Origin: Streptomyces europaeiscabiei
GTDB lineage: Bacteria > Actinomycetota > Actinomycetes > Streptomycetales > Streptomycetaceae
Assembly (NCBI RefSeq): GCF_036346855.1
Contig: NZ_CP107841.1
Coordinates: 558,001 to 622,000 of the forward strand
Direction of reading: 5' to 3'
DNA length: 64,000 nt
The translations under genes and the position numbers were made by a program. The notes under the pieces were generated by a model. That model made no database searches. It worked only from the letters and a program-made list of their open reading frames with translations, and was not told the origin of the DNA. The number at the start of each line of letters is the position of its first letter. Positions within the stretch are counted from its first letter, which is position 1. Of the stretch, positions 1-64,000 are shown piece by piece.

Positions 1-90
1 GGATCCACGGGACGGGACCACGGCTGTGCGTCGTCTGATAATTTCAGCGGCGCTCGCACTCCCGTTCGCCTCGACTCGTGAGGTGCCCCC

Positions 91-513
91 ATGTCCGGCC
101 GAACCTTCAGACGTACGGCGCTGCCGTGCGCCCGGGGCCGGTCGGCACACCTGATGCTCGTGGTCGCGTTGGCCCTGACCACGTTCCTGTTGTTCTGCGC
201 GGGCTCGCCTCCCGGTGAGGCCCCGGCGCAGCGCCCGCATTCGGTGTCGGCGGGGCCGTCTGCGAAGGGGTTCGGCGCCGCGTGGGCGAGCCAGGTGGAG
301 CGCGACCCCTGTGAGCACGGTCCCGGCGGGCACGACTGTCACGCCCCCGACCCCGCCGCGGTGCTGGGCCAGGTTCCGCTGCCCGGCGCCGACCACACCG
401 CCGCGTCCTGGCAGCCCGCCACGGCGCCGGCCCCGGTGGCGCTCGACGGTTACCGGGAGCCGGGGCGGGCCCGCCCTCCCGATCTCCACGAACTGCAGTT
501 GCTCCGCGTCTAG
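91..513 (+). CDS. Small secreted or membrane-anchored protein, unknown function
   Basis: A 140-residue protein. Residues about 20-38 form one hydrophobic segment that could be an uncleaved anchor or a signal peptide; the rest is Pro/Ala-rich with a short Cys/His-rich patch (DPCEHGPGGHDCH) that could hold a metal. The ATG follows GAGGTG by six bases. It resembles small actinobacterial proteins of the DUF6153 kind in length, single hydrophobic segment and His/Cys patch, but that family name is from memory and untested. It lies 86 bases before a DUF3105-like gene on the same strand and may share its transcript. No catalytic motif is visible, and its role is unknown. Confidence 0.6.
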   Translation: MSGRTFRRTALPCARGRSAHLMLVVALALTTFLLFCAGSPPGEAPAQRPHSVSAGPSAKGFGAAWASQVERDPCEHGPGGHDCHAPDPAAVLGQVPLPGADHTAASWQPATAPAPVALDGYREPGRARPPDLHELQLLRV

Positions 514-599
514 GCCGGCCACCGGCCCGCTCGACAGATCCCAGACGACTCGCAGAACCGCCGGGCCCGTGCGGGGCACGGCGGGGAGAAGGACACCCC

Positions 600-1289
600 A
601 TGGCTTCATCCAAGGCGAAGGCCAACAACAGCGGCCCCAAGGGCAAGAACAACAGCCCGAAGGCGAGGGAGGCGGCGCGGCGCGCCCGCGTCGAGGAGAT
701 ACGCAAGGCGGAGCAGGCCCGTGAGCGGCGCATGCGCATGCTCATGATCGGCGTCACCACCGTGATCCTCGCCGGACTCGTCGGCGGCGGCTGGTACCTG
801 ATCGACTCCGCCCAGCAGAAGGAGGAGGCGGAGGCCGCGGCGAAGGCTGCGCCGGTGGACGGCGTGAAGAGCTGGTCGAAGCTCACCCAGAACCACGTCG
901 CCGAGCCCGTCGACTACAAGATGAGCCCGCCGGTGGGCGGCGACCACAACCAGGTCTGGGTCAACTGCGACAAGCAGGTGTACACCAAGGCCGTGCCGAA
1001 CGAGAACGCGGTGCACGCGCTGGAGCACGGCGCCGTCTGGGTCACGTACAACGACAAGGCGGCCAAGGCCGACGTCGAGTCGCTGACCGGGCTCGTGAAG
1101 AAGACGACGTACACGTTCATGAGTCCCTACGAGGACCAGTCCTCGCCCATCGTGCTGAGCGCCTGGGAGCACCAGCTGAAGGTGGACAAGGCGTCCGACC
1201 CCCGGGTGCAGAAGTTCCTCACCAAGTACGTTCAGGGCGAGCAGACGCCGGAGCCGGGTGCCGCGTGCTCCGGCGGCATGACTCCGTGA
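600..1289 (+). CDS. DUF3105-family membrane-anchored protein
   Basis: A 229-residue protein. The N terminus is strongly basic (Lys/Arg/Ala-rich, residues 1-45), one transmembrane helix covers about residues 48-68, and the extracytoplasmic domain carries the hallmarks I associate with DUF3105: a Pro-rich GGDHNQVWVNC stretch, then HALEHGAVWVTY, then SAWEHQL. The conserved Cys and His residues suggest a metal or redox site, but the family function is unknown. GGGGAGAAGG lies just upstream of the ATG. In streptomycetes such genes often sit near copper or DUF305 genes; here the neighbour is a lipoprotein instead. The family call is fairly secure, the role is not. Confidence 0.8.
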   Translation: MASSKAKANNSGPKGKNNSPKAREAARRARVEEIRKAEQARERRMRMLMIGVTTVILAGLVGGGWYLIDSAQQKEEAEAAAKAAPVDGVKSWSKLTQNHVAEPVDYKMSPPVGGDHNQVWVNCDKQVYTKAVPNENAVHALEHGAVWVTYNDKAAKADVESLTGLVKKTTYTFMSPYEDQSSPIVLSAWEHQLKVDKASDPRVQKFLTKYVQGEQTPEPGAACSGGMTP

Positions 1290-1410
1290 CCTGACCGCGT
1301 GGGGCGTCCGGCCGAACCGGGCGCCCTCGTGGCCGACACGGGTCTTCCGCCCTGACCCGCGCTGTGCTTGCCTGGGGAACCGTTTCGATGGCCGGGGCGG
1401 GAGTCGCCGT

Positions 1411-2352
1411 ATGCGCAAGCCGTGGATCACGGGAATGGCGGGGGCGGTGCTCGCCGCGCTGCTGCTGGGCGCGTGCGGGGATCCGGAGTCCGCGCCGGAC
1501 GAGGCACCGCCGTCGGCCGCGGCGCCGGACGCGTCACCGACCACGCGTCAGCGGGCCGCCACCGCGCGCCCGGACACCGACGGTGACACCACCGACGCCG
1601 GCGCGGTGAAACCGGCGCCCAAGGTGCTCTACCTCGGGGACTCGCTCGCCACGGAGAACCAGAACGTCCTCGGCGCGTTCCTGAAGGACGACCTCGACGC
1701 CCGTTACACGAGCGCCCCGTACTCGGGCACCACCCTGTGCGACTACCTGGAGGGCACCGCCGACCGGTCGCTCGTCCCGGGCCAGGACAAGGCGGCGGCG
1801 CTGGTGCGTCGGCTGAGCCCGGACTATGTGGTGCTGCAGTTCTGGGGCAACGCGTGGGACTACACGCCCTGCATGGACGGCATCACCTATGGCAAGGCCC
1901 GCACGGAGTACTTCCGGCGGTACACGGCCGCCGCCGAGCAGCTCACCGACCAGATCGCGAACGCGGGCGGCACGCGCCGGCCGACGATCGTGTGGGTGCT
2001 GCAGGGCCCTGACCCGATGACCCCGGACCGGGTCCGCCGGGTCAACGCCCTGTACGAGAAGCAGGCCAGGGCCTCCGGTGACATCGTCGCCGACGCCGGC
2101 CGGGCCGTGAGCCCGGCCTCCGCCCGCTACACCTGGGCCCAGTACCTGCCGTGCACCGCGTACGAACGCGAGCACGACGGCTACTGCACCCAGCCGGGTC
2201 GTGCCCGCACGGCCCTCCACCACGACAAGGACTACCTGCACTTCTGCCTGGCCCCGACCACGTCCAGGCCGAGGCCGTGCCCGGTGCCGTCGCCCGGCAT
2301 CACGCGGATGGCCCGCGAGATCGCGCGGGCCATCGCCGACGAAGCCTCCTAG
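1411..2352 (+). CDS. Lipoprotein with SGNH-hydrolase-like domain
   Basis: A 313-residue lipoprotein with a type II signal: basic MRKPW, hydrophobic stretch, lipobox LLGAC with Cys at about residue 22. A Pro/Ala/Thr-rich linker (about 25-68) leads to an SGNH/GDSL-like domain. The block I motif VLYLGDSLATEN (about 70-81) supplies the putative nucleophile Ser; near the C terminus HHDKDYLHF supplies a candidate Asp-His pair. The middle carries a FWGNAWDY block compatible with the Asn of SGNH enzymes. It could be a surface esterase or acyl-transfer enzyme; substrate unknown. It ends convergently with, and overlaps by four bases, the TerC-like gene on the other strand. Confidence 0.75.
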   Translation: MRKPWITGMAGAVLAALLLGACGDPESAPDEAPPSAAAPDASPTTRQRAATARPDTDGDTTDAGAVKPAPKVLYLGDSLATENQNVLGAFLKDDLDARYTSAPYSGTTLCDYLEGTADRSLVPGQDKAAALVRRLSPDYVVLQFWGNAWDYTPCMDGITYGKARTEYFRRYTAAAEQLTDQIANAGGTRRPTIVWVLQGPDPMTPDRVRRVNALYEKQARASGDIVADAGRAVSPASARYTWAQYLPCTAYEREHDGYCTQPGRARTALHHDKDYLHFCLAPTTSRPRPCPVPSPGITRMAREIARAIADEAS

Positions 2353-3353
2353 ACCGGCTGTGAGGTGTGTTCGTCGTCTCCCGAGGCCGCCGCCCGCTCC
2401 TCCTCCTCCTGCTGCTGTCGCTTCGAGGCCCACAGGCTCGTCACCGTCGTCACGGCCAGGACCAGGACGATGAAGCCGAGCGAGAAGGGGATGGATATCT
2501 CCGGGACGTGGACGCCGGACTCGTGCAGGGCGTGGAGGACGAGTTTGACACCGATGAAGCCGAGGATGATCGACAGGCCGTAGGAGAGGTGGACGAGTTT
2601 CTTCAGGAGGCCGCCGATGAGGAAGTACAGCTGGCGCAGGCCCATCAGGGCGAAGGCGTTGGCGGTGAAGACGATGTACGGGTCCTGGGTGAGGCCGTAG
2701 ATCGCGGGGATGGAGTCCAGGGCGAAGAGGACGTCGGTGGAGCCGATGGCGAGCATCACGACGAGCATCGGCGTCATGACGCGCTTGCCGTTCTCCTCGA
2801 TCCACAGCTTGGTGCCGTGGTACCGGTCGGCCACTCCGAATCGTTTCTCCACTGCCTTGAGGAGCTTGTTCTCCTCGTACTCCTCCTCGTGGCTCCCCTT
2901 GCGGGCGTCCTCCACCAGCTTCCAGGCGGTGTAGATCAGGAACGCGCCGAAGAGGTAGAAGACCCAGGAGAAGGTGGAGATGATCGCCGCGCCGGCCGCG
3001 ATGAAGATCGCGCGGAGCACGAGCGCCATGAGGACACCGACCATCAGCACGCGCTGCTGGTACTGCGAGGGCACGGCGAACTTGCCCATGATCAGGACGA
3101 AGACGAAGAGGTTGTCGACGCTCAGGGACTTCTCGGTGATGAAGCCCGCGAAGAACTCTCCCGCGGGCTTGCCCCCGCCGACGGCCAGCACGACCAGGCC
3201 GAACGCGATCGCCAGGGCGATCCAGACGGCCGACCAGATACCGGCCTCCTTGATCGACACGTCGTGGGGTTTTCGGCCGATGAAGAAGTCGACGGCGACC
3301 AGTACGCACAGGGCGACGATCGTGAGCAGCCAGGTGGTCAAGGAGACGTTCAA
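2349..3353 (-). CDS. TerC/Alx-family integral membrane protein
   Basis: A polytopic membrane protein of the TerC family (tellurite resistance / Mn exporter Alx relatives), about 334 residues from a TTG start. The TTG at 3353 follows GGAGG by about four bases; the in-frame ATG at 3380 lacks such a site. Family signatures are EKSLSVDNLFVFVLI and, in the second half, IGSTDVLFALDSIPAIYG, with conserved Asp residues in membrane helices that probably bind a metal ion. About seven to nine hydrophobic segments are seen, and the acidic/Gln-rich tail is cytoplasmic. Related proteins export Mn2+ and protect against tellurite or metal stress. No partner ter genes are adjacent, so the physiological role here is open. 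Confidence 0.88.
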   Translation of the reverse strand: MNVSLTTWLLTIVALCVLVAVDFFIGRKPHDVSIKEAGIWSAVWIALAIAFGLVVLAVGGGKPAGEFFAGFITEKSLSVDNLFVFVLIMGKFAVPSQYQQRVLMVGVLMALVLRAIFIAAGAAIISTFSWVFYLFGAFLIYTAWKLVEDARKGSHEEEYEENKLLKAVEKRFGVADRYHGTKLWIEENGKRVMTPMLVVMLAIGSTDVLFALDSIPAIYGLTQDPYIVFTANAFALMGLRQLYFLIGGLLKKLVHLSYGLSIILGFIGVKLVLHALHESGVHVPEISIPFSLGFIVLVLAVTTVTSLWASKRQQQEEEERAAASGDDEHTSQPV

Positions 3354-3514
3354 GGTTCCTCCGGGTAACGGGTGGTGCACAGGAAAGCCTCACGGGCGTC
3401 CTTTGCGACCGCTACCCGGCTCAGGTAAAGATTCGTCGAAATCCAGGCACTTCCCCGGTGGGAGGCCCGGTCCTGGGGGCCACCCACCAAGGGGGAAGGT
3501 TTCCGGGAAGCCGG

Positions 3515-3994
3515 CTACTCGCCCGCGTACGCCCTCTCCAGCGCGGCGAGATCGAGTTTGCCCATCGACATCATCGCCGCCGTCGCGCGGGACGCCTTCT
3601 GCGGGTCGGGGTCGCTGATCATCTCGATGAGGGCGGTGGGCACGACCTGCCAGGACACCCCGAACCGGTCCTTGAGCCAGCCGCAGGGACCGGGCTCGCC
3701 GCCCTCGGTGAGGCTGTTCCAGTAGTGGTCGATCTCGTCCTGGTCGGCGCAGAGGATCTGGAAGGAGACGGCCTCGGTGAACTTGAACTGCGGGCCGCCG
3801 TTCAGGGCCACGAACCGTTGGCCGTTGGCCACGAAGTCCACGGTGAGCACGGAACCGGCCGGCTGGGGTGCGCCCTCGCCGTAGTGGGTGACCCGGCCGA
3901 GCCGGGAGTTCTTGAAGATCGAGACGTAGTGGGCGGCCGCCTCCTCGGCCTGGCCGTCGAACCACAGGCAGGTGGTGAATCCGTCACTGGACAT
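3515..3994 (-). CDS. VOC/PhnB-like (3-demethylubiquinone methyltransferase-fold) protein
   Basis: A 159-residue cytoplasmic protein of the PhnB / '3-dmu-9_3-mt' branch of the glyoxalase (VOC) superfamily. The N terminus TTCLWFDGQAEEAAAHYVSIF and the later GPCGWLKDRFGVSWQVVP block are characteristic of that branch. Start chosen at ATG 3994, preceded by AAGGAGG; longer frames upstream lack a site. Such proteins are usually single-domain and of unknown substrate; despite the family name most are not methyltransferases. No operon partner: the divergent neighbour is clpP3, with PopR-type operators between them. Confidence 0.85.
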   Translation of the reverse strand: MSSDGFTTCLWFDGQAEEAAAHYVSIFKNSRLGRVTHYGEGAPQPAGSVLTVDFVANGQRFVALNGGPQFKFTEAVSFQILCADQDEIDHYWNSLTEGGEPGPCGWLKDRFGVSWQVVPTALIEMISDPDPQKASRATAAMMSMGKLDLAALERAYAGE

Positions 3995-4105
3995 GGGTGC
4001 CTCCTTCGGCGGGGTGTGTTCGTCTCTGTGTCGACCGATCCTGGTCCCGAAACTCATCGGTGGCGCGGGCACGAGATGTGGCCGACCTTGGCGGGCGGTC
4101 GTCGC

Positions 4106-4135
4106 TCTGCTGTCGGCGAATCTGCCGTGGGCAGA
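4106..4135 (+). promoter_or_regulatory. Tandem PopR-type operator upstream of clpP3-clpP4
   Basis: Two adjacent 15-bp elements lie 81-110 bases before the clpP3 start. The downstream one, 4121-4135, reads TCTGCCGTGGGCAGA, a perfect TCTGCC-N3-GGCAGA palindrome; the upstream one, 4106-4120, is a degraded copy of the same shape (TCTGCT-GTC-GGCGAA). From the S. lividans work on PopR I recall exactly this tandem TCTGCC-N3-GGCAGA motif as the PopR binding site controlling clpP3clpP4. A popR-like gene lies just downstream of clpP4, which fits. The palindrome is observed; factor identity is from established knowledge plus context. Confidence 0.8.
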
Positions 4136-4215
4136 GAAAGGCCAGGTGAGGGGCGGTCCATGGGGAGAGTGGAGACAGCGGCCACCGCGGTCGCGTCCAT
4201 CCACAGGGAGGAACC

Positions 4216-4872
4216 GTGACTCCACTGATCACCGGCCGGGCCCCGACGCTCGCCCCGCGCGCCGAGGAGGGCGACACCTCGCCGTCACGCTTCGACGACC
4301 ATCTCGCGGCGCGGCTCCTCGCGCAACGGATCGTCCTGCTCGGCACCCAGGTCGACGAGGTCTCCGCGAACCGGGTCTGCGCCCAGTTGCTGCTGCTGTC
4401 GGCGGAGGACCCGCGCACCGACATCAGCCTCTACATCAACAGTCCGGGCGGTTCGGTGACCGCGGGCCTCGCCATCTACGACACGATGCGGCTGGTCCCG
4501 AACGACGTGTCGACGCTGGCGATGGGCTTCGCGGCGAGCATGGGCCAGTTCCTGCTGAGCGTGGGCACGCACGGCAAGCGGTTCGCCCTGCCCAACGCGC
4601 GGATCATGATGCATCAGCCGTCGGCGGGCATCGGCGGCACCACCGCCGACATCGAGATCCAGGCGGAGAACCTGGAGTTCACCAAGCGGACCATCGAACG
4701 GATCACCGCGGAGCACACCGGCCAGAGCGAGGAGACGATCTCCCGGGACGGCGACCGTGACCGCTGGTTCACGGCCGAGCAGGCCAAGGAGTACGGGATG
4801 GTCGACCGGGTCGTCGAGTCGCTCGACGACGTTCGGCCGGCCTCTTCACGCCGACGGATGGGACTGCAGTGA
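4216..4872 (+). CDS. clpP3: ATP-dependent Clp protease proteolytic subunit ClpP3
   Basis: A 218-residue ClpP peptidase subunit. The Ser-His-Asp triad is intact: Ser108 in [11 protein letters not shown], His133 in IMMHQPSAG, and an Asp in the [12 protein letters not shown] region near residue 183. The oxyanion-hole INSPGGSV motif is also present. It should form ring-shaped barrels with a partner ClpP and a Clp ATPase in the cytoplasm. It overlaps clpP4 by one base (TGATG), so the two are translationally coupled. Streptomyces carry a second clpP3-clpP4 pair that is normally silent and is activated by PopR when ClpP1P2 is missing; the operator and popR-like gene nearby support that assignment over clpP1/P2. 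Confidence 0.92.
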
Positions 4873-5474
4873 TGGGGACGTACACCATTCCGAACGTGGT
4901 CGAGCGGACCCCGCAGGGCGAGCGGTCGTACGACGTGTTCAGCCGGCTGCTGTCCGAGCGGATCATCTTCCTCGGCACGGAGATCGACGACGGGGTGGCG
5001 AACGTCGTCATCGCGCAGCTGCTCCATCTGGAGTCGTCGGCACCGGAGAGCGAGATCGCGATCTACCTCAACTCGCCCGGGGGATCGTTCACTTCGCTGA
5101 TGGCGATCTACGACACGATGTCGTACGTGCGCGCGCCGATCTCGACGTTCTGCGTCGGGCAGGCGGCCTCGACCGCGGCGGTGCTGCTGGCGGGCGGGGA
5201 TCCCGGGCGGCGGTTCGTGCTGGAGCACGCGCGGGTGCTGCTGGGGCAGCCGGCGAGCGGGGGACGTCAGGGGACGGTCTCCGATCTCGCCCTCCAGGCC
5301 AAGGAGATGGTGCGGATCCGGGCGCAGGTCGAGGGGGTGCTCGCGCGGCACACGGGGCGTGATGTGGGCGAGCTGCGGGCCGACATGGATCGGGACAAGG
5401 TGTTCACAGCGGAGGAGGCGGTGGCGTACGGGCTGGCGGACGAGGTGTTGAATCGGCGGTTGGTGGGGGTCTGA
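4872..5474 (+). CDS. clpP4: Clp protease subunit ClpP4, lacking the canonical catalytic His
   Basis: A 200-residue ClpP homologue starting at the ATG that overlaps the clpP3 stop (a GTG immediately before is less likely). The nucleophile is kept, Ser100 in [11 protein letters not shown], as is the YLNSPGGSF loop and the [13 protein letters not shown]sp region. The His that should follow in the 'MxHQP' motif is replaced: the sequence reads VLLGQPASG, with Gly125 at the His position. If aligned correctly this subunit would be catalytically weak or dead and act as a structural partner of ClpP3 in mixed rings. Same operon as clpP3; followed by a GC-rich hairpin shared with the convergent popR-like gene. 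Confidence 0.9.
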
Positions 5475-5587
5475 GGCTCGCCGAGCGGGGAGGATGCGTC
5501 GCTCCTTCCGGCGGCCGCGGTCCGGACGTGACTGCTCGCGCCATGCGGCGAAACGCGCCCACGCGGCGAAAGCCGCCTGTCGACGCG

Positions 5588-5614
5588 GCCCCGCGCCCCT
5601 TCAGGGCGCGGGGC
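5588..5614. terminator. GC-rich hairpin between convergent clpP4 and popR-like genes
   Basis: Perfect 11-bp stem (5588-5598 with 5604-5614) and a 5-base loop, placed 8 bases from the end of the popR-like gene and about 110 bases past clpP4. No U-tract, as usual for streptomycete terminators; it could serve both strands. Confidence 0.65.
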
Positions 5615-5621
5615 GGGAGCA

Positions 5622-5987
5622 TCAGGCCACGAGGCACAGTCCGTTGTAGGGAACCCCGGACGTCCTGCGGGTGGTGTGGCGGGTCAGTTCCGTCTGGGCC
5701 AGGGACAGCAGGTCGCCCAGGCCCAGGCCCAGGGCCTGGGCCGCGGCCGCGAGGACTTCCGACGAGGCTTCCTTGCGGCCTCGTTCCACCTCGGAGAGAT
5801 ACGGCATCGAGATGCGGGCCTCGTCGGCGACGTCCTTCAGAGTGCGTTCCTGGGCGAGCCGTTCGCGGCGGAGTACGTCGCCGACGAGGTCGCGCCAGAG
5901 GGGTTCCTTGGCGGGTGGGCCGGCCGGAGGGGCCGTCGCCGGGCGCAGGGTGATGACTCGGGCTTCGTTCGAGGCTTGTTGGCTCAC
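5622..5987 (-). CDS. popR: XRE-family activator, PopR/ClgR-like
   Basis: A 121-residue DNA-binding protein with an XRE/cro helix-turn-helix at about residues 45-95 (LKDVADEARISMPYLSEVERG is the recognition region). Size, fold and location next to clpP3-clpP4 match PopR, the activator of that operon in S. lividans; the paralogue ClgR controls clpP1P2. PopR and ClgR end in small hydrophobic/Ala residues that mark them for Clp degradation, and this protein ends in LCLVA, which fits a Clp-degradable tail, although only one terminal Ala is seen. GTG start at 5987 with weak GAAG upstream. Convergent with clpP4. PopR rather than ClgR is inferred from location and the operator. Confidence 0.78.
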   Translation of the reverse strand: MSQQASNEARVITLRPATAPPAGPPAKEPLWRDLVGDVLRRERLAQERTLKDVADEARISMPYLSEVERGRKEASSEVLAAAAQALGLGLGDLLSLAQTELTRHTTRRTSGVPYNGLCLVA

Positions 5988-6072
5988 TTCTTCAGCCTAG
6001 GAACTCCGTGCGGGAGGGGAAGAGGGCGGCGTTCCGCCCTCAGGGAAATCGTCGGGAATCCGCTCCGGGGTC

Positions 6073-6678
6073 TCACTGACCGATGCGGCCGTCGATGCGT
6101 TCGCGCAGGAAGTCGGCGTGGCCGTTGTGGCGGGCGTACTCCTCGATCATGTGGACGAGCACCTCACGGAGGGCGATGGGTTCGTCGTCGTGGCGGCCGG
6201 CGACGGCGAGGTCGGGGGCGGCCGCCACGAAACGCTCGGCGAAGTCGACCTCGCAGCGCCAGGTCTTCCAGGCGTCGGCGACGGCCTCCTCGTCGGCCAC
6301 GGCGTCGTTGAAGTCCCCGTCGGGGTCGTCCCCGGCACGATAGTGGCGCGGCGACGCCGGCTCGCCCGCCAACGCCTCACGGAACCAGTACTGTTCCACG
6401 CCGGCCAGGTGGCGTACGAGCCCGAGCAGTGACATGTTCGACGGTGGCACCGCGCGGCGGGCCAGGGCCTCGGCGTCGAGACCCGCGCACTTCAGCTCCA
6501 GGGTCAGCCGCTGGTTGCGCAGGTATCCGACCAGCGTGGCCCGTTCCCCGTCGAATCCTCCCTCGCCGCGCGGGTCCCCCTCGGGGCCGACGAACCTGTC
6601 GCCCCACCCCGTCCTCCGCTCCGGCAGTGGCTGTTCGTCGGGCCGCGTATCACGATGGTCGGTCATGCGGAGGAGCAT
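6073..6678 (-). CDS. DinB/DUF664-family protein
   Basis: A protein of about 200 residues of the DinB-like four-helix-bundle superfamily, DUF664 branch. Typical features are LVGYLRNQRLTLELKCAGL near residue 50, SLLGLVRHLAGVEQYWF (His in helix 2), and a C-terminal LVHMIEEYARHNGHADFLRE carrying the other two metal-binding His. These three His positions usually bind a divalent metal. Function may be mycothiol-dependent transfer or unknown; a few relatives are mycothiol S-transferases. Two starts are possible, ATG 6678 and ATG 6666, neither with a good ribosome site. No operon neighbour. Confidence 0.82.
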   Translation of the reverse strand: MLLRMTDHRDTRPDEQPLPERRTGWGDRFVGPEGDPRGEGGFDGERATLVGYLRNQRLTLELKCAGLDAEALARRAVPPSNMSLLGLVRHLAGVEQYWFREALAGEPASPRHYRAGDDPDGDFNDAVADEEAVADAWKTWRCEVDFAERFVAAAPDLAVAGRHDDEPIALREVLVHMIEEYARHNGHADFLRERIDGRIGQ

Positions 6679-6864
6679 CGGTCGTCACCGAGGCGGTCCG
6701 CCACTGCTTTTCGCTCCTCGGCTCTCCGAGACCGACGGCGGTTTCTGTGAACTCCCGTACAACCCTTGCGCCCCATGCGGTGTCAAACAGGTCGCCGGAC
6801 AAGGAACGGGCCCTTTCCGGACACCCCCGCGCTGCCCGGCCTTTCTTACTGTCTGGAGCCGTAC

Positions 6865-8334
6865 ATGCGCAAGAACCGTTCGGCAGCACTCGCTGCCGCC
6901 ACATTTCTTCTCGTCTCCGGCGCGGCGATCGCCACCGCGCCGTCCGCGTACGCCGGGGTGCCCGGCAGCACCCAGGCCAGTGACCGCAACAGCGACTTCA
7001 ACGGGGACGGATACGAGGACGTCCTGGTCGGCGCGCCCGGAGCCACCGTCAGCGGCAAGAGCGGCGCGGGACTGGTGACCGTGCAGTACGGCTCGACCAA
7101 GGGCATCGGTACGAGCAACGTCGCCAGATTCAGCCAGTCGACGTCGGGGGTCGCCGGCGCGGCCGAGACGGGTGACGGGTTCGGCCGGGCGGTCGCCACC
7201 GGCGACCTCGACGGCGACGGGTTCGACGACGCGGTGGTCGGCATTCCCGGCGAGGACCTCGGCTCGGTCAAGGACGCGGGCGGCGTGGCCGTCCTGTGGG
7301 GCTCGAAGGCCGGGCTCAAGGGCGCCGAGAGCGACTGGCTGGAGACCCAGGAGCCCGCCGCCGGTGAGCGGTTCGGCGCCGGTCTGGCCGCGGCCCGCTT
7401 CACCGCCGAGAGCGAAGGGGACATCCTCGCCGTCCTCGACGGGTACGGCCTCGAACTGTTCGCGTACGACGACGCGGCACCGAGTTCGATGCGCCGGGAG
7501 TCCACCCGGCGGCTCGGCGCCGAGGCCGAGGCCCGCGACATCCGGCCCACGTCCCTGACCACCGGCGACTACGACAAGAACGGCTTCGCCGACCTGGTCG
7601 TGTCGGGGCTGAGCGTCGGGGAGGAGCCGGGGTACGGCTGGTCCGCGTATCTGTCGGGGAACGCCGACGGGCTGAAGTACGAGCGTGATCTGCGCGGCGG
7701 TCCGGTCGCGGCGTCCGGGGACATCAACGACGACGGGTACGACGACCTGGTGACCGGCGAGCCGAATTCCCCGGACGACCAGCCCGGCGAGACGCAGACC
7801 GGCGGTCTGGTCGGCGTGCGCCTCGGCGGTCCTGACGGTCCGGCGGCGGAACCCGACTGGTGGGTGCAGGACTCCCCCGGTGTGCCCGGTGTCGCCGAGG
7901 CCGGCGACGGCTGGGGTTCGGACCTGTCGGTAGCGGACACCGACGGGGACGGGTACGCGGACGTGGCGATCGGCGCGGCGGGCGAGGACATCGGGACGGT
8001 AAAGGACGCAGGTGCCGTGTGGGTGCTGCGCGGCTCGGCCTCCGGGCTGACCTCTACCGGCGCCAGGTCGTGGGACCAGGACTCGGCGGACGTGCCAGGT
8101 GCCGCCGAGAAGGGCGACAAGTGGGGCGCCCAGGTCCGGCTGACCGACCCGAACAGCGACGGCCGCTTCGGGCTGCTGGCCGCCGCGCCGGGCGAGAACA
8201 CCGGCGACGGTCATGTCTGGGTGCTCTCGGCGGGCGCGGGCGGCATCACGGCCACGGGGTCGTGGACGTACAACGGTGCTTCGCTCGGGGCGCCTTACGT
8301 GGACGCCCTGTTCGGGTCGGCGATCGACGAGTGA
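6865..8334 (+). CDS. Secreted FG-GAP/integrin-alpha-like repeat protein
   Basis: A 489-residue exported protein. It has a Sec signal peptide (MRKNRSAALAAATFLL... cleaved near APSAYAG). Afterwards come about five to six FG-GAP repeats with Ca2+-binding DxDxDGxxD loops: DFNGDGYEDVLVGAPG, DLDGDGFDDAVVGIPG, DYDKNGFADLVVSG, DINDDGYDDLVTGEP and DTDGDGYADVAIGAAG. These fold as a beta-propeller in integrin alpha chains and bacterial surface proteins; adhesion or carbohydrate binding is possible, catalysis is not suggested. The ATG at 6865 is preceded by TGGAG; an in-frame ATG 99 bases upstream would bury the signal peptide. Ends convergently 33 bases from the DUF6777-like gene. Confidence 0.85.
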   Translation: MRKNRSAALAAATFLLVSGAAIATAPSAYAGVPGSTQASDRNSDFNGDGYEDVLVGAPGATVSGKSGAGLVTVQYGSTKGIGTSNVARFSQSTSGVAGAAETGDGFGRAVATGDLDGDGFDDAVVGIPGEDLGSVKDAGGVAVLWGSKAGLKGAESDWLETQEPAAGERFGAGLAAARFTAESEGDILAVLDGYGLELFAYDDAAPSSMRRESTRRLGAEAEARDIRPTSLTTGDYDKNGFADLVVSGLSVGEEPGYGWSAYLSGNADGLKYERDLRGGPVAASGDINDDGYDDLVTGEPNSPDDQPGETQTGGLVGVRLGGPDGPAAEPDWWVQDSPGVPGVAEAGDGWGSDLSVADTDGDGYADVAIGAAGEDIGTVKDAGAVWVLRGSASGLTSTGARSWDQDSADVPGAAEKGDKWGAQVRLTDPNSDGRFGLLAAAPGENTGDGHVWVLSAGAGGITATGSWTYNGASLGAPYVDALFGSAIDE

Positions 8335-8367
8335 GGCGCACACGCGCCGTGCGGCTTCGCCGACCGG

Positions 8368-9801
8368 TCAGGAGCCCGGGGTGATCGACTCCGGGGTGTC
8401 GTAGAGGGAGGCCGACTCGGTCGTCGTGGTGTCGTCCGGCGGCGAGTCGGCCGACTCGGGGCTCTCCGGCGCCGTCGTGGGCTCGGAGGTCGGCGTCTCC
8501 GGCTGAGACGGGGGCGAGGTGGACGGGGTCACCGAGGACGAGGAGGGGCAGGGGCTCGCGCTGTCGTCGGCGTCCCGGCCCGTCGCGGTCTCCGTCGCGC
8601 CGTCGGCCTTCCGCCCGTCGTCCGTGGCTCCGCTCGGGGACGACGGGCACGGCTTGGGCGACTTCGAGGGCGGTTCCTCGGAGAACGACGTCGACACCGA
8701 CGGCGAGGGCTGGTTGACGGGCGGGGTGGTCTTCTTGTCCTTGCCGCCCGTGTCGCCGGAGGGGCGGGTGAACCATTCGTCGTGGTCGGGGTCGTAGAGG
8801 ACGAAGACGTTGATGATCACCGTCGAGCGCTCGACCACCACGACGTTCTGCGGCCGGTACGAGGGCCAGGAGTCGCCCTTCGGCTCGGGTGTGGTCTTCA
8901 GCGCGACCGGCGGCTTCAGCGGGTTGCCGCAGGCGCAGCGCACCCGGGGCACCCCTCGGTCGTCGACGAGGACGGCGGTCCCGGACTGCAGGACGGCCTG
9001 GTAGCTGGTGGCGGCGCCGTCGCGGTAGCCGTGGTTGGTGACGCGGGTGTCCATGCGCAGCTGCACCGGGGTGAGTGCGCGCAGATAGGCGGGTACGTCG
9101 GGGGACTCGACGCCGGCGACGGAGGCGAACGCGTCGTTCTTGGCGGGGTTCGCCCCGAGCACCTTGATCTGCTTCTCGACGTCGCAGCTGGCGACGTTGC
9201 GCGTACCGCCGTAGAGACCGGGGGACGAACCGTCCACGGCACGGGTCACATTGGCGGGTTCCGAGCTGCTCGGTGTGGCCGTGGGGGTCTCGGGCGGGGT
9301 GGAGCTGTCCGTGGCCGTCGACTCGGTGAACGGGTCGGGGCCGGACTTGCCCGCGGCCTGGAGGAAGACCTCTCCGCCGGCCGAACCGCCCGAGTCGTCG
9401 GAACGGGTGAGGACGATGATCAGGACCACGGCGACGACGGCCGCGGTGACCATGAGGGCGATACGGGGAGCGGACCGCCACCACGGATGGCCGGGGCTCG
9501 CGGGCTGCTGCCCGGAGTCGCCGGGGCCTGTGCCGCGCCCGCCGGGTCCCCCTGACCCGCCGCCGGAACCACCGGTTCCGCCCGGCCCTCCGGTGCCACC
9601 CGGGCCCGAGGCACCGCTCGGCGGCTCCGGGGGCACCCGGCCGCTCGGCCGCGTCGGGTCGGCCGGGGCGGGGCTGGGCTGCGACGGCCCGGACAGGGGG
9701 CCGGAGGGCGGTCCTGTCGGGCGGCCGGAGGACGGCTGTTCGGAGCTCACGGGTCTTCTCCCGCCGTAGGGCTGCTGCGGCGATTCAGATATTTCATCCA
9801 T
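8368..9801 (-). CDS. DUF6777-like membrane-anchored protein with low-complexity arms
   Basis: A 477-residue protein with three parts. The N-terminal cytoplasmic arm (about 1-105) is Pro/Gly/Ser-rich with GGTGG repeats. A single transmembrane helix follows (about 113-132, IALMVTAAVVAVVLIIVL). The extracellular globular domain (about 145-345) contains GTRNVASCDVEKQI and VRCACGNPLKPP and matches what I remember as DUF6777. The tail (about 350-477) is Ser/Pro/Thr-rich and may traverse the wall. The Cys residues likely form a disulfide. ATG start at 9801. Divergent from the streptophobe-type gene, so the 141 bases between hold promoters for both. Function unknown. Confidence 0.78.
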   Translation of the reverse strand: MDEISESPQQPYGGRRPVSSEQPSSGRPTGPPSGPLSGPSQPSPAPADPTRPSGRVPPEPPSGASGPGGTGGPGGTGGSGGGSGGPGGRGTGPGDSGQQPASPGHPWWRSAPRIALMVTAAVVAVVLIIVLTRSDDSGGSAGGEVFLQAAGKSGPDPFTESTATDSSTPPETPTATPSSSEPANVTRAVDGSSPGLYGGTRNVASCDVEKQIKVLGANPAKNDAFASVAGVESPDVPAYLRALTPVQLRMDTRVTNHGYRDGAATSYQAVLQSGTAVLVDDRGVPRVRCACGNPLKPPVALKTTPEPKGDSWPSYRPQNVVVVERSTVIINVFVLYDPDHDEWFTRPSGDTGGKDKKTTPPVNQPSPSVSTSFSEEPPSKSPKPCPSSPSGATDDGRKADGATETATGRDADDSASPCPSSSSVTPSTSPPSQPETPTSEPTTAPESPESADSPPDDTTTTESASLYDTPESITPGS

Positions 9802-9942
9802 TCAATGCCGCTTCGTTCCACAACAGGGCCATTGTGTGCTCTGGTCCCGTGCCCCCCGCAAGCCGAAGGGGCACCGCCGCAGGCCGAGGGGTTCCGAGCT
9901 CCCGGCGCGCGGAGTGCCTGCGCCGTGCTTAGCGTGGCAAGA

Positions 9943-11229
9943 GTGAGTCCCCAGACCCTGCCTCCTCGGCAGACGACAGCACCTGAGCGGGCGGTCGCCC
10001 GCCACGGCTGGCTCCAGGCCCTCGCCACCGTGCTGGCCGGGCTGGTCGCGATGATCGTGGTGGCGTCCCTCGGGCTGTGGGCGGCGGGTGCGGCGGACCT
10101 CCCGGACGGCGCGTTCCCCCGGGTCGTCGCGGCCACCGTCGTGACGGCGGTCGGCGGCACGATCGAACTCTCCGGCGGCGCCGGGTCCATCGCCGAGACC
10201 CAGGCGGGCCTGACCGTGATCCCGCTGTCGGTGACCCTCGTGGGCGCACTGGTGATCGCCGCCGGGTTCCTGCGGCCCCTGCGCCACCGGGCGGTCGCGG
10301 GGGCGGCCGAACTCGCGGGCTGGGCCGCCCGCATCGCCGTCCTGTGGCTGGCGGCGCTGATCGGCCTCGCCCTCGCGGCCCGGCAGACCTTCGACGTCTC
10401 GCTGGGCGACGTGGGCGACTTCTTCGGCACCTCCGCCGACGTGGGGTTCGAGACGGCCGTGGCGCCGACGGTGTTCTTCGGGCTGCTGTGGCTCGCAGGG
10501 GTCCTCGTCCTGGCGCTGCTGGTGTCGCGCGGGGCGCCGCTCCCGGCGCGGTTGCTGCGGTTCCAGGAGTCGGTGCGCCCGGCCGCGTACGCCATGGTCG
10601 GCCTGCTGCTGGCGTACGTCGGGCTCGGGCTGGTGATCGGCGTCGTGGTGGCACTGACCCGTGGGCACGCCGCCGAGACGACCGCGCTGATCCTGCTGGG
10701 CCTGCCGAACGTCATGTGGCTGACCTTCACGATCGGCCTGGGCGCCACCTGGGACAGCCAGGTCGAGGGGCCTTTCGGGCTGCCGATGCCGAAGATCCTC
10801 GACGAGGTCGTGCGCGGGCCCGACGTGTCCACCCTGAACCTGGGCTCGCTCGCCGAGTACGACGGCCGGGTGTGGTGGCTCCCGGTCGTGAACGTCGTGC
10901 TGCTGCTCGTCGCCGCGTTCGTGATGGCGGCCCGCTCCCCGGCCCGGACCCGGCTGTGGCAGCACGCCGTGCACATGGCGGCCGCCCTCGCGCTCACCGT
11001 CCTGATGATCTGCCTGATGGCCCGGATCTCCGCGCACTACGGACTGTCGGTCATCGGGATCGGCGACCTCGGCGGCGACCTGGGCGGGGAGTTGTTCCTG
11101 CGGCCACGACTGTGGTCCACGCTCGGGCTCGCCGTGCTCTGGGGACTCGTGACCGGGTTCCTGGGCGGAGCGCTGGCCAAGGGAGTGCGTCGGCGGGGCG
11201 CGGTCGACGCGGACGCCGACCGCCGGTAG
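9943..11229 (+). CDS. Streptophobe-family polytopic membrane protein
   Basis: A 428-residue membrane protein with about ten hydrophobic segments, of the actinomycete 'streptophobe' family (name refers to its strongly hydrophobic composition in Streptomyces). Visible family-like features: SGGAGSIAETQAGLTVIPLSVTLVGALV near the N terminus and GLPNVMWLTFTIGLGATW in the middle. GTG at 9943 was chosen over the in-frame ATG 138 bases upstream because the upstream stretch is Pro/Ala-rich and unlike the family. Function unknown. It ends in a strong hairpin facing the siderophore monooxygenase gene, so it marks the left limit of the siderophore cluster. Confidence 0.8.
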   Translation: MSPQTLPPRQTTAPERAVARHGWLQALATVLAGLVAMIVVASLGLWAAGAADLPDGAFPRVVAATVVTAVGGTIELSGGAGSIAETQAGLTVIPLSVTLVGALVIAAGFLRPLRHRAVAGAAELAGWAARIAVLWLAALIGLALAARQTFDVSLGDVGDFFGTSADVGFETAVAPTVFFGLLWLAGVLVLALLVSRGAPLPARLLRFQESVRPAAYAMVGLLLAYVGLGLVIGVVVALTRGHAAETTALILLGLPNVMWLTFTIGLGATWDSQVEGPFGLPMPKILDEVVRGPDVSTLNLGSLAEYDGRVWWLPVVNVVLLLVAAFVMAARSPARTRLWQHAVHMAAALALTVLMICLMARISAHYGLSVIGIGDLGGDLGGELFLRPRLWSTLGLAVLWGLVTGFLGGALAKGVRRRGAVDADADRR

Positions 11230-11231
11230 AC

Positions 11232-11257
11232 GGGCGGGCGCCGCGCGGCGCCCGCCC
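11232..11257. terminator. Perfect hairpin at the left border of the siderophore cluster
   Basis: 11-bp GC-only perfect stem (11232-11242 with 11247-11257), 4-base loop, directly after the streptophobe-type stop and 30 bases from the end of the convergent monooxygenase gene. Probably a bidirectional terminator. Confidence 0.7.
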
Positions 11258-11287
11258 CCGGTGTCAGCCGCTCATGGCGTCAGGCGC

Positions 11288-12619
11288 TCATGCCTCCGTC
11301 GTCGTCAGGTCCGTCGTGCGGCGGGCGAGGATGGAGTCGCAGATCTCGCCGGCGCGGACGGCCGTGGTGGAGAGCAGGGTCGAGGTGAGGCCGTGGGTGT
11401 GTTCGGTGCCGCCCTGGAGGTAGATGTCCGCGGTGACATCGGGGGCGGTGGCCACCCGGTGGTCACGGCCGACCTGCAAGGCGTCCTCGTCGTCGCGCAG
11501 GCAGAGTTTGCCGATCTCCCCCAGGTTGTCGCCGATGCCCCGCGGCCGGTAGCCCGTGGCGTGGACGAGGAGGTCGGCGGAGAGAACCTCGCGTTCCCCC
11601 GTCGGCAGGAACTCCACCGTCACCTTGACCTCGTCCGTGCCCGCCTCCACCTCGCGCAGGCGGGAGACGTTCATCATCCGCAGCCGCTCCCGGCCCTGGA
11701 CCTTCTCCTGGTACATGGACCGCGAGAGCGACTCGATCAGGTCCATGTCCACGACGGAGTAGTTGGTGCTGCGGTGGTAGTCGAAGAGCGACTGCTTCAC
11801 CTCGCGGGGCGCGCCGTAGTACAGGTCGACGGCCTCGGGGTCGAAGATCTTGTTGGCGAAGGGGCTGTCGTCGGCGGGTGTGTAGCCGTACTTGGCGAAC
11901 ACGGAGCAGATCTCGGCCTCGGGGAAGCTGCGGTGGAGGTAGTCCACGGCCTCCGCCGCGCTCTGTCCGGCGCCCAGGACGACGGCACGGCGTATCGGCC
12001 GTCCCGAGCGTTGGGCCTGTTCGACGCGGGGCAGCAACTCACTGGTGTGCCAGACACGGTCGGACAGGGCCGCGCCGGGCGGAAGGTGCGGTTCCAGGCC
12101 GGCGGCCACGCAGATGCTGCGGGCACGGCGGACGGTGAGCCGTTCCGGGTCGCCGGGGGTGCGGCTGGTGACGTCGAAGTAGCGGACCTCGCCGTCCCGG
12201 GTGACGGGGCGCACGGAGACGACCTCGGCGGAGTACTCGACGAGGTGCGCGACACGGGCGGCGGCCCACTCGAAGTAGTCGTGGAACTCGATGCGCAGGG
12301 GGAAGAGGGTCTTCAGGTTGAGGAAGTCGACGAGCCGGCCCCGGTCGCGCAGATAGCACAGGAAACTGAAGTCGCTGGTGGGATCGCGCATCGTCACCAG
12401 GTCCTTCAGGAAGGACACTTGCATGGTGGCGTCGTCGATCAGCATCCCCCGGTGCCATCCGAACCGGGGTTGTCTCTCCAGGAACCCGACCCGCAGCCCG
12501 CCCGCCGTACCGGCGTTCACGGACTGTTCATGGAGTGCGATGGCGAGTGCGAGATTCGATGGGCCGAATCCGATACCCAGTACGTCGTAGATTTCCGGCC
12601 CGGTGTGCAGCGTCGTCAC
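11288..12619 (-). CDS. L-ornithine N5-monooxygenase (siderophore biosynthesis, CchB-like)
   Basis: A flavin- and NADPH-dependent N-hydroxylating monooxygenase of about 443 residues that makes N5-hydroxy-L-ornithine, the hydroxamate precursor loaded by the NRPS. Motifs: FAD-binding GIGFGPSNLALA at the N terminus (GxGxxN type), QVSFLKDLVTMRDPTS, NADPH-binding VVLGAGQSAAEAV in the middle, and the terminal HATGYRP plus HTHGLTSTLLS block of the IucD/PvdA/CchB family. GTG 12619 follows AAAGG and is preferred; a GTG at 12649 has no site. It is transcribed divergently from the formyltransferase gene across an iron box at 12698-12716. Equivalent to cchB of the coelichelin cluster by family and position. 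Confidence 0.93.
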   Translation of the reverse strand: MTTLHTGPEIYDVLGIGFGPSNLALAIALHEQSVNAGTAGGLRVGFLERQPRFGWHRGMLIDDATMQVSFLKDLVTMRDPTSDFSFLCYLRDRGRLVDFLNLKTLFPLRIEFHDYFEWAAARVAHLVEYSAEVVSVRPVTRDGEVRYFDVTSRTPGDPERLTVRRARSICVAAGLEPHLPPGAALSDRVWHTSELLPRVEQAQRSGRPIRRAVVLGAGQSAAEAVDYLHRSFPEAEICSVFAKYGYTPADDSPFANKIFDPEAVDLYYGAPREVKQSLFDYHRSTNYSVVDMDLIESLSRSMYQEKVQGRERLRMMNVSRLREVEAGTDEVKVTVEFLPTGEREVLSADLLVHATGYRPRGIGDNLGEIGKLCLRDDEDALQVGRDHRVATAPDVTADIYLQGGTEHTHGLTSTLLSTTAVRAGEICDSILARRTTDLTTTEA

Positions 12620-12697
12620 CGCGTCATCGCCTTTCGTAGTACAGGTCACAGAGTTTCACAAGGTGGAACACAGCTCCCCCAGCAGAGACATGTTAGA

Positions 12698-12716
12698 TAA
12701 GGTAAGCCTTACCTAG
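12698..12716. promoter_or_regulatory. Iron box (DmdR1/IdeR-type) in the divergent hydroxylase-formyltransferase promoter
   Basis: A 19-bp element centred at 12707 with perfect 7-bp arms AGGTAAG/CTTACCT. It matches the DtxR/DmdR1 consensus TTAGGTTAGGCTAACCTAA at 14 of 19 positions. It lies 22 bases before the formyltransferase ATG and about 80 bases before the monooxygenase start, so Fe2+-loaded repressor could close both promoters. Confidence 0.85.
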
Positions 12717-12737
12717 CAACGGCTGAGGAGGGCTCAT

Positions 12738-13685
12738 ATGCGGGTCGTTATGTTCGGGTACCAGACCTGGGGACACCGGACACTGCAGGCACTGCTGGAT
12801 TCCGGCCACGAAGTGGTCCTGGCAGTCACCCATCCCAAGAGCGACCACGCGTACGAGAAGATCTGGAGCGACTCGGTCGCCGATCTCGCCGAACAGCACG
12901 GTGTGCCCGTGCTGCTGCGCAATCGCCCGGACGACGACGAACTCCTGCGCGTGCTCAAGGAGGCGGATCCGGACCTCATCGTCGCCAACAACTGGCGTAC
13001 CTGGCTGCCGCCCGAGATCTTCGATCTGCCACCGCACGGCACGCTCAACATCCATGACTCGCTGCTCCCCACGTACGCGGGGTTCTCCCCGCTCATCTGG
13101 GCGCTCATCAACGGCGAGAAGGAGGTCGGTGTCACGGCCCACCGCATGGACGCCGAACTCGACATGGGTGACGTGCTGTTGCAGCGTTCGGTGCAGGTCG
13201 GGCCGCACGACACGGCGACGGACCTGTTCCACCGCACGGTCGACCTGATCGGCCCGCTCGTCACCGACTCGCTCGAACTCATAGCCTCGGGCAAGGCCGT
13301 GTGGACACCCCAGGACCGCTCGCGGTCGAGCTTCTTCCACAAGCGGTCCCCCGAGGACAGCCGGATCGACTGGACCTGGCCCGCCGAGGACCTGGAACGG
13401 TTCGTACGGGCCCAGTCCGACCCGTATCCCAACGCGTTCACCCACCACCGCGGCGAACGGATCCGGATCGTCTCGGCCGCCGTGTCCGAGGGACGTTACG
13501 GCGGCACGCCTGGGCGGATCTTCATCCGGGAGGGCGACGGGATCGTCATCGTGGCCGGCGCCGAGGCCCGTTCCGGACGACTGCCGGGGCTGGTGGTCAA
13601 GCGGGTTCGGACGGAGGACGGCACGGAGTACGCGGCGACGGACTACTTCCGCACGATGGGCGGTTACCTGACGGCCCGCCCGTGA
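12738..13685 (+). CDS. Hydroxyornithine N5-formyltransferase (CchA-like, methionyl-tRNA formyltransferase fold)
   Basis: A 315-residue enzyme of the Fmt/ArnA formyltransferase family, expected to transfer a formyl group from N10-formyl-tetrahydrofolate to N5-hydroxyornithine. The catalytic Asn-His pair is in LNIHDSLLPTYAGFSPL (about residues 97-113) and the catalytic Asp in MDAELDMGDVL; the C-terminal OB-like part follows SRIDWTWPAEDLERFVRA. It is a stand-alone paralogue of the housekeeping tRNA enzyme and sits beside the ornithine hydroxylase, as cchA does beside cchB. ATG at 12738 with GAGGAGGG five bases upstream. A terminator separates it from the convergent ATPase gene. Confidence 0.93.
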   Translation: MRVVMFGYQTWGHRTLQALLDSGHEVVLAVTHPKSDHAYEKIWSDSVADLAEQHGVPVLLRNRPDDDELLRVLKEADPDLIVANNWRTWLPPEIFDLPPHGTLNIHDSLLPTYAGFSPLIWALINGEKEVGVTAHRMDAELDMGDVLLQRSVQVGPHDTATDLFHRTVDLIGPLVTDSLELIASGKAVWTPQDRSRSSFFHKRSPEDSRIDWTWPAEDLERFVRAQSDPYPNAFTHHRGERIRIVSAAVSEGRYGGTPGRIFIREGDGIVIVAGAEARSGRLPGLVVKRVRTEDGTEYAATDYFRTMGGYLTARP

Positions 13686-13787
13686 ACTCGCAGGGGTGAC
13701 GGGGGCCCGTACAGGACCCTTCACGGGTGACTGCCCGCCTCTCGACCCCTCACGAGCCCGTTGCCGCCCCGGACCCGTGAGCCCGAG

Positions 13788-13820
13788 GGCACCGTCGGCC
13801 GCACGTCGGCCGGCGGTGCC
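13788..13820. terminator. Hairpin between formyltransferase and uptake ATPase genes
   Basis: A 14-bp stem (13788-13801 with 13807-13820) with one G-U wobble and a 5-base loop. It ends one base before the ATPase stop codon and lies about 100 bases past the formyltransferase stop; probably bidirectional. Confidence 0.7.
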
Positions 13821-15002
13821 CTACACGGGCACCGGGTCCGAGTCCGCGTCCGTTCCCTCGTGGTGGCGGCCCATCGGGATGACCATGGGGGTACTGCTGA
13901 CAGGGTCCTCGCCGACGACGCAGCGCAGTCCGAAGACGTCCTCGACCATCGTGGCGGTGATGACGTCGGCGGGGGCGCCCTCGCCCGCGACACGCCCGTT
14001 CTTCATGGCGATGATGTGGTCGGCGTACCGACAGGCCTGGTTGAGGTCGTGCAGAACCATGACGACGGTGCGGCCCTGGTGCCGGTTGAGGTCGGTGACC
14101 AGGTCGAGGACGTCGATCTGGTGGGCGAGGTCGAGGTAGGTCGTCGGCTCGTCCAGCAGCATCACCGGGGTGCCCTGGGCGACGGCCATGGCGATCCAGG
14201 CGCGTTGCCGCTGTCCGCCGGAGAGTTCGTCGACGGGCCGGTGGGCGAGGTCGGTCATGGCGGTGGCCCGCAGCGCCTCGTGCACGGCCTCCTCGTCGCC
14301 CTGCGACCACTGCCGCCACCATGTCTGGTGCGGTGAACGCCCGCGCCCCACCAGGTCGATGACCGTCAGCCCCTCGGGGGCGACGGGGGTCTGCGGGAGG
14401 ATCCCGAGTTGCTGGGCGAGGGTGCGGGTCGGGATGGAGTGCACCGAGCGGCCGTCGAGGTGGACGGCGCCGGCCTTGGGCGTCAGCAGCCGGGCCAGGG
14501 CACGCAACAGGGTGGACTTGCCGCAGGCGTTGGCGCCGACGATCGCGGTGACGCGGCCGGTCGGGATCACCAGATCGAGATCCTCTACGACGATCCGGTC
14601 GTCGTAGGCCAGGCGAAGACCCTCGGCGCGCAGCTCGGGGCCGTCGGCACGGGAGCCGGCGCGGGGATCCGGACGCGGATCGGGGCGGGAACCCGTGGGG
14701 GAATCGGTGGGAGTGCCGGCACGGGAATCGGCCGGGACCTCGGCACGGGAATCGGCCGGGTCGTCTTCATGGGCGCCGACCGGGACTTCGGTACGGGAAT
14801 CGGCCGAGGCGCCCGCACGGGAGCCGGCCGAGGGCTCGTCAGGGGAGTCGGTGGGAACGTCGGCGCGGGACCCGGCCGCCGTGTCCGCACGGGAGTCGGG
14901 CGAGGCTTCGGCACGGGAATCGGACGGGGTGCCCGCACGGGAGTCGGACGAGGCTTCGGCACGGGCGTCGTCCTTCGTTACCGGTTCGAACTTCGATGAC
15001 AC
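13821..15002 (-). CDS. Siderophore ABC uptake ATPase with 14-copy octapeptide-repeat N-terminal extension
   Basis: A FepC/CchE-type ATPase that powers ferric-siderophore import with the two FecCD permeases upstream. The ATPase proper begins near residue 126: Walker A GANACGKST, signature LSGGQRQRAW, Walker B VMLLDEPTTYLD, then the H-loop VMVLHDLNQ. It is preceded by about 125 extra residues absent from ordinary homologues. Residues 14-125 are fourteen in-register octapeptides of the pattern RAxxxxDS (RAEASSDS, RAGTPSDS, RAEVPADS and so on), highly charged and disordered-looking. The extension seems translated: GTG 15002 has AGGAGG eight bases upstream, immediately after the permease stop (15007). 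Third functional gene of the iron-regulated import operon. Confidence 0.92.
   Translation of the reverse strand: MSSKFEPVTKDDARAEASSDSRAGTPSDSRAEASPDSRADTAAGSRADVPTDSPDEPSAGSRAGASADSRTEVPVGAHEDDPADSRAEVPADSRAGTPTDSPTGSRPDPRPDPRAGSRADGPELRAEGLRLAYDDRIVVEDLDLVIPTGRVTAIVGANACGKSTLLRALARLLTPKAGAVHLDGRSVHSIPTRTLAQQLGILPQTPVAPEGLTVIDLVGRGRSPHQTWWRQWSQGDEEAVHEALRATAMTDLAHRPVDELSGGQRQRAWIAMAVAQGTPVMLLDEPTTYLDLAHQIDVLDLVTDLNRHQGRTVVMVLHDLNQACRYADHIIAMKNGRVAGEGAPADVITATMVEDVFGLRCVVGEDPVSSTPMVIPMGRHHEGTDADSDPVPV
14628..14963 (-). repeat. 24-bp minisatellite (14 degenerate copies) inside the uptake ATPase gene
   Basis: About 336 bp made of 24-bp units encoding octapeptides RAxxxxDS, all in the reading frame of the ATPase. 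Best-preserved units give RAEASSDS, RAGTPSDS, RAEASPDS, RAEVPADS and RAGTPTDS; several others have drifted (PDEPSAGS, HEDDPADS, PTGSRPDP). A unit length of exactly eight codons means copy-number change keeps the frame. Confidence 0.85.
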
Positions 15003-15006
15003 GTCT

Positions 15007-16116
15007 TCAGCCTCCTGAACCGGCGCGGTTGGCGCGGATGAGCAGCCACAGCAGTACGGGTGCGCCGAGTACCCCGGTGACGATCCCGACCGGCAGTTCG
15101 GTGTCGGGAATGACCTTCCGGGCGGCGAGGTCGGACACGAGCACCATCACGGCACCGGTGAGCCCCGCCGCGACGGGTGGCGGGAACGGGGTGCCGGCCA
15201 GGCGCTGGGCGACCTGGGGTGCGGCGAGCGCCACGAAGGCGACGGGTCCGGCGGTCGCCGTGCCGAAGGCGACGAGCCCGACCGAGATGAGCAGGACGGC
15301 CACCCGGACGATGTGGACCCGGGTACCCAGGCCCTTGGCGACGTCGTCCCCGAGTTGCAGGACGCGGATCTGGCGGCCGAGCAGGATCGCCGGGGGCACG
15401 AGCACGGCCATGGTGATCGCGAGCGGGCCGATCTGTTCCCAGGTACGGCCGTTGAGGTTTCCGACGAGCCAGCCGAGGGCGGCCTGCGCCTGGAAGCGCT
15501 GGCCGCGGGCCAGGAGGTAGTCGGTGATGCTGGTGCAGATCCAGGCGATACCGATGCCGACGAGGACGATGCGGTAGCCGGTGGTGCCGCGTTTCCAGGC
15601 CAGGACGTACACCAGCAGCCCGGCGGTCAAGGCGCCCAGCAGACCCAGGGCCTGGGTGCTGAGGCCGCCGTCCCAGCCGAGGACGATCCCGGCGACGACC
15701 ACCGCGCCGGCGCCCTGGGTGATGCCCATCATGTCGGGGCTGGCCAGCGGGTTGAGCGTCACGGTCTGCAGAAGGGCCCCGGAGATGCCGAACGCGATGC
15801 CGACGAGCAGCCCGGCCAGGGCGCGCGGCAGCCGCAGTTCGTGCACGATCAGTTCGGTGCCGGGGTCGCCCGTGCCCACCAGGGCCTTCAGCACATCGGT
15901 GAGCGGGAGGTCGATGTCCCCGACGGAGGTCTCCACGGCGAACGCCAGGAACGCGGCGGCCGCGAGCAGCAGGGAGACGGCCAGCAGGCGGGGGCGTACG
16001 ACACCGGAGACGGGCGGCGCCGGGAACCGGAAGGGGAGGCGGTCGGCCGTGCGGCGCCTGGGGGTCGGATCCGCGGCGCCCTTCGAGGGCGGCACGGGCG
16101 CGAGGTCGGTCGTCAT
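15007..16116 (-). CDS. FecCD-family siderophore permease (second permease gene)
   Basis: A 369-residue polytopic permease of the BtuC/FecCD family, about ten transmembrane helices. Signatures: LRLPRALAGLLVGIAFGISGALLQ, NPLASPDMMGITQGAGAVV, and the ATPase-contact region GDDVAKGLGTRVHIVR, with GPVAFVALAAPQVAQRL. The first 60 residues are cytoplasmic and Pro/Arg-rich. It should pair with the permease at 16570-17610 and the downstream ATPase as one importer, like cchC/cchD. ATG 16116 overlaps the stop of the repeat frame upstream as ATGA, so translation may be coupled through that frame. Stop lies four bases before the ATPase GTG. Confidence 0.92.
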   Translation of the reverse strand: MTTDLAPVPPSKGAADPTPRRRTADRLPFRFPAPPVSGVVRPRLLAVSLLLAAAAFLAFAVETSVGDIDLPLTDVLKALVGTGDPGTELIVHELRLPRALAGLLVGIAFGISGALLQTVTLNPLASPDMMGITQGAGAVVVAGIVLGWDGGLSTQALGLLGALTAGLLVYVLAWKRGTTGYRIVLVGIGIAWICTSITDYLLARGQRFQAQAALGWLVGNLNGRTWEQIGPLAITMAVLVPPAILLGRQIRVLQLGDDVAKGLGTRVHIVRVAVLLISVGLVAFGTATAGPVAFVALAAPQVAQRLAGTPFPPPVAAGLTGAVMVLVSDLAARKVIPDTELPVGIVTGVLGAPVLLWLLIRANRAGSGG

Positions 16117-16568
16117 CGGCTCACAGCTCCACTGATTCGGTCGTCATGGACCGCCGGCGGCACGGTCTCGAAGGCCACGGACCGCCGATGCCGTGGCCCG
16201 GTGGCGACGGGGCCGCATTCCGGCGGCGCGGTGGCCACGGTGCCGCCGGTCCGTGGTTCACCGAATCCCGCCCGCGACCCACTCGGCTCTGCGGCCACGG
16301 GACCGCCGCTCCGCGGCTCGCCGGACAACAGCCGGAAACGCCACGGCTCGGCCGCCACGGGACCGCCGTTCGACGACTCACCGAACAACACCCGCGATCC
16401 CCGGGGCTCGGCGGCCACCGGCCCCCTGTTCCGAAGCTCGCCGGACAACACCCGCGACCCGCACAACTCGGCGGTCACGGGCAGGGTGACCCGCAGTTCG
16501 GCGGTCACCGGCCACGTCCCCCACGACTCACCGGCCATGGGCCCGCGCCTCCCCGGTCGAGAAGTCAT
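16113..16568 (-). CDS. Putative 151-residue repeat protein between the two permease genes
   Basis: An open frame that fits exactly between the permease genes: its ATG at 16568 is one base past the upstream permease stop, and its TGA overlaps the downstream permease ATG as ATGA. The product is mainly a tandem repeat. Residues about 30-109 are four 20-residue units of the form PVAAEPxGSRVLxGExRxGG, flanked by 10-residue half units (PVTAELRVTL, PVATGPRHRR). No signal peptide, membrane helix or known domain. It is either a small coupled protein or a translated spacer born by repeat expansion that keeps ribosomes moving between permease genes. Known coelichelin-type operons have no such gene. Coding status is inferred from the exact start/stop fit. 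Confidence 0.5.
   Translation of the reverse strand: MTSRPGRRGPMAGESWGTWPVTAELRVTLPVTAELCGSRVLSGELRNRGPVAAEPRGSRVLFGESSNGGPVAAEPWRFRLLSGEPRSGGPVAAEPSGSRAGFGEPRTGGTVATAPPECGPVATGPRHRRSVAFETVPPAVHDDRISGAVSR
16242..16481 (-). repeat. Four tandem 60-bp repeats between the permease genes
   Basis: Four 60-bp units in frame, each encoding a 20-residue unit starting PV(A/T)AE; the second to fourth are most alike. Half units flank the array. Divergence between copies is moderate, so the array is not a recent assembly artefact. Confidence 0.75.
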
Positions 16569-16569
16569 C

Positions 16570-17610
16570 TCACAGCTCCGCGAGGCGTCGGCGGCGGACC
16601 AGCGCGATGAAGAAGGGGCCGCCGATGAAGGCCACGAGGATGCCCGCCTGGATCTCGGTCGGGCGGGCGATCAGCCGGCCTGCGATGTCGGCGGCCAGCA
16701 GGAGGCAGGGGGCGAGGACGGCCGACAGGGGCAGCAGCCAGCGGTGGTCCGGGCCGACGCCGGCCAGTTGGGCGAGGACGCGGGCGATGTGCGGGACGAC
16801 CAGGCCGACGAAGACGACGGGCCCGATGACGGCGACCGCTCCCCCGGTGAGCAGGGTGACGGCGATGACACCCTGGACGCGGACCAGGCCGAGCTTGAGG
16901 CCGAGCGACTTCGCCACGTCGTCGCCGAGGGCGAGGCTGTTGAGGGCCGGGGCGCAGGCGAGGGCGAGGATCGCGCCGACGGCCAGGAACGGCAGGACAC
17001 GCAGGAGAACCCCCTCGTCCTGGTTGGCGAGCGAGCCCGCGCTCCAGAAACGGTAGCGGTTGAGGGCGTCCGGGTCGGTGAGGGCGATGGCGCTGGTCAG
17101 CGAGAACAGCAGGGAGGTCACGGCGACGCCGGCCAGGGCGAGTTTGACCGGTGTGGAGCCGGACCGGCCGAGCCCGCCGAGGAGGTACACCAGGACGCTG
17201 GCGACGAACGCGCCGCCGAAGGCGAACCAGATGTAGCCGTACACCGATGCGATTCCGAGCACACCGACCGACAGGACGACCGCGAAGGCCGCGCCCGCGC
17301 TGACACCGAGGATGCCGGGGTCGGCGAGCGGATTGCGGGTCAGCGCCTGCATCAGCGCGCCCGAGAGGCCGAGGGCGGCGCCGGTGGCCAGGCCGAGGGC
17401 GGTGCGTGGCACACGCACGGACCAGATGACACTGTCGATACGGGAGTTGGGGGCGTCGCCGAGCAGGGTGTGCCACACCTGGTCGAGGGGGACGCCGAGC
17501 GCGCCGAACGCCATCGACAGGGCGCACAGTGTGAGCAGGGCCACGCCCGAGAGCGTCAGCAGCAGTGCCGCGCGGGGGCCTTTCGCCGCCCGGACCGTAG
17601 AGGTCCCCAC
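16570..17610 (-). CDS. FecCD-family siderophore permease (first permease gene)
   Basis: A 346-residue BtuC/FecCD permease, about ten helices. Signatures: VRVPRTALGLATGAALGLSGALMQ, NPLADPGILGVSAGAAFAVV, GDDVAKSLGLKLGLVRVQ (ATPase contact) and GPVVFVGLVVPHIAR. First gene of the import operon, starting with GTG 17610 behind a weak GAAG. The NRPS gene starts divergently about 200 bases away, and iron boxes lie between. Forms the membrane pore with the second permease; the binding protein for the system is encoded elsewhere in the cluster (37100-38167). Confidence 0.92.
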   Translation of the reverse strand: MGTSTVRAAKGPRAALLLTLSGVALLTLCALSMAFGALGVPLDQVWHTLLGDAPNSRIDSVIWSVRVPRTALGLATGAALGLSGALMQALTRNPLADPGILGVSAGAAFAVVLSVGVLGIASVYGYIWFAFGGAFVASVLVYLLGGLGRSGSTPVKLALAGVAVTSLLFSLTSAIALTDPDALNRYRFWSAGSLANQDEGVLLRVLPFLAVGAILALACAPALNSLALGDDVAKSLGLKLGLVRVQGVIAVTLLTGGAVAVIGPVVFVGLVVPHIARVLAQLAGVGPDHRWLLPLSAVLAPCLLLAADIAGRLIARPTEIQAGILVAFIGGPFFIALVRRRRLAEL

Positions 17611-17623
17611 GTCTTCAACTTTC

Positions 17624-17642
17624 TTTGATGAGGCTTGCCTTA
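17624..17642 (-). promoter_or_regulatory. Possible weak iron box before the import operon
   Basis: Reverse strand reads TAAGGCAAGCCTCATCAAA, matching the 19-bp iron-box consensus at 12 positions, 14 bases upstream of the permease GTG. Much weaker than the other boxes; the stronger box at 17732-17750 may serve both directions. Confidence 0.4.
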
Positions 17643-17731
17643 ACTGTAGGGCGAGCGCGGGTTGAACTGTAGGTCCTCCGTGGATCGCCGTCCCGCCCTC
17701 GGGGCAACTCCCACTATGAGCACCCTGTGAA

Positions 17732-17750
17732 TTAGGTAACCCTTACCTTA
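17732..17750. promoter_or_regulatory. Iron box between import operon and NRPS gene
   Basis: TTAGGTAACCCTTACCTTA, with palindromic AGGTAA/TTACCT arms centred at 17741; 14 of 19 matches to TTAGGTTAGGCTAACCTAA. It sits about 60-75 bases before the NRPS start and 120 bases before the divergent permease start, so it likely represses both under iron sufficiency. Confidence 0.85.
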
Positions 17751-17807
17751 GTATGTCGGCGACCCGGCTCAGAACCGGACCCCGACCTGGTGGGAAGGCT
17801 CACTGCT

Positions 17808-20800
17808 GTGTGCGGTACCGAGGAAGTCCTGGCCTATTGGCGGCGGCTGCTGACATCGCTGCCGCTCGAGATCTCACTGCCCGCCGATCGGCCCCACCCG
17901 CCGCAGCCGCTTCTCGAACGGGACACGCGCGCTCTGGCGGATGTTCCGGATGCCCCCGACGCCGTACGACTCGCGGCGTTCGTCGCCCTGCTGCACCGCT
18001 ACACCGGGGCGACGGACCTGACCGTGGGCCATGACGGGCTCCCGCTGCGGGTGTCCGTCGAGCACGAGCCGACGTTCGCCGAGTTGGTGCGTCGGGTGAC
18101 GCAGGCGCACGAGGAGGCGGAGACCAACCGGGTGCCGGTCGGGCTCCTGGTCGAGGAACTGCGGCCCCGGCCCACGCGCGGTGGCGGCCTGTTCTTCAAC
18201 ACGGCGTTCGCCACGGCCGCGCGGCCCGCCGGTGAGCTGCCCGCCCCGGTCGACGTGCTGCTCGAGGTGGGCGACGGCTCGGCACGGGCCTCGTACCACC
18301 CCGGCATCTTCGACGGTACGACGATCGAGCGGTTCCTCGGCCACTACCGCACGCTCCTCGCCGACGCGCTGGCCCGGCCCGGGACGCCGGTCGCCCGGCT
18401 GGATCTGATGAGCCCCGAGGAGTACCGCCAGGTCGTCCTCGACTGGAACGACACCGCGCACACGGTGCCGGCGGACACCTGGCCCGCGATGTTCGCCGAG
18501 CAGGTGCGGCAGCGGCCGGACTCCGTGGCACTGATCTTCGAGGACGAGGAACTCACCTACGCCGAGCTGGACGAGCGCGCGAACCGCCTGGCGCACGCGC
18601 TGATCGCGCGGGGTGCGGGCCCCGAGCGGATCATCGCCCTGGCGCTGCCGCGCTCCGCCGAGCTGATCGTCGCGGAGGTCGCCGTCCTGAAGTCGGGCGC
18701 CGCCTATCTGCCGATCGACCACGACTACCCGGCGGACCGGATCGCGTACATGCTGGGCGACGCGCGGCCCGTCTGCATGGTGACCACCGGGGAGACCGCG
18801 CGGGACCTCCCCGACCCGGTCGAGGGCATGACCCTCCTGGAGCTGGACTCGCCCGCCACGGCGGCCGAGTTGGCCGGGCGGCCGGCCCACGACCCCGCCG
18901 AGGCGGACCGCGGGGCGCCGCTCACCGTGCTGAACGCCGCCTATGTGATCTACACCTCGGGCTCGACGGGCCGGCCCAAGGGTGTGGCCCTCTCGCACGG
19001 CGGTGTGGCGAAGCTGGTGGCCACGCAGAGCGAGCGGTTCGGCATCGGCCCGCACAGCCGGGTGCTGCAGTTCGCCTCGCCGAGCTTCGACGTCGCCTTC
19101 TGGGACCTGTGCCTCGGGCTGCTGTCCGGCGGCCGGCTCGTCGTCGTCCCGGCGGAGCTGCGGGTGCCCGGCGCGCCGCTCGCCGACTACGCGAACGCGC
19201 ACGGCATCACCTTCATGATCCTGCCGCCCGCGCTGCTCGCCGCCATGCCCGACGACGTCCACCTCCCGCCGACCGCCACGCTGTTGGCGGGCACCGAGCG
19301 TGTCTCCCCCGAGCTGGTGGGGCGGTACGCGCGCGGGCGGATGATGTTCAACGCGTACGGCCCGACCGAGGCCACCACCAACTCCACGCTCGGGCTGTGC
19401 GATCCGGACATCCCGGCCGGGGCGATCGTCCCGATCGGCGTGCCCGACCCGGGGACCCGGGCGTACGTCCTGGACGCGTTCCTGCGGCCCGTTCCGGCCG
19501 GGGTCACCGGTGAGTTGTACCTGGGCGGCGCCGGCCTGGCCCGGGGCTATCTCGGGCGGCCGGACCTGACCGCCGAGCGGTTCGTCGCCGACCCGTTCGG
19601 GGAGCCCGGCGAGCGGCTCTACCGCACCGGTGACCTGGTCCGCTGGCGGGCCGACGGACGGCTGGAGTTCCTCGGGCGCGCCGACGCGCAGGTGAAGATC
19701 CGCGGCTTCCGTATCGAGCCGGGCGAGATCGAGTCGGTGCTGCGCGGCCACCCGGCCGTCGACCAGGTCACCGTGGTCGTCCGCGAGGACCGGCCCGGCG
19801 ACCGCCGCCTCGCCGCCTATGTCGTCCCCGCCCTCGACGCACCGCGCGACGCGGATCCGGACGCGCGGGTCGAGGAGTGGAAGGAGCTGCACGAACTCCT
19901 CTACGGGGCGGCCGGTTCCGAGGACTCCACCGATTCCGCCGACACCCACGACGGATCCGGTCTCCGCGAGAACTACGCCGGCTGGAACAGCATGTACGAC
20001 GGGACACCGATCCCCGTCGAGGAGATGCGCGAGTGGCGCGCCGCGACGGTCGAGCGTATCCGCGAACTCGGCACGAACCGAAGGGTGCTGGAGATCGGTG
20101 TCGGCAGCGGCCTGATCCTGTCCCGGATCGCGCCCGACTGCGAGGCCTACTGGGGCACCGACCTCTCGGCGGCGGCCGTCGCGGCGCTGCGCGCCCAGGT
20201 CGACAGCGATCCGGACCTCGCCGCGAAGGTCGAGCTGCGGGCCCGGCCCGCCCACGACACCGACGGGCTGCCGGCCGGGTACTTCGACACGGTCGTCATC
20301 AACTCGGTTGCCCAGTACTTCCCCGGCGGGGAGTACCTCGTCGACGTCCTGCGCCAGGTGTCGGGGCTGCTGGCCCCCGGCGGCCGGATCTTCGTCGGCG
20401 ACGTCCGCAACCTGCGGCTGCTGCGTACGCTGCGCGCGGCCGTGGAGACCCGGCGGGCGACCGGTGACGCGGGGGACGCAGAGGACAAGAGCACGCTGCG
20501 CACGGCCGTCGAGCAGTCGGTGCGCTGGGAGGGCGAACTCCTTCTCGACCCCGACTTCTTCGCCGGCCTCGACGGCTTCGACGCGGAGATCCGGATCAAG
20601 CGGGCCACACACCACAACGAGCTGAGCCGGTACCGCTACGACGTCGTGCTGCGCCCGGGGGCTCCGGCGGCCCCCCGGGAGCTGCCGGAGGCCGACTGGG
20701 CGGCGGTCGGCGGCCTCGGCGGACTGACGGAGCTGCTGGCCGGGCGGCCGGACGGGCTCCGCGTCACCGGTGTGCCCAACGCACGCCTCGCGGACGACCT

Positions 20801-21420
20801 GGCGGACCTGCGGCGGCTGGACGGCAGCAGCCGGGAGGCGTCCTCTGGAGCCGATCCGGAGGACGTGCACGCGCTGGCGGCGGAGCACGGCTACCGGGCG
20901 GCGCTCACCTGGAACGGGAACGCCGACGACGGGGCGTTCGACGCCGTGCTCGTCCTCGACGGGCCCTTCGGCCCGCTGTACCGGACGGCCGACGCCCATC
21001 CGCGCGCCAACCGGCCCGCGCCCTTCCGTGACGTCGGCGCGCTGATGCGGACGTTGCGCGGGCACGCCGCCGAGTGGCTGCCCGACTACATGGTCCCCTC
21101 GGCGTTCGTCCCGTTGCACGCCCTGCCGGTCACGCCCAGCGGCAAGATCGACGCGAGAGCGCTGCCCGCCCCGGACTACGCGAGCATGAGCTCCGGCCGC
21201 GCCCCGCGCACCACCCGCGAGAAACTGCTGTGCGCCTTGTACGCCGAGGTGCTCGGGCTCGACACCGTGACGGCCGAGGACGACTTCCTCGCGCTCGGCG
21301 GCGACAGCATCAGCGCCATCCAGCTCCTCATCCGGGCACGGGAGTCGGGCCTCAGGCTCACCACGCGTGAGGTGTTCCGGCACCGCACGGTCGAGGCGCT
21401 GGCGAAGGCCGCCGTCGAGC
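17808..21420 (+). other. NRPS module 1: C remnant, A, N-methyltransferase, carrier
   Basis: Residues 1-200 are only the C-terminal half of a condensation fold, without HHxxxDG, so this is a starter module. A1 (about 225-685) keeps [11 protein letters not shown] and the NAYGPTE loop; its pocket reads D-V-W-I-L-A-A-T-N, which I cannot assign. The SAM-dependent methyltransferase (motif [10 protein letters not shown] near 760) is inserted between A8 and A10, the usual place for N-methylation of the amino acid. Carrier motif LGGDSIS, Ser 1167. By analogy with coelichelin, N5-formyl-N5-hydroxyornithine is the likely starter. Confidence 0.85.
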
Positions 21421-24400
21421 GGGTCGCCGAGCACACCGCCGACGTCCCGCTCGTGGAGGTGGACGAGGCCGAACTCGCCGAGATCCAGGGCACGCGCCCG
21501 CTGCCGGTCGAGGAACTGCTGCCGCTCACCCCGCTCCAGCAGGGCTTCTTCTTCCACTCCCTCACCGGCGGCGCCGACGGGGACACGTATGTCGTCCAGC
21601 AGGTCCTGGACCTCACCGGACCCGTCGACGGCTCGGTGCTGCGCCGGGCCGCGCAAGGCCTCCTGGACCGGCACGCGCCGCTGCGGGCCGCCTTCCGCCA
21701 GCGCCCCGACGGCACCCCGGTGCAGATCGTCACGCGGGACGCAGAGCTGCCGTGGCGGGAGGTCGACCTGTCGTCGCAGGACGGGGAGGTCCGGGAGTCG
21801 CTGGGCGACGCGGTGGCCGCCGACGAGCGCGCCCGGGGCTTCGACCTGGCCGCGCCGCCCCTGTTGCGCTGCGCCCTGGTCCGGCTCGGCGAGGAGCGCA
21901 GCCGACTGATACTGACGTTCCATCACATCGTGGCGGACGGCTGGTCGTTGCCGGTACTGCACCGCGAACTGATGGCGTACTACGGCACCGACGCGCCCTC
22001 GCTTCCCGAAGTCGCCCCCTATCGCGGCTTCCTGCGCCGCCTGGCCGAGCAGGACCGCGACGCGGCCCGCGACGCCTGGCTCGACGCGCTCGCCGGACTG
22101 GACGAGCCGACGCGGCTCGTCGGCACTCCGGCCGACGCGGCTCCCGTACGGCCCGACCATGTGCGGGTGGAGCTGTCCGAGCGGACCACCGCGCGGCTCG
22201 CCGAGCGGGCCCGTGAGCACGGGGTCACCCTCGGAACGGTGGTGCAGGGCGCCTGGGGTCTGCTCCTCGGCAGGCTGACCGGCCGGGACGACGTGGTGTT
22301 CGGGACCACGGTCTCCGGGCGCGACGGCGAGGTCGAGGGCATCGCCTCGATGGTGGGCCTGTTCATCAACACCCTGCCGACCCGCTTCCGTTGGACCCCG
22401 CGCGAATCCCTCGGGGCGCTGCTCGTCCGGCTCCAGGAGGAGCAGGCCCGGCTGCTGGACCACCAGCACCTGGGCCTCGCCGAGATCCAGCGCCTCACCG
22501 GGCACGCGGGCTCCGGCGAACTCTTCGACACGCTCGTGGTGTTCGAGAACTACCCCGCCGAGACCGACCTCCGGGACGCCTCGGGCACCGTACGGATCAC
22601 CGGCGACTGCTTCCACGACGCCGTGCACTATCCCCTCGCCCTGGTCGTCAAGCCCGGCCGACGGCTCGACCTGCGGCTCAAGCACCACGCGGAACGCCTC
22701 GACGGCGACACCGTCCGTGCGCTCGGCGACCGCCTGGCCCGCGTCCTGGAGGCCATCGCCGAGACACCGGACCGCACGGCCGGCGCCGTCGAACTGCTCT
22801 CACCCGACGAGGCGCTGCGTGCCCGTCCCGCCGGGGAGGAACGCCTCGTACCGGCGACCACCCTGGCCGAAGGGTTCGCGGCGCAGGTCGCCCGGACGCC
22901 GGACGCGACGGCCGTCGTCTTCGAGGGCAAGCGGCTGAGCTACGCCGAACTGGACGCCTGCGCCGAGGCGTTGGCCGTACGGCTGCGCGGCCGGGGTGCC
23001 GGGCCGGGAACGTTCGTGGCGGTCGCCGTGCCGCGGTCGGCGGAGCTGATGGTGGCGCTGCTGGGCGTACTGAAGTCGGGTGCCGCCTATCTGCCGGTGG
23101 ACCTGGACTACCCGGCTGACCGGGTGACCCACATGCTGGCCGACTCGGGCGCCACGACGGTGGTCACGCTGTCGTCGACGGCCGACCGGCTGCCGCAGCC
23201 CCAGCCGTCGGAGCGGAACGTTCCTGCTACGCCTTCGGTGCTGCTGCTGGACGCCCCGGACGACGAGCCGGCAGCAAGCCCCGTCACCCTCGTCGCCGCC
23301 CGCCCCGACGACGCCGCCTACCTCATCTACACCTCCGGCTCCACCGGCCTCCCCAAGGGCGTCGTCGTCACCCACCGCGCCGTCGTGAACCGGCTCGCGT
23401 GGACGCAGGGCGAGTACGGGCTCGGCGCGGACGACCGGGTGCTGCAGAAGACGCCGTCCAGCTTCGACGTGTCCGTGTGGGAGTTCTTCTGGCCGCTCCT
23501 CGAAGGCGCGACCGTGGTGCTCGCCCGCCCGGACGGCCACCGCGACCCCGCCTACCTGGCCGGGCTCGTACGCGAACAGGCCGTCACGACCATGCACTTC
23601 GTGCCGTCGATGCTGGAGGCCTTCCTCCAGCACGACGAGGTCACCGGCGACCCCACGTGGTCGGCTTCGCTGCGCCGCGTGCTGAGCAGCGGTGAGGCGC
23701 TCCCGGTCGCCGCCGCGAGCCGCTGGCACGCGCTGACGGGCGTGCCGCTGCACAACCTGTACGGCCCGACCGAGGCGGCCGTCGACGTCACGTACCACCC
23801 GTACGCCTCCGACAAGGACCGGGGCGCGTCCGTGCCCATCGGGCGTCCCGTGTGGAACACCGGCCTGCGGGTCCTGGACGCCTGTCTGCGGTCCGTCCCC
23901 GACGGTGTCCCCGGCGAGCTGTACCTGACCGGTGTCCAGCTCGCCCGCGGCTACCACGCCCGCCCGGCGCTGACCGCCGAGCGCTTCACCGCCGACCCGT
24001 ACGGGCCTCCCGGCAGCCGCATGTACCGCACCGGTGACCTGGTCCGGCGCCGCGCGGACGGGGTCATCGAGTACCTGGGCCGTACGGACCGGCAGGTCAA
24101 GCTGCGCGGCAACCGGATCGAACTGGGCGAGATCGAGGCCGCGCTCGTACGCCTTCCGGAGGTCGCGCAGGCCGCCGTGACGGTACGGGACGACGCGCTC
24201 GTCGCCTATGTCGTGCCCAGCGGCGACGCCGACGTGACCGGCCTCCGCGAGACTCTGACCGATTCCCTCCCCTCGCCCATAGTTCCGAGTGCGTGGGTGG
24301 CCCTCGACGCACTTCCGCTCACCCCCAGCGGCAAGCTGGACCGGGCCGCGCTGCCCGCCCCGCAGGTCGTACGCGGCACCGTCACCCGTGCCCCGGGAAC

Positions 24401-27400
24401 CCCCCGGGAGCAGCTGCTCGTCGAGATCTTCGCGGCCGTGCTGAAGCTCGCGGAGGTCGGGGTCGACGACGACTTCTTCCTTCTCGGCGGGGACAGCATC
24501 AGCTCGATCGCCGTCTCCAGCCGGGCCCGCCGCGCGGGTCTGGCGATCGGCCCGCGCGACGTGTTCGAGCACCGCACCCCGGCGGCGCTCGCCGCGACGG
24601 CCGCCATCGAGGAGACGGCCACCGGGGACGCTCCTGTCGCGTCCGCGTTCGCGCTGACCGAGGAGGAGCGGGAGCGGGTCGAGCGGCTCGCCCCGGGCCG
24701 GATCGAGGACGTGTGGCCCCTCGCCCCGCTCCAGGAGGGCCTGTTCTTCCACTCGAACTTCGACGACAGCTCCCTGGACGTCTACACCGTCCACGAGTCC
24801 TTCGACTTCGCCGAACGCGTCGACGCCGAGCGGCTGTCGGCGGCCATGCGCACCCTGCTGGCCCGCAACCCCAGCCTGCGGGCCGGGTTCACGAGTGAAG
24901 GGCTGCGCCAGCCGGTGCAGTTCATCGTGCGGGACGCGGAGATCCCGCTGACCGAGGTGGATCTCGCGGGGCTCCCCGCGGCCGAACAGGACCGGCGGAT
25001 GCGGGAGTTGCTCGACGACTCGCGGTCCCGCCGCTTCGACCTCACCCACCCCCTGCTCTTCCGGATGCTGCTCGTCCGGCTCGGCGAGGAGCGCGGCGAC
25101 CGGCTGATCATCGGCCGGCATCTGATCCTGTGGGACGGCTGGTCGGCCTGGCTGTTCCTGGACCAGCTGTTCGCGCTGTACGAGAGCGGAGGCGATCCGG
25201 CGGGCCTCGCCCGTCCCGGCTCGTACCGCGACTACCTGACCTGGCTGGAGCGGCAGGACGACACCGAGGCCACCCGTGCGTGGCGTGCCGCCCTGTCCGG
25301 TTTCGAGGAGCCCACGCTGCTGGTGCCGGCCGCCTCCGACCGGGGGCAGGAGCCGGTGATCCCGGAGCAGCTGGACGCCGTGCTCGACGCGGCGGTGGCC
25401 GAGCGGCTGCGCGACATCGCGCGGAGCCACGGTCTGACGCTCAACACGGTGCTCAACGCAGCCTGGGGTCTGGTCCTGGCCGGTGCGACGGGCCGCAGCG
25501 ACATCGCGTTCGGTACGACGGTCGCCGGACGGCCCAGCGAGGTGCCCGACGTCGAGAACGTCATCGGCATGTTCCTCAACACCGTCCCCGCGCGCATCGC
25601 CTTCGACCCGCGTGAGCCGGTGCTCGCCCTGCTGCGCCGGATCCAGGGCGAGCGGCTTGAGGTCATGCCGTTCGAACACCTGGGCCTGGGTGTGCTCCAG
25701 GCCGAGTCGGGTCACCGACGGCTGTTCGACACCCTGTTCGTGCTGCGCAACGCCGACACCGACGAGCGGCTGGCCGAGCTGCGCGAACGGCACGGCGCGA
25801 CGGCCGTGGCCAACGTGGACGCCACGCACTACCCGGCGAACCTGGTGGTCACACCCGGCGAGAAGGTCAGGGCGACGCTCGCCTACCGGCCCGACGTGCT
25901 GGACGGCGCCTACGCGCAGCGCCTGTTGGACCGTTTCGTGCTGCTGGTGGGCCGGCTGGTGGCCGACCCGCACGCGCCCGTCGGCTCGCTGGACTCCCTG
26001 CTGCCCGCCGAGGCCGCCGCGCTCGCCCGTGAGGAGGCCGAGCGGCGGCAGCCCGTGCCGCACGAGACGGTCGCGGACATGCTGGCCGCGCAGGCCGCCC
26101 GCACCCCGGACGCGACCGCCCTGGTCTTCGGCGCGCAGACCCTGACGTACGCCGAACTCGACGCGCGCTGCGACCGCATGGCCCGGCTGCTGATCGGACG
26201 GGGCGCCGGACCCGAGAAGGTGATCGCGCTCGGGCTGCCGCGCTCGATCGACATGGTGGTGGCGCTGTTCGCGGTGCTGCGGACGGGTTCGGCTTATCTG
26301 CCGCTGGAGCTGGACCACCCGGCCGACCGGCTGTCGCTGATGCTGGCGGACGCCCGCCCGCTGCTCCTGCTGTCCACGGAGCGCGTGTCGGACACGCTGA
26401 CGGGCGACACGCCCCGCGTGCTGCTCGACGACCCGGCGGTGGCGGCCGAACTGGCGGCCCTCCCGGCCGATCCGGTGTCGGTGACCTTCAGCCTGGACCA
26501 CCCGGCGTACGTCATCTACACCTCGGGGTCGACGGGTCGTCCCAAGGGTGTCGTCACGCCGTACGTCGGTCTGACGAACATGCAGCTCAACCACCAGAAG
26601 GAGATCTTCGCCCCGGCGATCGCGTCGGCGGGCGGGCGGCGGCTGCGGATCGCGCACACCGTGTCGTTCGCGTTCGACATGTCGTGGGAGGAGCTGCTGT
26701 GGCTGGTCGAAGGGCATGAGGTCCATGTCTGCGACGAGGAGCTGCGGCGGGACGCGACCGCGCTGGTGGCGTACTGCGAGGAACACCGCGTCGACGTCGT
26801 CAACGTGACCCCGACCTACGCCCACCTCCTGCTGGAGGAGGGCCTGTTGGAGGGGCACCGGCCGCCGCTGGTGCTGCTCGGCGGCGAGGCCGTCACCGAG
26901 ACGGTGTGGAACACGCTGCGGGACACGGAGGGGACGTACGGCTACAACCTGTACGGCCCGACCGAGTACACGATCAACACGCTCGGCGGTGGTACGGAGG
27001 ACAGCGCCACCCCGACCGTGGGCAAGCCCATCCGCGCCACCCGGGCCCGTATCCTCGACACCTGGCTGCGGCCGGTGCCGGACGGTGTGGCGGGTGAGCT
27101 TTTCATCGCGGGTGTGGGTCTGGCGCGCGGTTACCTCGACCGGCCGGGCCTGACCGCCGAGCGGTTCGTGGCCGACCCGTACGGGCAGCCGGGCGAGCGC
27201 ATGTACCGCACCGGTGACCTCGTACGACGCCGCCAGGACGGCAACCTGGACTTCCTCGGCCGTACCGACGACCAGGTCAAGATCCGCGGCTACCGCGTGG
27301 AGCTGGGCGAGATCGAGACGGCTCTCGTCCAGCACCCCGAGGTGTCCCGGGCCGCCGTCGTCGCCCGGGACGACACCAACGCCCCCGGCACCAAGCGCCT

Positions 27401-30400
27401 CGTCGGCTACGTCGTCCCCGCCGAACCCGACGCCGAGGCACGCGAGTCGGCCGAGCGGGAGCAGATCGGCGAGTGGCAGGAGATCTACTCCGCCGAGTAC
27501 ACCGAGATCGGCACCGCCCTCTTCACCGAGGACTTCGCCGGCTGGGACAGCTCCTACGACGGCACCCCCATCCCCGTGGAGCACATGCGCGAGTGGCGTG
27601 AGGCCACCGTGGAGCGCATCCGCGAGCTGAGGCCCCGCCGCATCCTGGAGATCGGTGTCGGCTCGGGCCTGCTGCTGTCGAAGCTCGCCCCGGACGCCGA
27701 GGCGTACTGGGCGACCGACTTCGCCGCGCCCGTGATCCGCAAGCTCACCGAGGGCGTCAGGAGCGACCCCGAGCTGGCCGGCAAGGTCGAACTGCGCTGC
27801 CAGGCCGCCGAGGTGACCGACGGCCTGCCCACCGGCTACTTCGACACGGTCGTCATCAACTCCGTCATCCAGTACTTCCCGAGCCTGGACCACCTCCACC
27901 AGGTGATCCGCGGCGCGCTCGGCCTGCTCGCGCCCGGCGGCGCCCTGTTCCTCGGTGACGTCCGTGACCTGCGCCAGGCCCGGGTGTTCCAGGCCGGCAT
28001 CCAGGCCGCCCGCGCCGACGCGGACACCGGGCCCGACAGCCTGCGCCGGGCCGTGGAGCGCGGCCTCGCCCTGGAGAAGGAACTCCTGGTCGACCCGGAC
28101 TGGTTCACCACCCTCGGCGTCGGCGTCGACCTGCGCACCAAGGCGGGACGCCACCACAACGAGCTGACCCGCTACCGGTACGACGTGGTGCTGTACGAGG
28201 GGGCTCCGGCGCTCTCCCTGGACGGTGTCCCGGCCGTCGACTGGACCGGACGGGCAGCGCTCCTCGCCCGTCTCGACGGTACCGGGCCGCTCCGGGTGCG
28301 GGGTGTCCCGGACGCCCGTACGGTCGGCGACCTCGCCGGTCTGCGCGCCCTGGACACCGGCCGGCCGACGGCCGTCGCCGCCACGGGCGTGGAACCGGAG
28401 GACCTGCGGGAGACGGCCGAGGCACACGGCTACCGGCTCCTCACCACCTGGTCCGGCGGACCCGGGCTCTACGACGCCGTGTTCGTCCCCGGCGCCGAGG
28501 CCGAGCGCACGGCCGGCCTGTACCGGCCGCGCGCCGACCGCGACGAAGACGCCCCGTACGCGAACACCCCGGCCGCCGGACGCGGCCACACCTCGCTCAT
28601 CAGACGGCTCCGCGACGACCTCGGACAGCGGCTGCCCGGCTACATGGTGCCCGCCGCCTTCGTCGTCCTGCCCGGACTGCCGATGAACGACAACGGCAAG
28701 CTCGACGTCCGCGCCCTGCCGGACGCCGAGCCCGCGGTCGCCCTGTCGGCCGGGCGCGGCCCGCGCACCCCCGTCGAGGAGGTGCTGTGCCGCCTCTTCG
28801 CCGAGGTGCTCGGCCTGCCCCGCACGGGCGCGGAGGACAACTTCTTCGACCTGGGCGGCCACTCGCTCCTCGCGACGCGGCTGATCAGCCGCGCCCGCAC
28901 CGAACTGGGCGCCGAGCTGGCGATCCGCGACCTGTTCGAGGCGCCCACCCCCGAGGCACTGGCGCTGCGGGCGGCCACCGGGCAGCCGGCCCGCCCGGTC
29001 CTCGAGCCCGCCGTCGAACGGCCCGCCCGTATCCCGCTGTCGGCCGCCCAGCGCCGGCTGTGGCTCGTGGAGCGGATCACCGGTGACGGTGTCGCGTACA
29101 ACTTCCCGCTCGTGTTCCGCCTTCGCGGCGCCCTGGACGTCAACGCCCTGCGTGCCGCCCTCCGTGATGTGACGGACCGTCATGAAGCGCTGCGGACTCG
29201 ATTCTTGGAGGCGGACGGGGAGCCGTACCAGTGGATCGCGGCGCCGGGTGAGGCCGAGCCGGAGTTCCGCCTCGCCGAGGGCGCCGAGACCGGACTCGCG
29301 GAGTGGATCGAGGGGGCACAGCGCCGCCCGTTCGACCTGAGCACCGAACTCCCGGTCCGCGCCGAGGTGCTGCGGTCGGCCGCCGACGACCATGTGGTGG
29401 CCGTCGTGCTGCACCACATCACCACCGACGAGTGGTCCGACCGTCCCTTCCTCGCCGACCTGCACCGGGCGTACACGGCCCGCGCCGACGGACGGGCGCC
29501 CGAGTGGGCTCCGCTGCCGGTGCAGTACGCCGACTACACCCTCTGGCAGGAGCGCCTGCTCGGCGAGGTGGAGGACAGGCAACTCGCCTACTGGACGGGG
29601 ACTCTGACCGGGCTCCCGGAGGAGATCCCGCTGCCCCTGGACCGGCCGGGGGCGGCCCGCGCCACCGGACGCGGGGCCGTCGTCCGCGCCACGCTCCCCG
29701 GCTCCACCGGGGACGCGCTGCGCGACCTCGCCGGCACCCACCAGGTCAGCATGTTCATGCTGTTCCAGGCCGCCACCGCCGCGCTGCTGCACCGGCTGGG
29801 CGCCGGGGACGACATCCCGCTCGGCGCGCCCATCGCGGGCCGCACCGACAGCGCGGTGGACGACCTGGTCGGCTTCTTCGTCAACACGCTCGTCCTGCGC
29901 ACCGATCTGTCCGGCACTCCGTCCTTCGAGGATCTCCTCGGCCGGGTGCGGGAGGCGGCCCTCGCCGCGTTCGAGCACCAGGACGTGCCGTTCGACCGGG
30001 TCGTCGAGGCCGTCAACCCGGTCCGGACCGCCGACCGCAACCCGCTCTTCCAGGTGATGCTCGGCTACCACCACCGGCCCGACGGCGACCCGGAGCTGTT
30101 CGGGATGCCCACCCAGTGGTTCGACATGGACAACGGCATGGCGAAGTTCGACCTGGACTTCACCTTCGTCGACCACGGCCCCGGCCAGGACATGGCCCTC
30201 CTGCTGGAGTACGCCACCGACCTCACCGACGAGGAGACCGCCGCCGGGCTCGCCGAGCGGCTGCTCGACCTGCTGGAGCGGGTCGTCGCGGAGCCGGCCC
30301 GTCCGCTGCGGTCCCTCGCCGTCCTCACCCAAGAGGAGGAGACGGCGGTCTGGAACGACACCACCCGGCCCGTGGAGACCCGGTCCGTCCCGGAGATCCT

Positions 30401-33400
30401 CGACGACGTCGTCCGCTCCCGGCCCGACGCGCCCGCTCTCACCACGGGGGCGTCCCGGCTCACCTTCCGGGACCTGGGCGAGCGGGTGGACGCCGTGGCC
30501 CGGCACCTGCTCCGCCGTGGCGCGGGCGCCGAGCGCGTGGTCGGACTCGCCCTGCCCCGGCACCTGATGGTCCCGGCGCTCCTCGGCGTACTGAAGTCCG
30601 GCGCCGCCTATCTGCCGCTCGACCCCGAATACCCGGCCGACCGGCTGGAGTTCATGCTCCGCGACGCGGACCCGCTGTGCGTCCTCACCACGGCGGAGCT
30701 GGCGGCGAAGCTGCCGGAGGGATGCCCGGTCGTCCTGATCGACTCGATCGACGAGTCGGACCCCGTGGGCGACAAGGCACCGGCCGCCGCGCCTCCCGCG
30801 CCCACCGGCACCGCGTACGTCATCTTCACCTCAGGTTCCACCGGCACCCCCAAGGGAGTCGTGGGCACCCATCGCGGTCTGAGCAACTTCTTCGCGGCCC
30901 ACCGCGACGACTTGATCGAACCCGCGGAACGGTCCCTCGACCGCGACCGGCTGCGGGCCGTGCACGCGGCCTCGTTCAGCTTCGACGGCTCCTGGGAGCC
31001 GTTGATCTGGCTGCTCGCCGGGCACGAACTGCACGTCACCGACGAGGCCGTGATGGCCGACCCGGCCGCGCTGCTCGCGTACCTGGGCCGGGAGGACATC
31101 GACTTCCTCGACGTCACCCCGACCTACCTCCGCGAGCTGATCCACCACGGCTTCCTGGAGCCCGGCGCCCACCTCCCCGGTGTGATCGCCGTGGGCGGCG
31201 AGGCGACCCCGGCCCCGCTGTGGGAGCGGCTGTGCGCCCTGCCCGGCACCCAGGTCCACGACCTGTACGGGCCCACCGAGAGCGCGGTCGACGCCTACGG
31301 CTGGCACAGCGACAGCGCAGGCCGCTGGGCCGCGCCGCTGGACAACATCCGCGCCCACGTCCTGGACGAGCTGTTGCGGCCCGTCCCCGTGGGCGTCACC
31401 GGTGAGCTGTACCTCGCGGGCGAGGGCCTGGCGCGGGGTTACCTCAACCGTCCGGGGCTGACCGCCGAGCGGTTCACGGCCGACCCCTTCGGCGCGCCCG
31501 GCACCCGCATGTACCGCACCGGCGACCTCGTCCGGCGCCGCCGCGACGGCTCCCTGGAGTTCCTCGGACGCGCCGACGGACAGGTCAAGCTGCGCGGCTT
31601 CCGCATCGAACCCGGCGAGATCGAGGCACTGCTCGCCGACCACGCCGACGTGGCCACGGCCGCCGTCGTGGTCCGCGAGGACACGCCCGGGGTGCGCAGG
31701 CTCGTCGCGTACGTCCTGCCGGCCGCCGGCCGCACCCCGGACCCGGCGGAGCTGCGCGGTCACACGGCCGGGACCCTGCCCGCACACATGGTGCCGACCG
31801 CCTTCGTCACCGTGGCGGCCCTGCCGCGCACGGTCGCGGGCAAGCTCGACGAGAAGGCGCTCCCCGCACCCGACCTCGCCGCGCTCACCTCCGGCCGCAG
31901 GCCCCGCACCCCGCGCGAGGATCTGCTGTGCGAGGCGTTCGCCGCCGTCCTCGGCGTGCCCGAAGTGGGCATCGACGACGACTTCTTCGCGCTGGGCGGC
32001 CACTCGCTGCTCGCGATGCGCCTCACCGCGCGCATCCGGGCCGCCCTCGGCACCGAGCTGTCGCTCCGCACGGTCTTCGACGCCCCGACGGTCGCCCGGC
32101 TCGCCCGGCACCTCGCCGACACCGCCGACGCGACGGGCACGACCCGCCCGGCCCTGACGGTCCGGCCGCGCCCGGAGCGGCTGCCGCTGTCCTCCGCCCA
32201 GCAGCGCCTGTGGGTGCTGTACCAGGTGGAGGGCCCCAGCGCGACGTACAACATCCCCTCGGCCTGGCGGCTGACGGGCGCGCTGGACGTCGAGGCACTA
32301 CGGGCCGCCGTGCACGATGTCGTCGTACGGCACGAGACGCTGCGCACGGTCTTCCCCGACGACGAGGGCCGTGCCCATCAGCTGGTGCTGGCGCCCGACG
32401 AGGTCCGCGTCCCCTTCGAGCTGACCGACACCGACGACGACCTGCTGCCGGAACTGCTGGCGGAGGCCGGCGCGTACGGCTTCGAGCTGGACCGTGAACT
32501 CCCGTTGCGCGTGCAGGTGTTCCGCACCGGCGAGGAGGAGTGGACCGTCCTGCTGCTCCTGCACCACATCGCCGGGGACGAGTGGTCGGAGGGCCCGCTC
32601 CATCGGGATCTCGCGCTCGCCTACGCCGCCCGTACGGCCGGGCACGCCCCCGAGTGGGAGCCGCTGCCCGTCCAGTACGCCGACTACACGCTGTGGCAGC
32701 GCGACGTCCTCGGCGACGAGAAGGACGAGGACAGCCTCGCGGCCCGCCAGCTCGCGTACTGGAAGCAGGCACTGGCCGGGCTGCCCGAGGAACTGGCGCT
32801 GCCCGTGGACCGGGCCCGGCCGCTGGAGGCGACCTACCGGGGCGGCTCCGCCGACCTGTCCCTCGACGCCGGACTCGCCGCCGCGCTGCACGGGCTGGCC
32901 CGCGACAACGGGGTCAGTGTGTTCATGGTGCTCCAGGCGGCCGTGGCGACCCTTCTGTCCCGGCTCGGCGCGGGGCACGACATCCCGATCGGCAGCCCGA
33001 TCTCCGGACGCACCGACGCCGGTCTGGACGAACTGGTCGGGTTCTTCCTCAACACGCTGGTGCTGCGTACCGACACCTCCGGGGACCCCACGTTCCGGGA
33101 GCTGCTCGGCCGTGTCAGGGAGGCCGACCTGGCCGCGTTCGACCACCAGGACGTGCCCTTCGAGCGGCTGGTGGAGGTGCTGAACCCGGCCCGGTCCCTC
33201 GCCCGTCACCCCCTGTTCCAGGTGATGGTCGTGTACCTGGCGTCGGGCGGCGAGGACACCGGGCTGCTGGGACTGGACGCCCGCCGGGACGACGTGGCGC
33301 AGACGACCGCCAAGTTCGACCTGTCCTTCGACTTCGTCGAACGCGGCGACGGTACCGGTGTGGACGGCGTCCTGGAGTACAGCGCCGATCTGTTCGACCA

Positions 33401-36400
33401 CGACACGGCCCAGTCGTTCGCGGACCGGCTGCTGCGTGTCCTGCGTGCCGTGACCGCCGACCCGGACACGGCACTCGGCCGCGTCGACATACTCGGCGCG
33501 GACGAGCGGGCCCGCCTCCTCGACGGCTGGCACAGCGGGCCTGCCGCGGGGGCACCGACCACCACTCCCGCCCTCTTCGAGGAGCAGGTGCGTCGCCACG
33601 GTGACCTCCCCGCCGCCGCGTCCGACGGCGTCGAGCTGACGTTCGCCGAACTCAACGCGGACGCCAACCGGTTGGCCCGGCTGCTCGTCGAGGCCGGTGC
33701 CGGACCCGAGCGGTTCGTCGCCCTCGCGCTGCCCCGCACCGCGCACTTCCTCACGGCCGTCCTCGCGGTCCACAAGGCGGGCGCCGGCTATCTGCCGCTC
33801 GACCCGGACGCCCCGGTGGAGCGCACGGCCGACGTCCTCGCCGATGCCCGGCCGGTCCTGACCCTGACCACCCGCGACCTGGCCGCCACCCTGCCGACCG
33901 GCACCGAACCCCTGGTGCTGGACGACCGGGACACCCAGGAGCGGCTCGCGTCCCAGGACCCCGCCGACCTCACCGACGCCGACCGCGTCGCCCCGCTGAC
34001 GCCCCGGCACCCGGCGTACGTCATCTACACCTCGGGCTCCACCGGCCGCCCCAAGGGCGTCGTGATCACCCACGCGACCCTCGGCAACCTCTTCCACAGC
34101 CACCGCGAGACGCTCTACGCCCCCGCGATCGACGCGGCCGGGCGGCGCCATCTGCGGGTGGGCCACGCCTGGTCGTTCTTCTTCGACGCGTCCTGGCAGC
34201 CGCAGTTGTGGCTGCTGGACGGGCACTGCGTCCATGTGCTGTCGGAAGAGGTCCGGCGTGACCCCGAACTGGTCACCGAGGCCGTGCTCCGGCACCGCTT
34301 CGACTTCCTGGAGGTCACCCCGTCGTTCTTCACGCAGATGGCCGACAGCGGTCTGCTGCGGGGCGGCGACTGCCCGCTCGCGGTCGTCGGCGTGGGCGGC
34401 GAGGCCGTCCCCGTCGCCCTGTGGAAGCGGCTGTCCGAGCTGCCCGGCACCGAGGCGTTCAACCTGTACGGGCCGACCGAGTCGACCGTGGACGCCCTCG
34501 TGGGACGCGTCCGCGACAGCGAACGGCCTCTCGTGGGACGGCCGGTGGCCGGCACCCGGGCGTACGTCCTCGACGACCGCCTCCAGCCGCTGCCGCCCGG
34601 CGTCCCCGGTGAGCTGTACCTCGCGGGCGGCGGTCTCGCCCGCGGCTACCTCGGCAGCCCCGGTCTGACGGCCGAGCGGTTCGTGGCCGACCCGTTCGGA
34701 CCGGCCGGATCAAGGCTGTACCGCACGGGCGACCTGGCCCGCTGGACCGCCGACGGACGGATCGACTACCTCGGCCGCGCCGACGACCAGGTCAAGATCC
34801 GCGGCTTCCGCATCGAGCCCGCCGAGATCGAGGCGGCGCTCACCACCCACCCCGAGGTCGGCCAGGCCCAGGTGACCGTCCACCAGGACGGCCCGCGCAA
34901 GCTGCTCGTGGCCTACGTGGTGCCGGTCCCGGACACCGCGCCCGACCCGGCGCTGCTGCGCGCCCATGTCGCCGGCCGGCTCCCGGACCACATGGTCCCG
35001 GCGGCCGTCGTCGCCCTGGAGCGGTTCCCGCAGCTGGCCAACGGCAAGCTGGACCGGTCCGCCCTGCCCGCGCCCGACTTCTCCGCACTGTCCTCCGGGC
35101 GGGCACCCGCGACGCCCGTGGAGGAGCTGCTCTGCACGGTCTTCGCGGAGGTGCTGGGGCTCGAACGGGTCGGTGTGGACGACGACTTCTTCGCCCTCGG
35201 CGGTGACAGCATCGTCGCCATGCAGCTCGTGGGCCGGGCCCGCGCGGCGGGCCTGCGGATCAGCCCGAGGCTGGTGTTCCGGCACCGCACGGTGGCCGCG
35301 CTGGGTACGGTCGCCGAGGCGGCCGACACCGCCGTGCCACGCCCGGTGGACGACGGCACCGGCACCGTGCCGCTCACCCCGGTCATGCACTGGCTGCGTG
35401 AACTGGGCGGCCCCTTCGCCACCTACCACCAGGCGGCCCTGGTCCGCACCCCGGCGGCCCTGGACCTGCCCGGTCTGACCACCGTGCTCCAGGCGCTCGC
35501 CGACCGGCACGACCTGCTCCGCGCCACCCTGGTCAGGCCCTCCCACGAGGACACCGGGGACTGGTCGCTGCACGTGCCGCCCGTCGGCACGGTCGACGCG
35601 GCCGACTGGATCGAGCGGGTCGACGTGTCGGGCCTGGACGCGACCGCGCTGGGCGAGACCGTACGCGAACACACCACCGCGGCACGGGCGCTGCTCGACC
35701 CGGACGCGGGCGTCGTGCTCCGGGCGGTGTGGTTCGACGCGGGCGACGCTCCGGGCCGGCTGCTGCTGATGGGCCACCATCTCGTCGTGGACGGTGTGTC
35801 CTGGCGGGTGCTGCTGCCGGACCTCGAAGCGGCCTGGCGGGACGTCCGTGCCGGACGGCCGGTCGGGCTGATGCCCGTCGAGACCTCCTTCGCCCGCTGG
35901 TCCAGGCTGCTCACCGAGCTGGCCCAAACGCCGGAGCGGGAGGCGGAACTCCCCGTGTGGGAGGCGATTCTCGACGGCGGCGCGGAATCCCTGCCGCTCA
36001 CCCGGGAACGGGACCCGGACCGCGACACCACCGCCACCCAGCGCGAGGTCGTGCTGCGGCTGCCCGCCGAGCACACCGGACCGCTGCTGTCGGCCGTGCC
36101 GGCCGCGTTCGGCGCCGCCGTCAACGACGTGCTGCTGGCCGGACTCGGCCTGGCCTTCGCCGACTGGCGGCGGCGGAACGGCGGTTCGGACACCTCGGTC
36201 CTCGTCGACCTCGAGGGCCACGGCCGCGAGGAGGAGCTGGGCGGCGACGGGATCGATCTCTCCCGTACGGTCGGCTGGTTCACGAGTGTCTTCCCCGTCC
36301 GGCTCGATCCGGGACCGGTCGACACGGACGAGGCCTTCGCGGGTGGTCACGCGGCGGAGGAAGCCGTACGACGGGTGCGCGAACATCTGGGCGCGCTGCC

Positions 36401-36767
36401 CGCGAACGGTGTCGGGTACGGGTTGCTGCGGCACCTCAACCCCCGTACCCGCGAGGTGCTGGCGGCCCACGAGCCGCCGCGCGTCGAGTTCAACTACCTG
36501 GGCCGGTTCGGTATCCCGGAGGAGACGGACTGGTCGTACGCGCCCGAGGAGGACGCGGCGGACATCGGGTCGGAGGACTCGATGCGGGAGGGTCACGCGC
36601 TGGAGATCAACGTGGTGACCGAGGACCGGGCGGACGGGCCGGTGCTGGCCGCGCACTGGTCTTATCTGGAAGGACTGCTGCCGCGCGACACGGTCCAGGA
36701 TCTCGCCGAGACCTGGTTCCGGGCCCTGCAGGGGCTCGTCGCGTGGGCGGAGCGGAACCCGAAGTGA
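17808..36767 (+). CDS. Five-module siderophore NRPS with two N-methyltransferases and terminal epimerisation-type domain
   Basis: One polypeptide of about 6319 residues assembling a pentapeptide hydroxamate siderophore in the cytoplasm. Order: C remnant - A - MT - T / C-A-T / C-A-MT-T / C-A-T / C-A-T-E. Carrier serines are at about 1167, 2230, 3686, 4733 and 5801. Pocket residues read as Ser in module 2 (DVWHLSLVD) and N5-hydroxyornithine in module 3 (DMENLGLIN, the code of coelichelin module 3). There is no thioesterase; the enzyme ends in an epimerisation-like domain. The third C domain has HLILWDG in place of HHxxxDG. GTG 17808 is preferred because GGAAGG lies nine bases upstream; GTG 17790 has no site. 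An MbtH partner gene follows. The class resembles scabichelin/turgichelin (five residues, N-methylation), more than three-module coelichelin. Confidence 0.95.
21500..24630 (+). other. NRPS module 2: C-A-T, serine
   Basis: C2 has an intact HHIVADG (His 1372-1373, Asp 1377). The A2 pocket read against GrsA gives D-V-W-H-L-S-L-V-D, the classical serine code. Carrier LGGDSIS, Ser 2230. No epimerase in the module. Confidence 0.9.
24700..29010 (+). other. NRPS module 3: atypical C, A (hydroxyornithine), N-methyltransferase, carrier
   Basis: C3 reads HLILWDG at about 2438-2444: the second, catalytic His is Leu. The A3 pocket reads D-M-E-N-L-G-L-I-N, identical to the hydroxyornithine pocket I recall for coelichelin module 3. 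A second methyltransferase ([10 protein letters not shown] near 3280) is inserted after A8, closely similar to that of module 1. Carrier LGGHSLL, Ser 3686. Confidence 0.88.
29020..32130 (+). other. NRPS module 4: C-A-T, unassigned substrate
   Basis: C4 is of the LCL-looking type with HHITTDE (His 3869-3870, Asp 3874, Glu in place of the usual Gly). The A4 pocket reads D-G-E-D-A-G-L-V-D and shares the FDxSWE loop with the hydroxyornithine domain A3, so an ornithine-family residue is plausible but unproven. Carrier LGGHSLL, Ser 4733. Confidence 0.82.
32140..35330 (+). other. NRPS module 5: C-A-T, unassigned substrate
   Basis: C5 has HHIAGDE (His 4919-4920, Asp 4924, again Glu for Gly). A5 pocket reads D-A-Q-E-G-G-L-V-D, with the same loop shape as A3/A4 (FDASWQ); partly like glutamine codes but more like the A3/A4 lineage in surrounding sequence. 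Carrier LGGDSIV, Ser 5801, of the GGDS type typical before an epimerase. Confidence 0.82.
35360..36767 (+). other. NRPS C-terminal epimerisation-type domain
   Basis: About 460 residues ending the protein. [11 protein letters not shown] (His 5990-5991, Asp 5995) and [10 protein letters not shown] are the epimerisation-domain signatures. Placed after the last carrier with no thioesterase following, it would set a D configuration on the last residue or hold it for release. Confidence 0.85.
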
Positions 36768-36796
36768 GCAAGACCGAAGTGAGAAAGAGGAATGGA

Positions 36797-37006
36797 ATGA
36801 GCAACCCGTTCGAGGACCCCGAGGGCACCTACCTGGTGCTGGTCAACGACGAGAACCAGCACAGCCTGTGGCCGGACTTCGTGGACGTGCCGGCCGGCTG
36901 GCGGGTGGTCCACGGACCCGACTCTCGGCAGTCCTGCCTCGACCACGTCGAGACCCACTGGAGCGACATGCGGCCGCGGAGTCTGGCCGAGTCGATGGAC
37001 GGCTGA
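36797..37006 (+). CDS. MbtH-family NRPS partner protein
   Basis: A 69-residue MbtH-like protein that binds and activates adenylation domains. It has the family pattern: [12 protein letters not shown], then [10 protein letters not shown], then [16 protein letters not shown] (WTDMRP in most members; here Ser for Thr). The ATG at 36797 follows GAAAGAGG; a GTG overlapping the NRPS stop region is in frame 33 bases upstream but lacks a site. It lies 29 bases past the NRPS stop, same transcript, as cchK accompanies cchH in coelichelin. A strong terminator follows. Confidence 0.95.
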
Positions 37007-37050
37007 CAGCCGGGGACGGCTGACAGCCGGGGACACTCGGAGACACGCGA

Positions 37051-37081
37051 GAGGGGGGCCGGTCGGTGACCGGCCCCCCTC
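37051..37081. terminator. Strong hairpin after MbtH gene
   Basis: Perfect 14-bp stem (37051-37064 with 37068-37081) and a 3-base loop, between the ends of the convergent MbtH and binding-protein genes. It likely stops transcription from both sides. Confidence 0.85.
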
Positions 37082-37099
37082 CTCGTACCCCCGACCGCG

Positions 37100-38167
37100 T
37101 CAGGACGCGGGCTGCTCCACCTTGGTGTCGGTCTTGCCGTCGACGGCCGCCGCCAGCTGCGGGGCCAGCCGCTCGACCACGTACGGCAGGCTGAGGACGG
37201 AGACGAAGGACGTGGCGTTGCCGTAGTCGCCGGTCTCGTTCACGAAGACCTCGCGGCCCTCCTTCACGACCCCCAGGTCCTTGTACGAGGCGTCCTTGTG
37301 CAGCTTCGCGGCGTCCTTGACCGGGTCGCCGACGATCCACACGATGGCGTCCTGGTCCAGCAGGTCGGTGCGCTCCTTGCTGATGTTCGCGCCGAACTGG
37401 TCGCCGATCGCCTTGTCCAGGTCCGTCGGCAGCGAGAAGCCGAGGCCGGTCAGCAGACGCGAGCGGGCGTCCTGGCTGCCGAAGACGAACATGCCCTCGT
37501 ACGGGGTGGCCATGACGGCCGTGGAGCCCTTGAACGCCGGGTACTTGTCGGCGGCGGCCTTGATCTTCGCCTCGGTGCCGGCGACCGCCTCGGTGGCCTC
37601 CTCGGACTTGCCGAGCGCCTTGCCGATCGTCTCGGTCTGCTCCTGCCACGGCACGCCGTAGTCGTTGTACGCCTTGGGCTGGGCGACCACGGGCGCGAAC
37701 TTGGACAGCGACTCGTACTGTTCCTTGGTGAGTCCGCCGTACACCGCGAGGATCAGATCGGGCTTGAGCGCGGCGATCTTCTCCACCTGCGGGCCGGTGC
37801 CCGTGTCCTTGAGGACGGTCGGCGCCGCGGCGGAGCCGAGCTTGTCCTCGGCCCAGGGGCCGATGGCGCCCTTGTAGGCGCCGAGCCATTCGGTGGTGCC
37901 GACGGGGACCTTGCCGAGGGCGAGGACCGCGTCCTGGTCGGTGAGACCGACGGTGACGATCCGCTCGGGTTCGGCCTTGATGGTCGTGCTGCCGTACTTG
38001 TGGTCGATGGAGACCGGGAAGGCGGACTCGCCGGAGGAGGTGCTCGCCTTGGCGCCGGTGTCCGACGTGTCGGAGTCCGAATCGCCGCCACCGCACGCGG
38101 TGGCGAGGAGCAGGGTGGCGGAGGCGAGCACGACGGCGAGCCGCGGCGCTCTGCGGGAGCGGAACAT
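37100..38167 (-). CDS. Ferric-siderophore-binding lipoprotein (CchF-like)
   Basis: A 355-residue substrate-binding lipoprotein (FepB/FhuD, Peripla_BP_2 class). Type II signal: MFRSRRAPRL, hydrophobic stretch, lipobox LLATAC with Cys at about 25, then a Ser/Asp-rich linker. Family features: IKAEPERIVTVGLTDQDAVLALG near residue 63, VEKIAALKPDLILAVYGG, and the long helix linking both lobes. It captures the ferric siderophore at the membrane and passes it to the FecCD permeases encoded at 15007-17610. Its ATG overlaps the stop of the exporter gene (TGATG), so it is co-translated with the export genes rather than with the importer, unlike coelichelin where the import genes are contiguous. Confidence 0.93.
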   Translation of the reverse strand: MFRSRRAPRLAVVLASATLLLATACGGGDSDSDTSDTGAKASTSSGESAFPVSIDHKYGSTTIKAEPERIVTVGLTDQDAVLALGKVPVGTTEWLGAYKGAIGPWAEDKLGSAAAPTVLKDTGTGPQVEKIAALKPDLILAVYGGLTKEQYESLSKFAPVVAQPKAYNDYGVPWQEQTETIGKALGKSEEATEAVAGTEAKIKAAADKYPAFKGSTAVMATPYEGMFVFGSQDARSRLLTGLGFSLPTDLDKAIGDQFGANISKERTDLLDQDAIVWIVGDPVKDAAKLHKDASYKDLGVVKEGREVFVNETGDYGNATSFVSVLSLPYVVERLAPQLAAAVDGKTDTKVEQPAS

Positions 38168-40065
38168 CAGAGGTCCTTCGGTTCGGGTTCCTGTGGAGCG
38201 ATACGTGTGGGGGTCTCGGGGTCCGGCCGGGGGCCGGTGTCGCGGGCGTCCGACCAGGCCGACCAGAGGGCGGCGTAGGGGCCCCGCGCGGACTGGAGTT
38301 CGTCGTGGGTGCCGCTCTCGACCACACGGCCGGCTTCCATGACGACGACGCGGTCGGCGGTGGCCGCCTGGCTGAGGCGGTGGGCGACGATCAGCGCGGT
38401 CCGGCCGTCCACGGCACGGGCGACCGCTTTCTCCAGCGTGCGTGCCCCGGCGCTGCCCGCCTCGGCGGTGGCCTCGTCGAGGATCACCAGGGGCGGGTCG
38501 GCGAGGATCAGCCGGGCCAGCGCGAGGGCCTGGGTCCGCTCGCCGCTGAGCCGGTGGCCGCCGTCGCCGACGACCGTGGCGAGCCCGTCGGGCAGCGCCT
38601 CGGCCCAGCCGAGCGCCTCGACGCGGTCGAGCGCGGCGCGCAGTTCGTCGTCGGTGGCGTCGGGCCGGGCGAGCCGCAGGTCGTCGGCGAGGGGGCCCGC
38701 GAAGACATGGGTCTCCTGGGTGATCAGGGCGATCGTGCGGGAGGCGGCGGTGCCGAGTTCGGTGGGCGCGATCCCGCCCACCAGAACGCTGCCGGTGGTG
38801 GGCGGCTGGATGCCCGCCACGAGCTTGGCCAGGGTGGTCTTGCCGGCTCCGCTGGCTCCGACGAGGGCCACACGTTCGCCGTGCCGGATCGTCAGGTCGA
38901 TGTCGTGGAGGACGGGGTGGCCGGGCCGGTAGGCGTGGCCGAGGCCCCGGACGGTGACGTCTGCGTCGCCGGTCCGCACGGTGTGCGCCGGCACCGGGGG
39001 CACGGGCTCGTCGGTGACGCCGACGAGCCGGGCGAGGCCCGCCGTGGCCGACTGGGCGTCGTCGAGGAGGGCGAGGGCCGCGTTGACGGGACCGAACAGG
39101 CCGTGGAAGTACAGGGCAGCGGCGGTCGCCGTACCGATGCTGGCCGAGCCGTCGCGGACCAGCCAGTAGCCGGTGACGAGGACGGCGGCGAGCCCGATGT
39201 ACTCGGCGATGTGCAGCCGGCTGTAGAAGCCGAGGACGAGCCGTACGCCCCGCATGGTCAGCGCCACCACGGACCAGGACCGTTCGGTGACCCGCTCGGT
39301 GTGCTCCCGCCCCAGCCGGAACGCGCGCACGGTGGAGCTGCCGCCGATGGTGTCGAGCATCTGCTGCTGCTGGGCGCCCGCGGCCACCCGCTGCTCGGCG
39401 TAGAGCGGGATGGCCCGGGTGACGTACCAGCGTGCGGTGGCCGCCTGCACGGGGACCGCGAGCAGCGCGGCCAGCAGGAACCGCCAGTCGAGCAGGGCCA
39501 TGGCCCCGAGGGTGAGGACGATGGTGAGGAGTGAATGCCCCAGCGCGGGCAGCGCGTTGCGCACGGCGTCGGCGATGAGGGAGACGTCGGCGGTGACCCG
39601 GGCGGTCAGGTCGCCGGCGCCGGCCTTCTCGACCCGCTCCAGCGGCAGTGCCAGGGCCCGTTCGACGAAGCGTTCGCGCAGCCGGGCCAGAGTCGTCTCG
39701 CCCAGCCGGGCGATCTGCGACAGCCCGAACCCCGCGGTCACGCCCTGGGCCACGGCGACGGCCACCAGCAGGGCCGCGGTGACCGCGATGGCGTCGGCGG
39801 ACCCCCGGTCGGCGGCCAGGTCGACGATCCGGCCCAGCAGGGGCTGCACGAGCAGGCCGACGGCCGTGGAGGCGACCATCACCGTGAAGGCGGACAGCGC
39901 CAGCCGCCGCTGCGGGCGCAGCAGTTCGGCGACCGCGGCCCGGGTGCGGGCGGGCGTGGCGACGGGCAGCAGTTCGGGTCCGGTGCGGCCGCCGTCGCGG
40001 GGCGCGGCCTCGACGGCGTCGGATCGCTCGGTCATGTGCGAACCGCCGTCGGATCGCTCGGTCAT
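38167..40065 (-). CDS. ABC exporter half-transporter with canonical ATP site
   Basis: A 632-residue membrane-NBD fusion (type IV ABC half-transporter). Six-helix domain at about 35-335; NBD with intact Walker A VGASGAGKTT, ERTQALALARLI in the signature region after HRLSGE (LSGE for LSGG), Walker B PLVILDEAT and H-loop IVAHRLSQA. It pairs with the upstream gene, whose ATP site is degenerate. Likely exports the desferri-siderophore, as the cchG/cchI exporters do; import of the complex is a less likely alternative (compare IrtAB). ATG 40065 overlaps the upstream stop as ATGA; a second in-frame ATG at 40035 lies in a 30-bp duplicate. Confidence 0.9.
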   Translation of the reverse strand: MTERSDGGSHMTERSDAVEAAPRDGGRTGPELLPVATPARTRAAVAELLRPQRRLALSAFTVMVASTAVGLLVQPLLGRIVDLAADRGSADAIAVTAALLVAVAVAQGVTAGFGLSQIARLGETTLARLRERFVERALALPLERVEKAGAGDLTARVTADVSLIADAVRNALPALGHSLLTIVLTLGAMALLDWRFLLAALLAVPVQAATARWYVTRAIPLYAEQRVAAGAQQQQMLDTIGGSSTVRAFRLGREHTERVTERSWSVVALTMRGVRLVLGFYSRLHIAEYIGLAAVLVTGYWLVRDGSASIGTATAAALYFHGLFGPVNAALALLDDAQSATAGLARLVGVTDEPVPPVPAHTVRTGDADVTVRGLGHAYRPGHPVLHDIDLTIRHGERVALVGASGAGKTTLAKLVAGIQPPTTGSVLVGGIAPTELGTAASRTIALITQETHVFAGPLADDLRLARPDATDDELRAALDRVEALGWAEALPDGLATVVGDGGHRLSGERTQALALARLILADPPLVILDEATAEAGSAGARTLEKAVARAVDGRTALIVAHRLSQAATADRVVVMEAGRVVESGTHDELQSARGPYAALWSAWSDARDTGPRPDPETPTRIAPQEPEPKDL

Positions 40066-40080
40066 GTCAGAACCGCCGTA
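40021..40080 (-). repeat. Two tandem 30-bp copies spanning the exporter gene junction
   Basis: Copies 40021-40050 and 40051-40080 differ at three positions. Each carries the start region MTERSD; the outer copy also holds the stop of the upstream gene. In the protein this gives MTERSDGGSH followed by MTERSDAVEA. Confidence 0.9.
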
Positions 40081-41813
40081 CGGTAGTCGGCGCACTCGTG
40101 GACGAGGCGCTCGTGGACGCCGGTCGCGGTGACCCGGCCGTCGCGGAGGAGGACGGCGCGGTCGGTGACGGCGAGCAGGGCCGGGCTGTTGGTCACCAGG
40201 AGCGTGGTGCGTCCGCCGCGGACGTCCCTGATCCCGGCGGCGATGCGTGTCTCGGTGACGGCGTCGACGGCGGTGGCCGGCTCGTGGACGACGAGTACCG
40301 GCGGGTCGGCTGCCAGGGCCCGGGCCAGCGCGACCCGCTGCCGCTGTCCGCCGGAGAGCGAACGGCCGCGTGCGGTGACGGCCGTGTCGACGCCGTCGGG
40401 CAGTGCCCGGGCGACCTCGTCCGTGCCGGAGGCGACCATCGCGGCGGTGACTCCGGCCGATGGGCCGGTGGCTCCCGCCGACGCGGCCGTCGCTCCGACC
40501 GGTGCGGTGGCGCCGACCGCCGCTGTGACGTTGTCCAGGACCGTGCCCTCGAACAGGTCCGCGTCGTGTTCGGCGACGAGGATCGCCGCGCGTACGTCGG
40601 CCAGGCCCAGCGCGGTCAGTTCCGTGCCGTCCAGTTCCACGGCGCCTTCGTCGGGGTCGACGCGGCGGCCGAGGCAGCGCAGCAGGGCGGAGGCGTCGGC
40701 GGGGTCGGTCGTGGCGACGCCGACGGTCTCGCCGGGGGCGATGTCGAGGTCGACGCCGCGCAGGGTGCCGTACGTGAGGGCGCGGAGCGTCAGCCGTCCC
40801 TCGACGCCGCCGCGCGGGACGGCGTCGGCGGACGGTGCCTCGGACACGTCACCGGGGGCGTCCAGGACCTCCGCGATACGGGCGGCGGAGGCGCGTCCCT
40901 GGGCCAGCTCGGCGTTGACCCAGGCGAACTCGCCGAGCGGGCCGACGAGGAACAGGGCGAGCCCGACGGAGGAGACGAGTTCCCCGAGGCCGATGTCGCC
41001 GCGTGCGGCGAGGCGTCCGCCGACGAGGGCGACCACGGCGATGAAGGTGCCGGTGAGGATGGTGACGACGCCGTTCTGCCAGGACTCTGCGCGGGCGGCA
41101 CGCAGGGTCGCGGCGAGGGAGTCCTGGCTGACGCGCCGGTAGCGGGCGACGGCCGCCTGTTCGGCGCCGATGCCCTTGAGGACGCGCAGTCCGGCCACCA
41201 GGTCCGCGGCGACGCCGGAGGCCTGCGCGGCCCGTTCCTGTTCGGTCTCGCTGCGCCGTTCCAGGGGCTTGCTCAGCAGGTGTCCGAGCCACAGCAGCAG
41301 CGGGGTGCCCAGGAGGACGAGCAGGCCCAGCGCGAGGGAGACCCGCAGCAGCGCGACCGCGCCGACCACGAGACCCGCGGTGGCCGCGAAGGCGACGATG
41401 AGGGCCATGGCGACGGCGCCGACCCGTTTGGCGTCCTCGGTGGCGATGTTCGTCAGCTCGCCCGGCAGCCGTCCCTCCTCGGCGCCGCCCTCGGGAGCCA
41501 GGACGCGGCCGACGAGTTCGGTCCTGAGGTGGTGCGCGGCGGTGACGGCGGCGCGCTCACCCGCCCTCGCGCTGAAACGGAAGCTGAAGGAGAGTCCGAC
41601 GTACACGGCGGCCAGGACGCCGAGCCACAGCAGCAGTCCGGGGACGTCGCCGTCCACGACTCCGCGCTCGATGGCCAGTCCGATGAGCACCGGCACGAGG
41701 GCCTCGCCCGTCTGGTGCCCCATCCCCAGAACCGCGCCCAGCACGACGTCCCGACGCTGTCCGCCGACCGCGCGCCACAGGACGTACCGTCCCGGTGGGT
41801 TCGCTTTTCTCAC
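40062..41813 (-). CDS. ABC exporter half-transporter with degenerate ATP site
   Basis: A 583-residue membrane-NBD protein. Membrane domain about 20-310; NBD about 338-580. The Walker A region reads GVATTDPADAS (365-375), without the GxxGxGK(S/T) lysine; the Walker B Asp is His510 (VLVVHEP), and the Q-loop Gln is replaced (VAEHDADLFEG). The signature LSGGQRQR is intact. This is the pattern of the degenerate half of heterodimeric exporters, where the good site is made with the partner's Walker A. An Ala/Gly/Thr-rich insert occupies about 430-461. GTG 41813 follows GGAG by six bases; the in-frame ATG 42 bases upstream has no site. First gene of the operon, behind the iron box at 41862. Confidence 0.9.
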   Translation of the reverse strand: MRKANPPGRYVLWRAVGGQRRDVVLGAVLGMGHQTGEALVPVLIGLAIERGVVDGDVPGLLLWLGVLAAVYVGLSFSFRFSARAGERAAVTAAHHLRTELVGRVLAPEGGAEEGRLPGELTNIATEDAKRVGAVAMALIVAFAATAGLVVGAVALLRVSLALGLLVLLGTPLLLWLGHLLSKPLERRSETEQERAAQASGVAADLVAGLRVLKGIGAEQAAVARYRRVSQDSLAATLRAARAESWQNGVVTILTGTFIAVVALVGGRLAARGDIGLGELVSSVGLALFLVGPLGEFAWVNAELAQGRASAARIAEVLDAPGDVSEAPSADAVPRGGVEGRLTLRALTYGTLRGVDLDIAPGETVGVATTDPADASALLRCLGRRVDPDEGAVELDGTELTALGLADVRAAILVAEHDADLFEGTVLDNVTAAVGATAPVGATAASAGATGPSAGVTAAMVASGTDEVARALPDGVDTAVTARGRSLSGGQRQRVALARALAADPPVLVVHEPATAVDAVTETRIAAGIRDVRGGRTTLLVTNSPALLAVTDRAVLLRDGRVTATGVHERLVHECADYRTAVLT

Positions 41814-41861
41814 GCAACACTCCGGACGGGTTTCGCCAACACAGGAGACGTACAAGAAAAC

Positions 41862-41880
41862 TTAGGTAAGGCTAACTACA
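41862..41880 (-). promoter_or_regulatory. Iron box before the exporter/binding-protein operon
   Basis: The plus strand reads TTAGGTAAGGCTAACTACA, 15 of 19 matches to the iron-box consensus, ending 49 bases before the exporter GTG. It should place the exporters and the binding protein under the same iron-dependent repressor as the biosynthetic genes, and it marks the right border of the cluster. Confidence 0.85.
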
Positions 41881-42040
41881 TTTGCCTTCCTGGACCAGCC
41901 CCGAAACCTCTTCGAGACCTGACCGACCTCCCCGAACGCAGGGACACTAGCCGACCGGTCCCTCAACTGGCAGACGCAATAAGCCACTTCACCAATACGA
42001 GACTCCACCGGGCAGCCGCCCCGACCGGAAGGACCTGTTC

Positions 42041-43603
42041 GTGCTCAGCACCAGGATCACCAACGCCCGCATCGTCACGATGGACCCGGACCGCCCGGCC
42101 GCCCGGGAACTCGGGATCTGGCGGGGGCGCGTCGTCGGCCTGGACGAGGACGTGGCGGGGCTTGCGGCGCGACGGACCCTGGACCTGGGCGGCGCCACCG
42201 TGCTCCCGGGCTTCATCGACGCCCATGTGCACCTGGCCTGGACGGGACTGAAGGCGAAGGCCCCCAGTGTCGCGCCGAGCCGACGCGCCGACGACGTGCT
42301 CCGCGTGGTGGCGGAGGCCGTGGCGCAGGCCCCCGCCGGCGGCTGGGTGGACTTCGGCGGTTACGACCAGCGCACCCTCGACCGCCCGCTCACGGCGGCG
42401 GATCTGGACGCCGTCAGCGCCGGACGCAAGGTGTACCTGGGCCATCTCTCCGGGCATGCCTGTCTGGTCAACTCGGCGGTGCTGAGCGGTCTGTCCGCCG
42501 AGGTCGCCCGGCCGGACGGTTTCCTCGCGGAGGGCGCCATGGGGGCCGCGCTGCAGTCCCGGCCGCCGCACTCGCTCACCGAACTGGCCTCGGCGATCGA
42601 GCACGCCGCCCGCGTCTGCCGGTCCGAGGGCATCACGGGGTGCGCCGAGGCGGGGGTGGGGGCCCGGCTCTTCGGGCACAGCCCCGTCGAGGGCGCCGCG
42701 TACCAGCTCGCCCACGAGTCGGGCCGACTGCCGGTGCGGGTACGGCTGATGGTGGCCGCCGACGCGCTGCGCCCGGTCGGCGCGGCCGCCGAGGACACCA
42801 CGAGCCGGGCGATCGACCTCGGTCTGCGTACGGGCTTCGGGGAGGGCGCGCTCTCCCTGGGCGCGCTCAAGATCTTCACCGACGGCGGCATGATGGCCCG
42901 TACCGCGGCTCTCACCAGCCCCTACCTGGGCACCGACGGTTCCGGTCAGCTCATGCACGAGCCCGAGGTGCTGGAGAGCACGATCGTCGAGGGTCACCTC
43001 GCCGGCTGGCAGCTCGCCGTGCACGCGATCGGCGACCGGGCCCTCGACGTCGCCCTGGATGCGCTGGAGAAGGCCCAGAAGCTCGGCCCGCGCCCGCAGG
43101 CACGCCATCGCGTCGAGCACGCGGGTCTGGTCCGTCCCGACCAGCTCCCCCGGCTGGCCGCGCTCGGCGTCACCGTCGTCATCCAGCCGAGCTTCCTGCG
43201 TTACTACGGTGACGACTACGCCACGATCATGGGCGAGGACCGGGCCGGCTGGCTGTACCGGGGCCGGGGCTTCCTCGACCACGGCATCCGGGTCGCCGGC
43301 AGCTCGGACCGCCCGGTGGCGAACGGCGCCCCGCTGCGGGCGATCCAGTTCATGGTGGAGCGGGCCTCGGAGTCCGGCCGTCCCATCGGCGCCGCCGAGG
43401 CGATCACCGTCGAGGAGGCCCTGCGCGCGTACACCACCGAGGCAGCGCGCGCCTGCCACTGGGAGACCGACGCCGGCAGCCTCACCCCCGGCAGGCGGGC
43501 GGACCTCGTGGTGCTGGGCGACGATCCGCGCCGGGTCGACGTGTCGCGCATCGGGGAGATCGAGGTGGTGCGGACGTTCGTCGAGGGCGAGGACGAGTTC
43601 TGA
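42041..43603 (+). CDS. Amidohydrolase family 3 (YtcJ-like) metal-dependent hydrolase
   Basis: A 520-residue cytoplasmic hydrolase of the YtcJ/amidohydrolase_3 group. Metal ligands: HVHL in LPGFIDAHVHLAWTG (about 56-70), a lysine-region ALKIFTDGGMM, HAIGDRALD and RHRVEHAGLV (His), and the Asp in VAGSSDRPV. Ends with the usual LTPGRRADLVVLGDDP. The substrate cannot be told; members act on exocyclic amides or on imidazolone-like rings. GTG 42041 follows GGAAGGA. It begins about 160 bases beyond the iron box and faces away from the siderophore cluster, so probably not part of it, though a role in siderophore amide cleavage cannot be excluded. Confidence 0.85.
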   Translation: MLSTRITNARIVTMDPDRPAARELGIWRGRVVGLDEDVAGLAARRTLDLGGATVLPGFIDAHVHLAWTGLKAKAPSVAPSRRADDVLRVVAEAVAQAPAGGWVDFGGYDQRTLDRPLTAADLDAVSAGRKVYLGHLSGHACLVNSAVLSGLSAEVARPDGFLAEGAMGAALQSRPPHSLTELASAIEHAARVCRSEGITGCAEAGVGARLFGHSPVEGAAYQLAHESGRLPVRVRLMVAADALRPVGAAAEDTTSRAIDLGLRTGFGEGALSLGALKIFTDGGMMARTAALTSPYLGTDGSGQLMHEPEVLESTIVEGHLAGWQLAVHAIGDRALDVALDALEKAQKLGPRPQARHRVEHAGLVRPDQLPRLAALGVTVVIQPSFLRYYGDDYATIMGEDRAGWLYRGRGFLDHGIRVAGSSDRPVANGAPLRAIQFMVERASESGRPIGAAEAITVEEALRAYTTEAARACHWETDAGSLTPGRRADLVVLGDDPRRVDVSRIGEIEVVRTFVEGEDEF

Positions 43604-43647
43604 CGAGGCGAGAGACGGGGGCCGCCCGTCCGGCGGCGGTCACCAAC

Positions 43648-44600
43648 TCACTTCGGTGGGCGGCGGGCCGGGATCGTGCGGAGGAAGTCCGCCGAGGGCA
43701 CGAAGAACATGGTCCCGGTCACGGCCCGGGAGAAGTCCAGGATCGGGTCGTGGCCGGTCGGCGGTTCACCCATGAACATCTTCCGCAGCATGGCCTCGGG
43801 GACCTCGGGGTCGCGGGCGTAGGCGATGAAGTACGTCCCGAACTCGCCCTGTCCGGGCCTGCCGAAGGGCATGGCGGCGCGCAGGATGCGCTGCTCGGTG
43901 CCGTCCGGGCCGACGAGGGTGTTGACGTCGACGTGCGAACCCTCCACGTCCAGCTCCAGGTTGGTCAGCTTGGTCCGGCCGATGACCTTCTCCTGCGCCT
44001 CGACGGGGAGTTTCTCCCAGGCCTCCACGTCGTGCAGGTACTTCTGCACGAGCACATAGCTGCCACCGCGGAAGTCGGGGTCCTCGTCACCGACGAGCAC
44101 CGCCTCGGCGGCGACGCGTCCGACCGGGTTCTCCGTGCCGTCGACGAAGCCGAGGAGGTTGCGCGAGTCGAAGTACGCGAAGGCCTGGACCTCGTCCTCC
44201 AGGCCGGCCGCGCCGCGCAGTTGCCGCATGATCTCGGCGGCCAGCGCGAAGCACAGGTCCACCCGCGTCGCCCGGATGTGGAAGAGCAGGTCGCCCGGCG
44301 TGGACACGGCGCGGTGCCGGGGTCCTTCCAGTTCCAGGAAGGGGTGCAGGGCGGCCGGCCGGGGGGGGAGCCGAAGAGCCGGTCCCAGGCCTGCGCACCG
44401 ATCCCGGCCACGCAGCCGAGGGCGCCCTCGGGGGTGGAGAAGCCCACCGACCTCTCCAGCCCGGCGAGTCCGGCCAGCACCCCGCGGGCCGTCGACTCGC
44501 CGCCGGGGGCGACGGTGACCACCAGAAAGACCGCGGCTGATGTCAGCGGGCTCAGCATCGGCTGCGGCAGAACGTCCTCGGACACGACCGGCAGCGCCAT
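43648..44600 (-). pseudogene. DyP-type peroxidase, frameshifted at a run of eight G
   Basis: A heme-dependent dye-decolourising peroxidase in two frames. N-terminal frame: ATG 44600 (preceded by AGGGGAG) MALPVVSEDVLPQPMLSPLT to ...DRLFGSPP. C-terminal frame: from about 44360, AALHPFLELEGPRHRAVSTPGDLLFHIRATR to the stop at 43648, including the DyP hallmark GFVDGTENP. The frames meet at eight G (44361-44368, plus strand); one extra G restores FGSPPRPAALHPF, the expected continuation. The remainder is undamaged, so this is a fresh mutation, a slippage-prone site, or a sequencing error. A 219-residue fragment could start at an internal GTG but would lack the N-terminal half of the fold. Confidence 0.8.
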
Positions 44601-44912
44601 GGCTCCCCTTTCACGCGCCACACGTGCGCACCACGCGTGGACCACATTCACTCAGGACGGCACGGGCGGTCCCGGCGCCGCCGACACCGCGACTCCGTCG
44701 TCGCGTGCCGCATGCCCCGGGCGCGTTCCGCCCTCCTCACCATGCCCGGTCGGGACGAGGACGATGCCCGCCGGTCCCCACTGCCCCGCAAACAATGATG
44801 AACGACACAACCTCGCAGGTCACAAAGGCGGTTACGGAAGTGCGGTCCTCGTTGTATACGCGGCGACCGTGACGCCCAATACTGTCCGCAGACGTCATCA
44901 GGGGGGCACTCG
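44601..44912. promoter_or_regulatory. Divergent intergenic region with a promoter candidate for the gene at 44913
   Basis: 312 bases between divergent genes. On the plus strand TTACGG (44832-44837) and TATACG (44855-44860) are separated by 17 bases, a plausible -35/-10 pair about 53 bases before the start at 44913. Nothing else recognised. Confidence 0.4.
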
Positions 44913-45593
44913 ATGAAGTGGTTTCAGCGCGACCGGGCGAAACAACGGGCCGTTGTGGTGCCGCTGTCCGGGGTCGGCAAAAGCGACGAACCACCTCGGA
45001 CGGCACCCCCGCTGCTCACCGCGGGCGACCCGGCGCTCCAGCGGATCGGCGGCGACGACGACAGGGTCACCCAGCTGACCACCGGGACGGGTCCGGTCAT
45101 CCTCGACATCACGCACACGGGGACCGGGCACTTCGTCGTGGACGCCCTGGACGGGCGGCTGCACTCCCAGAGCCAACTCGTCTACACCGACGGCCCTTTC
45201 TCGTGCCGTGCCCTGGTGAACGCCGACGACCGGCCGGTCCGGGCCCTGCGGATACAGGCGGACGGACCGTGGACGGTCGACGTGAGCCCCGTGTCGAGCG
45301 CGCTCGCCTGCGAGGGTCACACCCGGCGTCCCGCCTCGGACGTGCTGCGCCACACGGGCGGCCCCGGGATCGCGACCCTCCGGTACGAGGGCGATCCGCG
45401 GGCCGACGACGGTGGCTACTTCCTCGTCGACACCTTCGAACCGGACGCCACCGGTTTCCTCGACGAGTTGGCCAACCACGTCGGCCCCTGGCACGGCGAA
45501 GCCCCCCTCACCGGCCCCTGCCTCATCTACGCCCGCTCGGACGGACCCTGGTCCATCACCGTCCGGTCCCTGGATCCCCCCGCCTCGCCGTAG
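44913..45593 (+). CDS. Protein of unknown function with two similar beta-rich lobes
   Basis: A 226-residue protein, no signal peptide (MKWFQRDRAKQRAVVVPLSG). Two parts look related: GTGHFVVDALDG ... ADGPWTVDVSP (about 70-125) and DGGYFLVDTFEP ... SDGPWSITVRS (about 168-221), each a beta-rich block ending GPW(T/S). This suggests an internal duplication, perhaps a jelly-roll-like binding protein. Proteins of this kind are common in Streptomyces, but I do not know a function. ATG follows GGGGGCACTCG. Followed by a short hairpin. Confidence 0.7.
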   Translation: MKWFQRDRAKQRAVVVPLSGVGKSDEPPRTAPPLLTAGDPALQRIGGDDDRVTQLTTGTGPVILDITHTGTGHFVVDALDGRLHSQSQLVYTDGPFSCRALVNADDRPVRALRIQADGPWTVDVSPVSSALACEGHTRRPASDVLRHTGGPGIATLRYEGDPRADDGGYFLVDTFEPDATGFLDELANHVGPWHGEAPLTGPCLIYARSDGPWSITVRSLDPPASP

Positions 45594-45594
45594 G

Positions 45595-45611
45595 CACCGG
45601 CCCGGCCGGTG
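45595..45611. terminator. Short hairpin after the gene at 44913
   Basis: 7-bp perfect stem (45595-45601 with 45605-45611), 3-base loop, starting right after the stop codon. Small but well placed. Confidence 0.45.
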
Positions 45612-45936
45612 ACCGAACCCCGACGACTCGGACGGATTACCAGCCGGGCGCCTCCGAGCAGCCGGGCGCCTCCGAGCAGCCGGCCGGAAGGCCGAGAGCC
45701 CGGCCGGCGCCCTCGGTGCCGACGGCACGGTCACGTCGGCGCGGGCGTTGCGGGCGACGGCGCTCGTCCGGTCCCCTGGCCGACCGGACACGGCCACGGC
45801 CACGGCCGTCGCGCTGTTCGCGGAGGCGACGGTCACCCCGCCCGGCCATCTCCGGTGGACAGCGGTCCGGCAACGGGCCTGCCGCAAAGCCGACGCCTCG
45901 TCCCGCCCCGCCCTGTCCACCCTCCCAGGCCGGAAC
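45612..45936. other. Non-coding stretch with an 18-bp tandem repeat
   Basis: No convincing gene on either strand. It contains 2.4 tandem copies of an 18-bp unit at 45641-45683 (unit CAGCCGGGCGCCTCCGAG). The remainder is GC-rich without recognisable motifs. Confidence 0.6.
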
Positions 45937-45957
45937 TGCCGGCCATGAAGGCCGGCA
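45937..45957 (-). terminator. Hairpin downstream of the MFS gene
   Basis: 8-bp perfect stem (45937-45944 with 45950-45957), 5-base loop, 18 bases past the MFS stop. Confidence 0.55.
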
Positions 45958-45974
45958 CAGTCTTCCACGTGCTG

Positions 45975-47438
45975 TTACGCGGCGGAGGCCGGTGCCTCCA
46001 CCGTGTTCGGCTCCTGCTCCTCGGGGCCGGACTCGGAGGCGGCGACCCGGGCGGCGGGGATGAACACGGCGACCGCGGCGGCGACCAGCGCGGCGCCGCA
46101 GCCGATCATCAGGCCGGTTCGGAAGCCGTCCTCCGAGGGCAGGCTGAAGCCGCCGAGCGTGGTGGTCATCTGGGCGAGGACCACGCCGACCACGGCGGCG
46201 GCGGCGGAGGTTCCCAGAGCCCGCATCAGCGTGTTGAAGCTGTTGGCGGAGGCCGTCTCGGACAGCGGCACCGCGCTCATGATCAGCGCGGGCATGGCGC
46301 CGTAGGCGAGGCCGACGCCGGAGCTGACGACGAGGGAGACGATCAGCAGACCCCAGGTGGAGCCCATCAGCACGAGCGCGAGGCCGTAGCCGGTGCCGAT
46401 CACCAGGGAGCCGGTGACCAGCGTGAACTTGGGACCGCGGGCATTGGTGAGCTTTCCGCCGAGCGGCGAGAGCACCATCATCATGAGCCCGGCCGGGGCC
46501 ATCCACAGCGCCATGGCCAGCATCGACTGGCCCAGACCGTATCCGGTGGCCTCAGGCAACCTCAGGAGCTGCGGAGTGATCAGCGACTGCGCGTACATGC
46601 CGAAGCCGACGAGGACCGAGGCGACGTTGGTGAGCAGCACGCGCGGGTGGGCGGTGGTGCGCAGGTCGACCAGCGGCTCGCGGGTGCGCAGCTCCCAGAA
46701 GCCCCAGGACAGCAGGAGGGCGGCGGCACCTGCGAACAGGCCGAGCGTGGTCACGGACCCCCAGCCCCAGTCCGCGCCCTTGGACACGGCGAGCAGCAGG
46801 CACACCACACCGCCGCCGAGGGCGAAGGCGCCGACGAAGTCGAAGCGCTGCCCCCTGGCCCCGGCGGGGGTCTCGGGGACGAGGAACCAGATCATGGTGG
46901 TGACCGCGACGGCCAGGCCCGCGGCGCCCCAGAACAGCACCCGCCAGCTGGCGTACTGGGCGACCGCGGCGGCGACCGGCAGGCCGAGGCCGGCGCCGAT
47001 CCCCAGGGATGCGCTGACCAGGGCGATCGAGCCGCTGAGCTTCTCCGGCGCGATGACGTCACGCAGCAGGCTGATGCCGAGCGGGACCACGCCCATGCCG
47101 ATGCCCTGCAGCCCCCGGCCCACGATCATCGGTACGACGGTCGAGGACAGCGCGCACACCACCGAGCCGATGATCAGCGGGGCACAGCAGACCAGAAGCA
47201 TGCGGCGCTTGCCGTACAGGTCGCCGAGGCGTCCGCCGACCGGGCCGAAGACCGCTCCCGTCAGCAGGGTCGCGGTGATCACCCAGGAGGCGTTGGCAGC
47301 GCTGGTGTCGAGGATCGTGGGCAGCTCGGTGAGCAGTGGTGTGACCAGTGTCTGCATGATCGCGGCGACGATGCCGGCGAGCGCCAGCGTCGCGATGACA
47401 CCACCCGGTCGGGTGGCGGGCGGGGGGTTGGCCGTCAA
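45975..47438 (-). CDS. MFS drug exporter, DHA2 (14-helix) type
   Basis: A proton-driven exporter of about 487 residues with about 14 hydrophobic segments. Motif A GRLGDLYGKRRMLL lies between helices 2 and 3, and the DHA2-type GIGMGVVPLGISLLRD and SLGIGAGLGLPVAAAVAQ motif C region follow. TTG 47438 is preferred since GGAGG lies six bases upstream; the ATG 36 bases earlier would add a basic tail and has no site. It is divergent from a MarR regulator across a palindromic operator cluster, the classical layout of an inducible drug efflux pair. Substrate unknown; nothing links it to the siderophore cluster. Confidence 0.88.
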   Translation of the reverse strand: MTANPPPATRPGGVIATLALAGIVAAIMQTLVTPLLTELPTILDTSAANASWVITATLLTGAVFGPVGGRLGDLYGKRRMLLVCCAPLIIGSVVCALSSTVVPMIVGRGLQGIGMGVVPLGISLLRDVIAPEKLSGSIALVSASLGIGAGLGLPVAAAVAQYASWRVLFWGAAGLAVAVTTMIWFLVPETPAGARGQRFDFVGAFALGGGVVCLLLAVSKGADWGWGSVTTLGLFAGAAALLLSWGFWELRTREPLVDLRTTAHPRVLLTNVASVLVGFGMYAQSLITPQLLRLPEATGYGLGQSMLAMALWMAPAGLMMMVLSPLGGKLTNARGPKFTLVTGSLVIGTGYGLALVLMGSTWGLLIVSLVVSSGVGLAYGAMPALIMSAVPLSETASANSFNTLMRALGTSAAAAVVGVVLAQMTTTLGGFSLPSEDGFRTGLMIGCGAALVAAAVAVFIPAARVAASESGPEEQEPNTVEAPASAA

Positions 47439-47479
47439 GGGGTTCCTCCGTGCGATGTACCGGTGGCGGGGCATACGTC

Positions 47480-47540
47480 ATGCACCTGGCATGCAGCATA
47501 CCTGCACCGTGCATGGCACACGCCTCATGCACGATGCACA
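47480..47540. promoter_or_regulatory. MarR-type operator cluster between efflux pump and regulator
   Basis: Six TGCA cores in 60 bases. Two form near-identical 11-bp inverted elements, TGCACCGTGCA (47503-47513, perfect palindrome with central base) and TGCACGATGCA (47528-47538, one imperfect base), 25 bases apart; another pair at 47481 and 47492 surrounds GCATGC. The cluster lies 40-160 bases from both divergent starts. Binding by the adjacent MarR protein is inferred. Confidence 0.65.
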
Positions 47541-47631
47541 TCACGGGTACGTCGCCTGACCCGGCGGGGGCTGCACGCCGGGATGGAAGGATCGCCCTGC
47601 CGGTATCCGCAACCAGGAGGTAGACGACCAA

Positions 47632-48087
47632 GTGGAAGAGCCGACGCGCCGGGTCGAGTACGAGAACATGCTGCTCGGGCGGTACCAGCATCTGAGCCAG
47701 AGCAAGGGGCGCCGCAAGGACTCCACGCTGGAGCGCAGCGCGTACATCCTCCTCAGCCGCATCCGTGTCGAGGGGCCGATGTCCATCAGCGAGCTGAGCG
47801 ACGCCTTCGGCCTCGACGCCTCCACCCTGCGCCGGCAGACCGCCGCCACCCTGCGGGCCGGGCTGGTCGAGCACATCCTCGACCCGGAGGGCGGCGTGGC
47901 GCGCAAGTTCCGTATCACCGAGGAGGGCGAGCGCCGGCTGGACGAGGAGCGGGAGGGCAACGTCCGCAGCCTCGCCCTGGTGCTGGAAGGCTGGTCCGAG
48001 GACGACATCGCCGGGTTCGCCGACTACCTGGAGCGCTTCAACACGAGCATCGAGCGGCTGCACGGCACGACGTGGCCGCGCCCGTAG
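47632..48087 (+). CDS. MarR-family transcriptional regulator
   Basis: A 151-residue winged-helix regulator of the MarR family. The HTH is at about 50-80 (MSISELSDAFGLDASTLRRQTAATLRAGLV), with the wing in DPEGGVARKFRITEEGERRL; dimerisation helices flank it. It probably represses the divergent MFS gene and itself, released by a small ligand. GTG 47632 with AGGAGG upstream at a rather long spacing of about 13 bases. No Cys-based redox switch is evident. Confidence 0.88.
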   Translation: MEEPTRRVEYENMLLGRYQHLSQSKGRRKDSTLERSAYILLSRIRVEGPMSISELSDAFGLDASTLRRQTAATLRAGLVEHILDPEGGVARKFRITEEGERRLDEEREGNVRSLALVLEGWSEDDIAGFADYLERFNTSIERLHGTTWPRP

Positions 48088-48118
48088 CCGGGGGCTGAGG
48101 GCCGGGTAGCCTCGGGGC

Positions 48119-48583
48119 ATGCGGATCTCCGTCTCCTCGGACATGGACGAGCCCGTCGCCCGCTTCCTCCTCGCGGAGTTGCGCGGCCGGGGCCACGAAG
48201 TACTGACCCATGGCGCGCTGCGCACCGGGGACGACCCCCGGTGGGCGGTCTGCTCGGAGGCGGCGGCGCGCGAGGTCGCCTCCGGGGTGTCGGACCAGGC
48301 CGTCGTGTGCTGCTGGACGGGTACCGGCGCGTCGATCGCCGCGAACAAGGTGCCCGGGGTACGGGCCGCCCTGTGCACGGACGCGTACACGGCCGACGGC
48401 GCCCGCCGCTGGAACGACGCCAACGTCCTGGCGATCGGGCTGCGGCTGACCTCCGAGCCGCTGCTGAAGGAGATCCTCGACGCCTGGTTCGCCGCCGAGG
48501 CCGGCCAGGACGCCGACGACCGGGAGAACGTGGCCCACGTGGACCGGCTCGACGTCAGTCGGGGTACCGGCCGGGCCGGATGA
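48119..48583 (+). CDS. RpiB/LacA-LacB-family sugar-phosphate isomerase-like protein
   Basis: A 154-residue protein of the RpiB/LacAB fold. It starts MRISVSSDMDEPVARFLLAEL, and has the conserved GVSDQAVVCCWTGTGASIAANKVPGVRAALC block, where Cys and the TGTG loop form the active site, and the NDANVLAIGLR strand. RpiB isomerises ribose 5-phosphate and ribulose 5-phosphate; the first residues lack the typical GSDHAG, so the substrate may differ. The 3' end overlaps the convergent kinase gene by 29 bases. Confidence 0.85.
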   Translation: MRISVSSDMDEPVARFLLAELRGRGHEVLTHGALRTGDDPRWAVCSEAAAREVASGVSDQAVVCCWTGTGASIAANKVPGVRAALCTDAYTADGARRWNDANVLAIGLRLTSEPLLKEILDAWFAAEAGQDADDRENVAHVDRLDVSRGTGRAG

Positions 48584-49559
48584 AGACGGGCCCGGCCCAT
48601 GCCGGTGGTTCCGGCGGGGCTTCGGGCGGTCCTGACGCCTTCGGCGCGACGGTCCGGGTCGGCGCGTGCCCCGGCGGGGAGCCGCGCGTGGTGTTGACGG
48701 CCCTGAGCGCCGCGACGAAGGACAGGCAGGAGTCGTACCGGTCGTCCGGGGACTTGGCCAGCGCCGTCGCCAGCACCCCGTCCACGGCCGGGGGCAGATC
48801 GGGGCGCCCGCCGGTCAGCGGAGGCGGCTCGTCGTACTGGTGGGCCCACAACAGGGCCATGTCGTCGTCCCGTTGGAAGGGCGGCCGGCCGGCGAGTGTC
48901 TCGTGGACGACACAGGCGAGGCTGTAGACGTCGCAGCGGCCGTCGACGGGCTTGCCCGAGATCTGCTCCGGCGCCACGTAGTCGAGCGTCCCCACGAACT
49001 GGCCGACGCTGGTGAACCCCGTCAGGGACAGTGACTTCTTTGTCAGGCCGAAGTCGGTGAGATAGACGTGCTCGGGGTGGTCGCTGTCGGTGCCCTGCGC
49101 GACCAGGATGTTGCCGGGCTTCACGTCCCGGTGCACCAGGCCGTGGTCGTGGGCCGCGTCGAGCGCTGAGGCGACCTGGGCGGCGATCCGGGTGGCGGTC
49201 GTGATCGGCAACGGGCCCTCCCGGTCCAGGAGATGCCGCAGATCGCTGCCGGCGACGTACCGCATGGCGATGTAGAGGACACCGTCCGTCTCACCCGCCT
49301 CGAAGACCGGCACGATGTGCGGATGGTCGATCGCGGCGGCCACCCGTGACTCGTGTGTGAAGCGGCGCCGGAACGTGTCGTTGCGGGCCAGTTCCGGGGC
49401 GAGCAGCTTCAGCGCGACCGTCCGTTCCAGGCGCAGGTCCAGCGCCTGGTAGACGACGGCCATACCGCCCCGGCCGATCTCGCGTTCGATGCGATAGCTC
49501 GCGATCTGCCGTCCGACCAGCTCGGAGGGGCGCCCCGCGTACGGCTGTGTCTCACTCAT
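48555..49559 (-). CDS. Serine/threonine protein kinase (PknB-like, soluble)
   Basis: A 334-residue kinase. Gly loop GRGGMAVVYQA (about 29-39), catalytic Lys in VALKLL, HRDVKPGNIL catalytic loop, DFG in LTDFGLTKK, APE in DYVAPEQI. Catalytic domain about 22-285; the tail is short and Pro-rich with no transmembrane helix or PASTA repeats, so it is cytosolic. It is the last gene of an operon with an FHA-domain ABC transporter, whose FHA modules bind phosphothreonine; the kinase likely phosphorylates or regulates that transporter. Its ATG overlaps the preceding gene by 8 bases. Confidence 0.92.
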   Translation of the reverse strand: MSETQPYAGRPSELVGRQIASYRIEREIGRGGMAVVYQALDLRLERTVALKLLAPELARNDTFRRRFTHESRVAAAIDHPHIVPVFEAGETDGVLYIAMRYVAGSDLRHLLDREGPLPITTATRIAAQVASALDAAHDHGLVHRDVKPGNILVAQGTDSDHPEHVYLTDFGLTKKSLSLTGFTSVGQFVGTLDYVAPEQISGKPVDGRCDVYSLACVVHETLAGRPPFQRDDDMALLWAHQYDEPPPLTGGRPDLPPAVDGVLATALAKSPDDRYDSCLSFVAALRAVNTTRGSPPGHAPTRTVAPKASGPPEAPPEPPAWAGPVFIRPGRYPD

Positions 49560-50211
49560 CGCGGGTCACCGGCGGGACCAGGCGTGTGGGTTCGTGATCG
49601 GCGGACCCGTGATCCGCCGGTCGTCGCTCGGCCGGCCCGTGATCCCCCGGTCCGTGTTCGGGTTCCCCCACGACACGGGTCGGCTCCGGGGCCGGGGCCG
49701 GGGAGCGCGGGGCGGCCGGGGTCTCCCGCGGCTTGTCCCCCACCGCGAACGTGCTCAGCCGTGCCCCGTCGCAGTACACCCACCGCTCATGCGCGGCGTC
49801 GAACAACCACAGCGACTCGCCGTCGACGACCACACCGATCCGCAGCCCCTTCGTACGCTCATGGAAGGACTCCCCGTCGCGATGCCCGGCGGCCAGCGCC
49901 TCCGCCTCGGTGCGGTAGCGCGTCAGGGCCTCCTCGACCCGGGCCAGCAGGGGGCGCGGGTCGGCCGTGCGGGTGGCGTCCGCGCCGGCGGCGGGCGGGT
50001 CCTGGGGTACGGCGACGAGGAGGCGGCCGTCGATCCAGGCGGACCAGCCGTTGGCGCACAGGACTCGGCCCCAGTCGCCGCGCCGCTCCAGGAGCTGGAC
50101 GGGCAGCAGCGCGTCGAGGGCCACGGTGGGGTACGACGGGTCGGGGGCCTCCCAGGCGGGCAGTCCGCCCGGCGGGACGACATGGCTGGGGAGGAAGCCG
50201 GGGGTCGTCAT
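49552..50211 (-). CDS. Unknown protein between FHA-ABC transporter and kinase
   Basis: A 219-residue protein with no signal or membrane helix. Residues about 28-75 (VALDALLPVQLLERRGDWGRVLCANGWSAWIDGRLLV) look like a bacterial SH3 (SH3b) fold. A second region about 105-150 (ERTKGLRIGVVVDGESLWLFDAAHERWVYCDG) is Trp-rich. The tail is Pro/Asp/His-rich with repeats of DHGxA. ATG 50211 is five bases past the transporter stop and the gene overlaps the kinase start, so all three are coupled. It may link kinase and transporter; no direct evidence. Confidence 0.75.
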   Translation of the reverse strand: MTTPGFLPSHVVPPGGLPAWEAPDPSYPTVALDALLPVQLLERRGDWGRVLCANGWSAWIDGRLLVAVPQDPPAAGADATRTADPRPLLARVEEALTRYRTEAEALAAGHRDGESFHERTKGLRIGVVVDGESLWLFDAAHERWVYCDGARLSTFAVGDKPRETPAAPRSPAPAPEPTRVVGEPEHGPGDHGPAERRPADHGSADHEPTRLVPPVTRDE

Positions 50212-50216
50212 CGCGG

Positions 50217-52541
50217 CTACTTCCGCATCACCGCGGGTTCGCGGCGGCGCAGCAGCCGGACGACGAGCCAGCCGCAGAGCAGCGACAGGACGACGAGCAT
50301 CCCCATGTCGAGCAGCCACACTCCGGCCGAGTGCTCGAACAGCGGGTCCGTCGTGTCGGGGACGATCCGTTCGAGGTCGATCGTGCCGGCCATCGCGGCG
50401 AACGCCCACCGCGACGGCACCAGCCAGGCCAGTTGTTCGAGGACGATCGTGCCCTTCACGTCCAGCAGGGCGCCGCAGAACACGACCTGGACGATCGCGA
50501 GGAGCACCAGCAGCGGCATGGTGACCTCCTCCTTGCGGACCAGTGCGGAGACGACGAGGCCGAGCATCATCGCGGTGAACGCGAGGAACGCCACGGCGAC
50601 CGTGATCTCGACCAGGGGTGGCATCAGCACCCCTTCGCCGTTCGGGGCGTTGAGGTCGACGCCGAGCAGGGCGACCAGGGTGAGGACGACCGCCTGGAGG
50701 ACGGTGACGGTACCGAGGACGACGACCTTGGACATCAGGTACGCGGATCTGGACAGGCCCACGGCCCGTTCGCGCTGGTAGATGACGCGTTCCTTGACCA
50801 GTTCGCGCACGGCGTTCGCCGCGCCCGTCAGCACCCCGCCCACACACAGGATGAGCAGCGCGTTCATGGCGGTCTCCCGGTCCAGCGTGCTCCCCGCGAG
50901 CGCCCTCGCCATCGCGCCCATCACGAACGGCAGCGCGATCATGATGGCGAGGAAGGTACGGTCGGCGCCGAGCGCGGCCGCGTACCGGCGCACCAGCGTG
51001 CCCAGTTGGGCGCCCCAGCTCTGCGGCTTGGGCGGCGGTGCCACGGCGGCCGGCTCCGGGCCGGGCAGATACGGCTGCCCCATGGAGGCGGTGACGTACT
51101 GGCGCTGGAAGGGCGAGTCGCGGTACTCCCCCGCCCAGTCCCGCTCCTGATCCCGTTCGAAGGCCTCGAAAGCCTCCGGCCACTGCTCGAAGCCGAAGAA
51201 GGCGAGGGTGTCGTCCGGCGGGCCGTAGTAGGCGACCTTGCCGCCGGGCGCGAGGACGAGGAGGCGGTCGCAGACATCGAGGCTGAGGACGCTGTGGGTG
51301 ACGACGATGACCGTGCGGCCGTCGTCGGCGAGGCCACGCAGCATGTGCATCACCGAGCGGTCCATGCCCGGGTCGAGGCCGGAGGTCGGTTCGTCCAGGA
51401 ACAGCAGAGAGGGCTTCGTCAGCAGCTCCAGGGCTACGCTGACCCGCTTGCGCTGGCCGCCGGAGAGGCTGTGGATGGGCTGCCCGGCGCGCTGTTCGAG
51501 GCCCAGTTCGCGGATCACCTCGTCGACCCGGGCCTGCCGCTCGGCCTTCGCGGTGTCCTGCGGGAAGCGGAGTTCGGCGGCGTAGGAGAGGGCCCTGCGG
51601 ACGGTCAGCTGGGCATGCAGGATGTCGTCCTGCGGGACCAGGCCGATGCGCTGGCGGAGTTCGGCATAGTCGCGGTACAGGTCGCGGCCGTCGTAGAGGA
51701 CCGTGCCGCTGTCGGCGGGGCGCTGCCCGGTCAGGGCGTTCAGGAGGGTGGACTTGCCGGCACCGCTCGGGCCGACGACGGCGAGAAGGCATTTCTCGCC
51801 GACCGGAAACGAGACCTTGTCGAGAAGCGTCTTCCGGCCTCGGTCGACGGCGACGGTGAGTTCCTGGACATCGAGGGAGACCTCGCCGGTGTCGACGTAC
51901 TCCTGGAGTTCGTCGCCGACCAGGCAGAACGCGGAGTGCCCGATGCCCACGATGTCACCGGCAGTGACCAAGGCCTGGTCGACCGGCGTGCCGTTGAGGA
52001 AGGTGCCGTTGTGACTGCCGAGGTCGACGATCTCGTACGTGCCCCCCGACCGTGCGCGCAGCTCCGCGTGCCTGCGGGAGACGACGAGGTCGTCGATGAC
52101 CAGGTCGTTGTCGGCGGCGCGGCCGATGCGGACGGTCCGCTCGGGCAGCGGGCGGACGCTCGTGGGCTGCCGGAAGGTGCCGGTGGAGGCGGGGCGGAGG
52201 ATGCCGGAGGGGCGCTCGGGGGTGAAGCCGGTGAGCACTGCCCGGGGGCCGTCGGGAAGGCTCCCGAAGTGGATGACCGTGCCGGGGCCGACGTCCCACT
52301 CGTGGACGCGGTGGCCGTCGGCGTACGTGCCGTTGGTGCTGTTCTCGTCCTCGATCGTCCAGTGGCCGGTCTCGGCCCGCAGCACCGCGTGGTGCCACGA
52401 GACCCGGTCGTCGTCGAGGACGATCTCGCTGAGCGGGTCGCGCCCCACGTGATACGCGTGGCTCGGGGTCATCACCGTGGAGCCCGACTCGGTTTCCAGC
52501 ACGAGTTCGGGCGCGGTCGGTGCGATGGACCGCTCTGCCAT
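50217..52541 (-). CDS. ABC transporter with two N-terminal FHA domains (ABCG-like, Rv1747-type)
   Basis: A 774-residue protein. FHA1 about 25-100 (YHVGRDPLSEIVLDD, NSTNGTY); FHA2 about 148-220 (VRIGRAADNDLVIDDLVVSRRHAEL, SHNGTFLNG). NBD about 250-470: Walker A VVGPSGAGKST, signature LSGGQRKRVSV, Walker B LLFLDEPTSGLDP. ABC2 membrane domain about 545-770 with six helices. This is the layout of M. tuberculosis Rv1747, a cell-envelope exporter whose FHA domains bind PknF phosphothreonines; the kinase two genes on gives the same pairing. ATG 52541 has no obvious ribosome site, and longer frames upstream look non-coding. Confidence 0.9.
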   Translation of the reverse strand: MAERSIAPTAPELVLETESGSTVMTPSHAYHVGRDPLSEIVLDDDRVSWHHAVLRAETGHWTIEDENSTNGTYADGHRVHEWDVGPGTVIHFGSLPDGPRAVLTGFTPERPSGILRPASTGTFRQPTSVRPLPERTVRIGRAADNDLVIDDLVVSRRHAELRARSGGTYEIVDLGSHNGTFLNGTPVDQALVTAGDIVGIGHSAFCLVGDELQEYVDTGEVSLDVQELTVAVDRGRKTLLDKVSFPVGEKCLLAVVGPSGAGKSTLLNALTGQRPADSGTVLYDGRDLYRDYAELRQRIGLVPQDDILHAQLTVRRALSYAAELRFPQDTAKAERQARVDEVIRELGLEQRAGQPIHSLSGGQRKRVSVALELLTKPSLLFLDEPTSGLDPGMDRSVMHMLRGLADDGRTVIVVTHSVLSLDVCDRLLVLAPGGKVAYYGPPDDTLAFFGFEQWPEAFEAFERDQERDWAGEYRDSPFQRQYVTASMGQPYLPGPEPAAVAPPPKPQSWGAQLGTLVRRYAAALGADRTFLAIMIALPFVMGAMARALAGSTLDRETAMNALLILCVGGVLTGAANAVRELVKERVIYQRERAVGLSRSAYLMSKVVVLGTVTVLQAVVLTLVALLGVDLNAPNGEGVLMPPLVEITVAVAFLAFTAMMLGLVVSALVRKEEVTMPLLVLLAIVQVVFCGALLDVKGTIVLEQLAWLVPSRWAFAAMAGTIDLERIVPDTTDPLFEHSAGVWLLDMGMLVVLSLLCGWLVVRLLRRREPAVMRK

Positions 52542-52627
52542 GGAGGAAATTCTACCGATTGGTACCGATATGCGCCTGACCGTCTCGGCGAGGGCCTGCG
52601 AACCACTGCTCTCGCGCCCCCTCGGGG

Positions 52628-53038
52628 TCAGGCGGCGGGAGCGGCGATCCGCTGGGCGACGCGCTGCATGCGCATGGCGTCCACGGACTCCGCGAGCAGC
52701 TCGTACTCCGTGGTGTCGTCGTTGGTGGCGATCCGGACCAGGTTCCCGGCGGCCAACTCGTCGGCCACCAGCCCCTGTTGGGCGTCGTCGGTGGACCAGG
52801 CACGCAGCAGGCTCGGCACGTCCGGTACGGTGTCGGCGACCGGAACGACCGCGTTCGACGGGAAGTTGGGGTTCTCGGGTCGCGGGTCGAGGCGCTCGGC
52901 GATCCATAACGCGCGGTCGCGCATCCACCACAGCGCCAGCGCCAACGTGGGGGCACGATAGGTCCCGAGAGGCACGCCGACGCGCCGGCCGTCGCACCAT
53001 CCGTACGCGGTGACATGGCACAGGAATTCGTCGTGCAC
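52628..53038 (-). CDS. Small protein of unknown function
   Basis: A 136-residue soluble protein: VHDEFLCHVTAYGWCDGRRVGVPLGTYRAPTLALALWWMRDRA at the N terminus and a helix-rich acidic C terminus. It has no signal peptide. GTG 53038 is chosen since GGGGAG lies seven bases upstream; the in-frame ATG 42 bases earlier is less likely. The sequence resembles small Streptomyces proteins of unknown function; two Cys residues near the N terminus are not in a recognised motif. Possibly co-transcribed with the FHA-ABC gene 86 bases downstream. Confidence 0.7.
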   Translation of the reverse strand: MHDEFLCHVTAYGWCDGRRVGVPLGTYRAPTLALALWWMRDRALWIAERLDPRPENPNFPSNAVVPVADTVPDVPSLLRAWSTDDAQQGLVADELAAGNLVRIATNDDTTEYELLAESVDAMRMQRVAQRIAAPAA

Positions 53039-53464
53039 GCTTCGCTCCCCCGATCGCACCGCCGACCCGCCCGGCCCCACTCGCCGCGCGGACTTGCTCT
53101 CGCCTCACAGATTTGCCGGTCATGCACATCCGGCGATCCGAGCGTCACGCACAGTGACATGACGATCGCGCACGGGTGCGCGTTCGTTCATGGCTCAATC
53201 GCCCTGTCAGTCGAGTATCGACACTCCTGACGCTCTGCCACCATGCCAATTCAGCCAGTCTCCTGGCATATGCGAGAGCGCGATTGGCCGAAACGATGCG
53301 CAGGGCCCTCCGACCGGGCCTTCCTCGGTATGACCTCCGAGGTAATCGACGCCCTCCGGGACGTCCGGGCATCGTGTGCGGTGCCGGATCACGAGGAGGC
53401 CGCGGACGGCTCCGGACCCGGTCCCCGTCCCATACGTACGTCCTCGATGGAGGGTTCAACGATC
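53039..53464. other. Intergenic region between divergent genes
   Basis: 426 bases without a convincing gene. It holds a small palindrome GTCGAGTATCGAC around 53209-53221 and is slightly less GC-rich than its surroundings, which suits promoters for the genes at 53038 (-) and 53465 (+). An open frame from 53243 joins the SnoaL-like gene in frame but looks non-coding. Confidence 0.5.
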
Positions 53465-53860
53465 ATGCCCGCGATTCAAGACCGCCGAGACCGGTACGAG
53501 ACCGCCGTCGCCCGCTACTTCGAGGCCTGGAACGCGGGCGGTGAGGAGGAACTGGCCGGGGCGGTCGCCGCCGCCTGGGCCGCCGACGGCGGTTACACCG
53601 ATCCACTGGCCGACGTGCGCGGGCACGGGGAGATCGCCGCCCTGATCACCGCGGCCCGGAAACAGTTCCCCGGCCTCTCCTTCCACCTGGTCACGGCCGT
53701 GGACGGACATCACGACACCGCCCGCTTCGGCTGGGAGCTGGTGGACGAGGCGGGCGGCGGTGCGCCGGTCGCCGGGTTCGACGTGATCACGCTCGACGGC
53801 GAGGGCCGTATCCGGAGCGTGTACGGCTTCCTGGACCGGGTGCCGTCGCCGGCGGCCTGA
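53465..53860 (+). CDS. SnoaL-like/NTF2-fold protein
   Basis: A 131-residue NTF2-like protein. ETAVARYFEAWNAGGEEELAGAVAAAW, then GGYTDPLADVRGHGEIAALI, then FDVITLDGEGRIRSVYGFLD form the cone-like fold of the SnoaL-like group. Asp/His residues in the pocket are compatible with a small-molecule enzyme but no specific reaction can be assigned. ATG 53465 with GGAGGG about ten bases upstream. Stand-alone. Confidence 0.82.
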   Translation: MPAIQDRRDRYETAVARYFEAWNAGGEEELAGAVAAAWAADGGYTDPLADVRGHGEIAALITAARKQFPGLSFHLVTAVDGHHDTARFGWELVDEAGGGAPVAGFDVITLDGEGRIRSVYGFLDRVPSPAA

Positions 53861-53956
53861 CCGGGGCGTCCGGCCGCCCCGCCGTTCGGCGATGAGTTCT
53901 TCCGCCTCCGGTGGTCTCTTGTTCGTGGGGGACCATCGGAAGCGGAGGACGACATC

Positions 53957-54235
53957 ATGAGCACGCTCGACGAGCAGTTCACGGCGGAGCTGCGCAAGAG
54001 CCCCGCCGAAGGCGGCTGGACCTACCTCGTGTGGCCCGGGTCCGCCGCCTTCTTCGGCACCCGTGGCCTGGTCAAGGTCCGCGGCACCATCGACGGCCAC
54101 CCCTTCCGCAGCTCCTTCATGGCCCTGGGCGACGGCACCCACAAACTGCCCGTCAAGGCGGATGTGCGCAAGGCGATCGGCAAGGAGGCGGGCGAGTCGG
54201 TGACCGTACGGCTGGAGGAGCGCATCGAGGGCTAG
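53957..54235 (+). CDS. DUF1905-family protein
   Basis: A 92-residue single-domain protein with the DUF1905 pattern: [78 protein letters not shown] small beta-barrel of unknown function, often fused to a YdeI/OmpD-like domain; here stand-alone. CGGAGG precedes the ATG. Confidence 0.9.
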
Positions 54236-54263
54236 ACGGTGGACCGGCCGGGGAGGCCGGCCG

Positions 54264-55262
54264 TCAGCTCTTGCCCTCGATGATCGCGTCGATGCGGGCC
54301 AGTTCGTCCGCCTCGAAGTCGAGGTTGGCGATGGCGCCGACGCTGTCCTCGATCTGCCGGGCGCTGCTCGCGCCGACGAGGGCGGAGGTGACCCGGCCGC
54401 CGCGCAGCGTCCAGGCCAGGGCGAGCTGGGCCAGGGTCTGGCCGCGGGACTTGGCGACCTCGTCCAGCGCGCGCAGCCTGCCCACCAGGTCCTCGGTGAC
54501 GGCGTCGGACTTCAGGAACGGGCTGTCGCTCGCCGCGCGGGAGCCTTCCGGGATGCCGTCGAGGTAGCGGGAGGTCAGCAGGCCCTGCTCCAGCGGGGAG
54601 AAGACGATGGAGCCGACCTGCAGCTCGTCGAGGGCGTCGAGCAGACCCTCGCTCTCGGGACGCCTGTCGAGCATCGAGTAGCGCGGCTGGTGGATGAGGA
54701 GCGGGGTGCCCAGCTCGCCCAGGATGCGGGCGGCCTCACGGGTCTGCTCGGCGGAGTAGTTGGAGACGCCGACGTACAGCGCCTTGCCCTGCCGGACCGC
54801 CGAGTGCAGCGCGCCCATCGTCTCCTCCAGCGGAGTCTCAGGGTCGGGGCGGTGCGAGTAGAAGATGTCGACGTAGTCCAGGCCCATGCGCTTCAGGCTC
54901 TGGTCCAGCGAGGAGAGCACGTACTTGCGGGAGCCCCACTCGCCGTACGGGCCGGGCCACATCAGATAGCCCGCCTTGGTGGAGATGGCCAGCTCGTCCC
55001 GGTACGGGGCGAAGTCGGCCTTCAGGGCCTCGCCGAGAGCGGACTCGGCGGAGCCGGGCGGCGGGCCGTAGTTGTTGGCCAGGTCGAAGTGGGTGACGCC
55101 CAGGTCGAAGGCGCGGCGCAGGATCGCGCGCTGCGTCTCGACGGACCGGTCGGGGCCGAAGTTGTGCCACAGGCCGAGCGAGAGCGCGGGAAGTTTCAGA
55201 CCGCTGCGTCCGGTGCGCCGGTAGGGCATGTCCGCGTAGCGGTCGGGGTGTGCGGTGTACAA
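54264..55262 (-). CDS. Aldo-keto reductase, YghZ/GpR (AKR14) type
   Basis: A 332-residue NADPH-dependent aldo-keto reductase like L-glyceraldehyde 3-phosphate reductase. Family start MPYRRTGRSGLKLPALSLGLWHNFG follows a short leader (YTAHPDRYAD) normally present in this group. Tetrad: Asp/Tyr in FDLANNYGPPPG, Lys in ISTKAGY, His in DIFYSHRPDP; cofactor end GASSARQIEDSV. TTG 55262 fits with GGAG five bases upstream and gives the expected leader length. Divergent from a LysR regulator 129 bases away, which probably controls it. Confidence 0.9.
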   Translation of the reverse strand: MYTAHPDRYADMPYRRTGRSGLKLPALSLGLWHNFGPDRSVETQRAILRRAFDLGVTHFDLANNYGPPPGSAESALGEALKADFAPYRDELAISTKAGYLMWPGPYGEWGSRKYVLSSLDQSLKRMGLDYVDIFYSHRPDPETPLEETMGALHSAVRQGKALYVGVSNYSAEQTREAARILGELGTPLLIHQPRYSMLDRRPESEGLLDALDELQVGSIVFSPLEQGLLTSRYLDGIPEGSRAASDSPFLKSDAVTEDLVGRLRALDEVAKSRGQTLAQLALAWTLRGGRVTSALVGASSARQIEDSVGAIANLDFEADELARIDAIIEGKS

Positions 55263-55390
55263 CGCGACTCCAGAGGGGTTGGCACGGTGGGACCGAAAGT
55301 CCCCGAGAACCGGTGTCCACTCTTTCGCGACCTGGGGGCATTGGTCCAACAGAAGAATCCGATGGGATTCAGCGCCTACGCTTCTCAGTC

Positions 55391-56296
55391 ATGGAACTCC
55401 GCCATCTCCAGCACTTCGTCGCGGTCGCCGAGGAGGAGCACTTCACCCGGGCCGCCGAACGGTTGCTGGTCTCCCAGTCGGGTCTGTCCGCCTCCGTACG
55501 GGCCCTGGAGCGCGAGTTGCGGACGCCGCTGTTCGTGCGGACGACCCGCAGGGTGACGCTCACACCGGCCGGGCGGGCGCTGCTGACCGAGGCGGAGCGG
55601 ATCCTGGCGCAGGTGCGGTCCGCCCGTGAGGCGGTGGCCGCGGTGCAGGGTGTGCTGCGCGGCATGCTCGCGCTCGGATCGGAACAGTGCGTGGCCGGGC
55701 TGCATGTGGCGGGGCTGCTCGCCGCGTTCCGGCGCCTCCATCCGGATGTGGAGATCTGTCTGCGGCAGGCCGGCTCGGGCGCGCTCGCGGAGGAGGTCGC
55801 GAGCGGGCGGCTCGATCTGGCGTTCGCCGTGCGGACGGCTCAGGAGGACACCGACCAGCTGCGTGTCGTACCGCTGTCCAGCGAACCGATGACCGTCCTG
55901 TGCCACCCCAGCCACCGCCTCGCGGCCGCCGGCGCCGCCGTGACCCCGGAGGAACTGGGCGGCGAGGTCTTCGTCGACTTCCACCCGGACTGGGGCCCGC
56001 GCCGCACCACCGACGCGGTCTTCGCCGCCGCGGGCGTCCGCCGGGCCGTCGCCCTGGAGGTCAACGACGTACACAGCCTCCTCGAACTCGTCGACGAGAA
56101 CCTCGGCATCGCCGTCGTCCCGCGCCATTACCGGCACAAGCGCGACTCCCTCACCGCCCTCGCCGTCAAGGGCACCGGCGAGACGGTGTACGAGACGGTC
56201 GCCCTGCTGCCGCCCCCGCAGGCGACGAGTCCGGCGGCGCGCGCCCTGATGGAACTCCTCGATGCCTCGGTCGAGTGTCGTGAGGTCAATCCGTGA
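55391..56296 (+). CDS. LysR-family transcriptional regulator
   Basis: A 301-residue LysR regulator. N-terminal HTH about 1-60 (MELRHLQHFVAVAEEEHFTRAAERLLVSQSGLSASVRALE), linker helix, and an effector-binding domain with GSEQCVAGLHVAGLLAAFRRLHPDVEI and EVNDVHSLLELVDENLGIAVVP. Divergent from the aldo-keto reductase gene, its likely target. The 3' end overlaps the convergent HTH-membrane gene by 11 bases. Confidence 0.92.
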   Translation: MELRHLQHFVAVAEEEHFTRAAERLLVSQSGLSASVRALERELRTPLFVRTTRRVTLTPAGRALLTEAERILAQVRSAREAVAAVQGVLRGMLALGSEQCVAGLHVAGLLAAFRRLHPDVEICLRQAGSGALAEEVASGRLDLAFAVRTAQEDTDQLRVVPLSSEPMTVLCHPSHRLAAAGAAVTPEELGGEVFVDFHPDWGPRRTTDAVFAAAGVRRAVALEVNDVHSLLELVDENLGIAVVPRHYRHKRDSLTALAVKGTGETVYETVALLPPPQATSPAARALMELLDASVECREVNP

Positions 56297-57737
56297 GGGG
56301 CGCCCACTGGTGCTGCCCGGTGTCGTACGTGTAGCGCGGCAGTCCCTTGATCCCGGTCGTGCGGAACGGGCGGCCGTTGTCGTCGATCCGGACCGTGCCG
56401 GTTCGGCCCTCGGAGGACCACTCCAGCTCCAGGTACCAGAGGCAGTCACAGGTCTCGGTCTGCGCGCTGACCGTCAGGACCTCCGAGTCCTCGGCCGACA
56501 CACTGTACGGAAAACGCACGGCGGGGAGCGGTACGTCCAGGTCGGCGCCGTCGACCGGGCGGGCGATCGGCCGGTTCTTGTCCAGGTCGACGTCGAAGTA
56601 CCGGGGGCTGACACGTCCTCCGCAGCCCTGGTCCATCGCGTAGGCGTTGCCCTCGGCGGGAGCCGTGCGTCCGACGACGCGCACCCGCAACGCCGTCAGG
56701 ACGACGGCCGCGGACGTCCGCCCCTGCACCGTGATCTCCACGATCGTGTTCCGCCCGTGCACGGCCTGCTGCGTCGCGGCCCAGGCGCCCGCGTCCTGCG
56801 GCGCCGGCGGCGGGGGCACCTTCTTCGGCGGCTTGGCGATGACGTAGTCGTGGCCACAGCCCAGCTTCCACAGCTGGGAGTTCGCCGTCCAGGTGAGGGG
56901 CACCCCGGTGGCCGGGGGCCGCCGCTCCTCGGTGTCGTCGTTCTTCGTGGGGGTGCTTCCGGGCTTCGTGGGCGTGGGTGAGGGAGTGCCCGGAGGGCTC
57001 TTCGTGGTGTCCGGCGAGGGGGACGGGCTCGTGGGTGCGATCGACGGGCGCTGGGCTCCTGCCATCGTGCGGGAGGGTGCCGGGTCGCCGCCCTGTGCGC
57101 CGTCCGCCGGGGGACGGCCGGACGGCAGGGCGGCGAGGGTGCCCAGGATGGCGAGGAGCACCGCGGTGACCGCCGCACCGACGAGGGCGCGCCGACGGCG
57201 GTTCCAGGGGCGCCGGGGCGGGAGCGGGGCCGAGAGGACGTCCGGTCGGGTCGGTTTCGTGAGGGGCGGCTCCTGGGCCGACGACCGGCCTGGCTCGGCG
57301 GGATCGGCGGGATCGGCCGGCCCGACGGAATCGACCAGCCCGGTGGGCTCGACCGGTTCGCAGGGACCCGCCGACCCGGCAGGTTGGACCGACAGGACAG
57401 GTTCGGCCGGCTGGGCCGATTCCGTCGGCGTCGACGAACCGGACCCCGCATCACCGGACCCTGCCCCAGGCGTACGTGCCCGCTGCCGTGCCGCCACCGC
57501 CAACAGCCACAGCCGGTGGAGTTCCAGCCGCTCCTCCCCCGTCGCCCCGCAGAGCGCGGCGAAGCGCTCGACGGGCGCGAAGTCGAGGGGGACGGTGTCC
57601 CCCGCGCAGTACCGGTGCAGCGTGGAGGTGTTCATGTTGAGACGCCGGGCCAGCTGCCCGTAGCTGCGGTCCGTGCGTTCCTTGATACGCGTGAGCGACG
57701 CCGCGAATTCCTGGACGTCGTCCCGGGCTGCCGACAC
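56286..57737 (-). CDS. HTH-domain transmembrane protein (Streptomyces type)
   Basis: A 483-residue protein. An XRE-like HTH lies at about 10-75 (RIKERTDRSYGQLARRLNMNTSTLHRYCAG). A Pro/Ser/Ala-rich linker with PADPADPAEPG repeats leads to one transmembrane helix at about 170-190 (ALVGAAVTAVLLAILGTLAALP), a second Pro/Thr/Ser-rich linker, and an extracellular domain (about 265-483) with CGHDYVI, DQGCGGR and ETCDCLWYLELEW. The Cys residues probably form disulfides. This looks like a membrane-tethered regulator that senses outside conditions; targets unknown. GTG 57737 follows GGGGGAA. Confidence 0.85.
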   Translation of the reverse strand: MSAARDDVQEFAASLTRIKERTDRSYGQLARRLNMNTSTLHRYCAGDTVPLDFAPVERFAALCGATGEERLELHRLWLLAVAARQRARTPGAGSGDAGSGSSTPTESAQPAEPVLSVQPAGSAGPCEPVEPTGLVDSVGPADPADPAEPGRSSAQEPPLTKPTRPDVLSAPLPPRRPWNRRRRALVGAAVTAVLLAILGTLAALPSGRPPADGAQGGDPAPSRTMAGAQRPSIAPTSPSPSPDTTKSPPGTPSPTPTKPGSTPTKNDDTEERRPPATGVPLTWTANSQLWKLGCGHDYVIAKPPKKVPPPPAPQDAGAWAATQQAVHGRNTIVEITVQGRTSAAVVLTALRVRVVGRTAPAEGNAYAMDQGCGGRVSPRYFDVDLDKNRPIARPVDGADLDVPLPAVRFPYSVSAEDSEVLTVSAQTETCDCLWYLELEWSSEGRTGTVRIDDNGRPFRTTGIKGLPRYTYDTGQHQWAPLTD

Positions 57738-57982
57738 TGTTCCCCCGTGTCCTCCTGTCCCGGGACGGCATCCCAGGCGCTTCATATATGTGCACGTCAG
57801 AAGGGCTGGGATGGTTCCATGGTCGCGGATCTGGCGTCGGGCGTTGCGCCCACCCCCGGCGACGGCTGATGCTCTTGGTGTCGCACCGACCAGGGCCGGA
57901 CTGACCATCCGGCGTCGGTGGCGCAGATGCACCACGCACTCATCCACGTACCCGATCGGGTACTCGTTCACGGGGGACACCC

Positions 57983-58603
57983 ATGCCCAAGCGCACCCGA
58001 GCAAACGTGCTCACCGCACTCGTCGTCGCCGGTCTCACCGCGGGCTCCGCACTCGCCGCCGGCGCCGTACCGGCGGCCGCCGCGAAGGCGAGCAGCGCAC
58101 CGAAGTTCCTGTCGGCGTCCCAGCTCCCGCCGCACCCCACGTCCTCCTGGACGGCGGGCAGGATCGAGGACGGCGTCCCGGAGGTGTTCCAGTACTGCCT
58201 GGGCGACGCGCTCCTGGCCTACGACGCCCGGCACCGCTCCTTCCGCACCGACCTGGAGACCGGCGCCAACCAGCTCATCGTCGTCGCCGGCAGCAACAGC
58301 AAGGCCAAGGCTCTCGCCACCCGGCTGAACAAGGACTTCCGGGACTGCGTGAGCGAGTCCTCCGACCCGGACGTCAAGGCCGAGTACCGGGACTTCGGGA
58401 CGCTGCCCGTCGAGGAGGGCGCCCGCGTCCACGGTGTGGCCACCGTCGCGTCCTGGGGGGCCATGGACATCCGGCTCCTGTCGGTGGGCCGGGACGGCCG
58501 GACCGTCACCGTCGTGGACTGGGGACAGATGGGCGGCTTCAAGGACGCGCCGGTCAAGGCCTTCAAGAAGACGACGACCACCGCCGTCAACAAGCTCCAC
58601 TGA
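57983..58603 (+). CDS. Secreted protein of unknown function
   Basis: A 206-residue exported protein with a Sec signal peptide (MPKRTRANVLTALVVAGLTAGSALAAG, cleavage near VPAAAA). The mature part contains two Cys (EVFQYCLGD and DFRDCVSES), likely one disulfide, and TVTVVDWGQMGGFKDAP. GGGGGAC precedes the ATG. Similar secreted proteins occur in Streptomyces; function unknown. It is followed by a 15-bp terminator hairpin and another small secreted protein gene. Confidence 0.75.
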   Translation: MPKRTRANVLTALVVAGLTAGSALAAGAVPAAAAKASSAPKFLSASQLPPHPTSSWTAGRIEDGVPEVFQYCLGDALLAYDARHRSFRTDLETGANQLIVVAGSNSKAKALATRLNKDFRDCVSESSDPDVKAEYRDFGTLPVEEGARVHGVATVASWGAMDIRLLSVGRDGRTVTVVDWGQMGGFKDAPVKAFKKTTTTAVNKLH

Positions 58604-58624
58604 CCGCGGACCACCGCGAGAAGC

Positions 58625-58673
58625 CGGGGCCGCCCGCCCGCACAGGCCGAGGGGGGCCGGGCGGGCGGCCCCG
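58625..58673 (+). terminator. Strong hairpin after the secreted-protein gene
   Basis: 15-bp perfect GC stem (58625-58639 with 58659-58673), loop of 19 bases, 22 bases past the stop codon. Confidence 0.8.
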
Positions 58674-58697
58674 CACCACTGAGACCACGACACCAGT

Positions 58698-58727
58698 TAC
58701 AGCTACAGCTACAGCTACAGCTACAGC
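58698..58727 (+). repeat. Hexanucleotide microsatellite (TACAGC)5
   Basis: Five perfect copies of TACAGC, 30 bases before the start of the next secreted-protein gene, in the presumed promoter or leader. Confidence 0.9.
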
Positions 58728-58757
58728 ACGACCATGACCAGAAAACGGGGAACACAC

Positions 58758-59222
58758 ATGACCGGCACGCGCACCACCCGTCGTACCGCTCTGGCAGCGG
58801 GCCTCGCCCTGGCCCTAGGCCTCGGTGTGACGGCCACCGCGTCCGCGGGCGCCCCGCGCACCGTCACCGGCAAGCCGACCGACCCGATCACCCGCATCGC
58901 CGACTTCTACGGCGCCTACATCGACGCCCAGAGCGACCCGGACGGCGGCGGCAAACTCACCGAGGAACTGCGGAAGTACTACCTGACGCCCGCCCTGCGG
59001 AAGGAACTCAAGGCCTGGGAGGCCAAGAACCACGCGGACGGTGTTCTGCGCGCCCAGAACGTGCCCGTCCAGTGGAAGGTCACCGACAACGGCACCGCGA
59101 ACTACACCGAGGCCGGCATCACCTTCACCTGGGGCGACGGCAGGACCAGCAAGCTGGTCGTGGACATGACCCGCGACCTCAAGATCTTCCACATCGGCAC
59201 GAAGGGCGCCGCCGGAAGCTGA
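58758..59222 (+). CDS. Small secreted protein of unknown function
   Basis: A 154-residue exported protein: signal peptide MTGTRTTRRTALAAGLALALGLGVTATASA with twin Arg (RR) but not a full Tat motif, cleaved near ASA-G. The mature part has ITRIADFYGAYIDA ... LRKYYLTPALRKEL and ends in VVDMTRDLKIFHIG, an NTF2-like/lumazine-binding-type fold by appearance. ATG 58758 follows ACGGGGAA; an ATG 24 bases earlier in frame is possible. A TACAGC microsatellite lies just upstream. Confidence 0.72.
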   Translation: MTGTRTTRRTALAAGLALALGLGVTATASAGAPRTVTGKPTDPITRIADFYGAYIDAQSDPDGGGKLTEELRKYYLTPALRKELKAWEAKNHADGVLRAQNVPVQWKVTDNGTANYTEAGITFTWGDGRTSKLVVDMTRDLKIFHIGTKGAAGS

Positions 59223-59320
59223 CGGACTCCTCGCGGTGCGCGTCGAGGGGGTGGTCCGTCGAAGGGGTCGTCCGTCGAAGGGGCGGTGCGGGCGCGGCCC
59301 CGATGCCCGATGGTGGACGT

Positions 59321-59842
59321 ATGGATGCGAAGGACGTTCTCATCGACGCGTACGGCCGGATCAAGGAGGGGGTCCACGCCGCCGTGGACGGACTGTCCCC
59401 GGCGGAACTCCGCGCCCGGCCCGCCTCCGACGCCAACTCCGTCGCCTGGCTGGTGTGGCATCTCACCCGGATCCAGGACGACCATGTGGCCGATGCCTCC
59501 GGGCTCGACCAGGTCTGGCTGTCCCAGGGCTGGGAGAGGCGTTTCGGGCTGGCTCTGGCCGCCCGGGACACGGGCTACGGGCACACCACGGCGCAGGTGG
59601 CCGAGGTGCGGGTCGACTCGGGGGACCTGCTCACCGGCTACTTCGACGCCGTGCACGAACGGACACTCGCGTTCGTGCACGGCCTCGGCGCCGACGGCCT
59701 CGACCGGATCGTGGACGAGCGGTGGACGCCGGCCGTCACCCTCGGCGTACGCCTGGTCAGTGTCCTGGCCGACGATCTTCAGCATGTCGGCCAGGCAGCG
59801 TACGTACGGGGACTGGTTCAGCGCGCGGCGGCCGAGGCGTAG
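59321..59842 (+). CDS. DinB/DUF664-family protein (mycothiol transferase-like)
   Basis: A 173-residue DinB-like protein: [47 protein letters not shown] with two His, and [15 protein letters not shown] with the third His of the metal site. Close in form to proteins annotated as mycothiol transferase / DUF664. ATG 59321; an ATG 18 bases upstream is an alternative. Its 3' end overlaps the convergent adenosine deaminase gene by 25 bases. Distinct from the first DinB-like gene at 6073. Confidence 0.85.
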
Positions 59843-60894
59843 CCCGGCAGAACGACGTCCTGGATGAGGGCGTTGCGCTCGTCGAACGGGATGAAGGCGC
59901 TCTTGAGGGCGTTGACGGTGACCGTGCGCAGGTCGTCGAGGGTCCAGCCGGCCTCGTCGACGAGCAGGGTCATCTCACGGGTCATCGTGGTGCCCGAGAC
60001 CAGACGGTTGTCGGTGTTGAGGGTGACGCGGAAGCCGAGGTCCCTCAGCTCCGTGATCGGGTGCTCGGCGATGGAGGTGGCCGCGCCGGTCTGCAGGTTG
60101 GAGGTGGGGCACATCTCCAGGGCGACCCGGCGGTCGCGGGCCCAGGAGGCGAGGCGGCCGAGCTTGCCGTCGACGATGTCCTCGGTGATGCGGACGCCGT
60201 GGCCGATGCGCTGGGCGCCGCAGACCTGCAGGGCCTGGTGGATGCTGGGCAGACCGTGGGCCTCGCCGGCGTGGATGGTGAACGGGACGCTCTCGCGGCG
60301 CAGGTGCTCGAAGGCGGCCAGGTGGTCGGCGGGCGGGAAGCCGTCCTCGGCGCCCGCGATGTCGAAGCCGACGACGCCGGCGTCCCGGAAGGCGACCGCC
60401 AGGTCGGCGGCCTCGCGGACCCGGTCGAACATGCGCATCCCGCACAGGATCGTGCCGACCCGGACCGGGGTGCCCTGGGCCGCAGCCTTGGCCGTACCGG
60501 CGGCCAAGCCCTCCTGCACGGTCTCGACGACCTCGCTCATCGTGAGCCCACCCCGCGTGTTCAGCTCGGGGGCGTAGCGCACCTCGCCGTAGACGACACC
60601 GTCGGCGGCCAGGTCGAGCACGTACTCCTCAGCGGTGCGCAGGAGACCCTCACGGGTCTGCAGCACGGCGAGGGTGTGCTCGAAGGTGGCTATGTAGCGC
60701 ACCAGGTCACCGGAGTTGGCGGCCTCGTAGAACCAGGCGGCGAGGGCCTCCGGATCGGTCTCCGGGAGGGTGTGACCGGCCTCCGCCGCGAGCTCCACGA
60801 GCGTGGCGGGGCGCAGACCGCCGTCGAGGTGGTCGTGCAGGACGGCCTTGGGGAGGCGGCGGATGGTGTCGGCGTCGATACGGGGCGCGGTCAT
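59818..60894 (-). CDS. add: Adenosine deaminase
   Basis: A 358-residue Zn-dependent adenosine deaminase, converting adenosine to inosine in purine salvage. Motifs: HDHLDGG near residue 20 (Zn ligands; HxHLDG in most members), catalytic Glu in [15 protein letters not shown], and SLNTDNR-like [12 protein letters not shown] with the Zn-binding Asp. Full length. Streptomyces have several add-like genes; I cannot tell which paralogue this is. It reads in the same direction as the glyoxalase-like gene, which ends 95 bases downstream of its own start but is a separate unit. Confidence 0.93.
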
Positions 60895-60988
60895 GGCGTT
60901 CGTTCCTCGTGGTGCGGTGGTGGGGCTGGAGCGGGTGACCGAGTAACTCGGTCGGCGGCGGGCGCCCGAGCGGCGCAGGGCTGCCCGG

Positions 60989-61384
60989 TCAGTCGGTGGC
61001 GGGCTGGAGGAGATCCCAGCGGTTGCCGTACAGGTCCTCGAAGACGGCGACCGAGCCGTACGGCTCGTGGCGCGGCTCCTCCAGGAACCTGACGCCCGCG
61101 GCGAGCATCCGGGCGTGGTCGCGGGCGAAGTCGTCGGTGTGCAGGAAGAAGCCCACTCGTCCGCCGGTCTGGTCTCCGACCCGGCCGCGCTGGGCCTCGT
61201 TCTTGGCCCTCGCGAGCAGCAGTCCGCCGCTCTGCCCGTCGCTTCCCGGTTCGACGACGACCCAGCGGCTGCCGTCGGGCCTCGGTTCGTCCTCGACGAG
61301 CCGGAAGCCGAGCGCTTCCGTGTAGAAGCGGATCGCCTCGTCGTAGTCGTGGACCACGAGGGTGACCAGGGCCATGCGTCTCAT
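60989..61384 (-). CDS. VOC (glyoxalase/bleomycin-resistance fold) protein
   Basis: A 131-residue VOC-superfamily protein: [34 protein letters not shown] at the N terminus and [17 protein letters not shown] at the C terminus are the two fold halves, with His/Glu positions for a metal. Substrate unknown. ATG 61384 (or ATG 61375 nearby). A promoter candidate lies about 100 bases upstream. Confidence 0.88.
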
Positions 61385-61484
61385 CGGGGCCTCTCGGGTG
61401 GGGCGCGAACGGCGCGGAGATCGGACGAAGCCCGCACGGGGATCGAGTGGTGATCGTCCGAGAGCCGCTCGGGGTTCCCGGGAG

Positions 61485-61512
61485 GTTATACGTAACACGC
61501 ACCGGACGGCAA
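61485..61512 (-). promoter_or_regulatory. Promoter candidate for the VOC gene
   Basis: Reverse strand TTGCCG (61507-61512), 16 bases, TATAAC (61485-61490): a good -35/-10 pair in an unusually AT-rich pocket, about 100 bases before the VOC start. Confidence 0.5.
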
Positions 61513-61581
61513 ATAGTATTTTCTCCGTACGGCGCTCGGGAGGTCGTGCCCAGGGCGGGCGGGGTGCCCCACGGCACGACT

Positions 61582-61608
61582 GAGGCCCCCTGCCGCGCAG
61601 GGGACCTC
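61582..61608 (-). terminator. Hairpin downstream of the gene at 61636
   Basis: 11-bp stem with one mismatch (61582-61592 with 61598-61608), 5-base loop, 28 bases past the stop codon. Confidence 0.6.
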
Positions 61609-61635
61609 GGGAATCGGGCGGGCCGGAGCCCCGGG

Positions 61636-62979
61636 TCACTCGCCCGGCGACGCCTTGCGGAGAGCGGCGATGCAGGTGTTGAGGGCCTGCTGGAGGTCCT
61701 CAAGCCGCTGGAGCATGTCGTCCTCGTAGATGGCGTCGAGGTCGACGGCGTCGTCGAGCGTCAGCTCCTCGAAGACCTTCGTCGCCTTCTGGAGACTGCT
61801 GTAGAACTTCGTCCGGCGCTCCTGGACCCTCAGCTCCGGGTCCGCCTCGACGGTCTGGACGACGAGTTCCTTGACGGTGTCGTACGCCTCCGTCGCCCAC
61901 TCGCCGGTGTCCTCGTCGTCGTCCAGCTCGTCGATGAGGGACAGATGCCGCTCGGCCTCGGCGCGCAGCTCCGCGGTGGCGTCGATCACCTGTCCGGCCG
62001 GGGTCTTGACCTGTCCGTTCTCCACGATCTGCCGGACGTACCCGATACGGCTCGCGGCCTGGGTCTCGTTCGCGACGGCCTTCTTCAGTTCGTCGGTGCG
62101 GGCGATGTCACGGGCCAGTTCCGTCTGCAGGGAGGGGTCCTCCTTGAGACGGTCGAGGAGCGCGGTGCGGGCCGCCTGCGCGGTGGACGGGTCGGCGAGG
62201 ATCGCGGCGCGCAGCGCGGTCGGGTTCTCGGCGACCTCCAGCGCCTTGGTCGGGCGGATGCCCTCGGCCTCGGCCGCCGCCGTGATCGCGGTGCCGCGGT
62301 CGGAGGTCGCGCCGGACCGGGAGCTGTAGTACGTCAGCCAGACGTCCGAGTCCGGGAGGTCGATCTCCTCGCCGGGGGCCAGCGCCTCGAAGTGCGGGAC
62401 CATGCCGTCGTCGGCCGCCTTGTCCCACGCCTTGTAGTACCGCATGACCCGCTCCGGCGAGCACCCGGCCAGTTCGGCGAACCGCTTCGCCGACACCTTC
62501 GACGTCTCGCCCGCCGTCTCCCCTCCGGGCCGCACGCTCCGCGCCACCTTCAGCGCGAACGCCCAGCCCCCGGTGCGCGCGTACACCCCGAAGTCCCGGG
62601 CGTCGCGGGCGACCTGCTCGTCCACGGCGTCGACGGGGGTGTCATCGCCGGACGCCTGCGCGGGGGCCTCGTCATCGGGCGTCTGTGCGAGGATCTCGTC
62701 ACCGGATGCCTGCGCGGGGATCTCGCCGGTGGACGGCAGAGCGGCGGCCGCCTCGTCGGACGACTGCGTGGCGGCTTCCTCGTCGGACGACCGCGCGGGA
62801 GTCTCACCTCCGGACGACCGCGCCGGCACCTCACCGGCGGGCGCGTCCGTGGGGGTCTCGTCCCCGGCCGTGCCCGGCTCGACCCAGAACCCCTCGTCCC
62901 GCGACGGAACTTCCCCGGCCGCGGGCGTCTCGTCGGCGGGCGGTACGGCCGATGCGGAGTGGGCGGTGGCTACGCTCAC
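61636..62979 (-). CDS. Large cytoplasmic protein with acidic repeats, HTH-like stretch and coiled-coil tail
   Basis: A 447-residue protein, no signal or membrane helix. Residues about 15-120 are acidic/Ala-rich with loose repeats (GETPARSSDEE, GEIPAQASGDE, DEAPAQASGDD). About 125-185 (VSAKRFAELAGCSPERVMRYYKAWDKAADDG) looks like the helix-turn-helix of KorB/ParB-like proteins. The C-terminal half is helical and charged (ELRAEAERHLSLIDELDDD, EDDMLQRLEDLQQALNTCIAAL), probably a coiled coil. It may bind DNA; Streptomyces carry such conserved hypotheticals. GTG 62979 follows GGGAGA. Function not known. Confidence 0.72.
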   Translation of the reverse strand: MSVATAHSASAVPPADETPAAGEVPSRDEGFWVEPGTAGDETPTDAPAGEVPARSSGGETPARSSDEEAATQSSDEAAAALPSTGEIPAQASGDEILAQTPDDEAPAQASGDDTPVDAVDEQVARDARDFGVYARTGGWAFALKVARSVRPGGETAGETSKVSAKRFAELAGCSPERVMRYYKAWDKAADDGMVPHFEALAPGEEIDLPDSDVWLTYYSSRSGATSDRGTAITAAAEAEGIRPTKALEVAENPTALRAAILADPSTAQAARTALLDRLKEDPSLQTELARDIARTDELKKAVANETQAASRIGYVRQIVENGQVKTPAGQVIDATAELRAEAERHLSLIDELDDDEDTGEWATEAYDTVKELVVQTVEADPELRVQERRTKFYSSLQKATKVFEELTLDDAVDLDAIYEDDMLQRLEDLQQALNTCIAALRKASPGE

Positions 62980-63027
62980 GAGTGACTCTCCCGGGTGGTG
63001 ACGGACGGCAGGGGCGGAACAGGCAGC

Positions 63028-63969
63028 CTATATGAACCTGTTGGTGCTGCTTTGCCCCGACGCCTCGCCCCGGTGTACGGCGTCCAGCCGGGCCACCTCG
63101 TCCGCCGTGAGCCGGAGGGCGCCTGCGGCGATGTTCTCGGCCAGGTGGTCCGGATCTCCCGTGCCGGGGATGGCGAGGACGTGCGGTCCCTGGTGGAGGG
63201 TCCAGGCGAGGCGGATCTGCGCGGGGGTGGCGTCGTGGGCGCGGGCCACGGCGAGCAGTTCGTCGTCGTGCTCGGTGCTCGCGCCGCCCTCGGGACCGGC
63301 GTCACCGGCGATCGCGTAGAACGGGACGAACGCGATGCCCTGTTCGCCGCAGACGCGCAGCACCTCGTCGGCGGCGGGGTCGGGGGTGTGCAGGCCGAAC
63401 CGGTTCTGGACGCAGACCACCGGCGCGATCGCCCGGGCCTCCGCGAGGTGGCGGGGTTCGACGCCGGAGACGCCGAGATGGCGGATGAGCCCGGCCTCCC
63501 TCAGCTCGGCCAGCGCGCCGAAGTGCTCGGTGATGGATTCCTGGCGCATCCGGCGCAGATTGACGACGTCGAGGTGGTCGCGGCCCAACTGCCGCAGGTT
63601 CTCCTCGACATGGCCGCGCAGCTGGTCGGGGCGGGCGGCCGTGCCCCACTCCCCCGAGTACTCGCGGTGCGGCCCGACCTTGGTGACGACGACCAGGTCG
63701 TCCGGGTACGGCCCGCCCAGCGCGCTGTTGATCAGTTCGTTGGCGGAGCGCAGGGACGAGAAGTAGAAGGCGGCCGTGTCGATGTGGTTGACGCCCAGCT
63801 CGACCGCGCGCCGCAGCACGGCGATCGGCCCCTCACGCTCCCTCGGCGTCCCGAGGTGGAAGGCGGCGCTGCCCGTCAGCCGCATCGCGCCGAAGCCGAC
63901 ACGGTTGACGGGCAGGTCACCGAGCGTCCAGGTGCCCGCGGCACTCGCGGTGATCGTCGACGAGGTCAC
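63028..63969 (-). CDS. Aldo-keto reductase (oxidoreductase)
   Basis: A 313-residue NADP-dependent aldo-keto reductase. VNRVGFGAMRLTG at the N terminus, HIDTAAFYFSS (Asp/Tyr), VVTKVGPHR (Lys), and the substrate-loop VNLRRMRQES where most members have a His (here Leu-Arg-Arg, so the His of the tetrad seems absent). End: LAIPGTGDPDHLAENIAAG, cofactor binding. GTG 63969 chosen; the gene is close to the window edge and a longer start outside cannot be excluded. Confidence 0.85.
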   Translation of the reverse strand: MTSSTITASAAGTWTLGDLPVNRVGFGAMRLTGSAAFHLGTPREREGPIAVLRRAVELGVNHIDTAAFYFSSLRSANELINSALGGPYPDDLVVVTKVGPHREYSGEWGTAARPDQLRGHVEENLRQLGRDHLDVVNLRRMRQESITEHFGALAELREAGLIRHLGVSGVEPRHLAEARAIAPVVCVQNRFGLHTPDPAADEVLRVCGEQGIAFVPFYAIAGDAGPEGGASTEHDDELLAVARAHDATPAQIRLAWTLHQGPHVLAIPGTGDPDHLAENIAAGALRLTADEVARLDAVHRGEASGQSSTNRFI

Positions 63970-64000
63970 CGCCGCAGTCTCGCACGCGCCGGGCACCGCA

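Follow-up and report, generated by a model that had tools for sequence, protein, structure and literature searches.

A scabichelin-type siderophore cluster in Streptomyces europaeiscabiei and a condensation domain without the central histidine that may form its internal hydroxamate

Gene content and domain organisation of the locus

The window, that is, the whole 64,000-nucleotide stretch of S. europaeiscabiei DNA analysed here, contains ten genes spanning 30.6 kb (11288-41855), among which the nonribosomal peptide synthetase (NRPS) gene is the fifth counted from the exporter side. Profile matches recovered every gene named in a preliminary description of this DNA (hydroxylase, formyltransferase, siderophore importer, exporters, MbtH-like protein and NRPS), and an amidohydrolase gene follows the cluster:

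11288-12649, minus strand: L-ornithine N5-monooxygenase, which makes hydroxyornithine (hOrn) (Lys_Orn_oxgnase, Pfam PF13434, E = 5.5e-105)
12738-13685, plus strand: hydroxyornithine N5-formyltransferase (PF00551/PF02911)
13821-15002, minus strand: siderophore importer ABC ATPase (PF00005), with a low-complexity extension at the N-terminus
15007-16116, minus strand: FecCD permease 2 (PF01032, 6e-81)
16570-17610, minus strand: FecCD permease 1 (PF01032, 1.5e-90)
17790-36767, plus strand: five-module NRPS, scabichelin synthetase ortholog (6325 aa, free of internal stops)
36797-37006, plus strand: MbtH-like protein (PF03621, 2.4e-30)
37100-38167, minus strand: siderophore-binding protein (Peripla_BP_2, PF01497)
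38167-40095, minus strand: ABC exporter half 2 (PF00664 and PF00005)
40062-41855, minus strand: ABC exporter half 1 (PF00664 and PF00005)
42041-43603, plus strand: amidohydrolase (PF07969)

The top NCBIfam matches of the importer ATPase were iron-siderophore ATPases, with scores under their cut-offs. Homologs of all nine non-NRPS genes were found in 8 of the 11 named loci compared, and the formyltransferase had a homolog in each of the 11 (77-95% identity). The earlier picture of coelichelin-like parts around a scabichelin-like NRPS is a loose one: all ten genes together make up the set known for scabichelin. The amidohydrolase is a possible extra member of the cluster: a homolog (70-90% identical) lies close to the NRPS in five of the seven complete loci sharing the window's domain string, and none was found in the other two (L015 and L017).

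Iron regulation, also proposed beforehand, was supported by three 19-bp sites in promoter regions, between or ahead of transcription units, which match an iron-box consensus:

12698-12716: iron-box-like site where the hydroxylase and formyltransferase genes diverge (15/19 matches)
17732-17750: iron-box-like site between the importer and NRPS units (15/19 matches)
41862-41880: iron-box-like site ahead of the exporter and binding-protein genes (15/19 matches)

Matches of 13/19 occurred at three more places (12693-12711, 17624-17642 and, inside the NRPS gene, 33637-33655), and in five copies of the window randomised at first order a mean of 0.4 sites reached at least 13/19 matches and no site reached 14/19 or more. 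The cluster would be under iron-box control, with the chelator released through the ABC exporters and its ferric form re-imported by the FecCD system, roles in regulation and transport that we infer here.

The NRPS is organised as C*-A-MT-T / C-A-T / C-A-MT-T / C-A-T / C-A-T-E, the five-module order given in the preliminary description. HMMs built from the window's own domains read A-MT-T-C-A-T-C-A-MT-T-C-A-T-C-A-T-E, with only a C remnant before A1 and the last C-type match being an E domain by its motif. The features of the enzyme, with A-domain codes read at nine of ten positions (position 10 left out), are as follows:

17790-18476, plus strand: N-terminal C-domain remnant, recognised from its sequence, without the HHxxxDG half
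18483-19709, plus strand: A1, code DVWILGATN, formyl-hydroxyornithine by position and orthology
19887-20789, plus strand: N-methyltransferase domain of module 1
21510-22811, plus strand: C2, canonical HHIVADG
22857-24089, plus strand: A2, code DVWHLSLVD, Ser by its code
24705-26012, plus strand: C3, variant HLILWDG without the central histidine
25119-25142, plus strand: HLILWDGW motif of C3
26052-27299, plus strand: A3, code DMWNLGLIN (DMENLGLIN if the register is shifted), which we take to be hydroxyornithine by comparison with coelichelin
27432-28349, plus strand: N-methyltransferase domain of module 3
29022-30338, plus strand: C4, HHITTDE
30357-31604, plus strand: A4, code DGWDAGLVD, assigned to Orn as in scabichelin through its S. 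scabiei ortholog
32172-33506, plus strand: C5, HHIAGDE, central histidine kept, before the second hydroxyornithine A domain
33561-34805, plus strand: A5, code DAWEGGLVD, hydroxyornithine predicted to become an N-hydroxylactam
35361-36761, plus strand: terminal E domain, followed by no thioesterase domain

The GTG at 17808 appears a likelier start than 17790, since P0117, P0118, P0141 and others align from residue 7 of the window NRPS. A first C domain devoid of the motif is likewise present in L009, L010, L012, L013, L014 and L017.

Identity of the predicted product

We compared the window NRPS with P0141, a protein named Streptomyces scabiei with no strain given, and found 90.1% identity over 6363 aligned positions, an equal domain order, an equal placement of the methyltransferase domains (modules 1 and 3), and A codes equal in 5/5 cases at nine positions. 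Five modules, with methyltransferase domains in modules 1 and 3 and a single terminal E domain, mark the scabichelin/turgichelin synthetases, and the window enzyme has this layout; the ornithine hydroxylase, formyltransferase, importer and exporter genes expected of such a cluster are present as well. A coelichelin synthetase has three modules with E domains in modules 1 and 2; the window enzyme has five, a Ser module 2 and no internal E. Consistently, an excerpt of the literature gives the module 5 code of scabichelin as DAWEGGLVDK (hOrn), with which the window A5 agrees at the nine positions (PMC7692728), and a central second N-methylation domain is described in the S. scabiei enzyme (PMC7601586, in excerpt). 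The cluster of S. scabiei 87-22 (SCAB_85431-85521, 30,019 bp, core gene SCAB_85471; PMC8914351, in excerpt) fits the window in size and, provided that its tags step by ten, in gene number and NRPS place. The window cluster is like that of S. scabiei in NRPS order, its two N-methyltransferase domains, all five A codes and the terminal E, while differing by about 10% sequence divergence, in which nothing was seen that predicts another product.

The preliminary description had rightly assigned the class (a scabichelin/turgichelin tris-hydroxamate), Ser at position 2, N-methyl-hydroxyornithine at position 3 and the methylations in modules 1 and 3. Its case for novelty, from the placement of the methylations and from residues 4 and 5, falls away with the identical arrangement and codes in P0141 and the published module 5 code, and it had itself named about 85% NRPS identity, with the domain order of a solved cluster, as the level above which the compound would be a known one, a level that the 90.1% found here exceeds, subject to the missing strain name of P0141. 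A new scabichelin-class siderophore with other residues 4 and 5 is therefore highly improbable: sister lines with a changed module 4 or an added module do exist, but the five codes and the domain order are those of the S. scabiei protein. A candidate new compound is thereby removed, the most likely product being a known one.

The locus is very probably a scabichelin biosynthesis cluster, in which C3 would form the second hydroxamate on the side-chain N-OH of hydroxyornithine. Scabichelin is the most likely product in this strain, with an expected formula of C26H49N9O10. Because the NRPS matches P0141 so closely, the two residues that the preliminary description had left without assignment can be named by orthology: residue 4 as Orn (Ser in turgichelin) and residue 5 as cyclic hydroxyornithine. 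In the proposed pathway, ornithine would be N5-hydroxylated and a part of it also N5-formylated, and the NRPS would assemble N-methyl-formyl-hOrn - Ser - N-methyl-hOrn - Orn (Ser in part) - hOrn, of which the residue-5 hOrn would close to an N-hydroxylactam. Hydroxamate 1 would then be the formyl group and hydroxamate 3 the lactam, and hydroxamate 2 would arise when C3 attaches the carbonyl of Ser to the hydroxylated side-chain nitrogen of hydroxyornithine.

Turgichelin, with Ser at position 4, could instead be the main product, since both compounds are reported from one S. scabiei cluster (PMC8914351, in excerpt). We consider this unlikely, because the window A4 carries the S. scabiei code DGWDAGLVD, whereas Ser-type A4 domains (DVWHMSLVD, DVWHLSLVD) stand in P0119, P0121, L009, L013, L014 and L026. 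The excerpted sources give a mass of 647.36 for scabichelin (PMC7692728) and C24H43N8O11 for the turgichelin anion (PMC10458595); the turgichelin mass was taken as 620.31.

Judged from the NRPS alone, the host may be close to the S. scabiei group, and the locus adds one more probable scabichelin producer. As a separate observation that counts against scabichelin, D residues are said in an excerpted source to occur in this compound (PMC6024995), yet the NRPS has one E domain, which is terminal.

A condensation domain without the central histidine

C3 reads HLxxWDG instead of HHxxxDG, with Leu in place of the central histidine, and a PDB alignment with PvdL likewise puts Leu at the second-His position (a single-sequence AlphaFold run gave a mean pLDDT of 37.4 and the model was not used). 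This histidine was absent from 189 of 190 scored C domains preceding the code DMWNLGLIN (188 HLxxWDG, 1 HMxxWDG) and from 0 of 1109 preceding other or unread codes. For DAWEGGLVD, which also stands for hOrn, the preceding C domain has the histidine in 169 of 169 cases. These counts are not independent, because the domains have a single origin and come from rows mostly found by similarity to the window NRPS and not de-duplicated, in which the window appears two times and certain genomes are represented by a locus and again by a protein. In trees, the His-less domains form one clade (support 99; 98 with the motif masked), and we therefore claim no independent statistical weight for the trait. 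The clade is marked by Leu, Phe or Met at the second His, Trp before DG and a following hydroxyornithine A domain; the window C3 shows these features, A3 being the next A domain.

At the DNA level, HLILWDGW at 25119-25142 is the only exact match to its pattern in the genome. Across 394 genomes, HLxxWDGW had 29 exact matches, only 3 of them outside C domains (L106, L110 and L117), and the reversed pattern, used as a control on these genomes, gave 8 matches; a chance origin of these matches was rejected on these counts.

It is very unlikely that C3 keeps a catalytic His displaced by a one-residue insertion (RH-LILW-DG). Some rows do show HHLILWDG, and the distance from FDL to DGWS, counted by eye, is 37 residues in the window C3 against 36 in C2. 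However, the coelichelin-type C3 (YHLLLWDG; L098, L100 and L103) has 36 residues there, so an insertion is not needed; the residue preceding the His varies (R, H, Y, S), and the PDB alignment places the gap upstream, in a loop.

We enumerated pentapeptide compositions fitting the reported masses. Where three hOrn residues were included, the composition left room for a single acyl group and a single ring closure, which requires the third hydroxamate to draw on an acyl group of the backbone; this linkage for C3 is based on composition and known structures. We thus propose, with a probability of roughly 0.6, that a separate class of actinobacterial C domains acylates the side-chain hydroxylamine of hOrn, not its alpha-amine, without the central His (HLxxWDG, with F/M variants), and that the motif reads out the linkage. 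HLxxWDG domains could dispense with that histidine when making the backbone hydroxamate, since a hydroxylamine, being weakly basic and an alpha-effect nucleophile, would need no base to take its proton, while C5 of the same enzyme, with its His in place, would load hydroxyornithine by the alpha-amine.

Alternatively, C3 might form an ordinary alpha-amide. Leu would then be no more than a neutral mark of descent, and some other step, for example an acyl shift afterwards or a separate enzyme, would supply the second hydroxamate. The single origin of the trait would fit, but we regard this as rather doubtful: the His loss is kept across coelichelin-type, exochelin-like and four-, five- and six-module lines, precedes hOrn in every case where the following A domain was readable, and is accompanied in the window by no acyltransferase within the ten-gene cluster apart from the formyltransferase. 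In L031, moreover, the same hOrn code occurs twice, once behind an HM domain and once behind a canonical HH domain; the motif is therefore not just a companion of the A domain. The same locus also counts against a strict rule, one of its DMWNLGLIN domains following a canonical C domain.

The His-less C3 clade bears on a point that structural work from 2021 (PMC8097023, in excerpt) calls 'a matter of debate': whether the central histidine acts as the base in peptide bond formation. For a hydroxylamine nucleophile, a functioning condensation domain that lacks this residue appears to have been retained in nature. If true, the HLxxWDG motif predicts backbone hydroxamate links straight from sequence, a linkage rule for genome miners, and chemists would have a naturally occurring condensation enzyme free of this histidine for resolving what the residue does. 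In the excerpts of open-access literature covered, no pairing of a missing C-domain histidine with a hydroxamate linkage was found, although it may be in print.

Related synthetases and exchange of module 4

The window's domain string also occurs in P0141 and, when extra matches to C-domain fragments are disregarded, in L009, L013, L014, L015, L017, L025 and L026. Six-module relatives (L011, L028, L029, L038 and others; about 7300 aa) share the first three modules and the terminal module but have one additional C-A-T module, and all nine flanking genes are present in L011 and L012. Clusters in Amycolatopsis (L024, L030, L036 and L041), which we take to be albachelin-type from genus and module count, likewise have an HLLLWDG C3 before methylated hOrn and a terminal DAWEGGLVD, but differ in having six modules and another start module, and in L030 the importer genes lie elsewhere. 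Coelichelin synthetases (CchH-type order in L148 and L150) share the hOrn A3 code and an HLLLWDG C3; in contrast to the window enzyme, they lack a methyltransferase, carry internal E domains and are three modules long (fhOrn-Thr-hOrn). Among the loci covered, L139 alone showed an exochelin-like arrangement, in which modules for fhOrn, a beta-Ala-like residue, hOrn, Thr and hOrn follow one another and the C domains include HF and HL forms. The C3 of fuscachelin (HHxxxDE; PMC8097023, in excerpt) has the DE ending of the window C4 and C5 but, unlike the window C3, retains the central histidine. Finally, two synthetases named S. europaeiscabiei are 93-100% alike per domain except for a replaced module 4 (Orn versus Ser type), an exchange that suggests how one line, scabichelin or turgichelin, turns into the other.

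Gene content and iron-box-like sites

We found that the interval 11288-41855 holds ten genes in five transcription units, as judged from orientation, and that the hydroxylase, formyltransferase, importer, exporter, MbtH and NRPS genes reported in the preliminary description are all present there. The window itself corresponds to positions 558001-622000 of contig 1 in a genome of 10.95 Mb and three contigs. The gene products and the best-scoring iron-box-like sites are as follows:

11288-41855: ornithine N5-monooxygenase, formyltransferase, ABC ATPase, two FecCD permeases, NRPS (6325 aa), MbtH, periplasmic binding protein, two ABC exporter halves
12698-12716: iron-box-like site, 19 bp, 15/19 consensus matches
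17732-17750: iron-box-like site, 19 bp, 15/19 consensus matches
41862-41880: iron-box-like site, 19 bp, 15/19 consensus matches

All three sites, scored against what we take to be the 19-bp iron-box consensus, lie between or ahead of transcription units. Matches of 13/19 occurred at three further places, one inside the NRPS gene. In five copies of the window randomized to first order, the mean number of sites with at least 13/19 was 0.4, and none had at least 14/19.

Several features within or beside the cluster were also observed. An amidohydrolase gene (PF07969; 42041-43603, +) adjoins the exporters; its homologs (70-90% identical) lie near the NRPS in five of the seven complete loci sharing the window's domain string, and directly after MbtH in two compared loci (L013 and L014), so that it is possibly a cluster gene. 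The following Dyp-type peroxidase (43648-44651, -) is split across two overlapping reading frames, which implies a frameshifted gene or a sequence error. Between the two FecCD genes, the repeat-rich stretch 16113-16568 contains a minus-strand ORF without a Pfam family match. The importer ATPase ORF carries about 120 additional N-terminal residues of near-repeats (14620-15002, -), related loci align over only about 258-285 residues, and the true start may lie further inside the ORF.

Identity with the scabichelin cluster

The NRPS reads A-MT-T / C-A-T / C-A-MT-T / C-A-T / C-A-T-E, with a C-domain remnant ahead of A1 and no thioesterase domain detected by Pfam. An HMM alignment with the Ser domain as its anchor gave nine of the ten customary positions of each adenylation code:

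A1: DVWILGATN
A2: DVWHLSLVD, a Ser code
A3: DMWNLGLIN, hydroxyornithine (hOrn); DMENLGLIN in the register usual for the coelichelin synthetase CchH
A4: DGWDAGLVD
A5: DAWEGGLVD, identical to the scabichelin module-5 hOrn code quoted in an excerpt of PMC7692728

Two protein searches scored some 740-810 candidates each and listed the top 120; among the matches listed were nearly full-length orthologs named S. europaeiscabiei (P0117, 96.1% identity), S. bottropensis (P0118, 91.9%), S. scabiei (P0141, 90.1%; species name only, no strain) and S. antibioticus (P0156, 84.0%), all four with the domain order and all five codes of the window NRPS. According to PMC8914351, the scabichelin cluster of S. 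scabiei 87-22 spans SCAB_85431-85521 (30,019 bp; core gene SCAB_85471) and yields both scabichelin and turgichelin; if its locus tags step by ten, it comprises ten genes with the NRPS fifth, as does the cluster described here. Of 11 named loci taken for comparison, 8 carry homologs of all nine other genes around the NRPS. L013 gave neither a binding-protein match nor a good second-exporter match, L016 and L030 gave no ATPase match, and in L014 the hydroxylase and formyltransferase lie on the opposite side. Because the orthologs share codes and order, the layout resembles the published cluster and the neighboring genes are conserved, sequence comparison identifies the window cluster as a scabichelin cluster. 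The possibly new product proposed in the preliminary description is thereby set aside, since that description had treated identity above about 85% and the same domain order as a cluster of solved product as marking a known compound, and P0141 stands at 90.1% with five equal codes.

We then compared pentapeptide compositions built from hOrn, Orn and Ser, allowing up to three formyl, three methyl and two acetyl groups and at most one cyclisation, with the exact mass of scabichelin (647.36; excerpt of PMC7692728) and the turgichelin anion (C24H43N8O11; a table in PMC10458595). Four compositions matched each mass. Because a tris-hydroxamate requires three hOrn, two were left, carrying one formyl and two methyls or one acetyl and one methyl, with one cyclisation each; the two MT domains and the formyltransferase select the former. 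Thus, scabichelin is 3 hOrn, 1 Orn and 1 Ser, and turgichelin is 3 hOrn and 2 Ser. One acyl group and one lactam account for two hydroxamates, so the third hOrn, that of module 3, must be acylated at its N-OH by a backbone carbonyl; scabichelin is cited as an N-hydroxylactam example in an excerpt of PMC9228471. For release without a thioesterase, attack of the final N-OH on its own thioester would yield the lactam. In a passage of PMC6024995, albisporachelin residues are all L, unlike scabichelin and turgichelin, which are said to hold D residues, whereas the sole E domain here is the last NRPS domain with no C domain after it. This terminal E domain (35361-36761) has an intact HHxxxDG and is followed by neither a C domain nor a thioesterase.

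Exchange of module 4

Two proteins both named S. europaeiscabiei, P0117 and P0119, were 93-100% identical in every domain outside module 4, but only 73% in C4, 52% in A4 and 67% in T4; A4 reads DGWDAGLVD in one and the Ser code DVWHMSLVD in the other. Among the 77 loci listed, seven complete named ones have the window's domain string; A4 carries a Ser code in four (L009, L013, L014 and L026) and DGWD[ASV]GLVD in three (L015, L017 and L025), and the window A4 is of the Orn type. From these sequences we infer that module replacement switches scabichelin to turgichelin; the report of both products from one S. scabiei cluster (PMC8914351) shows that the A4 code is not absolute.

A histidine-free condensation domain precedes the internal hOrn

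Canonical C domains carry HHxxxDG, whose central His is widely held to take the proton from the acceptor amine, though this is "a matter of debate" (excerpt of PMC8097023). The window C3 reads RHLILWDG, while HH is retained in C2, C4, C5 and E. In a phmmer alignment to the PDB, the first His of C3 matches that of the PvdL C domain, Leu stands opposite the second His, and the gap falls upstream, in a loop. From FDL to DGWS we counted by eye 37 residues in C3 and 36 in C2; coelichelin-type C3 domains with YHLLLWDG (L098, L100 and L103) have 36, arguing against an inserted residue there. C3 would probably take a Ser-containing donor, with the side-chain NHOH of the N-methyl-hOrn on PCP3 attacking. 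Hydroxylamines exceed alkylamines in nucleophilicity but are less basic, and a lipophilic residue replacing His may even steer selection away from the alpha-amine. In the stepwise reaction computed in PMC8097023 (excerpt), N-C bond formation precedes proton transfer to the His, a role that water could fill instead.

Among 1626 rows from 105 loci and 179 proteins, gathered by similarity to the window and including duplicates (the window twice; some genomes both as locus and protein), we set aside 228 C or E domains in terminal position, 29 of which had no score; 99 others were unscored (71 because the code could not be read, 24 because they were C remnants ahead of A1 that lack the motif, and 4 more). 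Of the 1299 scored C-A pairs, 190 precede DMWNLGLIN, with 188 HLxxWDG, one HMxxWDG and one HHxxGDE, and the second His was missing in none of the other 1109 (27 with an unread code), duplicates included in both counts. Before the terminal hOrn code DAWEGGLVD it was kept in 169/169, as HH or QH. The HHxxGDE and HM cases both come from one S. roseoverticillatus locus (L031), in which C domains of different type stand ahead of two identical hOrn codes, so the motif does not simply go with the A domain. The second His is also absent from 16 terminal C domains of four-module lines (HY, VY or SY). In these four-module relatives (L022, L023, L027, L044-L046, L050, L052, L057, L061, L062, L066, L068, L071, L074 and L079) the final C domain mostly reads HYLxVDE and represents another C-domain type that lacks the central His, perhaps the diketopiperazine-forming one; the terminal C domain of another locus, L146, retains HH.

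Motif-first search and origin of the clade

Because these rows had been gathered by similarity to the window, we searched 394 genomes of the class for exact matches to a DNA pattern encoding H[L/F]xxWDGW, obtaining 29 matches in 27 genomes (8 for the reversed-pattern control), 26 of them inside C domains as judged by context. Larger regions were taken for 17 of the 26, the other nine including the window itself; DMWNLGLIN came next in 16/16 readable cases, and the contig of L135 ended too early. In L148 and L150 the modules run as in coelichelin: formyl-hOrn (fhOrn), Thr, hOrn. Those of L139 specify fhOrn, a beta-Ala-like residue, hOrn, Thr and hOrn, which is the module order of exochelin MS, with HFLLWDG and HLLLWDG ahead of its two hOrn domains. 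In exochelin MS, coelichelin and erythrochelin, hOrn is side-chain-linked at the corresponding places. L139, with its two histidine-free C domains, comes from an Actinomycetes genome (G193) of another family than the window genome. Searching by A3 similarity, we found the hOrn signature with HLxxWDG in 18 of 20 loci (L086-L103, including the window, L086); the remaining two (L104 and L105) have a different A domain and an HH motif.

We built one tree from 107 C and E domains and another from 79 C domains after masking the motif. In both, a single branch separates the 15 HLxxWDG-type rows from the rest, with support of 99 in the first tree and 98 in the second; in the first they are nested among C domains, some of which stand directly after E domains. 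The difference extends beyond the motif: at the thresholds used, 46 columns in all separate 208 HLxxWDG-type rows from 46 comparators, including Leu for His (98% of rows, with every comparator keeping His) and the Trp that precedes DG (100% of rows, no comparator). One origin makes the association between motif and hOrn historical as well as functional, and the retention of the trait across many lines argues for function.
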